A stretch of 64,000 nt of DNA. Source: Plantactinospora soyae (GTDB lineage Bacteria > Actinomycetota > Actinomycetes > Mycobacteriales > Micromonosporaceae). The stretch covers positions 2,604,001-2,668,000 of the forward strand of contig NZ_JADBEB010000001.1 of the NCBI RefSeq assembly GCF_014874095.1, in the 5' to 3' direction. The position numbers and the translations under genes were made by a program. The notes under the pieces were generated by a model that made no database searches, was not told the DNA's origin, and worked only from the letters and a program-made list of their open reading frames with translations. Numbering within the stretch: the stretch's first letter is position 1; every line of letters starts with the position of its first letter. Shown here one piece after another: positions 1 to 64,000 of this stretch.

Positions 1-395
1 AGCGCCTGTGGCGTGTACCGGGGGTCCGGTCCGTCGTCGAAGGTGAGCGCCACGTACTGGGAGCCGGTGGTCACCCGGGCGCCGAAGGGCCCGTCCCGTT
101 CCGCCGGTAGCTGGGGTGGGCCGTACGCCTGGCCCGGGGCCAGGTCCTCGTTCCCGGGCCAGGCGGCGGTCGGCCCGGGGGTGCTGGTCGGGGCCGTCGG
201 CGACGGAATCGTGGATCGGGTGTCGGGTGCGGTGTGGGAGCCGGGATCGGCGGAGTTCGCCGACTGGGGGCGGGTACCGCCGAGTGGGCCACCGGGGCTG
301 CCCAGGGTGTGGCCGAGAACGTAGGCGCCGCCCAGGATCGCGGTCGTGACCACCGTGGCGACCACGAGCATGTTGGTCCTGGACAGGGTGGCCAT
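1..395 (-). CDS. Polysaccharide deacetylase (NodB-type), N-terminal part, cut by window edge
   Basis: The reverse strand is open from an ATG at 395 to the window edge, so the C-terminal catalytic part is missing. An N-terminal hydrophobic segment (about residues 9-25) is followed by a Pro/Thr/Ser-rich linker of about 60 residues. The start of the deacetylase fold follows: VALTFDDGPDPRYT holds NodB motif 1 (TFDDGP), where the first Asp is the catalytic base and the second binds metal. Family knowledge: such exported carbohydrate esterase 4 enzymes de-N-acetylate peptidoglycan or chitin oligomers. No clear ribosome binding site precedes 395. An ATG at 372 with AGGA upstream is an alternative start. 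The N-terminus looks like a membrane anchor or signal peptide. Confidence 0.8.
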   Translation of the reverse strand, partial: MATLSRTNMLVVATVVTTAILGGAYVLGHTLGSPGGPLGGTRPQSANSADPGSHTAPDTRSTIPSPTAPTSTPGPTAAWPGNEDLAPGQAYGPPQLPAERDGPFGARVTTGSQYVALTFDDGPDPRYTPQA

Positions 396-565
396 CAGCG
401 GGCCGTTCCGGGAGGGACCGTACGCCGGCCCGCCACCTTCGCCACGACACTCGCTGCTGACACGTCTGCCCCCTCCGGATGTTCCCGGTCAAGGCTACGT
501 ACCAATTGCCCGAATAGAGATAGTTTCTTCCATTGCTGCGAAGATTACTCAGGCCGTACGACGGA

Positions 566-595
566 AGGGCCGCCCCGGCGGTCGCGGGCGGCCCT
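566..595. terminator. Hairpin downstream of glnR
   Basis: A perfect 10-bp stem (AGGGCCGCCC at 566-575, GGGCGGCCCT at 586-595) with a 10-nt loop lies 18 nt past the glnR stop. It has no U-tract, as is usual in high-GC actinobacteria. It probably ends glnR transcription. Confidence 0.6.
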
Positions 596-612
596 CAAAC
601 GATGTCGTCGTC

Positions 613-1326
613 TCAGACGGGCAGCGGTACGCCTTCCGACTCCGGCAGCGGCCGGGAGGGCGGGGTGACGAACTTGTACCCCACCTGCCGGACGGTGCCG
701 ATCATCGACTCGTACTCCGAGCCGAGCTTGGCCCGCAGTCGACGTACGTGCACGTCGACGGTGCGGGTGCCGCCGAAGTAGTCGTAGCCCCAGACCTCCC
801 GCAGCAACTGGTCCCGGGTGAAGACCCGGCCCGGGTGCTGGGCGAGGAACTTGAGCAGCTCGAACTCCTTGTACGTCAGGTCGAGCGGCCGACCCTTCAG
901 CTTGGCGGCGTAGGTGTCCGGGTCGATGGTCAGTTCACCGGCCCGGATCAGTCCGCCGGCCGCCGCGGTCGCGTTGCTGAGTCGGCCGACGGCCAGCCGT
1001 AGCCGGGCCTCGACCTCGGCCGGACCGGCGCTGGACAGGATGACGTCGTCCACGCCCCAGTCCGCGTTCAACGCGATCAGGCCGGCCTCGGTCACCACCG
1101 CCACCAGCGGTACGCCGAGTCCGGTGGCGTGCAGCATCCGGCAGGTTGCCCGGGCCTCGCTCAGTTCCGAGCGGGCGTCGACCAGTACGGCGTCCGGGCT
1201 GGGCCCGGACACGAGGGTGCGGACATCACGTGGCGCGGTACGCACCGAGTGGGGCAGCAGATCGAGGGCAGGCAGCACAACGGACGGTTCGCCTGCGCGC
1301 GCGGTCACCAGCAGCAGGATCTCCAC
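613..1326 (-). CDS. glnR: GlnR, global nitrogen response regulator (OmpR family)
   Basis: 237 residues. The receiver-like domain (1-120) has Asp50 in DAVLVDAR, and the OmpR-type winged helix (about 132-222) contains [20 protein letters not shown] and [13 protein letters not shown]. The typical GlnR blocks VLPALDLL, TADWGxDDV-like NADWGVDDV and [13 protein letters not shown] separate it from MtrA, PhoP and RegX3. Known family role: an orphan regulator without a cognate kinase that activates or represses glnA, amtB, nirBD, ure and related nitrogen genes as a dimer, largely independent of phosphorylation. The GTG start at 1326 has a strong GGAGG six bases upstream. No histidine kinase gene is adjacent, which agrees with orphan status. 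Confidence 0.93.
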
Positions 1327-1584
1327 ACATCACCTCCGTCCCGGCGGCACCGAACGGGCCGCACGGTGGCCAGCGGCGCTCGGCGGTGGCCGGGAGTACC
1401 GCTGGAGACTGGGGTTTGTCCCGGCTTCGCTGGCGGGCAGGTAAGGCCTGAGTTTATCGGAAGTTCCCCGCACTGCTCTCACACGTTTCTCCGATCGTCT
1501 GTGGGATCGGTCATTACGTACAAGTTTCCAAGTCGGCTAAACCGGGATCGGCGCGTCACCCGGTCGGTCTGGCACGATCGAGGC

Positions 1585-2715
1585 GTGTACCCCTCGACGC
1601 CACCGGAGACAGGTCGCGATTCCTGGCCGGACAACCGGCCCGGTCCGGCCGGCCCGCACCGTGCCCCGGACCCTCGCGGCCACCCCGCCGGTCCCGATCC
1701 CCGGGGCGGCCCCTTCGACGGTCCCCGGCCGTCCGACGGTTCCCGGCCGTCCGAGAGTCCGCGTCCGTCCGACGCACCGCGATCCGCCGGTGACCACCGG
1801 TCGACCGACGCCTCCCGGGCGGAGGCCGCCGCCCGGGCGGAAGCGGTCGGCGACCTGGACGAGCAGGACGACGACGAGGAGGAGTTGCCACCCGTACCGA
1901 TCCGTCGGCTGCTGTCGGTGGCGATCGCCGGGTTCGCCGGACTGGTCGGCGTCGGCCTGATCTTCGGGGCGCAGACCGCCGGCCCGGGTGCCCGACTGCC
2001 GTTCACCATGGTCGTCTTCGGCGTGCAGTTGCTGTTCATCCTGGCCTGGACGATGGCCACCCGCCCGCCCGCGTTGCTGCTGGTCGCGGGGGTGTCGGTC
2101 GCGGCTGCCGCCGCCGCCGACGCGGCCGCCGTACTGCCGGAGGTCGCCGCGCTCGGCCCGCTGGGGTACGTGGCCGCGGGTGCCCTGCTGGTCGGGGTGG
2201 TCGGTCAGCTCGTCCGGCGGGCCGACCGGGCCCGGGTAACCGAGTCGCTCGGCGCCACCCTGTTCATCGTGATCGGCGTCGTCTCGTTCGCGACCCTCAT
2301 CGTGCTCAGCCGGATCCCGGTGGGCACCCAGGCGATCATCGTCTGCCTCACCGCGACCGCGGTCGCGGTGACCGTCGCACGGCTGACCGACGCACTGCTG
2401 CCGTGGCCGAGACTGGCCCCGCAGGTGCCGCGCGGCGCGGCCGGCGTGGTGCTCGGGGCGATGCTCGGCACCCTGGCCGCCGCCATCCTCGGCAGCTACC
2501 TGGTCCCGATGACGCCGACCCGTGGCGCGGTGGTCGGGCTGGTCGCGGCGGCCGCTGCGGTGCTGGCCGACCTCGCGGTCGGCTACTCGGAGGCGGGCCG
2601 GCAGATGGCCGGCGAACCGCCGACGATGTGGGTCGCCCGGCACATGCAGGGCCCGCTCGGCGGATTCGCCCTGGCCGCACCGGCGGCCTACGCGATGAGC
2701 GTCTTCTTCCTGTAA
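1585..2715 (+). CDS. Integral membrane protein with acidic/Pro-rich cytoplasmic head
   Basis: 376 residues, divergent from glnR. The first ~110 residues are hydrophilic, rich in Pro, Ser, Asp and Arg, with short near-repeats of the type RPSDGSRPSESPRPSD and an acidic stretch (DEQDDDEEE). About nine to ten hydrophobic segments follow, to the C-terminal SVFFL. I do not recognise the family, and no enzymatic motif is visible. The GTG start at 1585 was chosen because no long open N-terminal extension is plausible upstream. CACGAT sits six bases before it, which fits a leaderless transcript. The stop codon forms the left end of a dyad repeat. Confidence 0.75.
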   Translation: MYPSTPPETGRDSWPDNRPGPAGPHRAPDPRGHPAGPDPRGGPFDGPRPSDGSRPSESPRPSDAPRSAGDHRSTDASRAEAAARAEAVGDLDEQDDDEEELPPVPIRRLLSVAIAGFAGLVGVGLIFGAQTAGPGARLPFTMVVFGVQLLFILAWTMATRPPALLLVAGVSVAAAAAADAAAVLPEVAALGPLGYVAAGALLVGVVGQLVRRADRARVTESLGATLFIVIGVVSFATLIVLSRIPVGTQAIIVCLTATAVAVTVARLTDALLPWPRLAPQVPRGAAGVVLGAMLGTLAAAILGSYLVPMTPTRGAVVGLVAAAAAVLADLAVGYSEAGRQMAGEPPTMWVARHMQGPLGGFALAAPAAYAMSVFFL

Positions 2716-2767
2716 GGAAGGGCCCCTTCTTATCGCTTTTTGTACAGGAAGGGCCCCTTCCTAACAC
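2713..2767 (+). repeat. GGGGCCC dyad repeat, copy A
   Basis: Two arms of the type AGGAAGGGCCCCTTC flank a T-rich loop (TATCGCTTTTTGTACA). Each arm is nearly self-complementary and the arms can also pair with each other. The repeat begins inside the stop codon of the upstream gene. Same family as the repeats at 26850, 35944 and 51321. Here it lies between two co-directional genes, so it may act as a terminator or mRNA 3' end stabiliser. Confidence 0.85.
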
Positions 2768-2867
2768 CGCCCGGGGGCCACGATTGGAGATGTGGCGCGT
2801 CGGGTAGATAGTGGTGCCGGTGACGGTGATCGACCGGCGTACCCGATTTCCGAGAAGAGGCGGCGGC

Positions 2868-3680
2868 GTGGCAGACAGCTATCCGGCAGACGGCGGGACG
2901 TACGGCGAACGGCCCCGTCGGCGCAGGGGCCGTCGGGCGCTCATCATCCTGATCATCCTTCTGCTCGTGCTGGGCGGCCTGCTCGTGATCGCCGACCGGG
3001 TCTCCGCCGGAATCGCCGAGCGGGTCGTCGCCGACCAGGTCGACCAGCAGCTCACCAAGCAGAACGTCCAGTCGTCGGCCCCCGAGGTGACCGTGGGCGG
3101 CTTTCCGTTCCTCACCCAGGTGCTGGGCGGCCGGTACGACTCGATCAACGTCGTGCTCCGGGATCTCCAGGGACCGGTCCAGGGCACCACCACCACGGTA
3201 CGGGTGCCGGAGCTGACGGCCGACGCCCGGAACGTCACCGCGTCGCTCGACACGCTGCGCACCGGCCAGGGCGAGGTCACCGCCGAGACGGTGCAGGGTA
3301 CGGCGACGGTCGCCTACGACAGCGTGGTCGCGCTGATCGACCGCCCCGGGGTGGAGCTGCGGGAGCAGGACGGCAAGCTGGCCGTCACCGCGCCGGTACG
3401 GGTGCCGATCCTGGAGCAGAACCTGACCGTACGGGGCACCGCGAAGCTGACCGTGCAGGGCACCGACATCGTCATCAACTTCGAGCGGCTGACCGCCGAC
3501 GACCTGCCGGACAACCCGGCGATCCAGTCCTTCATCTCCGCCTTCGCCCAGCAGCTCTCGGTCCGGGTGCCCCTGCCGGCGCTGCCGTTCGAGTTGGAGC
3601 TCCAGGAGGTGCGGCCGATGCCGAACGGACTGGCCGTGACGGGAAGCGCCCGTAACGTGTCGCTGAGTGAGGTCAGCTGA
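2868..3680 (+). CDS. DUF2993 (LmeA-like) phospholipid-binding membrane-anchored protein
   Basis: 270 residues: a short Arg-rich cytoplasmic head (RRRRGRR), one hydrophobic anchor (about 24-44, LIILIILLLVLGGLLVI), then an extracytoplasmic DUF2993 domain. The conserved opening runs VADQVDQQL...PEVTVGGFPFLTQVLGGRYD. Family knowledge: related to mycobacterial LmeA, a periplasmic phospholipid-binding factor that affects lipomannan maturation. The GTG start at 2868 is preferred over an ATG-like start at 2811 because AAGAGG lies seven bases upstream and it gives the usual N-terminus. Transcribed in the same direction as its upstream neighbour, from which repeat A separates it. Confidence 0.85.
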   Translation: MADSYPADGGTYGERPRRRRGRRALIILIILLLVLGGLLVIADRVSAGIAERVVADQVDQQLTKQNVQSSAPEVTVGGFPFLTQVLGGRYDSINVVLRDLQGPVQGTTTTVRVPELTADARNVTASLDTLRTGQGEVTAETVQGTATVAYDSVVALIDRPGVELREQDGKLAVTAPVRVPILEQNLTVRGTAKLTVQGTDIVINFERLTADDLPDNPAIQSFISAFAQQLSVRVPLPALPFELELQEVRPMPNGLAVTGSARNVSLSEVS

Positions 3681-3734
3681 TCCGGGGCGTGGACGGGTGA
3701 TCCCGGATCGTGGTCGGCGCTGGGTAACGGCTTA

Positions 3735-3749
3735 GTACCACTGGTACGC
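3735..3749 (+). promoter_or_regulatory. Inverted repeat and -10 of the sulfur leader promoter
   Basis: GTACCA-C-TGGTAC is a perfect 6-bp inverted repeat at 3735-3747. It overlaps TACGCT (3744-3749), a plausible -10 element nine bases before the leader-peptide ATG. No Shine-Dalgarno sequence lies between, so the transcript is probably leaderless. The palindrome could be an operator over the core promoter. Confidence 0.5.
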
Positions 3750-3758
3750 TCCCGAACC

Positions 3759-3836
3759 ATGGGGACGCTCCTCACCAAACGGCGCGCGGTCGACCTGTGC
3801 CGCGTGGCCACCTGCCTGTGTCGCCCCGTCATCTGA
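3759..3836 (+). CDS. Cysteine-rich leader peptide (25 aa), candidate cysteine-responsive attenuator
   Basis: A 25-residue ORF starts MGTLLTKRRAVDLCRV and ends LCRPVI, with three Cys at positions 14, 19 and 21 (CRVATCLC). Small Cys-rich peptides with this LTKRRAVDLCRV pattern are known upstream of sulfur-assimilation genes in actinobacteria. In mycobacteria, Cys-rich leaderless ORFs act as cysteine-responsive attenuators. Here it stands 170 bp before a thiosulfate sulfurtransferase and directly behind a -10-like element, with no Shine-Dalgarno sequence. Inferred role: ribosome stalling at the Cys codons under cysteine limitation changes the folding of the downstream leader RNA. It has no other obvious protein function. 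Confidence 0.8.
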   Translation: MGTLLTKRRAVDLCRVATCLCRPVI

Positions 3837-4006
3837 CGGCGGGGCTGTCTCTGCGTACCCTCTGAGTCCCTTCCACGCCCGGCAGCGGCGCCGTCGCACG
3901 TACCCGTGATCCGTCCAATCCATGGGTCCCGCGCGTGACTTGCGACCACAACATCAGTCGATCCACACGCGCAGGCTCACCACAATCCTCACCAAGGAGT
4001 GATCTG

Positions 4007-4855
4007 ATGAGTCGCGACACCGCACTCGTCTCGGCCGACTGGGTCGAGAAGAACCTCGACGCCCCCGGCGTGGTCTTCGTCGAGGTCGACGAGGACACCA
4101 CCGCGTACGACGGTGGGCACATCGCCGGTGCGATCAAGCTGGACTGGAAGACCGACCTGCAGGACCCGGTACGGCGGGACTTCGTGAACAAGTCGCAGTT
4201 CGAGGCGCTGCTCTCGGGGCGGGGCATCGGCAACGACGACACCGTCATCCTGTACGGCGGCAACAACAACTGGTTCGCCGCCTACGCGTACTGGTACTTC
4301 AAGCTCTACGGGCACGGCGACGTCAAGCTCCTCGACGGTGGCCGCAAGAAGTGGGAGCTGGAGGGTCGTCCGCTGGTCGCCGACGCGGTCTCCCGCCCGG
4401 CGACGCAGTACGTCGCGCAGGAGCCGGACCTCACCATCCGGGCCTTCCGCGACGAGGCGGTCGACGCGATCGGCAGCAAGAACCTGGTCGACGTGCGTTC
4501 CCCCGACGAGTACGCCGGCCGGCTGCTCGCCCCGGCCCACCTGCCGCAGGAGCAGGCGCAGCGTGCCGGGCACATCCCGACCGCGATCAGCGTGCCGTGG
4601 TCGAAGGCCGCCAACGAGGACGGCACCTTCAAGTCCGACGACGACCTGCGCAAGATCTACGCGGAGGCCGGCCTGGACGACGGCAAGGAGACCATCGCGT
4701 ACTGCCGGATCGGCGAGCGCTCCTCGCACACCTGGTTCGTCCTCAAGGAGCTGCTGGGGCACCAGAACGTGAAGAACTACGACGGTTCCTGGACCGAGTA
4801 CGGCTCGCTCGTCGGTGTGCCGGTGGCGCTCGGCGATGAGCCGGGGGAGGCGTGA
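4007..4855 (+). CDS. Thiosulfate sulfurtransferase (tandem rhodanese)
   Basis: 282 residues with two rhodanese domains: an N-terminal one without a catalytic Cys (about 5-130) and a C-terminal active one (about 150-275). The catalytic Cys233 sits in the loop CRIGERSS, the CRxGxR signature of thiosulfate-type enzymes. It transfers sulfane sulfur from thiosulfate to cyanide or thiols in the cytoplasm. The ATG start at 4007 is set by AAGGAG seven bases upstream; an in-frame ATG at 3935 is rejected for lack of a ribosome binding site. It overlaps the DUF1416 gene by 4 nt, matching the cysA2/cysA3-sseC pairing of M. tuberculosis, and lies downstream of the Cys leader peptide. Confidence 0.93.
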   Translation: MSRDTALVSADWVEKNLDAPGVVFVEVDEDTTAYDGGHIAGAIKLDWKTDLQDPVRRDFVNKSQFEALLSGRGIGNDDTVILYGGNNNWFAAYAYWYFKLYGHGDVKLLDGGRKKWELEGRPLVADAVSRPATQYVAQEPDLTIRAFRDEAVDAIGSKNLVDVRSPDEYAGRLLAPAHLPQEQAQRAGHIPTAISVPWSKAANEDGTFKSDDDLRKIYAEAGLDDGKETIAYCRIGERSSHTWFVLKELLGHQNVKNYDGSWTEYGSLVGVPVALGDEPGEA

Positions 4856-5181
4856 GTACGATGACCGCTCCCATCGCCGCCGGTTGCGCGGCCCCGGACC
4901 AGGCGGCTCCGCTGCCCGCGGGTCTGGACCTGGAGAAGGAAACCGTCATCACCGGAGTGGTCAGCGCCGAGAACGGCGAGGCCGTTGCGGGGGCGTACGT
5001 CCGGCTGCTCGACTCCACGGGTGAGTTCACCGCCGAGGTCGTCACCTCACCGGCCGGCCAGTTCCGGTTCTTCGCCGCACCGGGGAGCTGGACGCTGCGG
5101 GCGTTGTCCCGGCACGGCAATGGCGACACCGCGATCACCGCCGGTCGGGGCATCAACGAGGTCGCCGTCACCGTCGGCTGA
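4852..5181 (+). CDS. sseC: DUF1416 protein (SseC-like), partner of sulfurtransferase
   Basis: 109 residues forming a single beta-sandwich-like domain (ITGVVSAENGEAVAGAYVRL, then SPAGQFRFFAAPGSWTLR), resembling a carboxypeptidase-regulatory/prealbumin-like fold. Cys11 sits in GCAAP near the N-terminus. The GTG start overlaps the sulfurtransferase stop (GTGA), so the two are probably translationally coupled. Homologues called SseC always follow this rhodanese in actinobacteria and are thought to work in sulfur metabolism, but the molecular role is not established. A strong terminator follows. Confidence 0.88.
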   Translation: MSTMTAPIAAGCAAPDQAAPLPAGLDLEKETVITGVVSAENGEAVAGAYVRLLDSTGEFTAEVVTSPAGQFRFFAAPGSWTLRALSRHGNGDTAITAGRGINEVAVTVG

Positions 5182-5207
5182 GGCGTACCGGTACTGACTG
5201 CGACACC

Positions 5208-5243
5208 AGGATCCCGCCGATCTGCTCCGATCGGCGGGATCCT
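5208..5243 (+). terminator. Rho-independent-type terminator of the sulfur operon
   Basis: A perfect 15-bp stem (AGGATCCCGCCGATC at 5208-5222 with GATCGGCGGGATCCT at 5229-5243) closes a 6-nt loop, 26 nt after the sseC stop. It stands between convergent genes and can serve both strands. Confidence 0.9.
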
Positions 5244-5250
5244 TGCTGTG

Positions 5251-5275
5251 CGGTGCGGTGCGGTGCGGTGCGGTG
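5251..5275. repeat. CGGTG pentanucleotide microsatellite, five copies
   Basis: Five perfect copies of CGGTG lie just behind the sulfur-operon terminator and 18 nt before the end of the convergent SDR gene. The repeat is non-coding. Confidence 0.85.
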
Positions 5276-5293
5276 CGGAGCCGACCGGATGGG

Positions 5294-6229
5294 TCAGATC
5301 CGGGCGACGAGCATCTCGGTCGAGACCCGCCACAGCCGGGCGGCGGCCTCCGGGTCGAGCGCGTACCCGGCCACGCCCGACTGTCCCGAGGCGCCCCGGA
5401 CGGCCTCGTTGCAGTCCTCGAAGTACCGGCCGCCGACTCCGTCGAGCGCGGGCCAGGTCGCGACCAGTACGGCGGTCGCCGCACCCTGTTCCGGAGTCTT
5501 GAATTCCTCACCGGAGGCCTTCGCGGCGTCGAGCTCCTGCTGGCTCATGTACCGGGTCAGGTTCGACGCGATGATCGCCCCGGGGTGTACCGCGTTGACG
5601 GTGATCCCCGCTGCGGCCCAGCGCTTGTCGGCCTCGACCGCGAACAGGATGTTGGCCGTCTTGGACTGCCCGTACGCCACCCAGGGGTCGTAGTCGCGCC
5701 GCTCGAAGTTGATGTCGTCGAAGTCGATCCCGGCGTTCTGGTGTCCCCGCGAGCTGAGCGACACGACGCGGGACCGACCGGCCGCCGCCAGCGCGCCGTA
5801 CAGGCCGGTGGTCAGGGCGAAGTGCCCGAGATGGTTGGTGCCGAACTGGAGTTCCCAGCCCTGCGGGGTCCGGGTGAGCGGCGGGGCCATGATCCCGGCA
5901 TTGTTGATCAGGATGTGCAGCGGGCCGGTCCAGCCGGCGACGAACGCCGCGATCGACGCCGGGTCGGCGAGGTCGAGCGCGGCGACCCGGACCCGGGTGT
6001 TGCCGGTGCTCGCGCTGATCTGCGCGGCGACCCGCTCGCCGGCGGCGATGTCGCGGACGGCCAGGGTCACCTCGGCGTTGGCGCTGGCGAGCGCACGGGC
6101 GGTCTCGACGCCGATCCCGGACGCGGCGCCGGTGACGATCGCCCGACGACCGTCGAGGTCGATTCCGGCGACGATATCGGCGGCGGTCGAGTGCGCGCCG
6201 AAGGGTGTGGTGATGCGGCTGTCGTTCAT
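5294..6229 (-). CDS. SDR-family NAD(P)-dependent oxidoreductase
   Basis: 311 residues, classical-extended short-chain dehydrogenase. The Rossmann motif TGAASGIG (about residue 40), NNAG, catalytic Ser in VVSLSSRG and the YGQSK (YxxxK) pair are all present. It resembles retinol-dehydrogenase/WW-oxidoreductase-like SDRs; the substrate is unknown. The start at 6229 has GAAAGG seven bases upstream. A much longer upstream reading frame is not needed, since it would run through the operators. It is divergent from the keto-acid decarboxylase gene and shares a control region with two similar inverted repeats, so both genes may answer to one repressor. Confidence 0.88.
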   Translation of the reverse strand: MNDSRITTPFGAHSTAADIVAGIDLDGRRAIVTGAASGIGVETARALASANAEVTLAVRDIAAGERVAAQISASTGNTRVRVAALDLADPASIAAFVAGWTGPLHILINNAGIMAPPLTRTPQGWELQFGTNHLGHFALTTGLYGALAAAGRSRVVSLSSRGHQNAGIDFDDINFERRDYDPWVAYGQSKTANILFAVEADKRWAAAGITVNAVHPGAIIASNLTRYMSQQELDAAKASGEEFKTPEQGAATAVLVATWPALDGVGGRYFEDCNEAVRGASGQSGVAGYALDPEAAARLWRVSTEMLVARI

Positions 6230-6291
6230 TGATTTGCCTTTCTTCCGCTTTCTGGCGAGGTGCCGGGTTCCCGTTTGGTGCCGGAGTATCG

Positions 6292-6344
6292 AACCGGAGC
6301 CTCCTCCGTTACCTGTCCAGGATAACCGGAGCTTTCTCCGGTTG
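6292..6344. promoter_or_regulatory. Paired inverted-repeat operators between SDR and decarboxylase genes
   Basis: Site 2 (6325-6344) is the perfect inverted repeat AACCGGAG-CTTT-CTCCGGTT. Site 1 (6292-6312) has the same left arm AACCGGAG and an imperfect right arm CTCCGTTA. The centres are about 33 bp apart, three helical turns, which suits a cooperative dimeric repressor such as a TetR-family protein. No regulator gene is adjacent, so it would act in trans. The rest of the 301-bp gap (6230-6530) shows nothing else I can name. Confidence 0.65.
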
Positions 6345-6530
6345 GTCGGCCATGCCCTGATGCGCTGGTCACAGCGCCTCAGCCCGCCACGCGCCCCGGG
6401 GGGTACGCCGGCACGCAGGTGTACGACGGGCTGACCGGGGAACCACCGACCGTTCGTACGTGCGGGCGGGCACGCGTTCCGTAGCGGCGGGCGCGGGCGG
6501 ACAGACCGGGACCTGCGACTGGAGGCTGTT

Positions 6531-8261
6531 ATGTCGGGGAACATGCCGACGACCACCACGGTGGGCGAATTGCTGCTCAGTCGGCTTCAGGACCTCGGCG
6601 TACGGCATATCTTCGGCCTGCCCGGCGACTACAACATGGAGTTCCTCGACCAGGTCGAGGAGTTTCCCGGGATCGCCTGGATCGGCAGTTGCAACGAGGT
6701 CAACGCCGCCTACGCCGCGGACGGCTACGCCAGAATGGCGGGGATCTCGGCGATGGTCACCACCTTCGGCCCGGGTGAACTGTCCGTGGTCAACGGGTTG
6801 GCGGGGGCGATGGCGGAGTCGGTGCCGATCGTCTCGATCGTCGGGGGACCGACGCTGGAGATCATGGACCGTCGGGCCGCCATGCACCACTCGCTCGGCG
6901 ACGGTGATTTTGACCGCTGGGTCCGGATCGCTCGGGAGGTGACCGTCGCCCAGGCCACGTTGACGCCCGGGAACGCCGAGGCAGAGATCGACCGGGTGCT
7001 TGACGCGTGCTGGACGCAGCAGCGTCCCGTTTACCTCCGGCTGCCGGGCGACGTGGCCCAGCACTCCATTCCGCTGCCGGCCGGACGGTTCGCCCGGCCG
7101 GTACCGATCGGCGAGCCGGATCAGCTCGACGCGTTCGACACCGCCGCCCAGCGGCTGTTGGCCGGAGCCGTCTGCCCTGCTCTGCTGGTCGGAAACCTGG
7201 CGATCCGGTACGGCCTGGGCGCCGACATCGCCGCGCTGCTCACCGACCGGCACTGGCCGGCCGCGACCCAGGGACTCGGCCGAGGGCTGCTGGACGAAAC
7301 CGGCCCGAACTTCGTTGGTATCTACAACGGTGGAGACAGCGTCGATGCCGTCCGGCAGGTCGTCGAGGGTGCCGACGTACTGGTCTGTGTCGGGACGAAG
7401 TTCTTCGACTGGGACGGTCTGTTCACCGCGGATCTCGATCCGAGCCGGATCATCACGATCGGTCGTCGGGCGAGTTCGGTCGGGGGGAAGGTCTTCGAAC
7501 CGGTCGCCCCGGACGCCGCGCTGGCCCGGCTGCACACCATCGCGCCGGTCCGCGCGGTCGACTGGCCGACGAGTCCCGACCCGAGCCGGCCGGAGGGGGC
7601 CCGGCTCGATCCAGCCAGCAACGCGCCGATCACCCAGGCCCGGCTCTGGCCGGCGATGGCGGCCATGTTCGCCGAGGGCGACATCGTGGTGCCGGAGACC
7701 GGTACCCCCTCCTTCGGGGTGGCGTCGATCAGGCTGCCGCGCAACGCGGTGTGCGTGCAGGCGCCGCTGTGGGGGGCGATCGGGTACGCCATTCCGGCCG
7801 CGTTCGGAGCGGCGACGGCGAGCCCGGAGCGTCGGGTCGTACTCGTCACCGGGGACGGGTCGCTGCAACTGACCGTGCAGGAGATCAGCCGGATGATGGC
7901 GACCGGCCAGCGACCGATCATCTTCGTGCTGAACAACGCCGGCTACACGGTGGAACGGGCCATCGACGGGCCGCACCAGCCGTACAACGACATCGACGAC
8001 TGGCGGTACACGGAGTTGCCGGCCGCGCTCAGCCCGGACGTGGCGGTGGACTCGCACCTGGTCAGCACGGAGGGGGAACTCGCCCGGGTGCTGGCCGGGC
8101 TGGGCGGCGTACCGGACCGACCGACGATCGTCGAGGTCATCGTCGACCCGCAGGACCTGCCGGCCGGCATGCCGCAGTGGGGCAGGGAAACCACGGCGGT
8201 CGACTACCAGACGACCCTCAACGAGACTCCCCGGCTCTCCTGGCAGGGGCTGCCGTCCTGA
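6531..8261 (+). CDS. Thiamine-diphosphate keto-acid decarboxylase (indolepyruvate/pyruvate decarboxylase family)
   Basis: 576 residues, the usual length for the PDC/IPDC family. The N-terminal pyrimidine-binding domain carries HIFGLPGDYN and the activating Glu56 in NEVNAAYAADGYAR. The C-terminal domain has the TPP/Mg motif GDGS...NN (about 440-470: VTGDGSLQL, FVLNNAGYTVER). HH in MHHSLGDG (about 113) matches the catalytic His pair of decarboxylases. Reaction: non-oxidative decarboxylation of a 2-keto acid (pyruvate, indolepyruvate or phenylpyruvate) to the aldehyde. The ATG at 6531 has GGAGG five bases upstream. The divergent SDR could reduce or oxidise the aldehyde product; that is inference. 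Confidence 0.9.
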   Translation: MSGNMPTTTTVGELLLSRLQDLGVRHIFGLPGDYNMEFLDQVEEFPGIAWIGSCNEVNAAYAADGYARMAGISAMVTTFGPGELSVVNGLAGAMAESVPIVSIVGGPTLEIMDRRAAMHHSLGDGDFDRWVRIAREVTVAQATLTPGNAEAEIDRVLDACWTQQRPVYLRLPGDVAQHSIPLPAGRFARPVPIGEPDQLDAFDTAAQRLLAGAVCPALLVGNLAIRYGLGADIAALLTDRHWPAATQGLGRGLLDETGPNFVGIYNGGDSVDAVRQVVEGADVLVCVGTKFFDWDGLFTADLDPSRIITIGRRASSVGGKVFEPVAPDAALARLHTIAPVRAVDWPTSPDPSRPEGARLDPASNAPITQARLWPAMAAMFAEGDIVVPETGTPSFGVASIRLPRNAVCVQAPLWGAIGYAIPAAFGAATASPERRVVLVTGDGSLQLTVQEISRMMATGQRPIIFVLNNAGYTVERAIDGPHQPYNDIDDWRYTELPAALSPDVAVDSHLVSTEGELARVLAGLGGVPDRPTIVEVIVDPQDLPAGMPQWGRETTAVDYQTTLNETPRLSWQGLPS

Positions 8262-8294
8262 GTGGAACGACGGGGTTGTCGCTCGGACTACCCA

Positions 8295-8996
8295 CTAGGG
8301 AGCGGGAGTGGGTGGTGGCGGGTCGACCGCGATCCCGAGCTGCACCGGCGCGGAGAAGTTGCCCGAGCTGTCGAAGGCCCGGACTCGGAACATGTAGATG
8401 CCGAACCCACGGGAGACCCCGTACGCGAACGTGTCGCCGACCATGGTCACCGCGGACACGGTGCCGGTCTGCTGCACCTCGTATCCGGCGACGAAGACGT
8501 TGTCCCGGGACGCGTCCCAGGTGACGCGGTAGTGGCCGTTCTGCGGGCCGGTGAGCCGCAGGTTGGTCGGGGCGGTCGGCGGAACCGTCTCGGGCTGCGG
8601 ACCGAATCTGATGATGGCGAACGGGGACGAGTTGCCGGCGGCGTCGACCGCCCGGATGCCGAAGGTGAAGAGCATCGGTGGCGGGACCGGCATCGTGTGG
8701 CTGGTCTCGGTGGTGGTGGCCATCCGAGAGCCGTTGGAGAAGATCTCGTACCCGGTCACCCTGCGGTTGTCGGTCGAGGCGTCCCACCGCAGCGTGACGG
8801 TCTGGCTCCCGAATTCCGTGCGGGGGTTCGCCGGGATGGTCGGCGGGCTGACGTCCGGGCCGCGACCGCCGGCTACTTCGAAGGCCGCGACGGTCGAGTG
8901 GGCGGAAGCGGGCAGTGACACGACCGCCGCAGCGCCGAGGGCTAGTGCCGCAGCCAGAGCGACGACTGGGGCCCGGCGAGACGTAAAGATTTTCAT
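8295..8996 (-). CDS. Secreted protein with two fibronectin type III domains
   Basis: 233 residues. It has a Sec signal peptide (MKIFTSRR, hydrophobic core, ASA-H cleavage near residue 32). Two FN3 modules of about 90 residues each follow, both opening with a PPT-P linker and carrying the core Trp (LRWDAS, VTWDAS), GYEI/GYEV and FRVRAFD/FGIRAVD strands. A Pro-rich tail ends the protein. FN3 pairs in actinobacterial exoproteins usually act as spacers next to glycoside hydrolase domains. Here they stand alone, so this may be a stand-alone surface module or the remnant of a larger enzyme. It converges with the decarboxylase gene. Confidence 0.85.
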   Translation of the reverse strand: MKIFTSRRAPVVALAAALALGAAAVVSLPASAHSTVAAFEVAGGRGPDVSPPTIPANPRTEFGSQTVTLRWDASTDNRRVTGYEIFSNGSRMATTTETSHTMPVPPPMLFTFGIRAVDAAGNSSPFAIIRFGPQPETVPPTAPTNLRLTGPQNGHYRVTWDASRDNVFVAGYEVQQTGTVSAVTMVGDTFAYGVSRGFGIYMFRVRAFDSSGNFSAPVQLGIAVDPPPPTPAP

Positions 8997-9127
8997 GTTC
9001 CATCACATTAATATGCTTCGATGTTCAGGGCAATCGCAGTCTGGCCAGGGTCGACCGTCGTCGCCCGGCTTGCGGCCCGACCTGTCGGCTGGCTCGTCGA
9101 CGAGGTACCGCTGGCGGGGTTGGTCGG

Positions 9128-9445
9128 TCATAGCCAGACTCCCCGGTTCTTGTACCGGGACTGCCAGTCGCGTAGTGCCTTCTTGATCCGGTTGTTCTCG
9201 GTACGGGTCCGGATCAGCTCGGCCCGGAGATCGGCCACCTCGTCGGCGACCTGGTAGAGGAAGCCGCGTACCTCGTTGGGGTCGAGGCCCCGACGGGCCG
9301 TGGAGAACTGGTGGCCGCGAATCTGGCCGACGGTCAGCGGTGGACGTGCCGCCGCCGCGTGATGGATGCCGGTGGCCGGCGGCCAGATCCGAGTCAGCCG
9401 CGATGTGGCCGTCGGTGGGCGGGATCGGAACAGTCTGCGCAACAT
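9128..9445 (-). CDS. Small DivIVA-domain protein
   Basis: 105 residues. A basic N-terminus is followed by the DivIVA signature (about residues 38-80: IRGHQFSTARRGLDPNEV, RGFLYQVADEVADLR) and a short coiled coil rich in Arg/Glu. Full DivIVA/Wag31 has a long C-terminal coiled coil; this version keeps only the membrane-curvature-binding head and one helix. The ATG at 9445 has AGGAAGG five bases upstream, so the longer reading frame to 9517 is rejected. It is divergent from a minimal GntR regulator. Its role is unknown; polar-growth adaptor or conjugation/plasmid-related use are possible. Confidence 0.8.
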   Translation of the reverse strand: MLRRLFRSRPPTATSRLTRIWPPATGIHHAAAARPPLTVGQIRGHQFSTARRGLDPNEVRGFLYQVADEVADLRAELIRTRTENNRIKKALRDWQSRYKNRGVWL

Positions 9446-9768
9446 GAGCACCTTCCTGAGTCGTCTGGAAGGGCGGCCCGGCTCGCGGATCGGGGGAGAC
9501 TGCACGAGCCGGGCCACCCGCCCCGCGACCGCAGCCTTGATCGGCAGTACGGCCCCAGGGCTGCCTGCGAGGGGGCCGGGACGGGTGAACCCCTTTCGCG
9601 TCGCTACCCGCCCCGACCAGGGGGAGCGCTCCTAGCTGCCACACGAGGAGTGCTCTCAGCCAACTTATGTGTGGATGTCGCGGACGTCAACCTCCGCACA
9701 ATCCACCGCTAAGACTTGTTCCACACAGTAGGAGGTGATCAAATCGGAGGTGCCACGCGAGGAGTGCC
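9446..9768. other. Divergent control region between DivIVA-like and GntR genes
   Basis: 323 bp without a credible ORF. It holds a near-duplicate motif, TGCCACACGAGGAGTGC at 9637-9653 and TGCCACGCGAGGAGTGC at 9751-9767. The second copy contains the ribosome binding site of the GntR gene. The inverted repeat TGTGTGGA (9668-9675) / TCCACACA (9720-9727) spans 60 bp and might be an operator. I see no conserved RNA structure. Confidence 0.5.
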
Positions 9769-10008
9769 ATGCCTGCTCTGCCGGACTACTTCCGGATCTC
9801 GAACGCCATCATCGCCGACGTCAAGCAAGGACGGATGAAGGCGGGTGACAAGCTGCCTTCGATCGCCGAACTGTGCGACAAGTACAGGGTCAGCCCGTCG
9901 ACCATCCGGCTGGTGTTCGTCCGTCTCGAAGCATTGGAAGTCATCGACCGCTACCAGGGCAAAGGTGTCTTCGTGACCGATCCGAAGACCTGGCTCCGTA
10001 AGCCCTGA
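9769..10008 (+). CDS. Minimal GntR-family regulator (DNA-binding domain only)
   Basis: 79 residues comprising just the GntR winged helix (IIADVKQGRMKAGDKLPS, then CDKYRVSPSTIRLVF and YQGKGVFVTD). No effector domain follows. Such minimal GntR proteins are common near actinobacterial integrative elements and in small regulatory pairs. AGGAG precedes the ATG by five bases. It is divergent from the small DivIVA-domain gene, and the pair probably forms a unit. The ligand and target are unknown; autoregulation through the intergenic repeats is an inference. Confidence 0.85.
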   Translation: MPALPDYFRISNAIIADVKQGRMKAGDKLPSIAELCDKYRVSPSTIRLVFVRLEALEVIDRYQGKGVFVTDPKTWLRKP

Positions 10009-10088
10009 CTCGGCTGGCTTCGGCTCGACGATCTGCGAAGCTCCGCCGCCGATCGAGGGCTGAAGAGCGGGAGCGCGCTCATCTCGGG

Positions 10089-10982
10089 TCAGGGCACGCG
10101 TGTGTGCCGGCGGCGGAGGAGTCGGACAGCGACCTGATACACGGCGACGAACACCACCACCGGCACGAAGCCGATCGCCTGGAACAACCACGGGATCTCG
10201 TCGTTGTTCCATTCTGACCTGGCGTTAAGAACAAGTCCGGACACCAGCAGTGCGAGGAACGAGCCAACCGTCAGGAAAATTGCCCACACAATCGCGGATT
10301 GCCGCGCCCAGGAGCGGTACTGGGCCGCCAGCACGGTGGCCTCAGCCGGAGGCGTCCAACCCCCGCCACGGGATCGCTCCCAGATGTCTTTGATGGCTCG
10401 CACCTCGTCAGCTTGTGCCCCAACGCCCCCTGGCAGGGCGAACAGTCGTCCCGCGCGGTCGAGCAGCATCGTCCTGGACGAAGCCGGGTTGTTCTCGACC
10501 TCGATGCTCAACACGTCGGGCCACACTGTCCTGCGGGTCCGAAGCAGCTGCCGTACTGCGATGTGGTCCTGGTGGACGATGGTCGCCGCCCGCCAGAACC
10601 AGATGATGGCGAGATACACCGTGCTGATCAGCACGAGCATTCCCGCCTTGAAAGTCAGGGGCAGGTCGTCCTCCGGCACGATCCAGCGCGCCAACGAGAT
10701 GCCCGGCAACCCCAGAAAGAGGGTGATGAACACCAACTGTGCCGGTCGTAGCCGGTACTTGCGGATCACCCGACCGTCGGTCCCTGTCTCCACCTGCTCC
10801 TCCAGTCGGAGATTGGCGTTCGAGGACGCAACGGTATCGCCGGGTCTGGGGAGGGGCCCGGTGGGGAGACCGCGAGGAATCGTCCGGTCCACAGGGCTCA
10901 AGCATTTCTCCAGGCCGTACGCGGGCCGCTCACTGCCCTCCCCCGGCGCTCGAAGGCGCCGCTGAGCCGCAGGGTGAGTCAT
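10089..10982 (-). CDS. Membrane protein with bacterial PH-like domain
   Basis: Up to 297 residues. Two transmembrane helices (about 78-98 and 112-132) precede a PH_6-like beta domain (IVHQDHIAVRQLLRTRR, WPDVLSIEVE, RTMLLDRAGRLFALPGG). Two further hydrophobic segments lie near 225-245 and 265-285. The PH_6 family is typical of actinobacterial membrane proteins of unknown function. The N-terminus is uncertain: ATG 10982 and GTG 10892 are both possible and neither has a good ribosome binding site. The first 50 residues look non-native, so the shorter form is likelier. It converges with the GntR gene. Confidence 0.65.
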   Translation of the reverse strand: MTHPAAQRRLRAPGEGSERPAYGLEKCLSPVDRTIPRGLPTGPLPRPGDTVASSNANLRLEEQVETGTDGRVIRKYRLRPAQLVFITLFLGLPGISLARWIVPEDDLPLTFKAGMLVLISTVYLAIIWFWRAATIVHQDHIAVRQLLRTRRTVWPDVLSIEVENNPASSRTMLLDRAGRLFALPGGVGAQADEVRAIKDIWERSRGGGWTPPAEATVLAAQYRSWARQSAIVWAIFLTVGSFLALLVSGLVLNARSEWNNDEIPWLFQAIGFVPVVVFVAVYQVAVRLLRRRHTRVP

Positions 10983-11105
10983 CCGAGATCACGCCGCAGG
11001 TGCAGGTGCCCCGAGCGGCCTCCTCGCGTGCCTCGACGCCGTCGGTTCGCGTGCAGTGGTCCGGGCCCCGGGCGCTAACTCTCGCCGGAGCTGACTGCGA
11101 ACCTC

Positions 11106-11135
11106 CTGGCCCGGATCTCACGAGACCCGGGCCAG
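11106..11135. terminator. Hairpin downstream of the DUF418 gene
   Basis: A 9-bp stem CTGGCCCGG (11106-11114) / CCGGGCCAG (11127-11135) encloses an inner TCTC/GAGA pairing, making a long hairpin. It lies 90 nt past the DUF418 stop and upstream of the next gene on the same strand. Confidence 0.65.
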
Positions 11136-11224
11136 TCCCAATACGCTTCCTTACCGTCCCATATGGAGTGTGGATGGTGTGGCTGATGCCTCGCGTGGGG
11201 AAGGCGGTGTGCTGCTCGGCTCGC

Positions 11225-12421
11225 TCAGCGTGTGGCAGGTCGACGAGCGGCGTACGTCAGTCGCCGGAGCAGGCCCTCGGCCGGCCCGCGCCATCCGGCC
11301 CGGCGCATCAGCTCGGCCAGCAGCACGGTTGTCAGCCAGGTACCGATCGCCACCGCTGCTGCGCCGGCGTCGCCGAGCCGCCCGCCGAGTCCGAGGGTGA
11401 ACGGCGCGAAGAGCGCCACGAATCCGACCGACTGGAGCAGATAGCAGGTGAGCGACCGCTGCCCACAGGCGGCCAGCGCGGTGGCCACCCGTCCGGGCGC
11501 GTCGGCGACGCGGTGCGCGATGAGGCCGGCCAGTGCGGCGTACGCGAGCCCTCCGGCGATACCGGTCACGCTGTGCAGCGCATAAACCGGCACTGCGGTA
11601 CCCGTCGTCCAGTCCGTCCAGATCTGTGAGTCCATCAGCGCCAGCGGGGCACCGCCGAGGATCGTGATGACGATTCCGGCCACCGCGACCCGCGTCAGCA
11701 GGGCACGGTGCCGACCGGGTTCGTCGAGCAGTCGGCGCCGGGCCGCCCAGATGCCGAGCAGGAACGGGGTGACGATGTCCAGGGCCAGCATCGGTCCGAG
11801 CCCGGCCCAGACCGCCAACCGCTGGCCGACCGCCTCGATCGGTGACTCGACGCTGGTGGGTAGCGGCGGCGACCCCTCGGTGATGATGGCCCACGCCGGC
11901 AGCATGGCAAGCGCGGCGAACACCAGGATCCACAGCCCGGCGACCCAGAGCAGCACCCGGTCACGGGCCCGCACCATGCCCACGAGAATCAGCGACAGCA
12001 GCCCGTAGGTGACCAGGATGTCGCCGAAGAACAACAGCAGCGCGTGGGCGAAGCCGAACGCGATCAGCCAGAGACTGCGGCGGCGCAACAGGCGACGTAC
12101 GTCCGGCCATTCGGCTCCGGCCGCGATTCGCCGGTTGGCCAGCTGGACCAGTCCGTAGCCGAACAGTGCGGCGAACATCGGCAGCGCGCGGCCGTCGACG
12201 AAGAGGACCTGAAGGCCGGCGACGACCTGGTCGATGGGGCCACCGTTCAGTTGGTAGCCGCGGAACCCCTTGGGGTGGCCGTACAGGTACATGTGTGCGT
12301 GGGCCAATGCGATGAGCAGCAGCATCGTTCCGCGGGCAAGATCGGGGGCCAGTGACCTGTCGGACAGCCTGGTGGCGACATTGGGTGGACCGGTGCTGGG
12401 CTCGATGACAAGTCTGGACAC
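11225..12421 (-). CDS. DUF418 integral membrane protein
   Basis: 398 residues with about ten hydrophobic segments. Typical DUF418 blocks are present: an N-terminal DLARGTMLLLIALAH (usually LDxLRGxAxLGI), RRRSLWLIAFGFAHALL, FGDILVTYGLLS, and the C-terminal DUF418 domain with GQRSLTCYLLQS and GWRGPAEGLLRRLTY. Family members are YeiB-like inner-membrane proteins of unknown substrate, related to acyltransferase_3 folds. The GTG start at 12421 has only a weak GGGG upstream. It is divergent from a TetR gene with two matching operators in between, so it is the likely target of that repressor. Confidence 0.88.
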   Translation of the reverse strand: MSRLVIEPSTGPPNVATRLSDRSLAPDLARGTMLLLIALAHAHMYLYGHPKGFRGYQLNGGPIDQVVAGLQVLFVDGRALPMFAALFGYGLVQLANRRIAAGAEWPDVRRLLRRRSLWLIAFGFAHALLLFFGDILVTYGLLSLILVGMVRARDRVLLWVAGLWILVFAALAMLPAWAIITEGSPPLPTSVESPIEAVGQRLAVWAGLGPMLALDIVTPFLLGIWAARRRLLDEPGRHRALLTRVAVAGIVITILGGAPLALMDSQIWTDWTTGTAVPVYALHSVTGIAGGLAYAALAGLIAHRVADAPGRVATALAACGQRSLTCYLLQSVGFVALFAPFTLGLGGRLGDAGAAAVAIGTWLTTVLLAELMRRAGWRGPAEGLLRRLTYAARRPATR

Positions 12422-12500
12422 GTGACGCCCCGTTCTCGGAGTCGGACCTTCGTGAAGACACGGCAGAATTGCCCGGGACGCCGGCGCCAGGCCCCGTCAA

Positions 12501-12556
12501 TTAGCTACGCAGACGTATCTAACACCGCGAGGCTAAGCTACGCAAGCGTGTCTTAG
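12501..12556. promoter_or_regulatory. Two TetR-type operators between DUF418 and tetR genes
   Basis: Two similar imperfect palindromes at 12501-12522 and 12534-12555 share AGCTACGCA followed by an ACGTATCT/GCGTGTCT right half. Their outer ends read TTAG...CTAA and TAAG...CTTA. The centres are 33 bp apart. The second site lies 13 bp before the TTG start of tetR. This is the expected arrangement for autoregulation and repression of the divergent membrane-protein gene. Confidence 0.75.
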
Positions 12557-12568
12557 TTTGGAGCCGTC

Positions 12569-13216
12569 TTGACCGAGAAACCGCAGGACCCGACATTGCG
12601 ACGCTCCCGTCGCCGGGGAGATGACCTGATTCAGGCCATCCACGCCGCAGTGCTCGCCGAGGTGGCCAAGGTCGGAGTCGACGGGCTCACCATGGAGGGC
12701 ATAGCGAAGAGCGCGGCGACCGCGAAGACGTCGTTGTACCGGCGCTGGCCGTCGCCACGAGAACTGCTACTGGACGCGTTGTACGAGGCGCATCCCGAGG
12801 AGCTACCGTCGCCGGGCGCCGACGACCTGCGCGGCGACCTGATCCGGGCGCTCCAGCAGCTCGTCGCCTGGATGGTCGAACCGGCCGGGAATGCCGTCAG
12901 GGTCATCATGCTCGAACGGCACCGCCATCCCGACCTGGTCGAGGCGCTGTACAACCGGGTCTTCAAAGGCCACGGCAGCACCTTCACCTACACGGTGCTG
13001 CGCCATTACGCCGAGCAGGGACAGATCGACCCCGAACTGATAACGCCGGTAGTGCGCGACATCGGGGAGGCCCTGGTGTTCAAGCACGTCACGGATGCCG
13101 ACGACCTGCCGGACGACGATAAGCTCGCCGCAATCGTCGACCAGGCGATCCTGCCCGCGATCGGCATCCTGCCCGACCGCAAACAACGGTCGCCGAGGCC
13201 GGACGGCGACACCTGA
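12569..13216 (+). CDS. TetR-family transcriptional regulator
   Basis: 215 residues. The N-terminal TetR helix-turn-helix spans about 20-66 (AVLAEVAKVGVDGLTMEGIA, TAKTSLYRRWPSPRELL). The C-terminal ligand domain is of the TetR_C type (MLERHRHPDLVEALYNRVF, LITPVVRDIGEALVFKHVT). The start is TTG at 12569 with GGAG five bases upstream. Two palindromes just upstream and the divergent DUF418 gene make it a local repressor. The inducing ligand is unknown. Confidence 0.9.
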   Translation: MTEKPQDPTLRRSRRRGDDLIQAIHAAVLAEVAKVGVDGLTMEGIAKSAATAKTSLYRRWPSPRELLLDALYEAHPEELPSPGADDLRGDLIRALQQLVAWMVEPAGNAVRVIMLERHRHPDLVEALYNRVFKGHGSTFTYTVLRHYAEQGQIDPELITPVVRDIGEALVFKHVTDADDLPDDDKLAAIVDQAILPAIGILPDRKQRSPRPDGDT

Positions 13217-13244
13217 CTCGTTGCCTTTCGGCGTACACCGCCGC

Positions 13245-13279
13245 CTGGGCCCATGCCAGGACGTTTGGCACAGGCCCAG
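13245..13279. terminator. Bidirectional hairpin between tetR and a secreted-protein gene
   Basis: A composite stem, CTGGGCC (13245-13251) with GGCCCAG (13273-13279) and an inner TGCCA/TGGCA, is separated by a CA/CA internal loop. It lies between two convergent genes. Confidence 0.75.
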
Positions 13280-13303
13280 ACGAGCGGGGCTGACCAGGCG
13301 GTG

Positions 13304-14074
13304 TTACGGCAGCGCGGCCAACGCTTCGATCGCCACTCTCCGGCTGGTGTTCGCGTAGGACGCCGCCTCGACGGCCGCCGGGACGATCGGTCCCAACTTC
13401 CACGTCCCGAACCAGTTCTGCTCCAACTGCGTGGCGGTGTGGACGCCGTACACGGTGCAGGTGTAGGCCCGGATCATCGGTATCGTGTTGGGCTCCGGGA
13501 AGTGGTCGCGGCACGTCGGCGCCAGCTTGTTGATGATCTTTTGTAGGGCGGCGCGGTAGTCGGCCATCAGCCTCGTGGTGCTGAACCCCGCCCGCGCGCG
13601 GGCCACCAACGCGATCGGATAGAGCGTGACGACGGCGTACCCGACATCGTCGATCGCCCGCGGGTCCGAGACGGCATCGAGATAGGTCGCCGCCCGGGTG
13701 GCGGCTCCGGTGACGTCCATCGCCCAGTCTTCCAGGGTTTCCTCGCCGAACGCGTTGATGTCGTCGAACTCGATGACGGCATGTCGGGCGTCGCTGCGGA
13801 CGTTCGCGGCGGCGATCGAGTCGATGTGGACGATGACCGCCGACTCGGCCTGGTTGAGGGCGTTGATGACGTCCTGGGTCATCCCGGCGAGGGCTTCGGG
13901 CGTCACCCCGCCGCTGGAGGCCCTGCCGACCAGGCTGAGCGCGAGGTCGATCATGTCGATCAGCGAGGTGTTCGGGCCGTCGGGGTTGGCCTGGGCCGGT
14001 TGGATGGTTCCCGGTAGGAGAACTGTGAGCGTGAGGGCTGCGGCGGCGACGCCGCGTAGCAGTCTGGTCTTCAT
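13304..14074 (-). CDS. Secreted protein of unknown family
   Basis: 256 residues. It has a clear Sec signal peptide (MKTRLLRG, hydrophobic core, cleavage after AQA near residue 29). The mature part is mostly helical with no Trp-rich or catalytic motif that I recognise. Two Cys (in APTCRDHF and AYTCTVYG) could form a disulfide. GGGGAG stands four bases before the ATG. The gene is monocistronic and converges with tetR. I cannot assign a function. Confidence 0.75.
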   Translation of the reverse strand: MKTRLLRGVAAAALTLTVLLPGTIQPAQANPDGPNTSLIDMIDLALSLVGRASSGGVTPEALAGMTQDVINALNQAESAVIVHIDSIAAANVRSDARHAVIEFDDINAFGEETLEDWAMDVTGAATRAATYLDAVSDPRAIDDVGYAVVTLYPIALVARARAGFSTTRLMADYRAALQKIINKLAPTCRDHFPEPNTIPMIRAYTCTVYGVHTATQLEQNWFGTWKLGPIVPAAVEAASYANTSRRVAIEALAALP

Positions 14075-14307
14075 CTGACTCCCCTTTCATCCCTGGTGTC
14101 GGCAGGTTGCCGGGCCCCGCTGGACGTGGGCTGGACACCGACTGGAGCGGGCTGGCGCGGTGGCCCGGGACGGTGGCCGGCCGGAGCCGGCGGCGGTGCC
14201 GACGATCCGGTTCGCTCCGGACCATCTCGGCCGGGAACAGGGGATGGGCGGGCAGCGCGTGCGCCGGGGCAGCCGGGGCTCGGCGGCCCGGTGGCACACT
14301 GGCCAGC

Positions 14308-15048
14308 ATGATCGTCTACGACAGCATCGGCACGACCTACAGCGGCACCAGGCAGCCCGACCCGAGGGTGGCCGCCCAGATCGTCGCGGCTCTCGGTGCG
14401 GCGCGGACGGTCGTCAACGTCGGCGCCGGCACCGGCTCCTACGAGCCGCCGCAGACGGTGCTCGCGGTCGAACCCAGCGCGGTGATGATCGCGCAGCGGC
14501 CGGTGGGATCGGCGCCGGTCGTCCAGGCGGTCGCGGAGTCCATTCCGATCGAGGACGACTACGCCGACGCCGCCATGGCGCTACTGACCGTGCACCACTG
14601 GACCGATCTCGAAGCGGGGATCGCGGAACTGCGGCGGATCGCCCGGCGGCGGATCGTCGTACTGACCTGGGACCAGGCGGTAACCCGACGGTTCTGGCTG
14701 CTGAGCGAGTACCTGCCGGAGGCGGCGGCCTTCGACGACACCCGGGCCGTACCGGTCGACCGGCTCGCCGCGCTGCTCGGCAACGCCCGGGTGGAACAGG
14801 TGCCCGTACCGCACGACTGCACCGACGGGTTCGGCGTGGCGTACTGGCGCCGGCCCGAGGCGTATCTCGATCCGGCGGTCCGGGCCGGGATGTCGATGCT
14901 CGCCCAGCTCGGGGACGAGGTCCTGCGGTCAGGTCTGGAGCGGCTCGCCGCGGACCTGTCCTCGGGACGCTGGCACGAGCGGCACGCCGACCTGCTGGAG
15001 CTCGACGTATTCGACGGGGGATACCGGCTGGTCGTCGCGGATCTGTAG
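14308..15048 (+). CDS. Class I SAM-dependent methyltransferase
   Basis: 246 residues. The SAM-binding motif I VVNVGAGTGSYE (about 35-46) is followed by the acidic residue at the end of beta-2 (AVEPS). The Methyltransf_11 core contains DYADAAMALLTVHHW. The ATG at 14308 is chosen because the longer frame upstream lacks a ribosome binding site and gives a low-complexity N-terminus. The substrate is unknown; the sequence resembles small-molecule methyltransferases of the UbiE/COQ5 fold. It stands alone on this strand. Confidence 0.85.
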   Translation: MIVYDSIGTTYSGTRQPDPRVAAQIVAALGAARTVVNVGAGTGSYEPPQTVLAVEPSAVMIAQRPVGSAPVVQAVAESIPIEDDYADAAMALLTVHHWTDLEAGIAELRRIARRRIVVLTWDQAVTRRFWLLSEYLPEAAAFDDTRAVPVDRLAALLGNARVEQVPVPHDCTDGFGVAYWRRPEAYLDPAVRAGMSMLAQLGDEVLRSGLERLAADLSSGRWHERHADLLELDVFDGGYRLVVADL

Positions 15049-15062
15049 GGCCGGAGTCCGGC

Positions 15063-15578
15063 TCAGGTGTCGGCGGGCGGGGTGCCGTTCTCCCAGATGC
15101 AGGGTGAGCTGCCGACGAGGAAGGCGTCGATCCGCCCGCTGTCCCGGGGGTAGATCTCGATTCCGATCCGGAAACCGTCGTTCGGGCTCTCCACCGCCAA
15201 CTGCGGGTTGCGTTCGGACCGTAGATCCTTGATCACTTTGTAGCCGCGCTGCTCCCAGTACTGCGCCAGCACCACCAGCGCCTGGTTCACCGGCCACCCG
15301 TCCGGATAGACGACCTTGTAGTGCTTCTCGACGAACACCCGACCGGGCGGACCGCCGTCACTGGGATCGTCACACGGCGTGGTGTCGTCGAGGTCCGTCT
15401 CCAGCTCGGTTCCGGGTGCCAGCGCCGCCTGCGCCTCCCGGACGATCTCCTCGGTACGCTCGGCCGCCTGGCCAACCGTCATCGTCGGTCGCACGTCGCT
15501 CCCTTGGTCGCATCCGGAGATGACCAGACCGGCCACCAGCACGATCGCCAGCCGTCGCCACCGCCGGACCGGGGTCAC
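15063..15578 (-). CDS. Lipoprotein, last gene of an EspC-like/hydrolase operon
   Basis: 171 residues. It has a lipoprotein signal peptide (VRRWRRLAIVLVAG) and lipobox LVISGC with acylated Cys at residue 23. The mature domain is about 145 residues and carries Cys in TPCDDP and SPCIW. No known catalytic motif is visible. The GTG start overlaps the stop of the upstream hydrolase gene by 4 nt (GTGA), indicating translational coupling. It may be an immunity or anchoring partner of the hydrolase; that is inference from position only. Confidence 0.8.
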   Translation of the reverse strand: MTPVRRWRRLAIVLVAGLVISGCDQGSDVRPTMTVGQAAERTEEIVREAQAALAPGTELETDLDDTTPCDDPSDGGPPGRVFVEKHYKVVYPDGWPVNQALVVLAQYWEQRGYKVIKDLRSERNPQLAVESPNDGFRIGIEIYPRDSGRIDAFLVGSSPCIWENGTPPADT

Positions 15579-17257
15579 CGCGTCACGTCCCCGTAGTTCG
15601 ATGTCACGATGCTGGCGATGTTCTTCCGGGCCTCGTTGTTCGGGTCCCAGTACTCGGAGTGCGCGGCGAAGTTGGGTGCGTTGAACGGGTCCTGCCACTC
15701 CCACAGCGGCGTACCCTCGTCGCTCTTGAAGACCTGACCGCCGAACCCGGCGCCGACCGGATTCTCCCCGTGCACCAGGTTGTCCTCCAGACCGGTGTTC
15801 TGGATGAAGTCGTTCTTGGCCGTCGTCGCCCAGACGTGCTTCGTCGGGTCGCCGCCGGTGATGTTCAGGTCCTTGGCGCCGCCCACCTCCGCGCCGGGAC
15901 TGGCCACCAGGACCAGATCGTCGGCGTTGAGTCCGGCCTGCTCCGAGGCGGTCTGCCCGATCACCGTCGTACCGTAGCTGTGGCCCAGCACCACGTTGTG
16001 CGACGACTCGCCCTCGTGGGTGGCCCGCAGCCCGGACTGGAAGTTCCGCAGGTCACCGGCGCCGTCCTCGGCGTACCTGTCGAGGGTGGCGGCCGGGATG
16101 TCGTCCGGCGCGTCGTACCCGAACCACATGATCCCGGCGGTGTCCTCGCCCGGCTCCAGCCGGTTCGCGTCGTGGACCATCCGGTCGACCCGCTCCAGGT
16201 CGCCGCCCACCTTGGACAGGTCGGTTCCGGTGCCCGGCACGTACGTGACGACGTTGTCCGCGTCGTCGGGGTTGCCCGCCGACACGATCGCCTTGCCGTC
16301 GCCCTCGGAGCTGAAGCCGATCAGGAAGCCGCGCGGCCGGTCGGAACCGTCGTCGTCGATCCGATCGGAGATCTTGTCGATCCCCCTCAGCTTCCCGTCG
16401 ATGTCGGACCGTTCCTCCTTGAGCCGGTCCAGTTCGGCGGTGGCCTCGCCGACCGGGTTCCCGGCATTCGGGTACAGCTCGGCGCCGCGTCCCTCTTCGA
16501 TCATCCGCCGGATGTACGCCTCCCGGGCGTCCACCTCGCCACGTCGGGTGTTGAGCGCGTCGTGGTCGCGGTCCAGGACGATCCGGTTCGCGATGTCCCG
16601 GGAGGCGACCGGCACCCCGTCGAGGTTGCCGACCAGTTCCGGATACTCGGCCAGGACGAACCGCTGCTGGGCCGGAGAGAGCGAGTCCCACCAGGCCTTG
16701 ACCGCCTTCGGATCCGAGCCCTTCGGCGGGATGCTGGTGCGGTCGACCCGGGCCGCCGGTACTCCGGAACCGGTCGCGGTGTTCTCACTGATGGTCTTGG
16801 CGGTCTGCGAGTCGAGCTGCGCCGCCGCCTCCATCAGCTCGTCCCGCTCGTGCACCAGCGCGGAGAGCGCGCGGGCGCCCCACTCGTTCTGGCCCGCCGG
16901 ATCGAGCGTCATCGAGCCGTCCGGCTTGATCGTGACGTTGGCTTCCTTGCCCCGGGCCACCAGCGAGTGGGCCTGGGAGCGCAGCGACTCCACGCCGTCG
17001 GCGTGCCGCGACAGCGCCTGCGAGATCGTGAGCACCGGAACGTACGCCAGGTCCAGTTCCTTACGCAGCCCCTGTAGGTGCGCGGACGCCTTGGTGCCGG
17101 CCGGCCCCTCCCAGATGTCCGGGATCCGTTTCACCGTGGGATCCAACGCGTCGGCCCGGTCGTCGATCGCCTGGGCCAGGTCGTCCCAGCCGGTCGCGGC
17201 CGTCCGGAACGCCTTCGGGTCGACGTTCAGCAGCGCCTCGAAGGTCAGACCGGCCAT
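15575..17257 (-). CDS. WXG-like N-terminus fused to DUF1023 alpha/beta hydrolase
   Basis: 560 residues. The first ~120 are helical with a W-E-G turn (IPDIWEGPAG), like WXG100/LXG secretion domains. A charged helical middle follows. The C-terminal ~260 residues match the DUF1023 (Abhydrolase_8) domain: nucleophile Ser in VVLGHSYGTTVIG, VLVASPGAEV, and a possible catalytic His in APNFAAHSEYW. Family enzymes are predicted esterases or lipases exported by type VII-like systems in actinobacteria. The ATG overlaps the EspC-like stop by 1 nt (TGATG). No signal peptide is seen, so export would need the WXG-like region. Confidence 0.85.
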   Translation of the reverse strand: MAGLTFEALLNVDPKAFRTAATGWDDLAQAIDDRADALDPTVKRIPDIWEGPAGTKASAHLQGLRKELDLAYVPVLTISQALSRHADGVESLRSQAHSLVARGKEANVTIKPDGSMTLDPAGQNEWGARALSALVHERDELMEAAAQLDSQTAKTISENTATGSGVPAARVDRTSIPPKGSDPKAVKAWWDSLSPAQQRFVLAEYPELVGNLDGVPVASRDIANRIVLDRDHDALNTRRGEVDAREAYIRRMIEEGRGAELYPNAGNPVGEATAELDRLKEERSDIDGKLRGIDKISDRIDDDGSDRPRGFLIGFSSEGDGKAIVSAGNPDDADNVVTYVPGTGTDLSKVGGDLERVDRMVHDANRLEPGEDTAGIMWFGYDAPDDIPAATLDRYAEDGAGDLRNFQSGLRATHEGESSHNVVLGHSYGTTVIGQTASEQAGLNADDLVLVASPGAEVGGAKDLNITGGDPTKHVWATTAKNDFIQNTGLEDNLVHGENPVGAGFGGQVFKSDEGTPLWEWQDPFNAPNFAAHSEYWDPNNEARKNIASIVTSNYGDVTR

Positions 17258-17559
17258 CAGATCGCCGCCCTGCCGGACCGGTTCGCCGCCCGGTCGTCGG
17301 ACGACTGGTAGTTGTTGGCGGCGTCGATCATCGACTGCCCCGCCTTCTCCAACCGGCCGACGAGACCGTTGAGGTAGTCGTGCCAGCCCTGCGCGGCGGC
17401 GGTGGCGGCCGGGGAGGTTGCCCATCCGGCGGAACCGGCGCCCTCGGCCGGCGCGAGTTTGCCCTCGGTCGACGAGTTGTTGTTCTTCAGATCGCCCGCG
17501 ACGGAAATGACCTGGCCGCCCAGGCTCCGTAACTCCGGCGTGTTCACCCGCACCGTCAT
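17257..17559 (-). CDS. EspC/WXG100-like small helical protein
   Basis: 100 residues in two predicted helices around a GW turn (GSAGWATSPAATAAAQGW), ending in a Y-x-x-x-D-type tail (NNYQSSDDRAA) like type VII secretion substrates of the EspC (DUF2580) family. It opens the three-gene operon with the DUF1023 hydrolase and the lipoprotein, overlapping the next gene by 1 nt. The inferred role is partner or co-secreted chaperone of the hydrolase. No ESX core genes (eccB, C, D, E) are in the window. Confidence 0.75.
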   Translation of the reverse strand: MTVRVNTPELRSLGGQVISVAGDLKNNNSSTEGKLAPAEGAGSAGWATSPAATAAAQGWHDYLNGLVGRLEKAGQSMIDAANNYQSSDDRAANRSGRAAI

Positions 17560-17784
17560 GCCAGGCCCCCGCGTTGATCGCCAGTCGATCCAGCGGAGTC
17601 AAAGTATCAGCCACCCGCTGAACGGCGCCAACAATTGATCATCGCCGAATCCGGCGACCGCCGACCGGTGACGGGTGATCCGCGACGGGTGATCGACGAC
17701 CGCTGATCGGTGACGGGTGACCGGCGACCGAGAGCCGGGCGGCCGGCCGATCGCTCGACAGGATGGCGCCGGCAGGTCGTCCGC

Positions 17785-18252
17785 TCAGAGGCCGAGATCG
17801 CTCAGTCCCGGGTGGTCGTCGGGACGCGGCCCGAGCGGCCAGTGGTACTTCCGCTCCGACTCCGAGATCGGTACGTCGTTGATGCTGGCCAGCCGCAGCC
17901 GCATCAGGCCGTTGTCGTCGAATTCCCAGTTCTCGTTCCCGTACGAGCGGAACCAGTTCCCGGAGTCGTCGTGCGACTCGTAGGCGAAGCGTACGGCGAT
18001 TCGGTTGCCGTCAAAGGACCAGAGTTCCTTGATGAGGCGATATTCCAGCTCCTTCGCCCATTTACGCTGAAGAAACTGGATTATCTCGTCTCGCCCGGTG
18101 ATGAACTCGGCCCGGTTCCGCCACCGGCAGTCCGGGGTGTACGACTGAGCCACCCGCTCCGGGGTCCGGGAGTTCCAGCCGTTCTCGGCCATTCGGATCT
18201 TCTGGATGGCGGTGTCCCGGGTGAACGGAGGCACCGGAGAAGGCGCGGCCAT
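17785..18252 (-). CDS. DUF1348 (NTF2/SnoaL-like) protein
   Basis: 155 residues with DUF1348 hallmarks: [56 protein letters not shown] and [15 protein letters not shown]. The fold is an NTF2-like cone with a pocket; the function is unknown in the family. The ATG at 18252 has AGGAGAG four bases upstream, so the 27-residue extension to 18333 is rejected. Nothing in the neighbourhood suggests a pathway. Confidence 0.88.
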
Positions 18253-18378
18253 CTGCTCTCCTAGAGGTCGGCGGTACGCCGGTCCGGCGTACGTCTTCGG
18301 CGGTTTGTGCCGGTCCCAGCCTAGGTGGAGCACCCCGTCCCCGGGCCGGTCGACGGGAATCGCGACCCCCGGGCAGAC

Positions 18379-18420
18379 CGACGGTGCCCGCCGCCCCTGC
18401 CGGGACGACGGGCACCGTCG
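18379..18420 (-). terminator. Terminator of the S8 peptidase gene
   Basis: A perfect 12-bp stem, CGACGGTGCCCG (18379-18390) / CGGGCACCGTCG (18409-18420), with an 18-nt loop. It is 43 nt past the stop of the peptidase gene on the minus strand. Confidence 0.8.
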
Positions 18421-18462
18421 ATCGTGGCCTACCGCCGGGTCAACACCCGGCCGGTCCGCCGG

Positions 18463-21400
18463 TCAGATCCCACCGAGCCGGGCGGGACACGGGTTCACCG
18501 GATCGAGTACGTAGTCGAGCGTGGTGACCAGGCTGGGCTGGATCTGCTGCCGCTTCACCTGGGGCACCCAGCCGTCCTTGGCGACGATGACGTCGTACCG
18601 GCCCTTCGCCAGCCACCAGGAGTACTTCCCCTGGTTGGTCGCCGACAACGTGTAGCCGGTGCTCGGGTCGCCGACCAGGTTGGCGCGGACCGTCGCCGCC
18701 AGCGGAACCTCGGCACCGCCACAGGTCCGGCCGAGAACGCTGCCCTGGATCTTGCCCCAGGTCCCCGGCGGGGAGACGTTCATCTCCACCCCGACGATCG
18801 GGACCGGGTACGGGGTGTCGGTGACCAGGCCCAGATCCACCGTGTAGGTGCCGGGCTGGGCGACGCCGGCCGCGGCCGTGGCGGTCAGGGTGACCGTGAC
18901 GACCTTCGACGCCCCGGCGGCGAGGGTGAAGCTGCTCGGCTCGGTGGTCAGCCAGGACGCCTGATCGGCCTCCAGACAGGCCTCCAGGCCACCCAGCCGT
19001 TCGGTCTCGGCCGATCCGACGAACGAACTCGGCGAGCCACCGACCTTGTACGCGCCGCAGACGCCGGCACCCCGGTACCGGGCGAACTGCGCGTTCGGCA
19101 GGTTCACCCAGGCCCCGGCCACCGGGTCGTACGCCACCGTCCGGTTGGTGAGCACCGTCGAGTTGGCGGTGGCGCCACCGGCCAGCACCAGCATGCCGCC
19201 GGCCGCGGCGGACTGGGAGCCCCAGAGGTCGAGCGGCATGTCCGGCAGCGGGGACCAGGCGTTGCCGGACGGGTCGTAGACGTACCCGTTCTTGAACTCC
19301 GCCGTGCCGACCCCGCCGGCACAGTAGACCTTGCCGCCGATCCCGCCGCAGGACATCCAGGAGGCACCCTGCGGATAGTCGGCGACGCTGCTGAACCGCG
19401 TGGTCAGCGGGTCGAACACCGTCGCGTCGGCGGTGTCCACCGAGCACTCGTTGTCGGCACAGCCACCGACGACGTAGAGCTTGCCGCCGGCGACCGCGAA
19501 GGCGGCTGCCGCCCGTGGCTCCGGGTTGGTCACCCCGGGCAACGTGCTCCAGGTGCCGGTCGCCGGGTTGAACATGTCGACCGTGGCCACCGGCGTGGAG
19601 TCGGTGCCCCAGCCGCCGACGGCGTAGATCCGGCCGTTGAGCGCGGCGACCGCCGGCTTCGACCGGGCCGTCGGCATGTCCGGCAGCGCCGCCCAGGTGT
19701 TGGCCGCCGGGTCGTACACCCAGGTCTTCCGCTCGTTGCCGGTGCCACTGCCGCCACCGATCGAGTAGACCTTGCCGCCCAGCGTCACCGCCGAGTTGTC
19801 GAAGACCGAGGCCGGGGTGTTGGCCACCCGGGCCCAGGCATCGTCGACCAGCGGCGCCGCCGCGGCGGTGTCCGTTCCGGCGCCGTACGCGATGCCGGTG
19901 CGGCTCTTGCTGATCCCCTTCATCCGGTGCTCGACCAGCTCGGCGCCCTTGGCGGAGAGCATGCTGAACTGTCCGCCCCGTTCCAGCAACTGCACGCTGG
20001 CCGGCGCGTTCCCGGTGTTGGTGACCGTCACCTTGGCGTTGCGGGTGCTGCCGTACGGCTGATGCAGTTCCAGGTTTGTCGGGGTGACCGTCAGCCGGGC
20101 GGCCCGGAGCGCGAAGTTGGCCTGCCGGGTGCTGTCGGCGACCACCGTCACCGACTTCTTCAACGCCTGGTACGGCGCGAGGCTGGCGGTGAACGGCTGC
20201 GCGCCGGTCAGGCTGGAGAAGAGCCAGTAGAAGCCGTCCGCGATGTTCGGGTCGTCCGGCGTCGCCACCGACACGCCCCGGTCCGCCGGCTGACCGTCGC
20301 TGGCCACCGTGACCCCGTTCAACGGCGCACCGGTGTTGGCGTCGGTGGTGAAGCCGGCGACCAGGCCACCCGGCTTCGGCGTGCAGAGCCGGTTGACCAC
20401 CTGGACGTTGTCGACCTCCCACCACCAGGCGAAGGTGCCCCGGAAGCGGAACCGGACCCGGACGTCCGCCGCACCGGCCGCCGCGTCCAGCGGAACCTCC
20501 TCGACCCGTGGGCCGCGCCGGCTGGCCGTCTGCTTCCAGACGTTGGTCCAGGTGGTGCCGCCGTCGGTCGAGACGTCGACATCGGCGGTGTCGCCGACGC
20601 CGACCGCCCGCCAGTCGCTGTTGAACCGCAGCAGCGGCGCGTTGACCGCCGAGAAGTTCAGCGCGGGCGGGATCAGGTCGGTGTCCTGGGTGTTGCCGCT
20701 GCCCAGCTTGTCACTGTCGATGATGGCGAAGTTGCCGGCGCCACCGGTCAGGTTGGTCCGGGCTCCCGGGTCGTTGAACGCCCAGCCGCCCTTGTCGGTG
20801 CGGTCGACCACCGACCAGCCGGCCGGGGCCGTGGTGCCGTCGAAACTCTCCGAGAGCAGCGGTTCGCTGACCCCGGCCAGATAGCCGGCGGCGGTGCAGC
20901 CCGGCGAGACCGGGGCGGTGATGTTGAGGGTCCGGGTTCCGGTGCCGACTGCGACGTCCGTGGTCACCGGCCGGTATCCGGGATAGTTGACCGTGGTGGT
21001 GAGCTGGTAGCTGGCGTTGCCGGGCACCGTGAACGAGTAGGCACCGGTCACCGGGTTGGTGTAGACCGGGCCGCCGGGTCGACCGGAGACCTCGATCTTG
21101 GCGTACAGCGGCCAGCCGTGACCGGAGCCGTCGGTGACCTTGCCGGAGACGGTGCTCATCGGCGCTGCCACCAGCCCGAAGTTCTGGGTGAGGACGTCAC
21201 CCCGGGCAACGGTCACCGTCGCGGTGCCGGCGGTGTAGCCGTACGCGGTGGCGGTCAGCTCGTGCACTCCGACCGGGAGGACCAACGCGTACTTCCCGTC
21301 CGCTCCGGTGACCGCGCTGAACGTGCCGGTGACCACCCGGACACCGGCGATCGGGTCCCCGGTGCCGGCGTTGGTGACGGTGCCGGTGACCCGTCCGGCG

Positions 21401-22863
21401 TCGCCGCGCGGTGCGGCGTTGACCGCCTGGTACGCGTTGAGCCGGCCCTCGCCGAAGGTGTTGTTGTCGTCGACGGTGCCACCGCAGGTGAGCGCGTCGA
21501 CGTCGGTGGCGGTGTCGTCGAGGAGTTGTTCGGTGGCGCTGACGTTGCCCTTCAGGGCCGGAGCGGCGGACCAGATCAGCGCGACGGTGGCGGAGACGTG
21601 CGGGGCCGCCATCGAGGTGCCGTTGCCGAGCCCGTAGGCGTTGCCGGGCACGCTCGACCGGACGTTGCTGCCGGGTGCCGAGATGTTCGGCTTGATCCCG
21701 CCGTCGATGCTGGACGATCCCCGGCCGGAGAAGCTGGAGATCGCGTTGTTGACGTCGTACGACCCCACCCCGTACGTGTTGGGGTAGTCGCCCGGGTTCT
21801 CGGTGGTGTTGCAGCCCGGGCCGTCGTTGCCGGCCGAGAAGCTGGGGAAGATTCCGGCGGAGCGCCAGGACTCGACGGTCTGCTTGTACCACTCGTCGTC
21901 GCGGCCACCGCCCCACGAGTTGTTGACGATGTCGGCGTGCAGATCCGGCCGGGCGTTGTCGCCGTTGAGGTCGGTCGGCGCGAGCACCCACTCGCCGGCG
22001 GCGAGCAGCGAGGCGTCGGAGCAGTTGTTGGTCTCGCAGCCCTTTGCGGCGATCCAGCGGGCTCCGGGCGCGACACCGATCTGGTTGCCGGCACCGTCGT
22101 CACCGACCATGGTTCCCATGGTGTGGCTGCCGTGGCCGTTGTTGTCACACGGCGCCGGGTTGGCGCAGACCCCGGCCGGGTCGAACCAGTTGTAGTTGTG
22201 GTCGAAGGTGCCGCCGCCGGTGTTGCCCCGGTACGCACCGACCAGCGCCGGGTGGTCGAACTGGACGCCGCTGTCGATGTTGGCGACGACCAGGTCCTCG
22301 CCCCGGGTGTCGAACTCGGACCAGACCCGGGGCGCCTCGATGTTGCTGAGGTTCCACTCGACCGCGTCGGTGCCGGCGTCGGTGGTTGCCCGGATCGGCT
22401 CGGGTTTGATCAGTTCGTAGCTGCGACTCGGTTCGATGCTCTCCACTTCGGCACGGGCCGCGATGGTGTTGACCAGGTCTCGGCCGCCCTCCACCCGGAG
22501 CACGTTCGCGATCCAGTAGGACCGGTACTTCACGCCGAGTTTGTCCAGCTCCGCGCGGAGTCCACGCTGGGTGCGCTCCGCCGTACCGGTGAGTTGCCGG
22601 TAGACCGCGGTGGCCCGGTCGTCGGAGTCGGCCAGTTTCGCCGCGCTGCGGAGATCGGCACGTTCCCGCAGGTAGACGGTGAAGGTGGCGGTGCCCTCGG
22701 CGGCCAGTTCGGCGAGCAGTTCGGCGCTCACCGAGGCCTCCGGCTCGGCGGCGGCGGCCACTGCGGGCTGCGCGGTCAGGCCGAGGACCACGGCGATCGC
22801 GACCGCGGTCGTCCGCCAGAGTCTTGTCCGGCCCGTCCTACTGCGTCCAGGTCGATGCGACAT
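18463..22863 (-). CDS. Secreted multidomain subtilisin-like serine protease (S8) with Kelch-type repeats
   Basis: 1466 residues. Signal peptide (about 13-38) and I9-like propeptide (about 50-130) precede the S8 catalytic domain (about 155-460): Asp197 in ANIDSG, His244 in NNGHGSHTMG and Ser417 in GNGTSMAAPHVSA. Downstream come carboxypeptidase-regulatory-like beta modules (VTGTVTNAGTGDPIAGVRV and a second at VSGKVTDGSGHG). A domain with SFDGTTAPAGWSVVD and paired Cys follows, then another regulatory module. A run of about five Kelch/galactose-oxidase-type repeats (GGKVYSIGGG, NGRIYAVGGW, GGKLYVVGGC) and a final beta module end the protein. The architecture resembles bacillopeptidase F-like exoenzymes. 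The ATG at 22863 has GGGGAGG upstream. It is divergent from an orphan winged-helix gene. Confidence 0.92.
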   Translation of the reverse strand: MSHRPGRSRTGRTRLWRTTAVAIAVVLGLTAQPAVAAAAEPEASVSAELLAELAAEGTATFTVYLRERADLRSAAKLADSDDRATAVYRQLTGTAERTQRGLRAELDKLGVKYRSYWIANVLRVEGGRDLVNTIAARAEVESIEPSRSYELIKPEPIRATTDAGTDAVEWNLSNIEAPRVWSEFDTRGEDLVVANIDSGVQFDHPALVGAYRGNTGGGTFDHNYNWFDPAGVCANPAPCDNNGHGSHTMGTMVGDDGAGNQIGVAPGARWIAAKGCETNNCSDASLLAAGEWVLAPTDLNGDNARPDLHADIVNNSWGGGRDDEWYKQTVESWRSAGIFPSFSAGNDGPGCNTTENPGDYPNTYGVGSYDVNNAISSFSGRGSSSIDGGIKPNISAPGSNVRSSVPGNAYGLGNGTSMAAPHVSATVALIWSAAPALKGNVSATEQLLDDTATDVDALTCGGTVDDNNTFGEGRLNAYQAVNAAPRGDAGRVTGTVTNAGTGDPIAGVRVVTGTFSAVTGADGKYALVLPVGVHELTATAYGYTAGTATVTVARGDVLTQNFGLVAAPMSTVSGKVTDGSGHGWPLYAKIEVSGRPGGPVYTNPVTGAYSFTVPGNASYQLTTTVNYPGYRPVTTDVAVGTGTRTLNITAPVSPGCTAAGYLAGVSEPLLSESFDGTTAPAGWSVVDRTDKGGWAFNDPGARTNLTGGAGNFAIIDSDKLGSGNTQDTDLIPPALNFSAVNAPLLRFNSDWRAVGVGDTADVDVSTDGGTTWTNVWKQTASRRGPRVEEVPLDAAAGAADVRVRFRFRGTFAWWWEVDNVQVVNRLCTPKPGGLVAGFTTDANTGAPLNGVTVASDGQPADRGVSVATPDDPNIADGFYWLFSSLTGAQPFTASLAPYQALKKSVTVVADSTRQANFALRAARLTVTPTNLELHQPYGSTRNAKVTVTNTGNAPASVQLLERGGQFSMLSAKGAELVEHRMKGISKSRTGIAYGAGTDTAAAAPLVDDAWARVANTPASVFDNSAVTLGGKVYSIGGGSGTGNERKTWVYDPAANTWAALPDMPTARSKPAVAALNGRIYAVGGWGTDSTPVATVDMFNPATGTWSTLPGVTNPEPRAAAAFAVAGGKLYVVGGCADNECSVDTADATVFDPLTTRFSSVADYPQGASWMSCGGIGGKVYCAGGVGTAEFKNGYVYDPSGNAWSPLPDMPLDLWGSQSAAAGGMLVLAGGATANSTVLTNRTVAYDPVAGAWVNLPNAQFARYRGAGVCGAYKVGGSPSSFVGSAETERLGGLEACLEADQASWLTTEPSSFTLAAGASKVVTVTLTATAAAGVAQPGTYTVDLGLVTDTPYPVPIVGVEMNVSPPGTWGKIQGSVLGRTCGGAEVPLAATVRANLVGDPSTGYTLSATNQGKYSWWLAKGRYDVIVAKDGWVPQVKRQQIQPSLVTTLDYVLDPVNPCPARLGGI

Positions 22864-22988
22864 GGGTCCTCCCCGCCTGTCCAGCATCCCGATCCGTTCG
22901 GGTGCCAACCCCCCCAGCTCCGGGATGTCCGGCGCTGCCGGCACGCGTGGGTCCGACGATTACTCACGGACAGCGCCCCCCACATCGG

Positions 22989-23013
22989 CTTGGAGTAATG
23001 CTCTTGCTCCAAG
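22989..23013. promoter_or_regulatory. Inverted repeat between protease and winged-helix genes
   Basis: CTTGGAG (22989-22995) and CTCCAAG (23007-23013) form a perfect 7-bp inverted repeat with an 11-nt spacer, inside the 313-bp divergent gap 22864-23176. It sits upstream of the protease gene and could be an operator for the neighbouring winged-helix protein. Nothing else in the gap is recognisable. Confidence 0.5.
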
Positions 23014-23176
23014 GGGTAGTGATCAATGCCCACTGTCGGCCAGTATTTGGGCAGTAACCGGGCGTACCTCGGTCAGGGGCCCGGTATCTGACGGACATCG
23101 GTTAGCGTCGCTGTTGACTCGCCCGGCCAAACGGGTTTGGCTTGGCGCCGAGTCGACGGGGGAGGGGTGGAGCGGG

Positions 23177-23650
23177 GTGGCAAACGGAGAAGTCCCGCTA
23201 GTGGTCTGCGTGTCCACGGACGTCGCGGTGCGGGAGCGAGTGGTTCGACGTCTGGACGACTTCGGTACCGTAGTGATCTGCGCGGATCTGTCCGAATTGC
23301 GGGCAATGCTGTTTCCACTGACCGGCAACGGCGCGGAATCGGAGTCCGGCCCGGTGAGCCTCGGTGACCTGTCGGTCGATCCGGGTGGACACCTGGTGAC
23401 CTGGCGCGGTGAACCCCTGGCGCTGACCAGGTTGGAGCGGGAACTGCTCGCCCGGCTGGCCAGTGCGCCACTCGGGGTGTGGACCTACGAGCGGCTGTTC
23501 GGGTCGGTCTGGGGCGGCGCCTACCTGGGCGACACCGCGATCCTGCATTCGGCCGTGAAGCGGCTGCGCCGGAAGCTGCGCGCCGTCGAGGGCGGACCGC
23601 AGGTGCAGACCGTGCGAGGGGTCGGCTACCGCCTCGCGCCAGGCCACTGA
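23177..23650 (+). CDS. Winged-helix (OmpR-type) regulator with degenerate receiver-like N-terminus
   Basis: 157 residues. The N-terminal ~45 (VVCVSTDVAVRERVVRRL) look like a shortened receiver without the phosphorylated Asp. The C-terminal ~95 form a Trans_reg_C winged helix (LTRLERELLARLASAPLGVW, AILHSAVKRLRRKLR, VQTVRGVGYRLAPG). The GTG at 23177 has a GGAG-rich region upstream. Divergent from the secreted protease, it is a candidate regulator of that gene. It cannot be a classical two-component regulator as it stands. Confidence 0.8.
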   Translation: MANGEVPLVVCVSTDVAVRERVVRRLDDFGTVVICADLSELRAMLFPLTGNGAESESGPVSLGDLSVDPGGHLVTWRGEPLALTRLERELLARLASAPLGVWTYERLFGSVWGGAYLGDTAILHSAVKRLRRKLRAVEGGPQVQTVRGVGYRLAPGH

Positions 23651-23776
23651 TCGACACGCCGCCTGGCGGAGGCCGTCCGGATCATTGATCGACGCGCTGC
23701 CGGGCGGAGACCGTCGGGACCACTGATCGACGCGCGGCCTGGCGGAGGTCGTCCGGATCGTTGATCGACGCGGGCC
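23645..23776. repeat. 38-bp tandem repeat, about 3.4 copies
   Basis: Units begin at 23645, 23683, 23721 and (partial) 23759 with the core TGATCGACRCG...GGCGGAGGCCGTCCGGA. The first unit overlaps the stop codon of the winged-helix gene (TGA is part of CACTGATCGA). Units differ at several positions, so the array is not recent. Confidence 0.85.
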
Positions 23777-23818
23777 CCGGTGACGGCGGTCCTGCCGGCC
23801 CGGTGCCGTCGTGCCACC

Positions 23819-24697
23819 ATGGCGGGCGTGACCACAGAGCACCCCCCGTGGCTGGCGCCGTCGAGCCAGCCGGACCCTCCGGGCGCCCAGCGGCGGCGGC
23901 GTTGGCTGGCCGCCGGCCTCGCGGGCTGGATCGTGGTGCTGCTGGTGGTGACCTACGTCTCGGTGCGCCGCGACGATCCGACCGTACGGGAGCAGCGCAG
24001 CATCGAGCAGGCCGGACCGGTCGTGGACCGGGCGATCGGTGACCTCGTCGCGGCGGCCGGCCCGGACGTCGTCGTCGAACTCGCCGAGCGACGGGTGCGC
24101 GACGACTGTGAGGTCACCCTGCTCCGCAAGGGTGCCGCCATCGACGCCGCGATCACCATCCGCAGCCCCGAGGCGGAGGCGCCCGAGGTGCTCGACCGGA
24201 TCGCCAGCCGGCTGCCGGCGGCGTACCAGGCGGGTGTCCGACATCGCGCCGACGGCGCCGCGGACGCGCTGCGGGCCGATGCCGGCGAGTTCGTCGCGAT
24301 CGAGGGCGAGTTCGTCGAACCGGGAGTGGTGAGCCTGACCGTGCAGACCGGCTGCCGGCCGGCCTCCGACACCTTCGACGACCGGTCGACACCGCCGCCG
24401 TCGCCGGCCGACGAGGACCCGGTCCGGGTACTCACCGCGCTGGGGGCGACCGACCTCGACCCGGTGGACCTGATCGCGGTCGACTGCCCGGGCCAGGGCA
24501 CCGTCCGGACCGCCCGGTCGGCCGGCCGGACGACCGCCACCGGCCCGCCCGGGGCACTGCTGCCCCGGCCCGCCGGCACCGTCGTGGTCACCGACACCCC
24601 GCAGGTGTACGCCTACCGGGCCGGCGCCGTCAGCGTCGTGGTCGAGAGCGGCGACGGTCGGATCCGGGTCGCCACCACCACCGGCTGCCCCAGCTGA
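23819..24697 (+). CDS. Single-pass membrane protein of unknown function
   Basis: 292 residues. A Pro-rich cytoplasmic head is followed by one transmembrane helix (about 29-49, LAAGLAGWIVVLLVVTYV). The extracytoplasmic domain has three Cys (DDCEVTLL, TGCRPAS, VDCPGQG) and a terminal TTTGCPS, which suggests disulfides. I do not recognise the family. The start could be ATG 23819 or GTG 23828. It follows the 38-bp tandem repeats and may have its own promoter within or behind them. Confidence 0.7.
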   Translation: MAGVTTEHPPWLAPSSQPDPPGAQRRRRWLAAGLAGWIVVLLVVTYVSVRRDDPTVREQRSIEQAGPVVDRAIGDLVAAAGPDVVVELAERRVRDDCEVTLLRKGAAIDAAITIRSPEAEAPEVLDRIASRLPAAYQAGVRHRADGAADALRADAGEFVAIEGEFVEPGVVSLTVQTGCRPASDTFDDRSTPPPSPADEDPVRVLTALGATDLDPVDLIAVDCPGQGTVRTARSAGRTTATGPPGALLPRPAGTVVVTDTPQVYAYRAGAVSVVVESGDGRIRVATTTGCPS

Positions 24698-24813
24698 CCC
24701 GGCGCCCACGGGCCCACGCCTGCCGTCCCGCCCCTGGCGCTCGCCGGGGGAGGCGTCGATCCTCGAACGCAACGGGCCGGGATCGACGAGGCTGCGCTGA
24801 TACCGTCCCCCGC

Positions 24814-25557
24814 ATGACACCGCTGTTGGAGTGGGTGCGCAACCGACCGGACGGCGACCTCCAGTCAGGACGGACGACCGAGGTACTGAAGATCGTCGCG
24901 GAACGCCTCGACGCCTTCGGTCCGGACTGGACGACGTCCGTCGACGGCAGCCGGTTGACCGGAACAGGAAGCTGGGTGGTCGCCCTACGGGACAACCACA
25001 CCGAGCATGACGAGCACCTCGACCTCGACTTCGTCCTGAACGTGGACCGGCCGGCGGAGACCACGATCAGCGACTGCGTGACCGGGTACGGCGCGACTGC
25101 CCGGGACGCCTGGCAGCAGGGTGTCGGAGTCTGGGCAACCCTGACCGCCGCCGCCGTGGTCGAGCTGATGCGGCCCGCCAACGAGTTCGCCGACCACTAC
25201 CACGGCAACGATCCCGGCGGCTTCCTCGGCTGGCACACGATCTCCGCCGGCTTCGTCGGATTCGGCCGGGGTGAGCCCGAGGCACTCGCCCGGTGGGCCA
25301 CCGACAACCCGCTGATCCCGCAGTTGTCCTCGGTCGTCTCCGGCGGCCTGGACCGGGGTCACCTGAACGGAGTCAAGATCCTGTTCGGCGGGGTCGCGGG
25401 CGCCGAGGTGGCCGAGGTACGGATCAACGGGCGCGAGCACCCCGAATCCGGAAGGGCGCTGCTCGCCCTGCCGTGGCCCCGACCGGCGGAGCCGGTGTTC
25501 GCCAGGACCTTCGCGCTGCTGGTCCATCCGGAGACCGACGCCTGCGGACAGAGCTGA
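24814..25557 (+). CDS. Conserved hypothetical protein, possibly DUF6348 family
   Basis: 247 residues, soluble. Features include the pattern ISDCVTGYGATARDAWQQGV and GFLGWHTISAGFVGFG, which I associate with the DUF6348 family, but only from memory. No active-site motif is clear. TACCGT lies seven bases before the ATG, and there is no Shine-Dalgarno sequence, so the transcript is probably leaderless. It converges with the DsrE gene; a small hairpin separates them. Confidence 0.65.
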   Translation: MTPLLEWVRNRPDGDLQSGRTTEVLKIVAERLDAFGPDWTTSVDGSRLTGTGSWVVALRDNHTEHDEHLDLDFVLNVDRPAETTISDCVTGYGATARDAWQQGVGVWATLTAAAVVELMRPANEFADHYHGNDPGGFLGWHTISAGFVGFGRGEPEALARWATDNPLIPQLSSVVSGGLDRGHLNGVKILFGGVAGAEVAEVRINGREHPESGRALLALPWPRPAEPVFARTFALLVHPETDACGQS

Positions 25558-25581
25558 CCCGAAGACCATGGTGCCGGTGCC

Positions 25582-25604
25582 GGTCCCGCCGTTATCGGCG
25601 GACC
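25582..25604. terminator. Hairpin between convergent genes
   Basis: CCGCCG (25586-25591), loop TTAT and CGGCGG (25596-25601), extended by GGT/ACC with one bulge. It lies between the 247-residue protein gene and the DsrE gene. Confidence 0.5.
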
Positions 25605-25625
25605 AGTTCGTCGGTGCGGCGACTC

Positions 25626-25988
25626 TCAGTACACCAGCGCCTGGGCGCCGTCGGCCACCGACTCCTCGACGAACACCGCCGCTCCGGCGATCCGTACCCC
25701 GGGCAGCACGTCCGACTCGGTGATCTCCCGACGGGCGGCGCACTGGGTGCAGAGGGTGACCCGGCCGCCGCTCAGGATCACGTGCAGCAGCTCGGCCAGC
25801 GGCGCGGAGTGCGGCAGGTCGAACTCCTCGGCCCGGCCGGGCAGCGCGAACCAGCTCGATTCGCCGGTGAGCCAGAGTGACACGTCGACGCCGGAGGCGA
25901 CCGCGGTGGCGGCCACGGTGAACGCCTGGGCACAGCGTTCCGGCGAGTCCGAACCAGCGGTGGCCTTGACGACCAGGGTGCGAGCCAT
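25626..25988 (-). CDS. DsrE-family sulfur-relay-like protein
   Basis: 120 residues, a DsrE/DsrF fold: TLVVKATAGSDSPERCAQAF, SGVDVSLWLTGESSWFALPG, LLHVILSGGRVTLCTQCAARR and a terminal GAQALVY. The CxxC in CTQC is where family members bind sulfur; the family acts in sulfur relay or as small disulfide/persulfide carriers. It is divergent from a 34-residue membrane peptide gene, with only 25 bp between start codons, and both -10 elements overlap. Confidence 0.85.
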   Translation of the reverse strand: MARTLVVKATAGSDSPERCAQAFTVAATAVASGVDVSLWLTGESSWFALPGRAEEFDLPHSAPLAELLHVILSGGRVTLCTQCAARREITESDVLPGVRIAGAAVFVEESVADGAQALVY

Positions 25989-25994
25989 GCCGCC

Positions 25995-26004
25995 AGCATA
26001 GGAT
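25995..26004. promoter_or_regulatory. Overlapping divergent -10 elements (leaderless pair)
   Basis: On the minus strand TATGCT (26000-25995) lies six bases before the dsrE ATG. On the plus strand TAGGAT (25999-26004) lies nine bases before the ATG at 26014. The two -10 hexamers share two base pairs, so transcription from one should exclude the other. Confidence 0.6.
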
Positions 26005-26013
26005 CAACCCGTC

Positions 26014-26118
26014 ATGGTTACCGAGATTGGGTTCGTCAGCCTGCTGGTGGCGGGATTCGGCGCGCTCGCCGGTTGCCTGGTGTATCTGGCCGTACGCATT
26101 TCGAGAGGACGTTGGTGA
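26014..26118 (+). CDS. Small membrane protein (34 aa)
   Basis: 34 residues, one hydrophobic helix (about 5-28, GFVSLLVAGFGALAGCLVYLAV) and a basic tail RISRGRW. This length and layout (short helix then an R-x-S-R-G-R-W end) match tiny membrane proteins that actinobacterial genomes carry upstream of the nitrobindin gene. It is likely leaderless (TAGGAT nine bases upstream). The stop lies at the first copy of a 60-bp tandem duplication. Function unknown; it may modulate a membrane partner. Confidence 0.7.
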   Translation: MVTEIGFVSLLVAGFGALAGCLVYLAVRISRGRW

Positions 26119-26232
26119 GTGCGAGGAGTGAGCCGGGTTTGCGAGCCCCGCAGTCGCGAACGGAGGGGACGTTGGTGAGTGCGAGGAGTGAGCCGGGTTG
26201 CGAGCCCCGCAGTCGCGAACGGAGAGGATCGT
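26106..26232. repeat. 60-bp tandem duplication upstream of the nitrobindin gene
   Basis: Two copies of a unit with GTGAGTGCGAGGAGTGAGCC and CGAGCCCCGCAGTCGCGAAC (period 60 bp, one base deleted in the second) are followed by a partial third (GGAGAGGATCGTTGTGAGCG). The third partial supplies the ribosome binding site and GTG start of the next gene. The unit looks like a dispersed GC-rich element also met elsewhere in actinoplanete genomes, as far as I recall. Confidence 0.8.
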
Positions 26233-26233
26233 T

Positions 26234-26833
26234 GTGAGCGACAGCGACAACCCGGTTGCGCCGCCACCGTGGCTGAACGCGCCACCGGTCGACCCGTACC
26301 CCTACGAGGAGACGTACGACCTGCGCAAGGGACCGGACCTGCACCCGGCCCTGCTCGGTCTGCTTCCGTACGTCGGGTTGTGGCGGGGGCGTGGCCGGGG
26401 CGGATTCCCCACAATCGAGGACTTCGACTACGCGCAGGAGATCCGGATCAGCCACGACGGCCGGCCGTTCCTGCACTACGAGTCGCGTGCCTGGCTGCTC
26501 GACGAGGAGGGCCAGCCGATCCGCCCGGCCGGTCGGGAGGTCGGCTGGTGGCGACCGGTGCTGAAGGACGACGGCAGCGCGACCGACGAACTCGAGGTGA
26601 TGCTGGCCGTGCCGACCGGGATCATGGAACTTCACCTCGGCAAGGTCACCGGTACCCGGGTCGAGATCGTCACCGACGCGGTGCTGCGTACGTCGACCGC
26701 CAAGGAGGTCACCGCCGGGCACCGCCTCTACGGGATCGTCGAGGGCGCCCTGCTCTACGCCCAGGACATGGCGGCGCTGGGACACCCCCTCTCGCCACAC
26801 CTGTCCGCCCGGCTGATCCGCGTCGGCGGCTGA
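26234..26833 (+). CDS. Nitrobindin-like heme protein (FABP family, peroxynitrite isomerase)
   Basis: 199 residues forming a 10-stranded barrel of the THAP4/nitrobindin family. The hallmark GLWRGRGRGGFPTIEDF holds the GxWxGxG motif near residue 48, with GWWRPVLKDDG in mid-barrel. The C-terminal GHPLSPHLSARL carries the His that should ligate heme. Known role of homologues: ferric heme b protein that isomerises peroxynitrite to nitrate. The GTG at 26234 is chosen because GGAG precedes it and the longer frame runs through the tandem repeat. Confidence 0.88.
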   Translation: MSDSDNPVAPPPWLNAPPVDPYPYEETYDLRKGPDLHPALLGLLPYVGLWRGRGRGGFPTIEDFDYAQEIRISHDGRPFLHYESRAWLLDEEGQPIRPAGREVGWWRPVLKDDGSATDELEVMLAVPTGIMELHLGKVTGTRVEIVTDAVLRTSTAKEVTAGHRLYGIVEGALLYAQDMAALGHPLSPHLSARLIRVGG

Positions 26834-26849
26834 GAGGTGTCGGCGGCTG

Positions 26850-26911
26850 AGAGGTGTTAGGAAGGGGCCCTTCTTCTACAGAAAACGATAGGAAGGGGCC
26901 CTTCCTTACAC
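26850..26911 (-). repeat. GGGGCCC dyad repeat, copy B (with 17-bp duplication at its left edge)
   Basis: AGAGGTGTTAGGAAGG...CTACAGAAAACGATA...GGAAGGGGCCCTTCC lies between convergent genes, in the opposite orientation to copy A. The minus-strand stop (TTA at 26906-26908) is inside it. Immediately left, 26822-26838 and 26839-26855 are a perfect 17-bp tandem copy that repeats the last codons and stop of the nitrobindin gene. Confidence 0.85.
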
Positions 26912-27754
26912 CTCGAAGCCGAGTAGGTGCCGGATGGCGGGGGTGTGCGGGGCGGGGGGCAGCGGGGTGCCGTCCAGCGCGCGGACCTCGGCGAGGCCGC
27001 GTACCGACGAGGTGAACCAGACCCCGTCGGCGGTCCGCAACTCGGCCGGGGTGACGTGTCGGCGGACCGCCGTGAAGCCGAGGTCCCCGGCGTGCCGGAG
27101 CAGCCAGTCGGCCGTCACGCCGGGCAGGATCCCGCTCTCGGCCGGTACGGTGCACAGCTCGTCCCCGGCCAGCCAGACCAGGTTGGCGCTCGGCCCCTCC
27201 AGGGCGTACCCGTCGGTGGAGGTCCAGAGCACGTCGTCGACCCCGTTGGCCGCCGCCCAGCGCCGGGTCGCCTGGTTCGGCCCGTACGAGATGCTCTTGA
27301 CCCCGGCGAGCAGCCACGGCCGGTCGGTCCGGGCGTCGGCGGCGACGCCGAGCGGCAGGGTTGCCACGGTGATGCCGTCCCGGCGGGCGCGGCGGGACGC
27401 GGCCGGCACCTCGGCCAGGGTGGCGTAGACCGTGCCCGGCCCGCCGCCCTCCGGCCCCCGGGTGCAGACCAGCCGCAGCGCCCCCTCGGTCCCGACCGGC
27501 CAGCCGGCGCAGGCGGTGTCGAGCAGTTCGCGCAGCGCGGCGGCGTCGGGCAGCGGCAGGTCGAGGGCCGGCGCCGACCGGACAAGCCGGGCCAGGTGCT
27601 CCTGCGCCAGCCAGGGGCGTCCGGCCCGGACGTGCATGGTCTCGAAGAGCCCGTCGCCGTGGAGTACGCCCCGGTCGTCGGCGCGGATCACCGGCTCGTC
27701 GACCGGTACCACGCCCCGACCCAACACTGCGGTGATCATTTGCGGGCTCGGCAC
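26906..27754 (-). CDS. pabC: Aminotransferase class IV, probable 4-amino-4-deoxychorismate lyase (PabC)
   Basis: 282 residues, a fold-type IV PLP enzyme. The PLP-binding Lys is in GVKSISYGPNQ, and the phosphate-binding and reaction motif is EGPSANLVW. RADDRGVLHGDGLFETM is the typical N-terminal block (xGDGxFET). PabC converts 4-amino-4-deoxychorismate to p-aminobenzoate and pyruvate for folate synthesis; branched-chain or D-amino-acid aminotransferase is the alternative, less likely given the length. The start is GTG at 27754, with an internal ATG (MITAVLG) possible. The stop lies inside dyad repeat B. Confidence 0.8.
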   Translation of the reverse strand: MPSPQMITAVLGRGVVPVDEPVIRADDRGVLHGDGLFETMHVRAGRPWLAQEHLARLVRSAPALDLPLPDAAALRELLDTACAGWPVGTEGALRLVCTRGPEGGGPGTVYATLAEVPAASRRARRDGITVATLPLGVAADARTDRPWLLAGVKSISYGPNQATRRWAAANGVDDVLWTSTDGYALEGPSANLVWLAGDELCTVPAESGILPGVTADWLLRHAGDLGFTAVRRHVTPAELRTADGVWFTSSVRGLAEVRALDGTPLPPAPHTPAIRHLLGFEV

Positions 27755-27803
27755 CCCATCGAGGCTAGTCGTAGGCGTCCGGACGCTGCTTTGCGTTCCG
27801 CAC

Positions 27804-27809
27804 TATGCT
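27804..27809 (+). promoter_or_regulatory. -10 element of the leaderless fur transcript
   Basis: TATGCT ends six bases before the GTG start of the Fur gene, with no Shine-Dalgarno sequence in between. This places the transcription start at or next to the start codon. Confidence 0.6.
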
Positions 27810-27815
27810 TTGTCG

Positions 27816-28247
27816 GTGTCGGAATCGTCGCTGGCGGAGATGCTGCGTTCCCGTGGACTGCGGCTGACCGCGCAGCGGCAGTTGGTCCTCGAAGCCGTGC
27901 TCGACCTAGGTCACGCCACGCCGGAGCAGGTGCACTCGGCGGTGCGTGAGGTCGCCGCCGGAGTGAACATCACCACTATTTACCGCACTCTGGAATTACT
28001 CGAACGCCTCGGACTGGTTACCCATACGCACCTGTCCCACGGGTCACCGACGTACCACGCCGCGGGTGAGGACACCCACGTACACCTGGTCTGTCGGATC
28101 TGTGGGTCGGTGGACGAGGTCGACCCGGAGGTTTTCGGACCGCTGGCCGACAAGCTGGCGGCCGAGCGGGGCTTCCAGGTCGACATCGGGCACGTGGCGC
28201 TCTTCGGCGTCTGCGGCAGGACCGAGTGCGAGGAGCGGCGGGAATGA
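27816..28247 (+). CDS. fur: Fur-family metal-responsive regulator
   Basis: 143 residues. Winged helix (about 10-80: LRLTAQRQLVLEAVL, NITTIYRTLELLERLGLV) and dimerisation/metal domain with HVHLVCRICGSVDEV, then FGVCGRTEC. The CxxC pair and the final CxxxxC would form the structural zinc site. His residues in HxH and GHVALF suit the regulatory site. Whether the metal is Fe, Zn or Ni cannot be read from this; Zur and Fur share these residues. The start GTG 27816 follows the -10 by six bases. It overlaps ygfZ by 4 nt (ATGA), making an operon. Confidence 0.85.
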   Translation: MSESSLAEMLRSRGLRLTAQRQLVLEAVLDLGHATPEQVHSAVREVAAGVNITTIYRTLELLERLGLVTHTHLSHGSPTYHAAGEDTHVHLVCRICGSVDEVDPEVFGPLADKLAAERGFQVDIGHVALFGVCGRTECEERRE

Positions 28248-29356
28248 TCGACATCGCGGGTGCGGTGACGGTGGAGGCCATCGACGAGCAGACCCGGGAC
28301 CAGCCGGACCCGGAGCACGTGGCGGCGGGCGTACGCCCGGTGGCCGCGCACTACGGTGACCCGATGCGCGAGCAGCGACTGCTCGCCACCGAGGTCGGCC
28401 TGGTGGACCGGTCGCACCGGGGAGTGATCGCCGTACCCGGGCTGGAGCGGGCGAGCTGGCTGCACACCCTGACCAGTCAGCATCTGGCGCAACTCGCCGC
28501 CGGACAGGGCAGTGAACTGCTGGTTCTCTCCCCGCACGGGCACGTCGAGCAGCACGCCATGGTCGCCGAGGACGGCGAGACCACCTGGCTGGACACCGAG
28601 CCGGGCGCGACCGCCGGGCTGCTGACGTACCTGGAGAAGATGCGCTTCTTCACCCCGGTCGACCCCCGGGACGCGACCGCCGACTGGGCGCTGCTGTCGC
28701 TGGTGGGTCCGCGCGCGGCCGAGGCCGTCGCCGTGCTCGGGGTCTCCGGGCTGGCCGAACCGGACGCGCTCGGGGTGCCGGGTCCGAAGTTCGCCGCCGG
28801 CTCCGTGCCACCCCGCCCGAGCATCGTGTACGACGTGAAGCCGTTGCCGGCCGGAGGCTGGGCCCGTCGGGTCCGGCTCGGAATCGACCTGCTGGTGCCG
28901 CGTACCGCCATGGCGGAGGTGGTCGACACGCTGACCGCTGCCGGAACACCGGTCGCCGGGCTGTGGGCGTACGAGGCGCTGCGGGTGGCGGACCGGCTGC
29001 CCCGGGTCGGCTTCGAGACCGACCACCGGACCATTCCGGCCGAGGTCGGGCTGGTCGGTCCCGCCGTACACCTGGACAAGGGCTGTTACCGGGGGCAGGA
29101 GACGGTCGCCCGGGTGCACAACATGGGGCGTCCGCCGCGTCGGCTGGTACTGCTGCACTTCGACGGGGTGACCACCGACGAACTGCCCACCGTCGGTACT
29201 CCGGTGACCGTCGAGGGTCGTACGGTCGGGTTCGTCGGCACGGCGGTCCGGCACTACGAGTTGGGGCCGGTCGCGCTCGCGGTGCTCAAGCGGTCGGTGC
29301 CCGACGACGCGGCACTGACGGTCGGCAGCTCCGCCGCCGCCGTCGACCCGGAGTAG
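28244..29356 (+). CDS. ygfZ: YgfZ/GcvT-like folate-binding protein for Fe-S cluster maintenance
   Basis: 370 residues. The tetrahydrofolate-binding GcvT-like domain ends with the YgfZ signature KGCYRGQETVARVHNMG (K-G-C-Y-x-G-Q-E) near residue 280. Known role: folate-dependent repair or assembly of certain Fe-S enzymes, linked to MiaB in E. coli. The ATG at 28244 overlaps the fur stop, with GAGGAG seven bases upstream. Co-transcription with a Fur-family regulator suits a link to iron metabolism. Confidence 0.9.
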   Translation: MIDIAGAVTVEAIDEQTRDQPDPEHVAAGVRPVAAHYGDPMREQRLLATEVGLVDRSHRGVIAVPGLERASWLHTLTSQHLAQLAAGQGSELLVLSPHGHVEQHAMVAEDGETTWLDTEPGATAGLLTYLEKMRFFTPVDPRDATADWALLSLVGPRAAEAVAVLGVSGLAEPDALGVPGPKFAAGSVPPRPSIVYDVKPLPAGGWARRVRLGIDLLVPRTAMAEVVDTLTAAGTPVAGLWAYEALRVADRLPRVGFETDHRTIPAEVGLVGPAVHLDKGCYRGQETVARVHNMGRPPRRLVLLHFDGVTTDELPTVGTPVTVEGRTVGFVGTAVRHYELGPVALAVLKRSVPDDAALTVGSSAAAVDPE

Positions 29357-29357
29357 C

Positions 29358-29403
29358 GGCTCGGCGTATCGCCCGGCGTCGGCTCGGCGTATCGCCCGGC
29401 GTC
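29358..29403. repeat. 23-bp perfect tandem duplication
   Basis: Two perfect copies of GGCTCGGCGTATCGCCCGGC plus GTC (period 23) start two bases after the ygfZ stop. Non-coding. Confidence 0.85.
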
Positions 29404-29476
29404 GCGTGCGGGCGCGCCCGGCCGCGGGTGTTCGCCGGCCGGGCTGGGCGGAGCGGTCGGGGCTAGGATCGCCGGC

Positions 29477-30316
29477 ATGACGACTGGGACGCTGATCACG
29501 GTCGCGCCGACCGGCGCGGAGTCGGCGAAGCTGGAGGTCCCGGCGTTGCCGGTGACCCTCGACGAGCTGCTGCTCACGGCGAAGGAGTGCGAGGCGCTCG
29601 GCGCCGCCGTGATCCACGTGCACATCCGGGACGACCAGGCCCGCCCCACCCTCGATTCGGGCCGGTTGCGGGACACCGTCGCGGCGCTGCGGGACGGCAC
29701 CGACCTGATCGTGCAGCTCTCCACCGGGGGCGCGGTGACCGATCCGGAGACGGACCGGCTGGCCGTACTGGACGCCGGCCCGGAGATGGCCTCCTGCACG
29801 ATGGGTACGGTCAACTTCGGCAACGACGTCTTCCTCAACCGCTGGGAGTTCATCGTCGACCTGCACACCCGGATGCAGGACCGGGGCATCGTGCCCGAGT
29901 ACGAGATCTTCGACCTCGGTCACCTGACCGCACTGCACCGGCTGCTCGACCGGTACGGCCTGCCGGCCGGCGGGCACGTGCACGTCGACTTCGTGATGGG
30001 TGTACCGGGCGGCATGCCGGGCAGCACCGAGGCGCTGGTCGCCTGCCGGCAGGCGCTGCGGGACCTGCCGGAGGGGACCACCTTCTCGGCGACCGGGATC
30101 GGCCGGAGCACCATCCCGGTGATGCTCGCCTCGATCTCGACGGGCGGGCACCTGCGGGTCGGGATGGAGGACACCGTCACGTACGCCAAGGGGCGTCCGG
30201 TCGAATCCAACATGCAGTTGGTGGCCCGGGCGGTCGGGCTGGCGCAGTTGGCCCAGCGCCCGCCGTTGGGTACCGCGCAGGCGCGTGAACTGCTGGGACT
30301 CGCACCACAGCGCTAG
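29477..30316 (+). CDS. Beta-keto acid cleavage enzyme (BKACE, DUF849)
   Basis: 279 residues, a TIM-barrel enzyme of the 3-keto-5-aminohexanoate cleavage family. The zinc ligands are expected in AAVIHVHIRDD (HxH, about residues 48-50) and in EYEIFDLGHL. STGGAVTDPETDR and MGVPGGMPGS are other family blocks. Reaction: condenses a beta-keto acid with acetyl-CoA to give acetoacetate and a CoA ester. The exact substrate depends on pocket residues and cannot be read here. TAGGAT lies seven bases before the ATG, a leaderless start. A putative asparaginase follows in the same direction. Confidence 0.88.
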   Translation: MTTGTLITVAPTGAESAKLEVPALPVTLDELLLTAKECEALGAAVIHVHIRDDQARPTLDSGRLRDTVAALRDGTDLIVQLSTGGAVTDPETDRLAVLDAGPEMASCTMGTVNFGNDVFLNRWEFIVDLHTRMQDRGIVPEYEIFDLGHLTALHRLLDRYGLPAGGHVHVDFVMGVPGGMPGSTEALVACRQALRDLPEGTTFSATGIGRSTIPVMLASISTGGHLRVGMEDTVTYAKGRPVESNMQLVARAVGLAQLAQRPPLGTAQARELLGLAPQR

Positions 30317-30362
30317 GGGCCGTCGGGCGGTCGGTCCGCACCGGTCGGTACGGTCGCCGACC

Positions 30363-31352
30363 ATGGGCGAGATCTACGACGGCGGCGTACCGCTGGTGGA
30401 GGCGGTCCGGTCGGGCTTCGTGGAGTCCGTACACCGGGGTTCCGTGGTCGTGCTGGACGCCGACGGGGCGGTGGTGGCCTCGGCCGGCGACGTCCGGGCG
30501 CCGGTGTTCCCCCGTTCGTCGAGCAAGCCGATGCAGGCGATCGGCATGATCCGCTCCGGGCTGCGGCTGGCCGACCCGGCCGACCTGGCCGTGGTCTGCG
30601 CCAGCCACTACGGCGAGGACGTCCATCTGGCCCGGATCGAGGCGCTGCTCCGGACCACCGGGCTGGACGAGTCGGCGCTGCGCTGCCCGCCGGACATGCC
30701 GCTGTCCGAGGACGCCCGGGACGCGGTGCTCCGGGCCGGCGGTGCCGCCTCCCGGCTCCGGATGAACTGTTCCGGCAAGCACGTCGGGATGCTGCTCACC
30801 TGTCAGGCCGCCGGCTGGCCGGTGGCCGGGTACTGGCACCCGGACCATCCGTTGCAGCGGGCGATCACGGCGACCGTCGAGGAGTTCACCGGCGAGTCGG
30901 TGGCGGCGGTCGGGGTCGACGGCTGCGGCGCTCCGGTACTCGCGGTCTCGCTGACCGGGCTGGCCGGGGCGTACCTGCGGCTGGTATCGGCGGCGGAGGG
31001 TTCGGTGGAGCGGATCGTCGCCGACGCGATGCGGGCCCATCCGCTGATGGTGGCCGGCACCGACGGGGCCGACACCCAACTGATGACCGGGATCCCCGGA
31101 CTGCTCGCCAAGAGCGGCGCAGAGGGTGTGGTCGCGGTGGCGGTGCCCGGAGTCGGGGCGGTGGCGCTCAAGATCGATGACGGCGCGACCCGGGCCCGGA
31201 CGCCGGTACTGGTCTCGGCGCTGCGCCGGCTGTCGGTACGCGGGACGGCGCTGGACGCTCCGGTGCTCGACGCTCCGGTGCTCGACCTGCTGGCCGAGTC
31301 GACGCTGTCCGGTGGTGGCGAGCCGGTCGGCTCCGTACGCGCCCGCTGGTGA
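30363..31352 (+). CDS. L-asparaginase II-type protein
   Basis: 329 residues of the Asparaginase_II family (rhizobial/actinobacterial type, distinct from E. coli AnsB). Family motifs are RSSSKPMQAIG (about 50), CASHYGED (about 80), MNCSGKHVGML (about 137) and VDGCGAPV. It should hydrolyse L-asparagine to aspartate and ammonia in the cytoplasm. TACGGT is eight bases before the ATG. A 15-nt in-frame duplication near the end gives APVLDAPVLD. It follows the BKACE gene; a functional link is not evident. Confidence 0.87.
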   Translation: MGEIYDGGVPLVEAVRSGFVESVHRGSVVVLDADGAVVASAGDVRAPVFPRSSSKPMQAIGMIRSGLRLADPADLAVVCASHYGEDVHLARIEALLRTTGLDESALRCPPDMPLSEDARDAVLRAGGAASRLRMNCSGKHVGMLLTCQAAGWPVAGYWHPDHPLQRAITATVEEFTGESVAAVGVDGCGAPVLAVSLTGLAGAYLRLVSAAEGSVERIVADAMRAHPLMVAGTDGADTQLMTGIPGLLAKSGAEGVVAVAVPGVGAVALKIDDGATRARTPVLVSALRRLSVRGTALDAPVLDAPVLDLLAESTLSGGGEPVGSVRARW

Positions 31353-31418
31353 CCCTCGGGCGGGTGGGCCCGTCGATGTCCTCCCGAAGCACGCCACGCT
31401 GAGACATCGCTAACTATC

Positions 31419-31445
31419 GCAAGCGTTTTGCTTGCAGGAGCAAGC
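31419..31445 (+). promoter_or_regulatory. Alternating GCAAGC/GCTTGC arms in front of the XRE regulator
   Basis: GCAAGC (31419-31424), GCTTGC (31430-31435) and GCAAGC (31440-31445) can form two overlapping inverted repeats (spacers 5 and 4 nt). They lie just upstream of the TACCGT -10 (31455-31460) of the XRE gene. A likely operator for autoregulation. Confidence 0.6.
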
Positions 31446-31467
31446 GCGGGTCGCTACCGTCGATGTC

Positions 31468-32160
31468 ATGGCCAATCCGAAGGACCTTCCCCGAGACGTC
31501 GGTGGGTTCATCCGTGACCTGCGCCGTAACGCCAAGATCTCGCTGCGGCAGCTGGCCGAGCAGGCCGGGGTCAGCAACCCGTACCTGAGCCAGATCGAGC
31601 GTGGGCTGCGAAAGCCCAGCGCGGAGGTGCTCCAGCAGTTGGCCAGCGCCCTGCGCGTCTCCACCCCGGTGATGTACCTCCGGGCCGGGCTGCTCGACGA
31701 CCGGGAGGGTCAGGGCGTGCTCGCGGCCATCGCGGCCGATCCCGATCTCACCATGCCGCAGAAGCAGTCGCTGGCCCAGATCTACGAGACGTTCCGCCGG
31801 GAGAACCTCCGGCACACCGAGCCGGGCGGCCCCGAAGATGCCGGCGTCGCCGAACCGTTCGGCACCACGACCGGACCGAGCACGCCGGCCGGCGCCACCG
31901 CTTCGGCGGGTGCCGGCACACCGGTCAGCGCCACCGCCCCGGCGGGCGGCGGTGCCGGGTCACCGGTCGACGCCGTACTCGAATCCGTGGCGGTGACCGA
32001 GGCGGGCGCCGCCGCCGCGCCGCCGACCAGCCCGCCGGCCGGCGTGGATGCCGCGTCCACGCCGAAGCCCGCACCCGTGAAGAAGATCGCCAAGAAGGCG
32101 GTCAAGAAGGCCACGCCGTCGGCCCCGCCGGCCGCCCCGGCCACTGACGAGGAGAAGTAG
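31468..32160 (+). CDS. XRE-family regulator with Ala/Pro-Lys-rich tail (Rv0474-type)
   Basis: 230 residues. HTH_3 domain spans about 10-65 (GFIRDLRRNAKISLRQLAEQ, SNPYLSQIERGLRKPS). A helical region to about 115 follows, then a long low-complexity Ala/Thr/Pro segment ending in a Lys-rich stretch (VKKIAKKAVKKA). It is the homologue of M. tuberculosis Rv0474, just ahead of hbhA. The tail echoes the Lys/Ala repeats of HbhA and may bind nucleic acid or polyanions. TACCGT is seven bases before the ATG, a leaderless start. A 2-nt gap to the next gene makes an operon. Confidence 0.85.
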   Translation: MANPKDLPRDVGGFIRDLRRNAKISLRQLAEQAGVSNPYLSQIERGLRKPSAEVLQQLASALRVSTPVMYLRAGLLDDREGQGVLAAIAADPDLTMPQKQSLAQIYETFRRENLRHTEPGGPEDAGVAEPFGTTTGPSTPAGATASAGAGTPVSATAPAGGGAGSPVDAVLESVAVTEAGAAAAPPTSPPAGVDAASTPKPAPVKKIAKKAVKKATPSAPPAAPATDEEK

Positions 32161-32162
32161 TC

Positions 32163-32831
32163 ATGAGCGAGCCCCGAACGACCCGCATCCCCACCCCGCT
32201 CTACGCCGTGGCCGGCGCCGGAGACATCGCCTTCCAGCAGCTCCGCCGGCTGCCCGCCGTGGTGAACGGGCTCAGCGACGAGGCCAGCCGGACCGAACTG
32301 CGGGACAAGGCGGCGGCGACCACCGCCGAACTGCGCGAGAAGGCCGTGGCGACCACCGCCGAGCTGCGCGAGAAGGCCGTAGTGACGCTGCGCAACGCCA
32401 ACTCCGGCGCCGCGACCCTGCGGCACCGCGCGGCCAACGGCGAGCTGGACCTCGACCGGCTGCGCGAGGCGACCATCCGGAACGCGGCAGTGGTGGTGGC
32501 CGGCGCCCAGGCAGCCCAGGAGCGGGCCCTCGCCGTCTACGGCGACCTGGTCGCCCGAGGCGAGCGGGTGGTCGGTTCCGGCGTCGTACAGGCCGCCGAC
32601 ACCGTGAACGCCGACATGGAGGCGACCGAGCCGCCGGCGGTGACCGCCACCCCGGCCAGCAGCACCCCGGCCGAGGTCGTCGAGCAGATCAAGGCGCCCG
32701 CCGCCGCGAGCACCGCCGAACCGGCCAGCACCGGCGACGAGCCCACCAAGGCTTCCGCCGTGAAGCGCCGGCCCGCGGTCAAGTCGACCCGGCCGGCCGC
32801 CAAGCGCACCCGGCCGGCAACCGACAAGTAA
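32163..32831 (+). CDS. hbhA: HbhA-like heparin-binding hemagglutinin homologue
   Basis: 222 residues. The N-terminal helix-rich part matches HbhA (PLYAVAGAGDIAFQQLRRLP, then a long coiled coil). It carries a perfect tandem 11-residue repeat ATTAELREKAV (32316-32348 and 32349-32381), a hendecad as seen in lipid-binding helices. The C-terminus is Ala/Pro-rich and basic (VKRRPAVKSTRPAAKRTRPA), shorter than the Lys-Pro tail of mycobacterial HbhA. In mycobacteria the protein acts in lipid-body or cell-surface adhesion; in a soil actinomycete the role is probably polar growth or lipid binding. It sits between the XRE gene and DUF2516, the same order as in M. tuberculosis. Confidence 0.8.
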   Translation: MSEPRTTRIPTPLYAVAGAGDIAFQQLRRLPAVVNGLSDEASRTELRDKAAATTAELREKAVATTAELREKAVVTLRNANSGAATLRHRAANGELDLDRLREATIRNAAVVVAGAQAAQERALAVYGDLVARGERVVGSGVVQAADTVNADMEATEPPAVTATPASSTPAEVVEQIKAPAAASTAEPASTGDEPTKASAVKRRPAVKSTRPAAKRTRPATDK

Positions 32832-32901
32832 GCCCCCGGCCACCCCCGGGTGGGTGCGGCAAGTGGCACGCACCCGGGGTGGCCGACATAAGCTTGCCGC
32901 C

Positions 32902-33216
32902 ATGGCCACTTCCGCGCCGCTCTTCTTCGACGCCGTCCGCTCTGTCATCGACCTGGTGCTGATCGTCTTCGCCCTGGTGATCCAGGGTGTCGCGCTCGTG
33001 CACTGCATCACCCAGCGCTCGGACGCATTCCCCGCGATCGGCACGCTCCCCAAGGGAGCCTGGATCGCCATCCTGGCCGTGTGCCTGGTGCTGACCCTGC
33101 TGCTGCGTGGGCCGATCAGCCTGTTCGCCCTGATCGGGATCGCCGCCGCCCTGATCTACCTGCTCGACGTCCGGGTCGGCCTGCGGGACCTGACCGACGG
33201 CAAAGGCTTCTGGTGA
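32902..33216 (+). CDS. DUF2516 membrane protein (Rv0476-type)
   Basis: 104 residues with three hydrophobic segments (about 12-34, 50-66 and 68-86). The DUF2516 features are LVLIVFALVIQGVALVHCI, FPAIGTLPKGAWIAIL and LDVRVGLRDL. It is the third member of the Rv0474-hbhA-Rv0476 cluster. TAAGCT lies seven bases before the ATG. It overlaps the hydrolase gene by 4 nt (GTGA). Function unknown. Confidence 0.88.
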   Translation: MATSAPLFFDAVRSVIDLVLIVFALVIQGVALVHCITQRSDAFPAIGTLPKGAWIAILAVCLVLTLLLRGPISLFALIGIAAALIYLLDVRVGLRDLTDGKGFW

Positions 33217-34097
33217 GAGATTTCCGCTGGCCTCCGCCACCTGACGGCGGGCCACGGACGTACGGCCCCGGACCGACCGCGCCACGCAGCGGCCGGCCGG
33301 CTCTGCCCGACCCGGAGACCGAACTGGTCACCACCCCGCACGGCGTCCGGCTGGAGCGACTGGTGACCGGCGAGGGCGACGCGGCCACCGTGTTCGCGCA
33401 CGGCCTCGGCACCGGCATCTCCACCACCCGACCCCTGGGCAGCGCGGTCGCCGGTCGCAAGATCTTCTTCCAGTTCCGTGGCCACGGCCGCTCCGACGCG
33501 CCGGACGGCGAATGGAGCTACGCCGACCTCGCCCGGGACCTGCGAGCCATCGCCGACCTGGGCGGCGCCACCCGGGCACTCGGGGTGAGCCTCGGCGCGG
33601 GGGCGCTCTGCCGGGTGCTGTGGGAGAGTCCCGAGCGCTTCGAACGGGTGGTGTTCGTGCTGCCCGCCGTACTCGACGAGCCCCGGCCGGACGTGACGCG
33701 ACGCCGGCTCACCGAACTCCTCGCCGCGATCCGCAGCGGCGACGCCGCCACCGTGGCCGAGGCGGTCGCCGTCGAGGTGCCCCCGGCGGTCCGGAACACC
33801 CCGGCGGGTTGGGCGTACCTGCGCCAGCGGGTCGACCAGTTGACCCGGGACGGCCTCGGCGCCGGGCTGGCCGGCCTGGCCACCCAGGTCGCGGTCCGGC
33901 AGCGGGCGGACCTCGCCGCCGTCACCGCCCCCGCGCTGGTGATCGCCTGTGCCGGCGACGACCTGCATCCGGTCCCGGTCGCCGAGCAGCTCGCCGCCGC
34001 GTTGCCGGCGGCGACCCTGCACGTGTACGACAAACCGGGGCTGCTCTGGTCGAACCGCGCCGACGTACGCGAGCGGATCTCGAACTTCCTCAACTGA
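33213..34097 (+). CDS. Alpha/beta hydrolase-fold protein lacking an obvious catalytic His
   Basis: 294 residues. The oxyanion region VFAHGLGTGI, the HGRS block (FRGHGRSDAP), nucleophile Ser in LGVSLGAG and the acid in IACAGDDLHP are present. The usual C-terminal GH is missing, because the last helix follows DKPGLLWSNR directly. Either the His lies elsewhere (DLHP) or the protein is a non-enzymatic member. The GTG overlaps the DUF2516 stop by 4 nt, with translational coupling likely. Confidence 0.8.
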   Translation: MRDFRWPPPPDGGPRTYGPGPTAPRSGRPALPDPETELVTTPHGVRLERLVTGEGDAATVFAHGLGTGISTTRPLGSAVAGRKIFFQFRGHGRSDAPDGEWSYADLARDLRAIADLGGATRALGVSLGAGALCRVLWESPERFERVVFVLPAVLDEPRPDVTRRRLTELLAAIRSGDAATVAEAVAVEVPPAVRNTPAGWAYLRQRVDQLTRDGLGAGLAGLATQVAVRQRADLAAVTAPALVIACAGDDLHPVPVAEQLAAALPAATLHVYDKPGLLWSNRADVRERISNFLN

Positions 34098-34171
34098 TCC
34101 CGCCCGACCCGGGTCCGGCGGTGGTGCCGCCGTGCCCCCAGCGTCGATGGGTCGGAGTAACCTGGCGCTCC

Positions 34172-34909
34172 ATGGGCGTTTCTCAGCACGGCCGGACCAG
34201 TCGCCTCGACCTCGCCGACCCGACACTGCGGCAGTGGGAGTGCACGGTGCTCGCCGCCGATCCGGAACAGGGGATCGTGCTGGACCGCTCGGCGTTCTAC
34301 CCCGGTGGCGGCGGCCAGCCACCGGACCACGGAGTGCTGCTCTGGCAGGGCGTGCAGACCCGGATCGTCGGCACCCGCAAGGGCGACGACCTCTACCTGA
34401 TCCCGGCCGACGGTGATCCGCTGCCGCCGGTCGGTACGGCGGTCACCGGCGCGGTGGCCGACGATCGGCGCAGCCTGCTGATGCGTACCCACTCCGGTCT
34501 GCACGTGCTCTGCGGCGTGGTGTTCCGGGACTTCGGTGCCCTCGTCACCGGCGGCAACATGGAACCCGGCGAGGCACGGATGGACTTCAACCTGCCGGAG
34601 GTCCCGTCGGACTTCAAAGCCCGGCTGGAGGAACTGGTCAACACCGAGGTGACCGCCGACCGGGCGGTCGCGGTCAAGGTGCTGGCCCGGGACGAGGCGT
34701 TGGCGCTGCCGGACATCATCCGTACCCAGTCCAACCTGATCCCGGCAGACGAGCAGGAGATCCGGATCGTCGACATCGTCGGGCTCGACGTGCAGGCCGA
34801 CGGCGGTACCCACGTCGCCTCGACCGCGCAGATCGGCAAGGTGCAGGTGGTCAAGGTGGAGAGCAAGGGTCGGGCCAACCGCCGGGTACGCGTCCGGCTG
34901 GTCAACTGA
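34172..34909 (+). CDS. Alanyl-tRNA editing protein (AlaX-type deacylase)
   Basis: 245 residues with both zinc half-sites of the AlaRS editing domain: HSGLH (HxxxH, about 110) and DGGTHV near 210. Other family blocks are FYPGGGGQPPDHG and NLPEVP. In many members the second half-site is CGGTH; here Asp precedes GGTH, a variant I have also seen in AlaX. Role: hydrolyses Ser- or Gly-mischarged tRNA(Ala) in trans. TAACCT precedes the ATG by eight bases. It stands alone after the hbhA cluster. Confidence 0.88.
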   Translation: MGVSQHGRTSRLDLADPTLRQWECTVLAADPEQGIVLDRSAFYPGGGGQPPDHGVLLWQGVQTRIVGTRKGDDLYLIPADGDPLPPVGTAVTGAVADDRRSLLMRTHSGLHVLCGVVFRDFGALVTGGNMEPGEARMDFNLPEVPSDFKARLEELVNTEVTADRAVAVKVLARDEALALPDIIRTQSNLIPADEQEIRIVDIVGLDVQADGGTHVASTAQIGKVQVVKVESKGRANRRVRVRLVN

Positions 34910-35021
34910 CCGCGTAGAGCACCGCCGTCCCCCCAACTGAGACGCCCGCCACGTACGCGATCGGATGTCGACCGGTGAATCCGGACGTCGGCTGTCAGAA
35001 TTCGTTGGCAGGGTCGGCGGT

Positions 35022-35939
35022 ATGACGACAGCACAACTGACCGGAAAGATCGCACTCGTCGCCGGGGCCACCCGGGGCGCCGGCCGACAGATCGCCGTCC
35101 AACTCGGCGCCGCCGGAGCGACCGTGTACGCCACCGGACGCAGCACCCGCAAACAGCGCTCGGAGATGGACCGGCCGGAGACGATCGAGGAGACCGCCGA
35201 ACTGGTCACCGCGGCCGGCGGGGTCGGAATCGCGGTGCAGGTCGACCACCTGGTGCCGGAGCAGGTCCGGGCCCTCGTCGAGCGGATCGACCGGGAGCAG
35301 GGGCGGCTCGACGTACTGGTCAACGACGTGTGGGGGGCCGACCCGTTCATCGGGTGGTACAAGCCGGTCTGGGAGCAGTCGCTGGACGACGGTTTCCGTA
35401 CGCTCCGGCTGGCCGTCGACACCCACATCATCACCAGCCACTTCGCGATGCCACTGCTGATCCGCAACCCGGGCGGCCTGGTCGTCGAGATGGGTGACGG
35501 CACCCGGGAGTACAACGAGACCAACTACCGGCTCTCGGCCTTCTACGACATCGCCAAGACGGCGGTGAACCGGCTGGCATTCGTCTGGGCGCACGAACTG
35601 CGCGACCACGGCGGTACGGCGGTGGTCCTCACCCCGGGCTGGCTGCGCTCCGAGTTCATGCTCGACGAGTTCGGCGTCACCGAGGAGAACTGGCGGGACG
35701 CGGCGGAGAAGGAACCGCACTTCGTCGTCTCGGAGAGCCCCGCGTACGTCGGCCGGGCGGTCGCGGCACTGGCCGCCGACCCGGACAAGGCCCGCTGGTC
35801 CGGCCAGTCCCTCTCCAGCGGTCAACTCGCCCAGGTGTACGGCTTCACCGACCTCGACGGCAGCCAGCCGGACGCCTGGCGGTACATGGCGGAGGTACAG
35901 GCCACCGGCAAGCCCGCCGACGCCACCGGCTACCGGTAG
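35022..35939 (+). CDS. SDR-family oxidoreductase
   Basis: 305 residues. The Rossmann motif GATRGAGR (about 15), catalytic Tyr and Lys in FYDIAKTAV and a long C-terminal extension with FTDLDGSQPDAWRY are present. A VNDVWG block replaces the usual NNAG. This pattern occurs in SDRs annotated as putative short-chain dehydrogenases with unknown substrates. The ATG at 35022 follows a weak GGCAGGG. It ends in dyad repeat C, convergent with a WYL regulator. Confidence 0.85.
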   Translation: MTTAQLTGKIALVAGATRGAGRQIAVQLGAAGATVYATGRSTRKQRSEMDRPETIEETAELVTAAGGVGIAVQVDHLVPEQVRALVERIDREQGRLDVLVNDVWGADPFIGWYKPVWEQSLDDGFRTLRLAVDTHIITSHFAMPLLIRNPGGLVVEMGDGTREYNETNYRLSAFYDIAKTAVNRLAFVWAHELRDHGGTAVVLTPGWLRSEFMLDEFGVTEENWRDAAEKEPHFVVSESPAYVGRAVAALAADPDKARWSGQSLSSGQLAQVYGFTDLDGSQPDAWRYMAEVQATGKPADATGYR

Positions 35940-35943
35940 AGAT

Positions 35944-36003
35944 GCAAGGAAGGGCCCCTTCCTATCGTTTTCTGTAGAAGAAGGGGCCCTTCCTAACACC
36001 TCA
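35944..36003 (+). repeat. GGGGCCC dyad repeat, copy C
   Basis: It has the same orientation as copy A, loop TATCGTTTTCTGTAGA, between convergent genes. The right end overlaps the stop codon of the WYL regulator (TCA at 36001). Confidence 0.85.
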
Positions 36004-36969
36004 GTGGGCGTACAGCTCGGCGAGGCGGTGTGCTGCCGTCGCCAGGCGGGCCCGGAGCTGCGGTGGTGCGAGTACCTCCACCTCGGGGCCGAGACTGAGC
36101 AGTTGGCCGTACGCGACGTCGGGCGACTCGACGGGCAGCCGGATGACCACCCAGCCCCGCTCGTCGGGTTCGCCGGCGTTCGCCTCGGCCTCCCGGACGG
36201 CGGGCGCCTCGGCGACGTACCGCAGGGCGTGCCGGCCGGCCGGACTGAGTCGTACCGTGATCTCGTCGCCGAGGATCTCCCGGACGAACCGTTCGGCCTG
36301 GTCGGCCCAGTAGCCGGCAAGGTCGAACGACTCGTCGCGGCTGAACGTGGCGTCCGCCTCCTCGACCCCGACGATCCGGTCGACCCGGTAGGTGCGATGG
36401 TTCGCGCCGACGCGGGCGACCAGGTACCACCCGCCACCCTTGAGCACCAGCCCGTACGGCTCGACGGTCCGGCTCACCTCCCGGTCCCGCCTGCGGTAGC
36501 GCAGGTTCACCGTCCGGTCCTGCCACACCGCCTGGGCCAGTTCGGTCAGCCAGACCGGTGGATCCGCCTCCCGGAACCAGCCCGGTACGTCGAGATGGAA
36601 CCGCCGCTCCACTCGGGTCGAGGCGTCCCGTAATCCGCTCGGCAGCGCGGCGAGCACCTTCAACCGGGCGGTCGCCACCACCTCGGCCAGGCCCATCTCG
36701 CCGGCCGGGCCGGGCAGGCCGGACAGGAAGAGCGCGTCGGCCTCGTCCCGGCTCAGCCCGGTCAGCCGGGTCCGGTACCCGCCGACCAGCCGGTAGCCGC
36801 CGGCCCGGCCCCGATCGGCGTAGACGGGGATGCCGGCGGCACCGAGCGCCAACACGTCCCGGTAGATCGTCCGCTCCGAGACCTCCAGCTCGCGGGCCAG
36901 TTCGGCACCGGTCATCGACTCCCGGTTCTGTAGCAGCAGGATCAGGGAGATCAGCCGGGCGGCGCGCAT
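36001..36969 (-). CDS. WYL-domain transcriptional regulator
   Basis: 322 residues. HTH_11 domain spans about 3-55 (MTGAELARELEVSERTIYRD, ADRGRAGGYRLVGGY). A WYL domain spans about 140-215 (VEPYGLVLKGGGWYLVARV, then YRVDRIVGVEE), and a WCX-type C-terminal extension follows. WYL proteins sense ligands or nucleic acids in the cytoplasm. The ATG at 36969 is preferred because the longer frame upstream is a low-complexity extension. Convergent with the SDR gene. Its target is unknown. Confidence 0.88.
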   Translation of the reverse strand: MRAARLISLILLLQNRESMTGAELARELEVSERTIYRDVLALGAAGIPVYADRGRAGGYRLVGGYRTRLTGLSRDEADALFLSGLPGPAGEMGLAEVVATARLKVLAALPSGLRDASTRVERRFHLDVPGWFREADPPVWLTELAQAVWQDRTVNLRYRRRDREVSRTVEPYGLVLKGGGWYLVARVGANHRTYRVDRIVGVEEADATFSRDESFDLAGYWADQAERFVREILGDEITVRLSPAGRHALRYVAEAPAVREAEANAGEPDERGWVVIRLPVESPDVAYGQLLSLGPEVEVLAPPQLRARLATAAHRLAELYAH

Positions 36970-37078
36970 CCTCCCATCCTGCCCGGCAGCGGATCCGCGT
37001 CGTCGCCCCGCACCCGACCGACCGGATGTCGCGCCGTCGTCATGCCGGGTGCCGCGCTCCCCGATAGGCTTCCCGGTC

Positions 37079-38134
37079 GTGCACACCCCCACGGTCAACG
37101 CACCGGCCGCCGGCCGGGTCGGTACGTTCCTGTCCGGGTTCGGCTCCGGCGTCGGGCTGCTGTTCAAGGGGCTCGGGATCTACGCCCGCAATCCCCGCCT
37201 GGTGCTGCTCGGCATCATCCCCGGCCTGATCACCGGCGTGTTCTACCTGGCCGCCTTCGGCACCCTGATCTACTTCGTCTCCGATCTCGCCGAGCTGATC
37301 ACCCCGTTCGCCGACGACTGGGCCGGCTGGGCCCGTGACGTCGTACGGCTGATCGCCGGGCTCGCCTTCCTGGGCCTGGGCGGCCTGCTCGGGGTACTCA
37401 CCTTCACCGCGATCACGTTGTTCGTCGGCGACCCGTTCTACGAGCAGATCTCCGAACGGGTGGAGGCGCGGTACGGCGGGGTGCCGGACGAGATCGAGGT
37501 GCCCTGGTGGCGCTCGCTGCGGCGTAGCCTCGTCGACTCGGCACGGCTGCTCGTCCGGTCGGTGCTGATCGGCATTCCGCTGTTCGTCGCCGGGTTCATC
37601 CCGATCATCGGCCAGTTCGTCGTACCGGTCGTCGTCGCGCTGGTCGCCGGCTGGTTTCTCGCGGTGGAACTGGTCGGTGTCCCGTTCTACCGGCGCGGCC
37701 TGCGGCTGCCGGACCGTCGCCGGGTGCTCCGGGCGAACCGCCCGATCGCGCTGGGCTTCGGCGTCGCCGTCTTCCTCTGCTTCCTGATCCCGCTCGGCGC
37801 GGTGCTGTTGATGCCGGCGGCGGTCGCCGGTGCCGCCCTGCTCGCCCGCCGCACGCTCAACCAGCCCACCACCACCCAGCCCAGCACCGGCGGCGCCCAG
37901 CCGGTCGACCCGGCCCGGCCCAGCCCGGCCGCCCAGCCGATCGAGGCCGCCCAGAGCAGCACCGCCGCCCAGTCGATCGACTCGATCCAGCCGGTCGACC
38001 CCGCCCGGCCCGCCAGCGCCGCCCCCTCGATCGACCCGACTCAGTCGATCGACCCGGCCCAGCCCATCGAGGCCGCCCGATCGGGCGAGTCGGGCCGGCG
38101 GGTGGAGCCGGGGAAGCGGGCCGGCGAGGAATGA
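37079..38134 (+). CDS. EI24/CysZ-like membrane protein with Gln/Pro-rich tail
   Basis: 351 residues. The EI24 domain (about 15-260) has several hydrophobic stretches (YARNPRLVLLGIIPGLITG, VLLMPAAVAGAALLARR) and the pattern GDPFYEQISERVE. The C-terminal ~85 residues are a low-complexity tail of AQPIEAA/PSIDPTQSID repeats. Family members include CysZ, a sulfate uptake protein. The GTG at 37079 is chosen because TAGGCT lies eight bases upstream. It overlaps the macrodomain gene by 4 nt (ATGA). Confidence 0.85.
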   Translation: MHTPTVNAPAAGRVGTFLSGFGSGVGLLFKGLGIYARNPRLVLLGIIPGLITGVFYLAAFGTLIYFVSDLAELITPFADDWAGWARDVVRLIAGLAFLGLGGLLGVLTFTAITLFVGDPFYEQISERVEARYGGVPDEIEVPWWRSLRRSLVDSARLLVRSVLIGIPLFVAGFIPIIGQFVVPVVVALVAGWFLAVELVGVPFYRRGLRLPDRRRVLRANRPIALGFGVAVFLCFLIPLGAVLLMPAAVAGAALLARRTLNQPTTTQPSTGGAQPVDPARPSPAAQPIEAAQSSTAAQSIDSIQPVDPARPASAAPSIDPTQSIDPAQPIEAARSGESGRRVEPGKRAGEE

Positions 38135-38718
38135 TGGAGATCGAACTGGTCCAGGGTGACATCACCGCGGTCCGGGTGGACGCCATCGTCAACGCCGCCA
38201 ACTCGTCACTGCTCGGTGGGGGCGGCGTCGACGGCGCGATCCACCGCCGGGGTGGGTCGGCGATCCTGGCCGAGTGCCGGGCGTTGCGCGCGTCCCGGTA
38301 CGGGCGGGGGCTGCCGACCGGGCAGGCGGTGGCGACCACCGCCGGGAACCTGCCGGCGAGCTGGGTGGTGCACACCGTCGGGCCGGTCTGGTCGGCGTCG
38401 GAGGACCGGTCGTCGCTGCTGCGCGACTGCTACGCCAACAGCCTGCGGGTCGCCGACGAGCTGGGGGCCACCTCGGTGGCCTTCCCGCTGATCTCCGCCG
38501 GCATCTACCGTTGGCCGGTCGAGGACGCGGTCCGGCAGGCGTTGGCCGTGCTCACGGCCGCGCGCCCGACCACGGTCACCCGTGCGCGGCTGGTGCTCTT
38601 CGACGCCACCACCCACGCGACCGCCGTCGGGGTACGCGAGCGGCTCCGCGACGACCGTCCGACAATCGGCGACGGGGAATCCGACGGGGAATCCGACGGC
38701 TCAGGCCGACCGGCGTAG
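38131..38718 (+). CDS. Macrodomain protein (O-acetyl-ADP-ribose deacetylase type)
   Basis: 195 residues. The macrodomain contains VDAIVNAANSSLLGGGGVDG (adenine/ribose-binding loop), HTVGPVW and AFPLISAGIYRWPV. Family knowledge: removes ADP-ribose or deacetylates O-acetyl-ADP-ribose; YmdB-like. The C-terminal ~15 residues are an acidic Gly/Asp/Glu repeat (GESDGESDG). It overlaps the end of the convergent LacI gene by 18 nt. Translational coupling with EI24 is likely. Confidence 0.9.
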   Translation: MMEIELVQGDITAVRVDAIVNAANSSLLGGGGVDGAIHRRGGSAILAECRALRASRYGRGLPTGQAVATTAGNLPASWVVHTVGPVWSASEDRSSLLRDCYANSLRVADELGATSVAFPLISAGIYRWPVEDAVRQALAVLTAARPTTVTRARLVLFDATTHATAVGVRERLRDDRPTIGDGESDGESDGSGRPA

Positions 38719-39717
38719 CACGAGTTCGGTGGGGAGTACGACCACCGGTTCGATCCGCTCCCCGGCAGCCAGCCGGAGCAGTTGGCGGGTCATCGTCCGG
38801 CCGAGCTCCTGGATCGGCTGCCGGACGGTGCTCAGCGGCGGATCCGTGTAGCCGGCCAGTTCGATGTCGTCGAAGCCGATCACGGCCACGTCGTCGGGCA
38901 CCCGGCGGCCGGCCTCCCGCAGCGTACGCAACGCGCCGTGCGCCATCAGGTCGGAGGCGACGAAGACCGCGTCCAGGGTCGGGTCCTTGTCGAGGAGTTC
39001 GCGCATCGCGACCGCTCCCGACTCGCGGGTGAAGTCGCCCAGCGCGACGATCTGCTCGCGTCCGGCCTCCCGCAGTTCGGCCCGGTAGCCGGTCAGCCGC
39101 TCGATTCCGGCCACCATGTCCGGCGGCCCGGCGATGGTGGCGATCCGTTGCCGGCCGGAGTCGAGCAGGTGCCGGACCGCTCGGCGTACGCCGCCGATGT
39201 GGTTGACGTCGACGTAGGCGACCGGAGCGGACGCCTCGCCGAGCGGGCGACCGCCGCAGACCACCGGCAGCCCGGTCCGGGCGAGTACGCCGGGCAGCGG
39301 GTCCACGCCGTGCAGGGAGGCGAAGAGTACGCCGTCGACGTGCCCACCCATCGCGTAGCGCTCGACCCGTTCGTGGCTGGCCGCCGACTCGGCCAGGGTC
39401 AGCACGAGTTGCTTGCCGGCGGCCTCCAGCTCCCGGCTGACCCCGAGGATGATGTGGGGGAAGACCTGGTCGTCGGAGAAGACCCGGGTGGACGCCTCCG
39501 GCAGGATCAGCGCGATCGAGTCGGTCTGCTGGGTGACCAGGCTGCGCGCGGCCAGGTTGGGCACGTACCCCAGTTCCTGGACCGCCCGACGGACGGCCTG
39601 CTGGATCGGCTCGGCGACCGTCGTCGAGCCGTTCACCACCCGGGACACGGTGGCCCGGGACACTCCGGCCCGTTGGGCTACCGCCTCCAGCGTGGGCCGC
39701 GCGCGGGCCACCGCCAT
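38701..39717 (-). CDS. LacI-family transcriptional repressor
   Basis: 338 residues. The N-terminal LacI HTH (LEAVAQRAGVSRATVSRVVN) and hinge (VPNLAARSLVTQQ) lead into a periplasmic-binding-protein-like sugar-binding domain (VFSDDQVFPHIILGVS, VIGFDDIELAGYTDPPLSTV). The ligand is probably a sugar, but no sugar transport genes are near. The ATG at 39717 has GAGGAG five bases upstream. The end of the gene overlaps the macrodomain gene in the opposite direction. Confidence 0.92.
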   Translation of the reverse strand: MAVARARPTLEAVAQRAGVSRATVSRVVNGSTTVAEPIQQAVRRAVQELGYVPNLAARSLVTQQTDSIALILPEASTRVFSDDQVFPHIILGVSRELEAAGKQLVLTLAESAASHERVERYAMGGHVDGVLFASLHGVDPLPGVLARTGLPVVCGGRPLGEASAPVAYVDVNHIGGVRRAVRHLLDSGRQRIATIAGPPDMVAGIERLTGYRAELREAGREQIVALGDFTRESGAVAMRELLDKDPTLDAVFVASDLMAHGALRTLREAGRRVPDDVAVIGFDDIELAGYTDPPLSTVRQPIQELGRTMTRQLLRLAAGERIEPVVVLPTELVLRRSA

Positions 39718-39742
39718 CTCCGCTCCTCAGCTACTTTGCCGA

Positions 39743-39766
39743 GAAATCGTTTCACGTGGTCGTGAA
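39743..39766. promoter_or_regulatory. Candidate LacI operator(s) upstream of the repressor gene
   Basis: GAAATCGTTTC (39743-39753) and the perfect inverted repeat TTCACG-TGGT-CGTGAA (39751-39766) overlap, 26-49 bp upstream of the lacI start. Either could be an autoregulatory site. The first has the central CG common in LacI-family operators. Confidence 0.5.
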
Positions 39767-39804
39767 GGTCAACAACCCGTCGTACGGCTCTCGGGCGAAT
39801 CGGC

Positions 39805-40569
39805 TCATCTGCCGGCGCGCAGCCCTTCCAGCAGCTGGGCCTCGCCGGCCACGTCCAGGGCGTCGAAGCCGAGCCGGCCCCAGAGTGCCAGCAGCAGGTC
39901 GCTGGCCGTACCCGAGATGTGGGCCCGGGCATGGTGGTCGTCGCTGTCCAGGATGGTGTCGGTGTCCAGCAGCGCGACCCCTTCACCACGCAGGCGCAGG
40001 AACCATTCCTGGCCGGCGTCCACCGCGACCAGTTGGACCACGCCGTGCCACGGCTGGTCGGAGGCGCGTCGGCCGGCCGGCAGCCAGGTGTCCAGCACCT
40101 CGCTGATGCCGTCGGCCGCGAGCTTGGCCTCGACCGGTTCACCGGCGGCGATCGCCATCTGGGCGTCCCAGCGGTGCACCACCGTCTCGTGTGCGATCCG
40201 GCGGTGCCAGAACCCGGCCTTCTTCGGCTGGGGCGCCCAGTTCCAGGCCGGCGTCTCCGGGTCGAGCCGGTCCAGCACGGCCATCAGCTGGTCGAACTCC
40301 CAGCGCCACCATTCGATGACCGCCGGGCCGGTCGGCACGTCGTCGGGTACGACCCGTGGGGCCGGGGTCTGTACGGCCCCCACCTCGACCACGCTCCGGA
40401 CCCACTGGTAGCACGAGCCGAGGTGGTGCACCAGATCGGTCATGGTCCACTCGGGACAGGACGGCACCCGGATGTCGAGTGGGGCTTCGGCGATCGTGGC
40501 GCCGAAGGTCGGACCCTCGGCGCGCAGTGCCCCGATCCAGAAGTCCTTGGTGCCGTGCAGTCTGCTCAT
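39805..40569 (-). CDS. Maleylpyruvate-isomerase family mycothiol-dependent enzyme
   Basis: 254 residues with the MDMPI/DinB-like four-helix metal-binding domain: His in DLVHHLGSCYQW and the pair IAHETVVHRWDAQ (Glu and His). A C-terminal MDMPI_C domain with TASDLLLALWGRL follows. Members use mycothiol as cofactor in isomerisation or thiol transfer. The ATG at 40569 has GGGAGG six bases upstream; the 10-residue longer form is less likely. Same strand as lacI but separated by 87 bp. Confidence 0.85.
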   Translation of the reverse strand: MSRLHGTKDFWIGALRAEGPTFGATIAEAPLDIRVPSCPEWTMTDLVHHLGSCYQWVRSVVEVGAVQTPAPRVVPDDVPTGPAVIEWWRWEFDQLMAVLDRLDPETPAWNWAPQPKKAGFWHRRIAHETVVHRWDAQMAIAAGEPVEAKLAADGISEVLDTWLPAGRRASDQPWHGVVQLVAVDAGQEWFLRLRGEGVALLDTDTILDSDDHHARAHISGTASDLLLALWGRLGFDALDVAGEAQLLEGLRAGR

Positions 40570-40769
40570 GACGATCCTCCCGTGCGACCGGGCCGCCACC
40601 GGCCGGGCTGGCTTCCAGCCTAGGGCGAATGCGGGGCGAGACGTTAATGGTGGCCGAGGACGCCACCGACTCCACCGATCCGGGGGTGGCTGGTCGGCTG
40701 ATCGACACCGTGTGCCGAGGCGTACTCAAGGGGGCGACGGGTGCCGACATCCATGCTATAACAGGTACC

Positions 40770-40919
40770 ATGCGCAACAAGGAACCTGCCGACCCGGCCC
40801 GACCCGCCGTCGCTGCCGGCACCGGCACCGGCACCGGCACCGGCACCGGCACCGGCACCGGCACCGTTGCCGTTGCCGCTGCCGCTGCCGCTGCCGTTCA
40901 CGTCGACGTTCACCGCTAG
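40770..40919 (+). CDS. Candidate leaderless upstream ORF with (Gly-Thr)8 repeat
   Basis: 49 residues: MRNKEPADPARPAVAA, then eight Gly-Thr pairs, then Val/Ala pairs and VHVDVHR, ending at TAG 40917-40919. TATAAC lies seven bases before the ATG with no Shine-Dalgarno sequence. It is in frame with the PadR gene, separated from its GTG by the stop plus one codon. It may be a former N-terminus of PadR broken by a stop, or a translated leader. Expression is not certain. Confidence 0.4.
   Translation: MRNKEPADPARPAVAAGTGTGTGTGTGTGTGTVAVAAAAAAAVHVDVHR
40818..40895. repeat. Hexanucleotide repeat (GGCACC)8 followed by GTTGCC/GCTGCC units
   Basis: Eight perfect GGCACC units (40818-40865), then two GTTGCC and three GCTGCC units, 13 hexamers in all, between the promoter-like TATAAC and the padR start. 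A change of copy number alters spacing but not the reading frame. Confidence 0.9.
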
Positions 40920-40922
40920 CTC

Positions 40923-41273
40923 GTGGAGCCGACCCGCCCCGCCGCCCTGCCCGGTCAACTCCGCCGGGGAACGCTGGAGTACTGCGTGCTCGCCCTGCTC
41001 CGCCCCGGTGAGCGGTACGCCCTCGATCTGGTCCGTGAACTCGGCGCGGTCGACGGCATGGTGACCAGCGAGGGCACCATCTACCCCCTGCTGTCGCGGC
41101 TGCGCCGGGACGGACTGGTGGAGACCGCCTGGCACGAATCGCCGAGCGGACCACCACGCCGCTACTACCGGCTGACCGAGCCGGGGCGGGAAAGACTCGA
41201 CGAGTTCGTCGGTGAGTGGATCCGGTTCCGCGACGCGGTGGATTCCCTCGTCATTCCGAAGGAGACCGCATGA
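40923..41273 (+). CDS. PadR-family transcriptional regulator
   Basis: 116 residues of typical PadR winged helix (GTLEYCVLALLRPGERYALD, GTIYPLLSRLRRDGLV, RRYYRLTEPGRERLDEF). The GTG at 40923 lacks a good ribosome binding site, and it lies right behind the stop of the upstream ORF in the same frame, so translational read-through or reinitiation is conceivable. It overlaps the HAAS-type membrane gene by 4 nt (ATGA), the standard PadR-HAAS operon. Confidence 0.85.
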   Translation: MEPTRPAALPGQLRRGTLEYCVLALLRPGERYALDLVRELGAVDGMVTSEGTIYPLLSRLRRDGLVETAWHESPSGPPRRYYRLTEPGRERLDEFVGEWIRFRDAVDSLVIPKETA

Positions 41274-41884
41274 AGCCGACCACGCCCGACGCACTCGTCC
41301 GCCGATACCTGCGGAGACTCCGCGACGAACTGCGGGACCTGCCGCGGGACCGCCGGCAGGAGGTACTCGACCAGGTCAACGAGCACATCGCCGAAAGCCG
41401 GTTGGCGCCGGACGTACGGAGCACGGCACAGGTGCAGGCGATGCTGGACCGGTTGGGTGATCCGGCGACGCTCGGCGCGGACGCGCGGGACCGGTTCGGT
41501 GTCCCGCCGAGCCGGCGCGGCCCCCTGGAGACGCTGGTGCTGCTGCTGAGCTGCCTCGGCCCGCTGCTGGTGGTCGTTCCGAGCATCTTCGTCCCGTTCG
41601 GGCTGGTCCGGCCCTGGCAGGTCGTACCGGTGATCATCGTGGGGTTGCTCTGGCTGTCGCGGGTCTGGCGGCTCCGGGACAAGCTCGTCGCCACCGCCCT
41701 GCTGCTCAGCGCCGTCGGGCTCTTCCCCGTCCTGAGGGTGGTGGGCTTCCACGACACGAACCTGCCCTCGCTGGTCGCCATCCTCCTCATGCTCGTCGTG
41801 CCCTTCGCCACGGCCGGGACGTACCTGCAGATTCGCATCCGGCGACTCACCGCCCCCGCGCCCGCCGGATTCGCCACCGGGTAG
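41270..41884 (+). CDS. HAAS-domain membrane protein (PadR partner)
   Basis: 204 residues. The cytoplasmic helical head (about 1-75: RRYLRRLRDELRDLPRDRRQ, QVLDQVNEHIAE) is of the HAAS/DUF1700 type. Four hydrophobic segments follow. These proteins pair with PadR regulators and are thought to transmit envelope signals; the mechanism is unproven. GAAGGAG precedes the ATG by six bases. The gene ends in an 18-codon Pro/Ala tail beside a 17-bp tandem repeat. Confidence 0.82.
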   Translation: MKPTTPDALVRRYLRRLRDELRDLPRDRRQEVLDQVNEHIAESRLAPDVRSTAQVQAMLDRLGDPATLGADARDRFGVPPSRRGPLETLVLLLSCLGPLLVVVPSIFVPFGLVRPWQVVPVIIVGLLWLSRVWRLRDKLVATALLLSAVGLFPVLRVVGFHDTNLPSLVAILLMLVVPFATAGTYLQIRIRRLTAPAPAGFATG

Positions 41885-41926
41885 CCGTCGGCACCGGGTA
41901 GCTGTCGGCACCGGGTAGCCGTCGGC
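41876..41926. repeat. 17-bp tandem repeat, three copies
   Basis: Units ACCGGGTAGCCGTCGGC at 41876, 41893 and 41910, the middle one with T for C at one site. The first overlaps the end and stop (TAG) of the HAAS gene. The convergent methyltransferase gene ends 91 bp further on. Confidence 0.85.
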
Positions 41927-42016
41927 GGCGCACACCGAGGTGTTCCGGCGGCACGATCCGGCTGCCGGACCCGCCGACAGCCGACCTCCGGCCGAGCCGG
42001 GCGCTCCGGCGGCCAG

Positions 42017-42832
42017 TCAGCCCGGCGGGTCGGCCGTACCGGGTGGGGCTACGGCCGCCCAGGCGACGGTCACCTCGCCGAGCCGCCACCGCGCCGGCCG
42101 GTCCAGGACGGGCCAACCGGCCGCCCGGACGGATTCCACCGTACGCAGCCAGCGTTGCCGGGGCCCGAAAGTGGCGTACGGGGCGGCATCGCGCCAGCCG
42201 TCCTCCAGCGCCCGGATCAGCGCGTGTACCCCGGCGCCGGGAACGTTGTGGTGGATCAGCGCCTTCGGCAGCCGCTCGGCCAGCGAGCCGGGATGGTCGA
42301 GTGTGGACAGCCGGGCGGCCAGGGTCAGCGAGCGGGCGCCGGTCGGGTCGACGAGCAGCCAGGCGGCCAGCCGGCCCAACTCGTCACAGGTCCCCTCGAC
42401 CAGTACGCCGCCCGGTTGCAGCGCCCCGGTGATGGTCCGCCAGGCCGGTACGACCTCGGGCTCGGCGTACTGGCGCAGGACGTTGAACGCCCGGACCAGG
42501 ACCGGGCGGAGCCCGGCCAACTCGAACCCGCCCCGGGCGAAGGTCAGTCCCGGGGGGTCGGCGGCGGGCGCGGCGGCGGCGACGCGTACCGGATCGATCT
42601 CCAGCCCGACCACCCGGACGTCCGGCCGGACGGCGGCGGCCAACCGGGCGCGCAGTTCGACCACGGTGACCGGGCTGGCCCCGTAGCCGAGGTCGACCAC
42701 CACCGGGTCCGGGGTGTCCCGGATCAGATCCGCGCAGGTGGCCGCGATCCAGTTGTCCACCCGGCGCAGCCGGTTGGGGTTCGTGGTCCCCCGGGTCACC
42801 GCGCCGACGGGGCGCGAACGCGCGGCCGGCAC
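42017..42832 (-). CDS. Class I SAM-dependent methyltransferase (VTRGTTNPNRLRR family)
   Basis: 271 residues from GTG 42832 (or 260 from GTG 42799). The motif TRGTTNPNRLRRVDNWI near the N-terminus is a strong family marker in actinobacteria. The SAM site is VVVDLGYGASPVTV, with the beta-2 acid in VVGLEIDP. The substrate is unknown; small RNA- or metabolite-type methylation is possible. It overlaps neither neighbour: 8 bp separate it from the upstream SDR stop, so the two likely form an operon. Confidence 0.8.
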   Translation of the reverse strand: MPAARSRPVGAVTRGTTNPNRLRRVDNWIAATCADLIRDTPDPVVVDLGYGASPVTVVELRARLAAAVRPDVRVVGLEIDPVRVAAAAPAADPPGLTFARGGFELAGLRPVLVRAFNVLRQYAEPEVVPAWRTITGALQPGGVLVEGTCDELGRLAAWLLVDPTGARSLTLAARLSTLDHPGSLAERLPKALIHHNVPGAGVHALIRALEDGWRDAAPYATFGPRQRWLRTVESVRAAGWPVLDRPARWRLGEVTVAWAAVAPPGTADPPG

Positions 42833-42840
42833 GGCGGGTG

Positions 42841-43620
42841 TCAGCCTTCGGAGTCGGGTCGGACCCGGTGCACCTTGTGCTGGGCCGCCTGGGCCAGTGG
42901 ACGCACCACCAGCCGGTCGACGTTGACGTGCTGCGGCCGGGTGGCGCACCAGGCGACGCAGTCGGCGACGTCGTCGGCGACCAGCGGTTCGGCCACCCCG
43001 GCGTAGACCGCCGCCGCCCGATCGGCGTCGCCGCCGAACCGGACCAGTCCGAACTCGTCGGTCCGGACCATCCCCGGATCGATCTCGATCACCCGGATCG
43101 GCCGTCCACAGAGTTCCAACCGCAGGGTCTCGGCCAACGCGGTCTGCGCGTGCTTGGCCGCCGCGTAGCCGCCGCCACCCTCGTAGACGATCAGGCCGGC
43201 GGTGGAGCTGAGCACCACGACGGTGCCGGCGCCGGACGCCTCCAGGGCGGGCAGCAGCGCCTGGGTGACCCGGAGGGTGCCGAGCACGTTCACGTCGTAC
43301 ATCCACTGCCAGTCGGCGACCGAGCCCAACTCGACCGGATCCAGCCCCCGGGCGCCACCGGCGTTGTTCACCAGCAGGGTGGCCGGGCCGGGCAGGTTCC
43401 GTACGGCGTCGGCCAGCTCCGCCACCGACTCGTCCGAGGTGACGTCGCAGACCTGGGCGGTGGCCGTCCCGCCGGCCGAGCGGATCTCCTCGACGAGCGC
43501 GTCGAGCCGGTCGGCGCGCCGGGCGGTGGCCAGTACGTGGAAGCCCTCGGTGGCGAGCCGGCGGGCGGTGGCGGCGCCGATTCCGCTCGACGCACCGGTG
43601 ACGATCGCGACAGAGGTCAT
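42841..43620 (-). CDS. SDR-family oxidoreductase
   Basis: 259 residues, classical [11 protein letters not shown] (about 8), NNAG, Ser in VVVLSSTAG and YAAAK. The ATG at 43620 is preferred over an in-frame TTG at 43638. It lies first in the likely two-gene operon with the methyltransferase and is divergent from mshA. The substrate cannot be read from the sequence. Confidence 0.87.
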
Positions 43621-43805
43621 CGGGACATTCTGGCCCAAGCCGGCCTGGCGCCGTGCTCTGGGACCGAATGAGGTCGGTCACCTCCACGGACGCCCGGACG
43701 ATTGGCGGACGCCCGATCGGGAAGATGACACCCATCGAGGTGGTTGCTCTTTGCGGTACCCCGGTCGTGCGGGATGGCGTAACAACCGTGACAGAAGGAG
43801 CGGAC

Positions 43806-45179
43806 GTGGCGGAACTGCACACCGGCGTAGCCCGGCAGCGAGGTGCCCAACCGTGGCCGACGCCGCGACGAATCGCCACTTTGTCCGTACACACTTCACC
43901 GCTGCACCAACCCGGCACCGGTGACGCGGGCGGGATGAACGTCTACGTCGTGGAGGTTTCCCGACGGCTGGCCGAGGCCGGCGTCGAGGTCGAGATCTTC
44001 ACCCGGGCCACCTCCAGCGATCTTCCCCCGCAGGTGGAGATGGCGCCCGGGGTGACGGTCCGGCACATCACCTCGGGGCCGTTCGAGGGGCTGGCCAAGG
44101 AGGAACTGCCGAGCCAGCTCTGCGCGTTCACCGCCGGGGTGCTCCGGGCCGAGGCCGCCCGCCCGCCCGGCTTCTACAACCTGATCCACTCGCACTACTG
44201 GCTCTCCGGCCAGGTCGGCTGGCTGGCCAAGGAGCGCTGGGGGGTGCCGCTGGTGCACACCGCGCACACCCTGGCCAAGGTGAAGAACACCCGGCTCGCC
44301 GAGGGGGACCGGCCCGAACCGAAGGCCCGGGTGATCGGCGAGGAGCAGGTGGTCGCCGAGGCCAGCCGGCTGGTCGCGAACACCGCGGTCGAGGCCCGCG
44401 ACCTGATCGCCCGGTACGGCGCGGACCCGGCCCGGGTCGAGGTGGTGGAGCCCGGGGTCGACCTGGACCGCTTCACGCCACCGCCGGCCGGCCGGGAGGC
44501 GGAGGTCCGGCTCGCCGCGCGACGCCGGCTCGGACTGCCCGAACGGGGCGCCATCGTCGCGTTCGTCGGCCGGATCCAGCCGCTCAAGGCGCCGGACGTG
44601 CTGCTGCACGCGTTGGCCGAACTGCGGAGCCGGGAGCCACGGCTGGCCGAGACGGTCACCGTGGTGATCGCGGGCGGGCCGAGCGGCACCGGCCTGGACC
44701 GGCCGACCGCGCTGATCGAACTCGCCGCCAAGCTGGGCGTCGACGACGCGGTGCGGTTTCTGCCGCCGCAGACCGGCGACGACCTGCCGGCCCTCTACCG
44801 GGCCGCCGACCTGGTGGCGGTGCCCTCGCACAACGAGTCGTTCGGCCTGGTCGCCCTGGAGGCCCAGGCCTGCGGTACGCCGGTACTGGCCGCCGCCGTG
44901 GGCGGCCTGGTCACCGCCGTACGGGACGGGGTGAGCGGGGTACTCGTCGACGGGCACGACCCGCTGGACTGGGCCAGGACGCTCACCGGGCTGCTGGCCG
45001 CGCCCCGGCGACGCGCCGAGCTGTCCCGGGGCGCCATCGAGCACGCCGCCGCCTTCTCCTGGACGCGTACCGCCGCCGGGCTGCTCGCGGTCTACCGTGA
45101 GGCGGTGGCGGAGCAGCGCCACCAGATCGTCTCCGAGTTGGCGGACGGGGCGGCGGCGCTGCCACTGGCAACCTGCTGA
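43806..45179 (+). CDS. mshA: MshA, D-inositol-3-phosphate glycosyltransferase (mycothiol synthesis)
   Basis: 457 residues, GT4 family, GT-B fold. The MshA signature [10 protein letters not shown] (about 39-48) in the acceptor-binding loop and the donor motif [18 protein letters not shown] are present. Reaction: UDP-GlcNAc plus 1L-myo-inositol-1-phosphate gives GlcNAc-Ins-P, the first step of mycothiol synthesis. The GTG at 43806 has AAGGAG five bases upstream; an upstream GTG at 43788 is a weaker choice. The next gene, ybjN, is the same neighbour as in M. tuberculosis (Rv0486-Rv0487) and Streptomyces. Confidence 0.95.
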
Positions 45180-45204
45180 GGCGGGGCCGGGAAAGGTGGC
45201 GGAT

Positions 45205-45729
45205 ATGGGATCCCGGGCCGAGATCGGCCGGCTGATCGAGTCGGTCTGTGCCGAGCGGGAGTTGGCTTGCGAGTCGACGGGCGAGTTCTCGTACGCCGTC
45301 ACGCTGCCGGGTACGCACAAGCTCAAGACGGTCTGCAACCTGATCGTCGGTGAGCACGCGCTCCGGGTCGAGGCGTTCGTGATGCGGCAGCCGGACGAGC
45401 GGCGCGAGGAGCTCTGGACCTGGCTGTTGCAGCGCAACGCCCGGATGTACGGGGTGGCGTTCTCCGTCGACGCGGTCGGCGACATCTACCTCACCGGCCG
45501 GGTGGGGCTGTCCGGGGTGCACGAGGACGAGTTGGACCGGTTGTTCGGCTCGGTGCTGACGTACGCGGACGAGTCGTTCGACACCATGCTGGAGATCGGG
45601 TTCGGTTCGGCGATCCGTCGCGAGTGGGAGTGGCGGGTGAAGCGGGGGGAGTCCCTGGCGAACCTGCGGGCCTTCGCGCACCTCTTCGAGCGGTCGGCGG
45701 TGGAAAACTCGGATTTGGACCGTCCCTGA
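45205..45729 (+). CDS. YbjN-domain protein (Rv0487-type)
   Basis: 174 residues. The YbjN fold is related to type III secretion chaperones: VCAERELACESTGEFSYAV, AFVMRQPDERREELWTWLLQ and GVHEDELDRLFGSVLTYADE. The ATG at 45205 has AAAGG eight bases upstream. It follows mshA by 25 bp, so co-transcription is probable. Function not established; homologues affect stress and motility genes in enterobacteria. Confidence 0.88.
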   Translation: MGSRAEIGRLIESVCAERELACESTGEFSYAVTLPGTHKLKTVCNLIVGEHALRVEAFVMRQPDERREELWTWLLQRNARMYGVAFSVDAVGDIYLTGRVGLSGVHEDELDRLFGSVLTYADESFDTMLEIGFGSAIRREWEWRVKRGESLANLRAFAHLFERSAVENSDLDRP

Positions 45730-45815
45730 CGGGTATGCCCCCGCGGCGGCACCCGCACGTAGCGATGACCGTGCCGCCTACCGAGGACAGACCGGGTAGG
45801 GAGCGTGAGGATCTC

Positions 45816-47189
45816 ATGGTCCAACGGAACAGTTCCGGTCGCGGCGCGACCGCGACCGCCACGAGGCGCCGAGCCAGCAGTATGGGCGAGGTCGACGAGG
45901 GAAAGATCGGCTCCATGAAGGCCGACGACATCCGGGGGCAGCTCCGCAAGCGCGGCATTTCGGGCATATCCGCGCTTCGCAAGATGGACCTGGTGAAGAG
46001 CCTGGTCCGGACCCTACGGGCGGAGAGCCGAGGCGGCACCGCCGGCAAGAGGGCGAACGCGTCGCCGACCAAGCGGGTGAGCGCGTCGGCGTCCAAGCGG
46101 ACCAGCGCGTCGGCATCCAAACGGGTGAGCGCGTCGGCGTCCAAGCGGACCAGCGCGTCGGCGTCCAAGCGGGCGCCGGCCAAGAAGGCCACGGCCAAGA
46201 AGGCGCCGGCCAAGAAGGCCACGGCGAAGAAGGCCCCGGCCAGGACGGCCGCCGCGAAGAAGGCGCCGGCCCGGAAGACCGTGGCGGCCGCGCGCAAGAC
46301 GACCGGGGCGCGTAGGACGGCCACCGCGTCGGTCCGGAAGGCGACCGGGACGCGCAAGAGCACCACGGCCGCGCGCAAGACGACCGGAGCGCGCAAGTCC
46401 AGCACCGCGCCGGCCCGAAAGGCGCCCGGGGGCCGGGCCACCGGAACGCGCAAGACGACCGCCAGCGCGGCTCGGAAGACGTCGGGGACCCGTGCGACCG
46501 GAGCCCGGAAGAGCACCACCGCGGCCCGGAAGAGCACCGGGTCGAGCCGGACGACCACCGCCACGGTCCGGAAGGCGGCGGGGGCGAGCGCGGGTACTAC
46601 CGGTACCTCCGCTCGGAAGGCCACCGCAGCCGGCAAGAGCACGACGGCTGCCGCGCGCAAGAGCTCCACGGCTCCGGCGCGCAAGAGCTCCACGGCATCC
46701 GCGCGCAAGAGTGCGACGGCTCCGGCGAAGAAGAGCGGCGCCGCCCGGAGCGCCACGAAGACGGCGAAGGCCACCGGCGGGGCACGATCCTCGGGCGGAG
46801 CGCGAAAGGCCGCGTCGACCGGAGGCGGCGGCAGCGGGCAGTCCAAGTCCCTGAAGTACGCCCAGCCGATCTCCTCGCCGCAGGATCAGCCCGAGCGGCC
46901 GGGGCGGAGCCTGGTGACCCGGGAACACGACGTCATCCGGCGCTGGGCCGAGGGCCGAAACGCCCAACCGGCGACAATCGAGGGCACCGAGCGCGAAGGT
47001 CGACTCGGCGTACTGACGTTTGACTTCCCCGGTTGGCGGGAAGGCGGACGACTGAAGCCGGTTAGCTGGGACGAGTGGTTCCACACGTTCGACCTGCGCG
47101 GGCTGAACTTCATTTACCAGGAGCAGCTTTCCGACGGACGGCAGAGCAACTTCTTCCGTACCGAATCGCCGGATCGCGAGGATGGGTGA
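45816..47189 (+). CDS. Rho-N/SAP-like plus histone H1-like Lys-rich protein with a C-terminal conserved domain
   Basis: 457 residues in three parts. The N-terminal SAP/Rho-N-like domain (about 25-65) contains SMKADDIRGQLRKRGISGIS and MDLVKSLVRTL. The middle (about 70-350) is a low-complexity Lys/Ala/Ser/Thr segment with SASASKR and KKATAKKAPA repeats, like eukaryotic histone H1 or mycobacterial HupB tails. The C-terminal ~80-residue domain has HDVIRRWAEGRNAQPA, LGVLTFDFPGW, SWDEWFHTFD and RGLNFIYQE, a block also found alone in small proteins. Likely a DNA- or RNA-binding nucleoid protein. The ATG at 45816 has GAGGA upstream. It lies 86 bp behind ybjN. Confidence 0.85.
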   Translation: MVQRNSSGRGATATATRRRASSMGEVDEGKIGSMKADDIRGQLRKRGISGISALRKMDLVKSLVRTLRAESRGGTAGKRANASPTKRVSASASKRTSASASKRVSASASKRTSASASKRAPAKKATAKKAPAKKATAKKAPARTAAAKKAPARKTVAAARKTTGARRTATASVRKATGTRKSTTAARKTTGARKSSTAPARKAPGGRATGTRKTTASAARKTSGTRATGARKSTTAARKSTGSSRTTTATVRKAAGASAGTTGTSARKATAAGKSTTAAARKSSTAPARKSSTASARKSATAPAKKSGAARSATKTAKATGGARSSGGARKAASTGGGGSGQSKSLKYAQPISSPQDQPERPGRSLVTREHDVIRRWAEGRNAQPATIEGTEREGRLGVLTFDFPGWREGGRLKPVSWDEWFHTFDLRGLNFIYQEQLSDGRQSNFFRTESPDREDG

Positions 47190-47523
47190 GAGCGTCGGCG
47201 GGGTGAGTGGGAATGTCTCCGCACCTCAGGGTGGTTGTGTTAGACGAGGCGCTGGAGATCGACCGCTCTCACCCGGTGTGATCGGCGAGACAGAGATACC
47301 GGGTTGTGTGGCTGATCCGGCGACAACTAACGTTATTGCACGCGCCACGCTCGGAAACGTTCGGGGGAACGGCGGATCGAACAGATTCGTGCACCGAGCG
47401 GCGGCGCAGGGGGACGGGTGGCGCATGAGCCGTTGGGGGACGGCGTCGTCACCTGTAACCGGCGGTGTGTGCGGGCGACGTTTACGGGGGTGAACGTCGC
47501 CCGCCGCCGCCGGTCCTTTCTTT
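47190..47523. other. Intergenic region between convergent genes
   Basis: 334 bp without a credible ORF. The only clear structure is the terminator hairpin at 47471-47504. A weak 103-codon frame at 47182 has no ribosome binding site or codon-usage support and is not called. Confidence 0.6.
47471..47504. terminator. Bidirectional terminator between the histone-like and M23 peptidase genes
   Basis: A perfect 12-bp stem, GCGGGCGACGTT (47471-47482) / AACGTCGCCCGC (47493-47504), with a 10-nt loop and CTTTCTTTC just after on the plus strand. It lies 20 nt before the M23 gene stop on the minus strand. Confidence 0.85.
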
Positions 47524-48363
47524 CTACCGGGTGACCCCGGCCCGTTCTGGCTCCTCGGTGTGTACCGGGTCGACCGAGAAGACCTCGCCGTTGGCCGGTA
47601 CGCCGAGGCCGCGCCAGGTGAACGGAATTCCCCGGGCCACGTCCAGATCCGGATTGTCCATCAGCTGGAAGTGCACGTGCGGCTCGGTGGAGTTGCCCGA
47701 GTTTCCGCACCGGGCCACCGGTTGCCCGGCTCGGACCCGATCTCCCTTACCGACGAGTAGCGAACCCCGGCGCAGATGGGCGTAGCCGGCGTACGTGCCG
47801 TTGCCGAGATCCAGAATCAGATGGTTGCCGAGAATCTGGCCGGGGCCGGCGATCTCCCGGAACAGTGCCTCGAAGGCGAGGTACAGCAGCGCCGGGTACG
47901 AGTTGCGGCTCAGATGGTCGCGGTTCCGGTCGACGGCGCGGACCACGGTGCCGTCGGCGACCGCCAGCAGCGGCGCCCCGAACGCCGGGAAGTCCCGGTT
48001 GCGCCGGGCCAGCGGCCACCAGCCGAAGGCCGGCCGGGTCCCGCCTTCCGGCTCCGCGAGCACGTCGATCGCGTACGCCTGGCCGTAGGCCCGAAGGCCG
48101 TGACTCGGCACCTTGGTCGCCGGGCTGTTCAGCGCGGACCAGCGGCCGGTGACCGGCGGTCGCACCTCGACCGGTGCCGGAGGATTGGCGGTCTCCTCGG
48201 CGGACGGCCTGAGCAGTCGGCCCATGACGAATCGGGTGGCGATGGCGACCGCGATCGCCAGCCAACCCCAGAGCGACGAGAAGTCGAGGAAGAACCCGGT
48301 CACGAGGATTGCCAGGAACGCCACCCAGCAACAGCGGTGCAGGATCATCAGCGTCTTGAGCAT
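47524..48363 (-). CDS. M23-family metallopeptidase, membrane-anchored
   Basis: 279 residues. Two hydrophobic segments (about 6-48) anchor the protein. A LytM/M23 domain runs from about 110: ADGTVVRAVDRNR, GNHLILDLGNGTYAGYAHL and the His pair in STEPHVHFQL. Such enzymes cut peptidoglycan cross-links or act as inactive LytM activators. GGAG precedes the ATG by seven bases. It follows the ArsR-type gene by 33 bp on the same strand, so one operon is likely. Confidence 0.85.
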   Translation of the reverse strand: MLKTLMILHRCCWVAFLAILVTGFFLDFSSLWGWLAIAVAIATRFVMGRLLRPSAEETANPPAPVEVRPPVTGRWSALNSPATKVPSHGLRAYGQAYAIDVLAEPEGGTRPAFGWWPLARRNRDFPAFGAPLLAVADGTVVRAVDRNRDHLSRNSYPALLYLAFEALFREIAGPGQILGNHLILDLGNGTYAGYAHLRRGSLLVGKGDRVRAGQPVARCGNSGNSTEPHVHFQLMDNPDLDVARGIPFTWRGLGVPANGEVFSVDPVHTEEPERAGVTR

Positions 48364-48396
48364 GGGATTCTCCTTCGGTCGCGATGTGCGGGGGGG

Positions 48397-48918
48397 TCAG
48401 GGGCGGGCGGCGGCCAGCGCCACCAGCAGCGGAACCACCCGGCCCGGGGGTACCTCGTAACGGGCCCGGCCCGGGTTGTGCAGCCAGCCGGCGGCGGTCA
48501 ACTGCCGAAGATGGTGGTACGCCTGCCCGGTGGTGCCGATGCCGTCGAGCGCGGTCAGTTCGGCGACCGTGCGGCGGCCGGCCAGAATCTCGCGGAGCAG
48601 CCGCATCCGGACCGGATGGCCGAGTGCGGCGAAGGATTCCGCCGCCTCCGTCCAACGCTCCTCGACGTCGAGAAGTGCCTCCGTCGGCAGGGCGTACTGC
48701 CAGTCGTAGCGGTCGTGGGTGGGTAGCCGGACCGAGCCGGTGAAGAGCACGCCACCCTGCGCGGCACCGTGCTCGGCGAGTTGCGCCTTCAGGCCCTCCA
48801 GGGCCCAGAAGTCGCCGTCCGTGGGGCGTCGGCCGCCCGGATCCCCGTCCCGGCCGCCCTGTTCCGCCAGGGTGTCGAGCCGGCGTTCCAGCGCCGCTAC
48901 CCGCTCCTCCAAGGTCAT
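48397..48918 (-). CDS. ArsR-like winged-helix regulator with N-terminal coiled coil
   Basis: 173 residues. The first ~60 carry a coiled-coil-like helix (LEERVAALERRLDTLAEQ). The winged helix follows (ALGHPVRMRLLREILAGRRT, TTGQAYHHLRQLTAAGWL). No metal-binding CxC of ArsR/SmtB is present, so the signal is not an obvious metal. A perfect 16-bp palindrome 10 bp before the ATG is the probable operator. It is co-oriented with the M23 peptidase gene downstream. Confidence 0.85.
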   Translation of the reverse strand: MTLEERVAALERRLDTLAEQGGRDGDPGGRRPTDGDFWALEGLKAQLAEHGAAQGGVLFTGSVRLPTHDRYDWQYALPTEALLDVEERWTEAAESFAALGHPVRMRLLREILAGRRTVAELTALDGIGTTGQAYHHLRQLTAAGWLHNPGRARYEVPPGRVVPLLVALAAARP

Positions 48919-48927
48919 GTTTCGAGT

Positions 48928-48943
48928 TTACGTAATTACGTAA
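48928..48943. promoter_or_regulatory. Perfect 16-bp palindrome, operator of the ArsR-like gene
   Basis: TTACGTAATTACGTAA, made of two copies of TTACGTAA, lies 10 bp before the regulator start. An A/T-rich palindrome of this length stands out strongly in this GC-rich DNA. Confidence 0.8.
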
Positions 48944-49014
48944 GATCGGGTCAACCCAATGACCCGGCCGCGCTGCCGCAGCCCAAATGGTGGAGTCGGG
49001 TGCCGGTACCGGAG

Positions 49015-50361
49015 TCAGGTGGCGGCAGCGGTGCCGGTGCCCGGGCTGCCGCTGCCGGCGCCGGTACTGGTCAAGGCGGTACTGGTCAGGGCGGTGCTCG
49101 CCAGCGCCGGACCGGCCGGGGGCGTACGGAGTTCGGCCGCCCGGCGTTCCCTGGCGGGCCCGGAGAAGAGGTGGGCCAGCGCCGCCACGCCGGCGATGGC
49201 CGCGCAGCCGAACCAGAGCGCCGAGTCGCCGAGCCGCTCCCGGACGAAGCCGCCGGAGATCGGGGCGGCGAACGTCGCCACCGACCAGGAGAGCGAGAAG
49301 ACCCCCTGGTACCGGCCACGCAGTGCCGACGGCGACAGTTCGGCGATCAGGGTCGAGTTGGACGGCGAGTTCAACATCTCGCCGAGCGTCCAGACGATGA
49401 CCGTCAGCGCGTAGAACCAGGCGGCGTCCGCGAACGCGGTCAGGCCGAAGCCGACGCCGACGATCAGCGCGGCCAGGGCCAGTACGTGGGACCGGCTACG
49501 CCCCCGGATCAGTCGGGGTACGAAGAGCTGCCCGGCCACGATCAGTACCCCGTTGACCGCGATCACCGCGCCGAACGTCGACGGCGACAGCCCGTCCTGG
49601 CTCATCGCGATCGGCAGCATCGAGACGTGCTGCATGAAGACCAGCGCGAGCAGGATGTTCAGGCCCACGAAGCCGATGAAGACCCGATCGGTCAGGGCCG
49701 TACGCAGGCCGCCCCGATGCGGAGCGGCCAGCGGGGTCTCCGGCCGGGCCTGGGGGTGCCGGCCGGCGCGGACCGATCGGGTCTCGCCGACCTTCAGGAA
49801 GATGACCGCGGCGGTGGCCAGGGTGGTCGCCGCGTCGACGACGAAGAGCAGCAGGTAGCCGGCCTCGGCGGCCAGTCCGGCGAGGGCCGCCGCGCAGGCG
49901 AAGCCAAGGTTGATCGCCCAGTAGTTGAGGGTGAAGGCGCGCAGCCGGTCCCGCTCCGGCACGACGTCGATCATCATCGCGGAGAAGGCCGGTCGGGCCG
50001 CCTCGGCGAACATCCCGAGCAGCAGCGCCCCGAGCGCGACCATCCACAGGTCCCGGGCGAACCCGAGGGCCAGCATCATCGTGGCCGCGCCCAGGTGGGC
50101 GGTGAGCAGGGTGGGGCGGCGTCCCCAGCGGTCGGCGAGGACCCCGCCGGTGAGCGTGCCGGCCGCGCCGCCGGCTCCCCAGAGACCGAGCACCAGCCCG
50201 GCCTGCAACTCGTCGAATCCGCGTACCTCGGTGAGGTAGATCGCCAGGAAGATGATCACGAACGAGCCGACGCGGTTGATCAGGGTGCCGGTCCAGAGGT
50301 ACCAGAACGTCCTGGGTAGTCCACCAGCGGTGTCCTGGAACCAATCTCGGACCGTCCGCAC
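49015..50361 (-). CDS. MFS transporter
   Basis: 448 residues, 12 hydrophobic segments. The MFS loop-2 motif GVLADRWGRRPTL (GxLaDrxGrk) and the second-half VFSLSWSVATFAAPISGG are seen. The C-terminal 45 residues are a Gly/Thr/Ala low-complexity tail (STALTSTALTSTGAGSGS). An efflux role is plausible, but the substrate is unknown. The GTG start at 50361 has no clear ribosome binding site. It is divergent from gpm. The ArsR-like operator lies between its 3' end and the next gene. Confidence 0.85.
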   Translation of the reverse strand: MRTVRDWFQDTAGGLPRTFWYLWTGTLINRVGSFVIIFLAIYLTEVRGFDELQAGLVLGLWGAGGAAGTLTGGVLADRWGRRPTLLTAHLGAATMMLALGFARDLWMVALGALLLGMFAEAARPAFSAMMIDVVPERDRLRAFTLNYWAINLGFACAAALAGLAAEAGYLLLFVVDAATTLATAAVIFLKVGETRSVRAGRHPQARPETPLAAPHRGGLRTALTDRVFIGFVGLNILLALVFMQHVSMLPIAMSQDGLSPSTFGAVIAVNGVLIVAGQLFVPRLIRGRSRSHVLALAALIVGVGFGLTAFADAAWFYALTVIVWTLGEMLNSPSNSTLIAELSPSALRGRYQGVFSLSWSVATFAAPISGGFVRERLGDSALWFGCAAIAGVAALAHLFSGPARERRAAELRTPPAGPALASTALTSTALTSTGAGSGSPGTGTAAAT

Positions 50362-50504
50362 CCGGCCGCCCCCCGTCCGGTAATGACCATTTGTTCTTGG
50401 ATTCCTTACGAAGCTAGTCGGCCGGGTCCCGCCCGGTCATCCGTTTTTCCACGTGTCGGTCGTCACCCTGGGTCGCCGCATGCCTGCTCGGCGGTTCCGG
50501 CAGG

Positions 50505-51317
50505 ATGATGCGCATGACTGCGAGCACGAGGACTGGGCCGGAAGGATCCACGGTGGCGGGCGAGGGAGCCGCGGTGGGCACGTTGGTGCTGCTCCGACAC
50601 GGCGAAAGCGACTGGAACGCCAAGAATCTCTTCACCGGCTGGGTCGACGTGGACCTCACGGCCAAGGGCGAGAGCCAGGCCCGGCGCGGCGGCGAGCTGC
50701 TGCGCGAGCACGACCTGCTGCCCGACGTACTGCACACCAGCGTGCTGCGCCGGGCGATCCGTACCGCCGAACTGGCCCTGAACGCCGCCGACCGGCAGTG
50801 GATCGCGGTACGCCGGTCCTGGCGGCTCAACGAGCGGCACTACGGCGCCCTACAGGGCAAGGACAAGAAGCAGACCCTGGCCGAGTACGGCGAGGAGCAG
50901 TTCATGCTCTGGCGCCGGTCGTACGACACTCCGCCGCCACCCATCGCGGACGGCGACGAGTGGTCCCAGGCCGGTGACCCGCGCTACGCCCTGCTCCCGC
51001 CCGAGCTGATGCCGAAGACGGAGTGCCTGAAGGACGTCGTCGACCGGATGCTGCCGTACTGGTTCGACTCGATCGTCCCGGACGTCCTGGCCGGCCGGAC
51101 CGTACTGGTCGCCGCGCACGGCAACTCGCTGCGGGCCCTGGTCAAGCACCTCGACGGCGTCTCCGACGAGGCGATCGCCAAGCTCAACATCCCGACCGGC
51201 ATCCCGCTGCGCTACGACCTCGACCGGTCGATGCGTCCGCTGGTGACCGGCGGCGCCTACCTCGACCCCGATGCTGCCAAGGAGGCCGCCGCCGCGGTCG
51301 CCAACCAGGGCCGCTAG
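50505..51317 (+). CDS. gpm: 2,3-bisphosphoglycerate-dependent phosphoglycerate mutase
   Basis: 270 residues. The catalytic His is in RHGESDWN (about residue 32). [31 protein letters not shown] and [13 protein letters not shown] complete the dPGM active site. It interconverts 3- and 2-phosphoglycerate in glycolysis. Three ATG codons stand at 50505, 50508 and 50514; AGG precedes the first and a start at 50514 is equally possible. It lies between mshA and senX3-regX3, the same order as in M. tuberculosis and Streptomyces. It ends next to dyad repeat D. Confidence 0.92.
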
Positions 51318-51320
51318 CTC

Positions 51321-51383
51321 AGAGGTGTTAGGAAGGGCCCCTTCTTCTACAGAAAACGATAAGAAGGGGCCCTTCCTTGCACT
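51321..51383 (-). repeat. GGGGCCC dyad repeat, copy D
   Basis: It has the same orientation as copy B (AGAGGTGTTAGGAAGG, then CTACAGAAAACGATA, then AAGAAGGGGCCCTTCC) between the convergent gpm and phoU genes. It reaches the phoU stop codon within 1 nt. Confidence 0.85.
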
Positions 51384-52031
51384 TCAGTCGGTGACGGTTT
51401 CGCCGGTCACCAGGTAGACGACGCGGCGGCCGGCGTTGACGGCGTGGTCGGCGTACCGCTCGTAGAAGCGGCCGAGGAGGGTGCCGTCGATCGCCGTTTC
51501 GACGCCGTACGGCCAGTCGTCGGCGAGCAGCAGCGCGAAGAGGTCCTTGTGCAGGTCGTCCATGGCGTCGTCGTCCTGCTCCAGCTCGGCCGCGAGGGTG
51601 GCGTCGGGCTTGGAGAGCACCGTGGCGATCTTGTTGGCGATCCGGTCCGCGACGGTGGCCATCTCGGTGAACACCGGGCGCAGTTCGGCCGGTACGGCGG
51701 GCGACGGGTGCCGGCGTACGGCGGTCTTCGCCACGTGGTCGGCGAGATCACCCATCCGTTCCAGGTCGGCGGCGACGTGTAGCGCGGTGATCAGGGCCCG
51801 CAGGTCGGAGGCGACCGGGGCCTGCCGGGCCAGCAGGTCGCAGACCCGCTCCTCGATCTGCCGGTAGAGGGAGTCGACCTCCGCGTCCCGGGCGATCACG
51901 TCCTCGGCGGCGTTCCGGTCGGCGGTGAGCAGTGCCCGGGTGGCCTGGCGCATGGCGGCGCGGACCGCCTCCGCCATGTCCACCAGCAACTGGCTCACGA
52001 TGTTCAGGTCGATCCGGAATTCCTCGCGCAT
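51384..52031 (-). CDS. phoU: PhoU, phosphate signalling regulator
   Basis: 215 residues with two PhoU helical bundles (about 1-100 and 110-215): HVAADLERMGDLADHVAKTA and RFYERYADHAVNAGRRVVY. The E/D-x-x-x-D metal sites of PhoU are visible. PhoU damps PhoR/SenX3 signalling when phosphate is high. The ATG at 52031 has AGGA seven to eight bases upstream, so the long frame to 52175 is rejected. It is divergent from senX3-regX3 across a Pho-box region. Confidence 0.92.
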   Translation of the reverse strand: MREEFRIDLNIVSQLLVDMAEAVRAAMRQATRALLTADRNAAEDVIARDAEVDSLYRQIEERVCDLLARQAPVASDLRALITALHVAADLERMGDLADHVAKTAVRRHPSPAVPAELRPVFTEMATVADRIANKIATVLSKPDATLAAELEQDDDAMDDLHKDLFALLLADDWPYGVETAIDGTLLGRFYERYADHAVNAGRRVVYLVTGETVTD

Positions 52032-52153
52032 GATCACGTCCTGCTGGGTTCGCCGTGGTCGGGGGGTAGCCGTACGGGTGCCGTCCGGCGGACCGACTGC
52101 GGCGGTACGGATGGTCGGGTGCCGCCCACGGTAGGGCGATCCGGCGGCGCCGG

Positions 52154-52192
52154 GGTGAACAGCGGTGAACGGCACTGGACCGGTGGGTGAAC
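52154..52192. promoter_or_regulatory. Pho-box cluster between phoU and senX3-regX3
   Basis: Three copies of GGTGAAC (GTTCACC on the other strand) at 52154, 52164 and 52186, spaced 10 and 22 bp, roughly one and two helical turns. PhoP and RegX3 bind direct repeats of GTTCACC in Streptomyces and mycobacteria. The cluster lies 123 bp upstream of phoU and 73 bp before senX3. It predicts autoregulation by RegX3. Confidence 0.75.
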
Positions 52193-52264
52193 ATTCCTGG
52201 TTGTGAGCGTGATTCGCCCAATTTTGCCTGGTCGATAGGTTAACGATGACCCTACGATCGCCGC

Positions 52265-53548
52265 GTGGAGTGGGGGGTGGTCGTGGGTGTGCTCGCAGGG
52301 CTTGGCCTCGGCCTGGCCCTCGGTCCGCTCCGTTCTCGGATCGCCGGGTGGTTCAGGTCGGGTGGCGTCGCCTCCGGACGAGGCGGCGTACTAGGCAACA
52401 GGAGGCCGGCGATCGCCAACGACGAGATGGCCGCCGGGCTGCCCGGACTCGGCCGGAAGAGTCTTGATTCGCTCCGGGTAGGGGTGGTTGTCCTCGATGC
52501 CCACGATGTTCCGGTATTGGTGAATCCGGCCGCGCGGGCGATGGGCCTGCTCCGGGTCGGCGCCACCCCGGGTACGGTCGCCGCGCATCCGATCATCCGC
52601 ACCCTGGCCGGCCAGGTACGTCGTACCGGCGTACGCCGGGAGGTGGAGCTGGACCTGCCGCGCGGACGCGAGGGCGGAATGTCCGACCCGCTCGGCGTGC
52701 ACCTGCGGGCGATGGGACTGGGCTCCGGGTACATCGCCGTCGAGGCGGCCGACGTCACCGAGTCGCACCGGGTCGCCCGGGTACGCCGGGACTTCGTCGC
52801 CAACGTCAGCCACGAGTTGAAGACGCCGATCGGCGCGCTGCAACTGCTCGCCGAGGCGCTGCTGGACGCCACCGAGCAGAGCCCCGGAAACGGCGTACTC
52901 GACCCGTCCGAGGACGTGATGGCCGCCCGCCGATTCGCCGTACGGATCCAGCACGAGTCCACCCGGCTCGGCAAACTCGTCAACGAACTGCTCGAACTCA
53001 CCCGGTTGCAGGGTGCCGAGCCGCTGCCGGCCCCGGACCCGGTCTCGCTGGACTGGGTCACCGCCGAGGTGCTGGACCGGACCCGTACCGCCGCCTCGGC
53101 CCGCGAGGTCGCCGTCGTCGTCGAGGGCGAACGCGACCTGACCGTCTACGGCAGCGACAGCCAGATGGCCACCGCCGTCAGCAACCTGGTGGAGAACGCG
53201 ATCGCCTACTCCGGCGAACAGACCCAGGTGACGGTGACCGTCCGGAGCAGCGCCGAACACATCGAGATCTCCGTCGCCGACCAGGGCATCGGGATCGCCC
53301 CGGACGACGTGGACCGGATCTTCGAACGGTTCTACCGGGCCGATCAGGCCCGGTCCCGGCAGACCGGTGGGACCGGACTCGGACTGGCGATCGTCAAACA
53401 CATCGCCACCAACCATGGCGGTCGGGTAGAGGTTTCCAGCACTCTTGGAGGTGGCTCGACGTTCACCCTCCGGCTCCCCGCCCGTCCACCGGACGCCTTC
53501 CTACCGCCAGCCCCCTCAGTTGAGATCGAAACCGGTGCGTTCGGATAG
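52265..53548 (+). CDS. senX3: SenX3/PhoR sensor histidine kinase
   Basis: 427 residues. One transmembrane helix (about 2-20) leads to a PAS-like domain (about 60-170: VGVVVLDAHDVPVLVNPAA). The HisKA domain has His183 in FVANVSHELKTPIG. The HATPase domain has N-box NLVENAIAYS and G-boxes ADQGIGIAPDD and GGTGLGLAIVKH. It autophosphorylates and passes the phosphate to RegX3 under phosphate limitation. TACGAT is six bases before the GTG, a leaderless start. Confidence 0.93.
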   Translation: MEWGVVVGVLAGLGLGLALGPLRSRIAGWFRSGGVASGRGGVLGNRRPAIANDEMAAGLPGLGRKSLDSLRVGVVVLDAHDVPVLVNPAARAMGLLRVGATPGTVAAHPIIRTLAGQVRRTGVRREVELDLPRGREGGMSDPLGVHLRAMGLGSGYIAVEAADVTESHRVARVRRDFVANVSHELKTPIGALQLLAEALLDATEQSPGNGVLDPSEDVMAARRFAVRIQHESTRLGKLVNELLELTRLQGAEPLPAPDPVSLDWVTAEVLDRTRTAASAREVAVVVEGERDLTVYGSDSQMATAVSNLVENAIAYSGEQTQVTVTVRSSAEHIEISVADQGIGIAPDDVDRIFERFYRADQARSRQTGGTGLGLAIVKHIATNHGGRVEVSSTLGGGSTFTLRLPARPPDAFLPPAPSVEIETGAFG

Positions 53549-53583
53549 TGCTTCCGACCGTACCGACAGAGAAAGGAAAGTCC

Positions 53584-54267
53584 GTGGCCCGCGTACTCGT
53601 GGTCGAGGACGAGGAGTCGTTCTCCGACGCCCTCTCCTACCTGCTGCGTAAGGAAGGGTTCGAGGTCTCGGCGGCGGCGACCGGCACCGCCGCGTTGACC
53701 GAGTTCGACCGCACCGGCGCGGACATCGTGCTGCTCGACCTGATGCTGCCGGAGATGTCCGGCACCGAGGTGTGCCGTCAGCTCCGCCAGCGTTCCCAGG
53801 TGCCGATCATCATGGTCACCGCCCGGGACAGCGAGATCGACAAGGTGGTCGGGCTGGAGATCGGCGCCGACGACTACGTCACCAAGCCGTACTCGCCGCG
53901 CGAGCTGGTCGCCCGGGTCCGGGCCGTACTGCGGCGGCGGGGCAACGAGACCGTCGAGCCGGGTACCCCGACCCTGGCCGCCGGGCCGGTACGGATGGAC
54001 ATCGAACGGCACGTGGTGACCGTGGACGGTGCGGCCGTACAGCTTCCGCTCAAGGAGTTCGAGCTGCTGGAGCTGCTGCTCCGGAACGCCGGGCGGGTGC
54101 TGACCCGGGGACAGTTGATCGACCGGGTCTGGGGCGCGGACTACGTCGGCGACACCAAGACGCTGGACGTACACGTCAAGCGGTTGCGGTCGAAGGTCGA
54201 GCCGGAGCCGTCGACGCCCCGGTTCATCGTCACCGTCCGGGGCCTGGGCTACAAGTTCGAGCCGTAG
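53584..54267 (+). CDS. regX3: RegX3/PhoP response regulator
   Basis: 227 residues, the same length as mycobacterial RegX3. The receiver (1-115) has the acidic pocket Glu9-Asp10, phospho-acceptor Asp52 in IVLLDLMLPEMSG and the conserved Lys in YVTKPYSPREL. The OmpR-type winged helix (about 130-225) has LPLKEFELLELLLRNAGRVL and DTKTLDVHVKRLRSK. The GTG at 53584 has AAAGGAAAG seven bases upstream and lies 35 bp behind senX3, one operon. Confidence 0.94.
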   Translation: MARVLVVEDEESFSDALSYLLRKEGFEVSAAATGTAALTEFDRTGADIVLLDLMLPEMSGTEVCRQLRQRSQVPIIMVTARDSEIDKVVGLEIGADDYVTKPYSPRELVARVRAVLRRRGNETVEPGTPTLAAGPVRMDIERHVVTVDGAAVQLPLKEFELLELLLRNAGRVLTRGQLIDRVWGADYVGDTKTLDVHVKRLRSKVEPEPSTPRFIVTVRGLGYKFEP

Positions 54268-54294
54268 GCCGGCCCACCCGCCGACCGGCGCGGA

Positions 54295-55218
54295 TCAGAG
54301 GTTGGCGCCCCGGCTGCGTTGCGGGGCCGGGCGGCGGCCGGCGGCGGCGGCCTTCGGGCTGGCCGGTTCCCGGCCACCCTCCTGCGGACCGGTGGTCAGC
54401 ACCGGATCGGCTCCGGCGGTCGCCGGATGCATCGCGACCAGGCCGCGCCGCTCGCGCTCGACGCACATCTCGGCCAGTTTCGCGTACGCGGCCTTGCCGA
54501 TCAGCGCTGTCAGCTCCGGGGAGTACGACAGGTACATCGGCTCGGTGCCGACGTGCGCCTCCGGTGACGAGGTGCACCACCAGTCGAGGTCGTGCCCGCC
54601 CGCGCCCCAGCCGCGCCGGTCGAACTCGCCCAGCGTGGAGACCAGCACCTTCGTGTCGTCCGGCCGCTTCACCCAGTCCTGGTCGCGGCGTACCGGAAGC
54701 TGCCAGCAGACGTCCGGCTTGTACTCCAGCGGATGTACGCCGTCGCGCAACGCCTGGGCGTGCAGCGCACAGCCGCCGCCACCGGCGAAGTTCGCGTCGT
54801 TGAGGAAGACACAGGGCCCCTCCTCGGACTGGGTGGCCGTACGCCGGGCCGGCGTCTCGCCGTCGACCGAGTCCACCTCGGTGTAGTTCTTGAAGCCGCG
54901 CCGGTAGTGCTGCCAGGTCTGCGGGGTGAGCAGTTTGACCGCCGCCCGGACCCGCTTCTCGTCGTCGGCGTCGGTGAAGAAGGCGCCGTGCGAGCAGCAG
55001 CCGTCGGCGGCCCGACCGGCGATGATGCCGTGGCAGGCCTGGCCGAAGACACAGGTCCAGCGGGACAGCAGCCAGGTCAGGTCGGCGCGGATCAGGTGCT
55101 CGGGATCGGCCGGGTCGGTGAACTCGATCCACTCCCGAGGAAAGTCGAGCGGGACCTCCCGGCTGCGGGGGTCGTCGGGGTCGTCCACCAGGATCCGGAG
55201 CTGGTTGCGTGCTGCCAC
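54295..55218 (-). CDS. Rv0495c-type Cys-rich protein (DUF3109-like)
   Basis: 307 residues. A cluster of Cys and His in [12 protein letters not shown] and [10 protein letters not shown] suggests a metal- or Fe-S-binding site like the YkgJ/DUF3109 families. The N-terminus [17 protein letters not shown] is soluble and non-secreted. It is the neighbour between regX3 and ppx in M. tuberculosis as Rv0495c. TAGGCT lies six bases before the GTG start (leaderless). Function unknown. Confidence 0.8.
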
Positions 55219-55271
55219 CCGGCCAGCCTACGCCCGCTATCGCCCCACGACCTGCGTCTAGTGTCTTTCCC

Positions 55272-56237
55272 ATGCGACTCGGCGTGCTTGATGTCGGTTC
55301 CAACACGGTGCACCTTCTGGTGGTGGACGCGCACCACGGCGCCCATCCGTGGCCGGCCCACTCGGAAAAGGCCGTACTCCGGTTGGCCGAGCAGATCGGC
55401 CGGGACGGCGCGGTGACCACGGCGGGCGCGGACGCGCTGGTCGCGGCGGTGACCGAGGCGAAGATGGCGGCGGCCCGACTGACCGCCGACGACGTGCTGG
55501 CGTTCGCCACCTCCGCCGTCCGGGACGCCACGAACGCGCAGCAGGTGCTGGCCCGGGTCCGGACCGAGACAGGGGTACGGCTCCAGGTGCTCACCGGCGC
55601 CGACGAGGCCCGGATGACGTTCCTCGCCGTACGCCGGTGGTTCGGCTGGTCCGCCGGTCGGCTGCTGGTGCTCGACATCGGCGGTGGCTCGCTGGAGATG
55701 GCGGCCGGGATCGACGAGGAGCCCGAGTTCGCCCAGTCGCTGCCGCTCGGCGCCGGCCGGCTGACCCGGGACTGGCTGCACATCGGTCCGGACAGCAACC
55801 ACACCCCGTCGGCGACGGCGGTGGCGAAACTGGCGGAGTACGTCGAGGACATGCTCGACGCGGTGGTGGACGAGATGGCCGAGGTCGGCTGGGACCGGGT
55901 CGCCGCCACCAGCAAGACGTTCCGGACCCTGGCCCGGCTGGCCGGGGCGGCGCCCTCGTCCGACGGGCTCTGGGCCCGGCGCAGCCTGTCCCAGACCGGG
56001 CTGCGGCAGGTGATCGGCTTCATCCGGCACATTCCGCCGAGCAAACTCGCCGAGCTGGAAGGGGTCAGCGCCCGCCGGGCCCACCAGTTGCTGGCCGGGG
56101 CGATCGTGGCCGAGGCGGTGATGCGCCGGTTCGGGGTGGAGACGCTGGACATCTGCCCGTGGGCCCTGCGGGAGGGCGTGATCCTGCGCCGGCTGGACCT
56201 GCTGGAGCCGGCACAGGGCCCGCGGGAGCCGGTCTGA
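55272..56237 (+). CDS. ppx: Ppx/GppA exopolyphosphatase family protein
   Basis: 321 residues, a Ppx/GppA N-terminal ASKHA-fold only (short type, without the C-terminal HD part). Motifs are [41 protein letters not shown] and [11 protein letters not shown]. Short actinobacterial members (Rv0496 type) hydrolyse short-chain polyphosphate and affect (p)ppGpp. TAGTGT is seven bases before the ATG (leaderless). It is divergent from the Cys-rich gene with 53 bp between starts. Confidence 0.9.
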
Positions 56238-56342
56238 CTTTCCCTGGCTCAGCCGCGCTGAGCTGGGAGTTCAGCTACCGGATGAGCGTGCCGGGGCGGC
56301 CTGTACCGGGTGGGATTTTCCCGGCCGGGCTACCCTGAGGAC

Positions 56343-57155
56343 GTGACCACCCGCGTACTGCTGTCCAGTTCCTCGGTCTTTCCCGAGCCGACGGCGGCCG
56401 CCTTCGAGATGGCGGCGGCGCTCGGCTACGACGGTGTCGAGGTGATGGTCTGGACCGACGCGGTGAGCCAGGACGCCGGGGCGTTGCGCGGACTCGCGGC
56501 GCACTACGGCGTACCGGTGCTCTCGGTGCACTCGCCCTGTCTGCTGGTCACCCAGCGGGTCTGGAGTTCCGACCCGTGGGAGCGGCTGCGCCGGTCGGCG
56601 GTGCTGGCCGAGTCGCTGGGGGCGCCGACGGTGGTGGTGCACCCGCCGTTCACCTGGCAACGTGACTACGCCCGGACGTTTGCCGACGGAATCGGCGAAC
56701 TGGCCGGTGAGCACCCCGGAGTCCGGTTCGCGGTCGAGAACATGTACCCGGTCAGGATGGCGGGGCGGGAGTTCGTCCCGTACATGCCGGGGTGGAATCC
56801 GACCGACACCGGGTACGACGCCTACACCCTGGACCTGTCGCACTGCGCCGCCTCGCACAGCGACTCGCTGGAGATGGCCGACCAGATGGGGGCCGGGCTG
56901 GCCCACGTACACCTCGGGGACGGCACCGGCGAGGGCCGGGACGAGCACCTGGTGCCCGGCCGGGGCACCCAGCCCTGCGCGGAACTGCTGGCCTCGCTGT
57001 CCGGTCGGGGCTTCACCGGGTCGGTGGCGGTGGAGGTCTCCACCCGCCGGGCGAAGAGCCGGGCCGACCGGGAGGACGACCTGCGGGAGGCGTTGGAGTT
57101 CGCCCGTCAGCACCTGGCCGCGCCGACCCCGGTCGACGCGCACTCGCCGCGCTGA
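56343..57155 (+). CDS. Sugar-phosphate isomerase/epimerase-type TIM-barrel protein (Rv0498-type)
   Basis: 270 residues of the AP-endonuclease-2/xylose-isomerase-like family. The barrel has [11 protein letters not shown] near the N-terminus and metal-binding residues in [28 protein letters not shown] and HVHLGDGTG. It is the homologue of M. tuberculosis Rv0498, which lies near ppx and ahead of proC. The GTG at 56343 follows TACCCT by six bases. The substrate is unknown. Confidence 0.85.
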
Positions 57156-57236
57156 GCCGTCTACCCGGCGCTGCCAGGCACTGTGTTCGCTCACAGCGTC
57201 TAGGTCCCGGTTGCGGTGGCCGCTAGCTTTGCGGCC

Positions 57237-58076
57237 ATGCAGAAGGTGATCAGCGGCGACGGTCGGGTGTTGGCGGTCGAGGAGTGGGGCGAGCCGGATG
57301 GCACGCCGGTCCTCTACGTCTGTGGCAGCCCGATGAGCCGGCTCGCCCGGTACCCCGACCCGGATCTCTTCGGGCGACTCGGGATTCGGCTGATCACGTA
57401 CGACCGGCCGGGCTTCGGCTACTCCACCCCGCAACCCGGGCGGCGGGTCGTCGACGCCGCCGACGACATCGCGGCCATCGCCGACACACTGGGACTGACC
57501 CGGTTCCCGATCTTCGGGGTCTCCGGCGGTGGGCCCCACGCGCTGGCCTTCACCGCCCGTTACCCGGATCGGGTGGTCAGGGTGGCCACGCTGGCCGGCC
57601 TCGCCCCCCGGGACGCCGACGGGCTGGACTGGACGGCCGGGATGGGGGCCGGCAACCGGGCCAGTGCCGCCGAGGCGATCCGGGGCGTCGAGGCGCTCAC
57701 GGCGCATCTCGGCAAGTCCGCGTCGGCGAGCGCGCCGTCGCTGCTGCCCGCCAACGACCAGGCGATCCTCGCCCGGCCGGAGATCGGCGAGATGGTCCGT
57801 ACGGCGTTCGCCGAGGCGATACGGCCGGGGATCGCCGGCTGGGTCGACGACACCCGCGCCCTGTTCGGCCTGCCGTGGGGCTTCGACCCCTCGACGATCA
57901 GCCGGCAGGTGCGGCTGTGGCACGGCGAGTTGGACGAGGCCGTACCGGTCGGCCACGGCAGGTGGCTGGCGGCACGGATTCCGGGCGCCACATTGGCCAC
58001 CCGGGCCGACGTCGGACACGCCGGCCATTTCGATGCCACCCCGGCAATGCTGGAGTGGCTGGTCCGGGCCGACTGA
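57237..58076 (+). CDS. Alpha/beta hydrolase
   Basis: 279 residues. Nucleophile Ser in FGVSGGGPHA, oxyanion loop LYVCGSPMS (Cys-Gly-Ser instead of HG), acid in HGELDEAVP and catalytic His in VGHAGHFD. Full catalytic triad, unlike the hydrolase at 33213. TAGCTT is seven bases before the ATG. The substrate is unknown; it resembles haloperoxidase-like esterases. Confidence 0.85.
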   Translation: MQKVISGDGRVLAVEEWGEPDGTPVLYVCGSPMSRLARYPDPDLFGRLGIRLITYDRPGFGYSTPQPGRRVVDAADDIAAIADTLGLTRFPIFGVSGGGPHALAFTARYPDRVVRVATLAGLAPRDADGLDWTAGMGAGNRASAAEAIRGVEALTAHLGKSASASAPSLLPANDQAILARPEIGEMVRTAFAEAIRPGIAGWVDDTRALFGLPWGFDPSTISRQVRLWHGELDEAVPVGHGRWLAARIPGATLATRADVGHAGHFDATPAMLEWLVRAD

Positions 58077-58298
58077 CGAGTCCGGGGAAGGGTCCGGCGC
58101 CCGGGACCGCAGGCGGCGGAGCCCCGGTGGCGAGCCTGTCGGTGCAGGACATCTCACCACCGGAAGCTCCGCCGTCCGGCCCCCCCAGGGCGGGTGCGGC
58201 CGTGGTCGGGCGGGCCGATGGTCCGACCGTTCCGACGCTGGTCGTCACGCCAGGTTCAGGTCACCAGGTCGGGGACCCATCAACACCGCGGGCGGCGG

Positions 58299-58781
58299 TC
58301 AGCAGTCCCGCCACACCCCGGTCCAGCCGCTGCCCGGGTCACTGATGCACCAGAACACGGTGGGGTGGTTGACCCAGACCGAGATGTTCCGGGTGGTGCC
58401 ACTCCACCAGGCGTTCTCCATGTCGTCGGCCGTCTTGTTGCCCGGCATGAGGCGCCAGCCGCCACTTCCCGGCCAGGCGTGCCAGACGGTGCGGTTCGGC
58501 GCGACGAGAAACGTCTCCAGCCGGCGGCCGTCGCCGTACCAGTCGACGTCCATCGCCCACGTGTAGCACATGGCGTTACCGGTGTAGCCGTACCGGACGA
58601 CGGGGCAGGACGCGGCCGGGGCGGCCGACGACGCCGGGGCTGCCGACGGCGCGGACACCTTGGTCTTGGTCACGACCGGGGTGGCCGGGGCCGGTGTGGC
58701 CGCCGCCGCGGCGGCCGTCTGGCCGCTGAGACTCATGGCGATCATCGCCGCGCCGGACAGCAGCAGCATACGTTTCTTCAT
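58299..58781 (-). CDS. Secreted Trp/Cys-rich small protein
   Basis: 160 residues. Signal peptide MKKRMLLLSGAAM..., then an Ala/Pro-rich linker (about 25-55) and a ~105-residue domain with many Trp (WYGDGRR, WHAWPGSGGW, AWWSGTTRN, GSGWTGVWRDC) and four Cys. The pattern suggests a carbohydrate-binding beta-propeller or tachylectin-like fragment. GGGAG lies five bases before the ATG. It is divergent from the AfsR-like regulator with 233 bp between. Function not established. Confidence 0.75.
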   Translation of the reverse strand: MKKRMLLLSGAAMIAMSLSGQTAAAAAATPAPATPVVTKTKVSAPSAAPASSAAPAASCPVVRYGYTGNAMCYTWAMDVDWYGDGRRLETFLVAPNRTVWHAWPGSGGWRLMPGNKTADDMENAWWSGTTRNISVWVNHPTVFWCISDPGSGWTGVWRDC

Positions 58782-59014
58782 TGACACTCCCTTGTCGATG
58801 GTGCACTCCGGACACGATGGAGCGGTTTGATCGAGACGTCCGCAGTGCGTGGTGTGGCCGTGACCCGGCGAGCGGCACAGGGTTGTCTGGGTCGGCGGGC
58901 CGGGCTTCCTCAGCGTGCTTCGGCATGATGGGGTGGATGGTTGACGGATTGTTGTAGGTCGTTGGGCGAGGCCGCGGAAGTGGCGGCGCCGGGCCACCGG
59001 TTCGAGGGAGCGTC

Positions 59015-61849
59015 TTGCAGATTCAGGTGCTGGGGCCGGTGCAGGTGTGCGGCAACGGTCGGACCCTCGACGTCGGGCCCCGCCAGCAGCGGCACGTCCT
59101 GGCCGCGCTCGCCGCCGACGTGGGCCGGGCGGTGACCACGGAGATGTTGATGGACCGGGTCTGGGAGCAGGTCCCGCCGGGCGCCCGTCGGACGTTGCAC
59201 GCGCACATCACCCGGATCCGACGGCTGCTGGAGGGTGCCGCACCGGCCGGTACGCCGCCGACGGTGGTGCGCCGCTCCGGTGGCTACGTACTCGACGTCG
59301 ACCCGGACCGGATCGATGTCCACCGGATGCGCCGGTTGGTCGGCCAGGCTCGCGTCGCGCGGTGCGGCGACGTCGAACGGGCCGCGTTGCTGCGGGAGGC
59401 GGTCGAGCTGTGGCGCGGTGATCCGCTGGGCGGGTTGACCGGGTCGTGGGCGGCGCGGACCCGTGAGCGGTGGCGTCGGGAATACCTCGACACGGTCGTG
59501 GCCTGGGCCCACACCGAGGTGCGGTTCGGTGACCCCGGCGCCGTAATCGCCACGCTCAGGGAGCTGACCGGCGAACACCCCCTGGTGGAGTCCCTTGCCG
59601 CGGCGCTGATGCAGGCGCTGTACGCCGCCGGCGGGCCCGCCGAGGCCCTGGAGCACTACGCCACCGTCCGCCGACACCTCGCCGACGAACTCGGCGTCGA
59701 CCCCGGGCCCGACCTGCGGGCGATGCACCAGGCGATCCTGCGCGGTGAACTGGATCCCCTCCGCGATCCTGCCGCCGCCACCCGGCCGGGCGCCGGGGCA
59801 CCGGTGATACCGCGCCAGTTACCCGCCGACGTGCCAGGCTTCACCGGCCGAGCCGGGCATCTCGCGGAACTCGATGCCCTGTTGACGCGACGGTCCGGGG
59901 CGGCGCAGACGGCCGTGGTGATCTCCGCGGTGTCCGGGACCGCCGGGGTGGGCAAGACGGCGCTGGCGGTGCACTGGGCGCACCTCGTCGCCAGGGAGTT
60001 TCCCGACGGGCAGCTCTATGTGAACCTTCGCGGGTTCGACCCGGACCGGCGGATGATGGCACCGGTCGACGCGGTCCGCGGCTTCCTCGACGCCCTCGGC
60101 GTACCACCCGGGCGCGTTCCGGCGGCGTTGGACGCCCAGGTGGCGCTCTACCGCAGCCTGCTCGCCGACAAGCGGGTCCTGGTCGTACTCGACAATGCCC
60201 GTGACGCGGAGCAGGTCCGCCCGCTGCTACCGGCCACCCCCACCGCGCTGGCCGTGGTGACCAGCCGCAACCAGCTCACCCCGCTGCTCGCCGTCGACGG
60301 CGCCCGCCCGCTCATCCTCGACATCCTGTCCCCGGCCGAGGCCCGGGACCTGCTGACGTACCGACTTGGCGCGCAGCGGATCGCCGCCGAGCCGGACGTC
60401 GTCCGGCAGATCATCGCTGCCTGCGCCCGACTGCCGCTCGCACTGAGCATCGCCGCAGCCCGTGCCCAACAGTCCAGCTTTCCGCTGGCCACTCTCGCGG
60501 GCGAGCTGAGCGAGGCCGGTCGACAGCTCGACGCCCTCGACGCCGGCGATCCGGTCAGCCAGGTGCGGGCGGTGTTCTCCTGGTCCGTCACCGCGCTGAG
60601 CCCGCCTGCCGCCCGATTGTTCCGGCTGCTGGGGCTGCATCCCGGCCCGGACATCGGCACACCGGCCGCGGCCAGCCTCGCCGGCCATCCCGTGCCCGAG
60701 ACCCGCCGGCTGCTGGGCGAGTTGACCCGGGCCAACCTCCTGGCCGAACCCGTCCCGGGCCGGTACACCTGTCACGATCTGCTCCGCGCCTATGCCGCCG
60801 AACTCGGCCACAGCGCCGAATCCGAGCACGATCGTCTCGGGGCCATCCGGCGGGTCCTCGACCACTACACCCATACCGCCCACGCCGCCGATCGGCTTCT
60901 GCACCCGACGCGCGACCCGATCCCGGTGCCGCTCATCCCGCCGGCGACGGGCGCCAGCCCCGCGGATCCCACCGACCACCAGCAGGCGATGGCCTGGCTC
61001 AGCACCGAGTACCCGGTCCTGGTGGCCGTTGTCAGGTACGCCGCCGAGACCGGGTCCGACGCGCACGCCTGGCAACTCGCCTGGGCACTCAACACCTTCC
61101 TCGACCGGCGGGGACAGTGGCACGACCAGGCCGCCGCCTGGCAGGGCGCCCTGCACGCCGCCGGCCGCCTGCCCGACCCGGCACGGGCCTTCGCCCGCCG
61201 CCGTCTCGCCTATGCCGACACCCAACTCGGCCGGCACGATGCCGCGCACACCCACCTCCAGCACGCCCTGGACCTGTACACCCGGGCCGGTGACCTGAGC
61301 GGACAGGCGTTCACCCACTACAACCTCGGCTACCTGTTGCAGCGGCAGGACCGGTACGACCAGGCGCTCGACCACAGCCAGCAGGCCCTCGCCCTGCACC
61401 GGGCCGCCGGGCACCGGCCAGGACAGGGGCACGCCCTCAACTCGGTCGGCTGGTGTGCCGCCCAGCTCGGCGACCACGCCCAGGCCCTTACCGCCTGCGA
61501 GCAGGCGCTCGTCCTGTTCGAGGAGGTCGGCGACGGCCATGGACAGGCAAGCACCTTGGACAGTCTCGGCTACGCCCATCACCATCTCGGCCACCATGCC
61601 CAGGCGGTCGACTGCTTTCGGCGGGCGCTCTCGCTGCTGCGTGATCTCGGGCATCGGTACAACGTGGCCGATGTCCTGGACCGTCTCGGCGAAACCCACC
61701 AGGCCGCCGGTGATCCCGCCGCCGCCCGTACCGTCTGGACCGAGGCGCTGGACATCCTCACCGACCTCGACCACCCCGACGCGGAGGCCGTCCGGGTCAA
61801 GCTCAAGGATCTCGACCAGGTCGCGGTACCGGCCACCGAGCCCGGATGA
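59015..61849 (+). CDS. AfsR/SARP-type regulator: winged helix, BTAD, NB-ARC and TPR repeats
   Basis: 944 residues. The OmpR-like DNA-binding domain (1-95) is followed by a BTAD domain (about 105-245: RRLVGQARVARCGDVERAA, LHAHITRIRRLLE before it). The NB-ARC ATPase (about 290-560) has P-loop GTAGVGKT (about 308-315), VLVVLDNARDAEQV (Walker B) and a DLLTYRLGAQR-type ARC. TPR repeats run from about 690 to the end (QAFTHYNLGYLLQRQDRYDQ, GQGHALNSVGWCAAQLGDHA). A STAND-type transcription activator, as in AfsR. The start is TTG 59015 with GAGGGAG five bases upstream. No biosynthetic cluster is visible next to it. Confidence 0.93.
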   Translation: MQIQVLGPVQVCGNGRTLDVGPRQQRHVLAALAADVGRAVTTEMLMDRVWEQVPPGARRTLHAHITRIRRLLEGAAPAGTPPTVVRRSGGYVLDVDPDRIDVHRMRRLVGQARVARCGDVERAALLREAVELWRGDPLGGLTGSWAARTRERWRREYLDTVVAWAHTEVRFGDPGAVIATLRELTGEHPLVESLAAALMQALYAAGGPAEALEHYATVRRHLADELGVDPGPDLRAMHQAILRGELDPLRDPAAATRPGAGAPVIPRQLPADVPGFTGRAGHLAELDALLTRRSGAAQTAVVISAVSGTAGVGKTALAVHWAHLVAREFPDGQLYVNLRGFDPDRRMMAPVDAVRGFLDALGVPPGRVPAALDAQVALYRSLLADKRVLVVLDNARDAEQVRPLLPATPTALAVVTSRNQLTPLLAVDGARPLILDILSPAEARDLLTYRLGAQRIAAEPDVVRQIIAACARLPLALSIAAARAQQSSFPLATLAGELSEAGRQLDALDAGDPVSQVRAVFSWSVTALSPPAARLFRLLGLHPGPDIGTPAAASLAGHPVPETRRLLGELTRANLLAEPVPGRYTCHDLLRAYAAELGHSAESEHDRLGAIRRVLDHYTHTAHAADRLLHPTRDPIPVPLIPPATGASPADPTDHQQAMAWLSTEYPVLVAVVRYAAETGSDAHAWQLAWALNTFLDRRGQWHDQAAAWQGALHAAGRLPDPARAFARRRLAYADTQLGRHDAAHTHLQHALDLYTRAGDLSGQAFTHYNLGYLLQRQDRYDQALDHSQQALALHRAAGHRPGQGHALNSVGWCAAQLGDHAQALTACEQALVLFEEVGDGHGQASTLDSLGYAHHHLGHHAQAVDCFRRALSLLRDLGHRYNVADVLDRLGETHQAAGDPAAARTVWTEALDILTDLDHPDAEAVRVKLKDLDQVAVPATEPG

Positions 61850-61872
61850 CCGTGGCGGGACCGCCGACCCCG

Positions 61873-62673
61873 CTATCGCAGGCGCTTCGGTGGAATGTGT
61901 ACCTGGTCGACCCCGGGCAGTCGGCACAGCTCGGTGTCGAGGTCGGCATCGGCGGCGCGGCCGAGGGCGTCCTCGTCGGCCAGCCGAAGCAGGAACGACT
62001 CGTTGAGCAACTCCGGCCTGCCCAGTCCGACCAGCTCGGGCACGTCCTTGAACAGCTCACGGAACCGTTCGGCGGCCTGCTCGCGGGTCTCCAGCCGGAC
62101 TCCGGCGGCACCCGGTACGGCACGCAGCCTCGCCTCGATCGCCTGTCGCTCGGCGTCGCCGAGGTTGGCGCCGAGGAAGACCCGCACTTCGAGCCGGTCC
62201 AGTGTGTCCGGTAGTCCTGGCGGGCTGGGCACGGCCGGGAGATCGGTAACGCACTGGCTGACCGACGTGTGCTTCGGCATGCCGAGGTAGACGATGTCGT
62301 CCACGCCAGGCAGCAGGCGTAGCTCGGCGCGGAGTGGGCCGGCGACGGCACGGTCGAAGGCGGCACGGTTGCGCAGGATCAGCCGGAAGGACTCCGGAAG
62401 CTGATCGACCTCGACGTCCTTCGGCGCGTCCGGGATGTCCTTCACCATCTCCATGTACCGCGCGTACGCCTCCTCGCTCGACTCGAATACGACGTCCGCC
62501 ATGCCCGGTACGGCGCGCAGCCTCGCCTCGACCGCCTGCTTCTGCTGCTCGGTCGCGTCGGCCATCAGGAAGACCGCGATGGGTGTGTCCACCAGGTGGG
62601 CCGGGGAAGCGGAGCCGGCCAGGCCGACGGTCAGCAGTATTCCCAGGACCAGTAGTGAAGCTGCTCTGCGCAC
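61873..62673 (-). CDS. Exported protein with two FtsX-ectodomain-like repeats
   Basis: 266 residues. Signal-peptide-like hydrophobic start (VRRAASLLVLGILLTVGLAG), then two similar ~100-residue domains (about 30-135 and 155-260). Each has an AVFL/VRVFL strand, a QAxEARLRAVPG helix, an SSEEAY/ETREQA turn and a LPESF/LNESF block, as in the FtsX extracellular domain. The permease part of FtsX is absent. The FtsX ectodomain binds RipC-type peptidoglycan hydrolases. TAGGCT eight bases before the GTG suggests a leaderless start. Convergent with the AfsR-like gene. Confidence 0.8.
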   Translation of the reverse strand: MRRAASLLVLGILLTVGLAGSASPAHLVDTPIAVFLMADATEQQKQAVEARLRAVPGMADVVFESSEEAYARYMEMVKDIPDAPKDVEVDQLPESFRLILRNRAAFDRAVAGPLRAELRLLPGVDDIVYLGMPKHTSVSQCVTDLPAVPSPPGLPDTLDRLEVRVFLGANLGDAERQAIEARLRAVPGAAGVRLETREQAAERFRELFKDVPELVGLGRPELLNESFLLRLADEDALGRAADADLDTELCRLPGVDQVHIPPKRLR

Positions 62674-62762
62674 GGATCCGGAGCCTAGTTCGCGGTGTCC
62701 AGTCGACCGGGCGGTGAGCGGGTGATTGCTGGAGAATACTGGAACTTGTACCATTCCTTCCC

Positions 62763-63608
62763 GTGGCCGAGTCCATGGAAATGCTCGAACGTCGGATTGA
62801 CGCCCTGCGGGCGGAGGTCCGGCGTTCCGTAGTGGCTCGGGACGGCGCGCGTACCAGGGCTCTGCGGGCCGAGCTGCGTACCGCCGAGCGGGTGTGGGAG
62901 CAGGCCATCGCCGAGCTGACCGACGAGTCCGATTCCGTCGAGAGTTCGGAGAGTTCGGAGAGTTCGGAACAGTTGGCCGGCGGGTCGTTGGTGCCGGTAC
63001 GCGAGCAGGTGCACCACGCGCTCATCCTGCTCTCGGTACCGGCCGCGCCGAGACTGGTCGCCGAGGTGCACGCCGCGTTCTTCGGTGGAACGGCGACGAG
63101 CCTGGGCGCCAACAAGCTCACCCATTTGCGCCGGGACGAGAAGCGCTCGTTCGAGACGGCGCCGTACGCGCGGCCGTACTATCTCTGTTCCGCGTTGACG
63201 GCCGAGCACCTGGCGCCGGCGCGCGGCCTGGTCGCGGTCTCCACCTGGCCGCTGGAACGGCGGATCGTCGGCCCGCTCAGTCCACGGGTCGACTTCCTGA
63301 CCGCGGCGGCCCGGCTCGCGGAGCGGGCCGGCTCGGTGCCGGACGGCAGCGTCGCGACGGTGAGCCGGCTGCTGTGGCGGTTCGCCACGAACATTCCCGG
63401 TGCCACCAGCTCCCGGTCAGGGGTTGCCGGACATGACACAGTGGATCCTGCGGTGGTGATCAGGGCCGCCGAGGCCGAACGCGAGGTGCACGCCGACGCC
63501 GACCAGGCGCAGCGGGCATCGGCCGCCGATCGGGCCCGCCGGCAGCTCGACAACGTGCAGCAGCTCTTCGGCAGCCCGCTGCGGACGCTCGAGGGGAAGA
63601 CGGCATGA
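62763..63608 (+). CDS. Conserved hypothetical protein, first gene of a two-gene operon
   Basis: 281 residues, soluble. N-terminal coiled-coil-like helix (EMLERRIDALRAEVRRSV), an acidic ESSESSESS linker from three 9-nt repeats (62941-62967), then an about 190-residue region. VREQVHHALILLSVPAAPRL followed by LGANKLTHLRRDEKRSF might be a winged helix. The C-terminus is helical and charged. TACCAT lies eight bases before the GTG. It overlaps the next gene by 4 nt (ATGA). I do not recognise the family. Confidence 0.7.
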   Translation: MAESMEMLERRIDALRAEVRRSVVARDGARTRALRAELRTAERVWEQAIAELTDESDSVESSESSESSEQLAGGSLVPVREQVHHALILLSVPAAPRLVAEVHAAFFGGTATSLGANKLTHLRRDEKRSFETAPYARPYYLCSALTAEHLAPARGLVAVSTWPLERRIVGPLSPRVDFLTAAARLAERAGSVPDGSVATVSRLLWRFATNIPGATSSRSGVAGHDTVDPAVVIRAAEAEREVHADADQAQRASAADRARRQLDNVQQLFGSPLRTLEGKTA

Positions 63609-64000
63609 CGAGCACGAGCATCATCGGTACGAGCGACGGCACCGCCCAGCGGCTGGCCGAGATCCGGGGCGGGGTCCGGCCGACCCGGCACAACGCCCGA
63701 ACCATCGCCGCGCTGACCAGAAATCCGGGCTGTGCCCGGCGGGCCGTGCTGGACGGTGCGGGGGTGGACAAGCAGCGGCTGGCGGCGTACATCGACTTTC
63801 CGTCCCGGTTCGGGCAGTCGCAGTTCGCCCTCGCCCGGGGCAACGCGTTCGAGGCGCAGGTGAAGGCGAACGGCTGCGCCGATCTGTTGAGCCTGTTGCG
63901 GGAACGGCTCGGGTTGCCGATCCCGGAGGTGGCGTACGACGACCTGGAGTCGGTGACCGGTCGGGACAAGGAGAGCCCCGAGGTCCGGTACGCCCGCTCG
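63605..64000 (+). CDS. Candidate RecB-like (PD-(D/E)XK) nuclease, N-terminal part, cut by window edge
   Basis: 132 codons are open to the window edge. TRNPGCARRAVLDGAG (Cys43) and ARGNAFEAQVKANG (Glu83) match the N-terminal pattern of RecB-like nucleases of the Cas4/AddB class (Cys for an Fe-S cluster, G-x-x-F/H-E). The remaining catalytic D-ExK would lie beyond the edge. It is coupled to the preceding gene by ATGA overlap. The assignment rests on these short motifs only. Confidence 0.5.
   Translation, partial: MTSTSIIGTSDGTAQRLAEIRGGVRPTRHNARTIAALTRNPGCARRAVLDGAGVDKQRLAAYIDFPSRFGQSQFALARGNAFEAQVKANGCADLLSLLRERLGLPIPEVAYDDLESVTGRDKESPEVRYARS

Follow-up and report, generated by a model that had tools for sequence, protein, structure and literature searches.

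Plantactinospora soyae is a soil bacterium whose 9.7 Mb chromosome carries at least 145 copies of a short repeat, placed behind stop codons with a marked polarity, and we propose that these copies probably constitute a REP-like, polar and dispersed family of intrinsic terminators. As judged from the DNA itself, copy number, position, polarity, folding potential, the sharing of sites with a sister species and the alternative hairpins of relatives are established. Termination is what these features suggest, the first hairpin together with the U-rich loop presumably being the active part, and the copies would have spread by some copying route.

Results

The unit of about 54 nt reads GTTA-GGAAGGGSCCCTTC-18 nt-GAAGGGSCCCTTCC-TTAC, i.e., a head-to-head pair of odd palindromes, 13-15 nt each, at a fixed separation, enclosing an asymmetric loop of 18 nt whose length is the same in all 50 copies listed of 121. 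Searching the whole genome for exact paired copies yielded these 121 and none of the reversed pattern. A pattern built on the CGATA half found 145 copies, as did one of the outer arms plus TATCG, the reversed patterns of which gave 0. Half-sites number 297 in the P. soyae genome as compared to 1, 2 and 2 in three congeners; 242 of the 297 fall in the 121 exact pairs and others in pairs with one altered half, so there is no sign of a large stock of single sites. In the window, the whole stretch of 64,000 nucleotides that was analysed, AAGGGGCCCTT with at most one mismatch matched 16 times, which is 8 sites scored once per strand, whereas 100 dinucleotide shuffles averaged 0.50 matches.

Details of the unit were taken from 114 copies, the first 100 listed of the 145 CGATA-half matches plus 14 further copies, a sample in which the second chromosome half is under-represented and an intact CGATA-side half is present in all by selection. 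The palindromes are nearly invariant and their spacing exact, with variable outer flanks. Each base of the left tag GTTA is conserved in 110-112 of the 114 copies, and the right end is GTAA, GCAA or similar; GTTAGG at one end and CCTTAC at the other make up an imperfect inverted repeat.

A preliminary description of the window had reported four copies, two pointing each way, three of them between convergent genes and all touching or nearly touching stop codons, and in each of these respects it was borne out: all four are 54-nt units, A and C pointing one way and B and D the other. Copy A (2712-2765, minus strand, GTAA end at 2712, T-rich loop strand plus) occupies a tandem junction and contains the TAA (2713-2715) of the plus-strand gene ending at 2715; its half palindromes are GAAGGGCCCCTTC on the GTAA side (2717-2729) and a second one at 2748-2760. 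Copy B (26856-26909, plus strand, GTAA end at 26909) lies at a convergent junction, where it contains the TAA (26906-26908) of the minus-strand Aminotran_4 gene and its flank also supplies the last two codons of that gene; the convergent partner, a THAP4_heme-bd gene, stops with TGA at 26831-26833. Its GTTA-side half palindrome spans 26861-26873, and its GTAA-side half hairpin (26890-26906), followed by ATCGTTTTCT on the minus strand, is terminator-like. Copy C (35944-35997, minus strand, GCAA end at 35944) also lies at a convergent junction, the TAG of a short-chain dehydrogenase gene (35937-35939) lying 9 nt before the core at the GCAA end and the TGA of a minus-strand WYL/HTH regulator gene (36001-36003) 8 nt from the other end; the GTAA-side half hairpin (35947-35963), followed by ATCGTTTTCT on the plus strand, is again terminator-like, and the second half palindrome spans 35980-35992. 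Copy D (51327-51380, plus strand, GCAA end at 51380) separates phoU, a minus-strand gene with its TGA at 51384-51386, 8 nt from the core, from a convergent histidine phosphatase gene with its TAG at 51315-51317, 14 nt from the other end; its half palindromes lie at 51332-51344 (GTTA side) and 51363-51375 (GTAA side). The gpm label of this histidine phosphatase gene is assigned by inference. In A, B and D it is the GTAA/GCAA end that is nearer a stop codon, which the 44-nt core approaches to 1, 1 and 8 nt. An Rfam search of the window at the gathering threshold returned no known RNA family, and copy D matched nothing in plasmid or phage collections.

Counting copies over the genome and placing them relative to stop codons strongly supported the view that this is a dispersed family at gene ends. 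Among the 111 studied copies with two called neighbour genes, 56 sit at convergent junctions, which make up 8.0% of intergenic bases and 14% of junctions, whereas divergent junctions hold 5, against 41% expected from intergenic length; this null was drawn from the same stretches as the copies, and the window alone is similar (10% of bases convergent, 41% divergent). At tandem junctions 44 of 50 copies have the upstream stop within 20 nt, and the downstream start follows at a median of 90.5 nt. The genes were called by a small finder based on 4-mers, with the window as its training set; its stops should be sound and its starts rough. A position at gene ends is also expected from plain avoidance of genes and promoters.

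The two ends of the unit are not equivalent. A stop codon lies within 12 nt of the GTAA end in 82 of 91 cases; for the GTTA end the count is 28 of 71 (Fisher p 5e-12). At convergent pairs a stop is near the GTAA end in 54 of 56 as compared to 22 of 56 for the GTTA end; in other genera the polarity is weaker (13/23 vs 3/16 within 12 nt of a stop). Of 50 tandem copies, 35 have the T-rich strand of the loop running with the gene; for other genera the figure is 9 of 11. The element encloses the stop codon in 30 of the 91 cases, 29 times as TAA and once as TGA.

The unit can fold as one long GC-rich hairpin or as two short palindromic ones, and five strands of the four window copies gave z values of -3.3 to -6.7; as in intrinsic terminators, a stable GC-rich hairpin is found at gene 3' ends. 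Entering from the GTAA side, one meets the first hairpin and then the U-rich UUAUCGYUUUYUGU, a tract that stands behind this half hairpin on one strand. A scan of 26000-37000 for terminator-like patterns found 3 sites against 1.8 in shuffles, a count that is not significant, and two of the three lie in copies B and C. Of the suggestion that the repeat serves as a bidirectional terminator, the near symmetry of the long hairpin and its frequent location between convergent genes stand, whereas the polar placement and the confinement of the U-rich stretch to one strand speak against it. Termination as such is supported indirectly, by position, orientation, the folding of the tested strands and the unrelated hairpins of relatives, from which we infer it.

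The long hairpin shows weak covariation. Inner arms with a changed TTC/GAA come in 13 distinct forms, 6 of which keep all three pairs; shuffles give 3.3, and 152 of 2000 shuffles reach 6. The two centres are mismatched within the long hairpin in 57 of 114 copies, indicating that pairing need not be strict. As to whether one long hairpin or two short ones is the conserved structure, the arms give a mixed picture: three compensated types (CGC/GCG in the relative G113; TTG/CAA; TTA/TAA) favour the long hairpin, but many changed arms are one-sided.

Comparison with the sister species G104, in which 24 P. soyae junctions could be paired, revealed a family member at 22 of them, and 18 could be read in register for comparing loops. 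Loops agree at 16.2 of 18 positions in these orthologous pairs and at 14.9 of 18 in non-orthologous ones, a difference reached in 0 of 5000 permutations; the element is flipped in place in 2 of the 18, and at 7 of the 18 sites the loop edge carries a T-to-C difference in the same direction, never the reverse. This sharing of sites points to inheritance in place and not to recent movement.

Beyond the sister species the comparison comprised 41 junction/genome pairs, of which 1 was dropped for length, 9 carry the family and 31 do not; the flank homology search behind it used about 39 flanks of 42 drawn from 102 eligible (4290/4620 nt). The element-less orthologous junctions fold with z < -2 in 14 of the 31; among 60 control windows, which come from G032 loci and are presumed coding, 1 does so. 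No significant fold was found at the remaining 17, and convergent junctions of P. soyae that lack the element are less structured (z < -2 in 6 of 28), so a gene-end hairpin is not universal. At the phoU junction a callable gap of at least 20 nt was present in 76 of 80 species, and all 76 fold to an MFE of -30 or lower, a cut-off used without a shuffle control and reached trivially by a few long gaps; 23 of these hairpins are of the AGGAAGGG type and 53 are other.

We consider it unlikely that the repeat is a selfish REP/MITE-like miniature element that inserts anywhere, the copies behind stops being those spared by purifying selection and termination being a side effect. Non-homologous sites do share the sequence of the asymmetric loop, from which it follows that the copies arose by copying and that past dispersal is evident. 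Repeat sequence has also replaced the last codons of two genes: the aminotransferase at copy B ends in LLGFEV in P. soyae and G078 as compared to LLG(F/Y)P... in four repeat-free relatives, and the phoU product ends in ETQV in G113 and G032 and in ETVTD in P. soyae, G092 and G058. Carriage is also patchy, with 47 of 300 family genomes positive and copy numbers from 0 to 121 in the genus by a strict pattern, which undercounts (15 vs 66 by a looser pattern in G113, 16 vs 36 in G078), and published REPs are likewise head-to-head palindromes with stop codons supplied by the repeat, according to the portion of PMC3733652 used here. Selection against damage does not, however, account for the polarity, and the sites common to the sister species are shared by descent.

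The preliminary description had also considered a mobile miniature element directed at gene ends and had proposed a check for target-site duplication; past dispersal and the replaced codons agree with mobility, whereas no such duplication and no Y1/RAYT link emerged. The longest word shared by the two flanks of the 114 copies averages 5.07 as compared to 5.12 in shuffled flank pairs, hence no excess, in a comparison where old flanks could hide a duplication. TGACCA, which flanks the copy at 2502178 on either side, is within the shuffled expectation and was rejected as a duplication. Among 228 sides, 1 has a perfect tandem duplication abutting the core, close to the control rate of 0.0037, by a test that skips duplications whose end is a few bases away from the core, as at copy B. 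The transposase domain Y1_Tnp (PF01797) has 0 matches in the P. soyae genome and is present in 10 of 47 carriers vs 74 of 253 non-carriers (strict-pattern carriers, lists crossed by eye); RAYT/IS200-type mobilisation is therefore not supported in present genomes.

Discussion

We favour the reading of the repeat as a polar family of terminators, and its action may be pictured as follows. RNA from either strand of the unit would fold into one long GC-rich hairpin. In transcripts entering from the GTAA end, the first palindrome would fold once made and the U-rich loop would come next, the ordinary layout of an intrinsic terminator; as this layout is read from the GTAA end, that end would be expected directly behind the stop of the gene served, whose stop codon may be inside the element itself, as in a third of cases. 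The convergent partner gene would meet the same long hairpin from the opposite side. Copies dispersed in the past and appear now to be mostly inherited at fixed junctions; they sometimes flip in place, and other lineages have unrelated hairpins at the same junctions. More tentatively, the unit is possibly a one-sided gene-end cassette that brings, at one end, a stop codon adopted by the gene and then a directional terminator with the first half as active hairpin, copies spreading as cassettes, flipping in place and drifting together within a species.

That the unit is instead a site for a DNA-binding or chromosome-organising protein, with two palindromic half-sites and tolerated only at gene ends, seems improbable: the exact spacing, near-invariant palindromes and variable outer flanks would suit such a site, yet it offers no reason for the loop strand to follow gene direction nor for unrelated hairpins to occupy the same junctions, and three congeners manage without the element. 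In E. coli, REPs are GC-rich hairpins behind stop codons that act as mRNA stabilisers. A 3'-end stabiliser, i.e., a barrier to 3' exonucleases in place of a terminator, seems highly improbable here; the long, strongly folding GC-rich hairpin right behind stops suits either function, the one-sided U-rich loop favours termination, and both roles can coexist.

In our view, two questions are open in the field: by what means REP-like repeats spread when no transposase is evident, and whether these repeats serve as terminators. As the family is nearly absent from three relatives, and unrelated hairpins stand at some of the same junctions, terminator replacement can be traced site by site. The polarity makes a sharp prediction for transcript 3' ends, and more than 100 near-identical candidate terminators in a high-GC actinomycete form a natural panel.

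A close parallel is with REPs and BIMEs, which, in the portion of PMC3733652 drawn on here, are short high-copy palindromes, often head-to-head and patchy between species; they occupy convergent or tandem junctions at less than 20 bp from the stop codon, which in some cases they contribute themselves; head-to-head dimers occur there in the GTAG and CGTC super-families. The present repeat is likewise a high-copy short palindrome, intergenic and near 3' ends, and differs in its terminal tags (GTTA/GTAA in place of GTAG/CGTC), its paired units with a fixed 18-nt loop, its polar placement with the U-rich loop on one strand, and a genome free of Y1/RAYT transposase. The words "actinobacteria" and "Micromonospora" are absent from PMC3733652, as is "Micromonospora" from the RepRanger survey (PMC12306157). 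Three 12-nt core strings had no literature occurrence that we found, and among the matches listed for repeats, REPs, terminators and Micromonosporaceae, none described such a family by title or abstract opening.

In Neisseria and Haemophilus, paired DNA uptake sequences serve as terminators. Terminators from paired uptake sequences are also mentioned, with genera unnamed, in the portion of PMC2267715 consulted. Here, too, a repeated word in inverted pairs gives gene-end hairpins, and unlike uptake sequences it has no evident large pool of single sites. Efficient terminators of Streptomyces clavuligerus, as mapped by Term-seq, are GC-rich hairpins with a U-rich tract, although U-poor strong hairpins also end transcripts and bidirectional 3' ends occur (in the part of PMC8269248 cited here); those terminators are a structural class, whereas ours are a repeated sequence family. 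TRIT is named in PMC3526491. Reportedly an intrinsic terminator that recurs in the Mycobacterium tuberculosis genome, presented together with RNIE by Gardner et al. in 2011, it would resemble the present family in that near-identical terminator hairpins are scattered over the gene ends of an actinobacterium.

Copies of the repeat and their structure

The P. soyae genome is a single contig of 9,715,930 bases, in which the window occupies C1:2604001-2668000. The four dyad-repeat copies of the preliminary description, A to D (window 2712-2765, 26856-26909, 35944-35997 and 51327-51380), are confirmed and the observation is much strengthened. Repeat detection in the window placed them in one family, and a mismatch-tolerant scan with the core returned 16 matches (8 sites, both strands) against 0.5 expected. 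The genome-wide count that had been proposed gave 121 occurrences of the exact pair GAAGGGSCCCTTC-N(8-30)-GAAGGGSCCCTTC and 145 by each of two other patterns, the half CGATAR-GAAGGGSCCCTTCC and a pattern with free inner arms; reversed versions of the three had no match in this genome. Since 50 of 50 exact pairs among the matches listed (of 121) and all 47 copies found by a stricter pattern span exactly 44 nt, the loop has a constant length of 18 nt. Copies are sparse in one region of the chromosome: C1:5167543-8501799, about a third of it, holds only 4 of the 47 strict copies, and 100 of the 145 CGATAR-half matches lie below 4.79 Mb.

Alignment of 114 copies (the first 100 half matches listed and 14 others) showed a sharp onset of conservation at G-T-T-A on one side and its end at C-T-T-(A/G)-C-A on the other, outside of which only a weak TGAGGTG persists. 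When copies are read in the T-rich direction, the central base of the first palindrome is C in 109 of the 114, and that of the second is C in 62 and G in 52. Five strands tested from copies A-D each gave a single long hairpin when folded as RNA (-30 to -42 kcal/mol; z from -3.3 to -6.7).

Polar placement at gene ends

Based on gene calls from a small codon-type model, 56 of the 114 copies are convergent, 50 tandem, 5 divergent and 3 within a called frame, compared with 8% convergent and 41% divergent among element-free intergenic bases of the same DNA. The distance from the core to the stop codon of a gene end facing the element is most commonly 1 nt (31 cases) or 8 nt (28 cases). A stop lies within 12 nt of the GTAA end in 82/91 cases, 30 of them at distance 1 and thus within the element (29 TAA, 1 TGA), and within 12 nt of the GTTA end in 28/71. 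In tandem copies the upstream gene reads the U-rich-loop strand in 35 of 50. Of thirty copies from three other genera (loci L183-L212), 14 lie between convergent genes, 11 at tandem and 2 at divergent junctions, and 3 inside genes. Nine of the 11 at tandem junctions keep the T-rich orientation; the asymmetry between the two ends was weaker here (13/23 vs 3/16 stops within 12 nt).

The same junctions in relatives

Junction D, between phoU and the histidine phosphatase gene, carries family members or close variants in the sister species (G104) and in the relatives G113, G032 and G078, and a different, perfect or near-perfect hairpin at the same place in the congeners G092 and G058. We surveyed this junction in 80 named Micromonosporaceae. 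In 76 of them the gap could be called and measured 20 nt or more; every one of these gaps folds to -30 kcal/mol or lower, and 23 hold a AGGAAGGG-type motif. Four Micromonospora loci (L239, L244, L253 and L257) have three successive palindromes here, not two, and resemble a BIME array.

Copy A is shared with G104 and absent from G092, G058 and G032. Copy B, compared in five relatives, is shared with G078 and absent from G032, G113, G092 and G058. None of G032, G113, G092 and G104 has copy C; in the last (L060, G104:C263) about 1.3 kb lies instead between the orthologues of the flanking genes and includes an open frame some 400 codons long that is WD-repeat-like by eye. A significant fold (z < -2) was found in 14 of 31 element-less orthologous junction/genome pairs, in 1 of 60 control windows, and in 6/28 convergent and 5/37 divergent element-less junctions of P. 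soyae itself. At the element-less junction 193285, G113 has a hairpin followed by TTTT.

Descent and change of copies

The family motif is present in G104 at 22 of 24 paired junctions, the exceptions being copy C and 3993680, where G104 has more than 1 kb of other sequence; at 596948 its copy is located further off. Loops of 18 orthologous pairs agree at 16.2/18 positions, compared with 14.9/18 for non-orthologous ones (0/5000 permutations), and therefore copies are inherited in place, two of the 18 having been inverted there. The loop-edge base next to TATCG is C in P. soyae and T in G104 in 7/18 pairs and the reverse in 0/18, and TTCCTATCG is absent from all G104 copies among the matches listed for the free-inner-arm pattern. 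Judged from this one-way difference, the family appears to change together within a species. With the P. soyae C the half palindrome is longer; hairpin-templated correction or gene conversion may have produced this base.

At two genes the end has been replaced by the repeat. The aminotransferase at copy B ends LLGFEV in P. soyae and G078, its last codons GAG GTG and stop being repeat sequence, and LLG(F/Y)P... in G032, G113, G092 and G058; phoU ends ETQV in G113 and G032, running into the repeat, and ETVTD in P. soyae, G092 and G058.

Other repeats were observed in passing. A 17-nt direct duplication (cggcggctgagaggtgt twice, window 26824-26857) precedes copy B and takes in the left gene's stop codon, and short flank duplications adjoin the repeat in G113 at 607080 and G104 at 1245863. 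Window 23644-23791 holds a 38-bp tandem repeat (three overlapping matches, 82% identity), and window 46046-46728, inside the plus-strand frame 45624-47189, holds dense tandem repeats of Lys/Ala-type codons, which we liken to the tail repeats of histone-H1-like or HU proteins.

Spread and mobility

Carriage is patchy: by the strict pattern the repeat occurs in 47 of 300 genomes from the bacterial family, and copy number across the genus runs from 0 to 121. The looser pattern gave 145 copies in P. soyae, 68 in G104, 66 in G113, 36 in G078 and 0 in three congeners; single half-sites numbered 297, 231, 46 and 46, and 1, 2 and 2 in the poor congeners G058, G032 and G092. In a small phoU+gpm tree P. 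soyae pairs with G104, and G113 pairs weakly (0.63) with G032. As G113 has 66 copies and G032 none by either pattern, with one divergent variant at D, the repeat has been gained or lost fast.

The preliminary description had offered a mobile miniature element as one explanation. On the evidence here this is valid for the past only. PF01797, the Y1 (RAYT) transposase family, has no match in the P. soyae genome and is not enriched in carriers (10/47 vs 74/253 non-carriers), and the target-site duplication that had been suggested as a sign of mobility was not seen in the flanks of the copies. The best-supported reading, and in our judgment a likely one, is that the repeat is a terminator.

Comparison with known systems

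The TRIT of M. tuberculosis is a parallel to this family. The nearest known kind is the REP dimer; at convergent genes, published REPs likewise lie <20 bp from the 3' end, and they can provide the stop codon (PMC3733652). The Plantactinospora repeat differs from the GTAG/CGTC REP super-families in its tag and in having no transposase, and a polarity like its own was not met in the available portions of the REP and terminator literature compared. A Streptomyces Term-seq study found the efficient terminators to be hairpins with U-rich tracts, and strong U-poor hairpins likewise ended transcripts (PMC8269248); in Bacillus, terminators common to convergent genes show higher conservation than one-way terminators (PMC5381666). 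The Plantactinospora repeat is REP-like in its spread and terminator-like in its predicted work.
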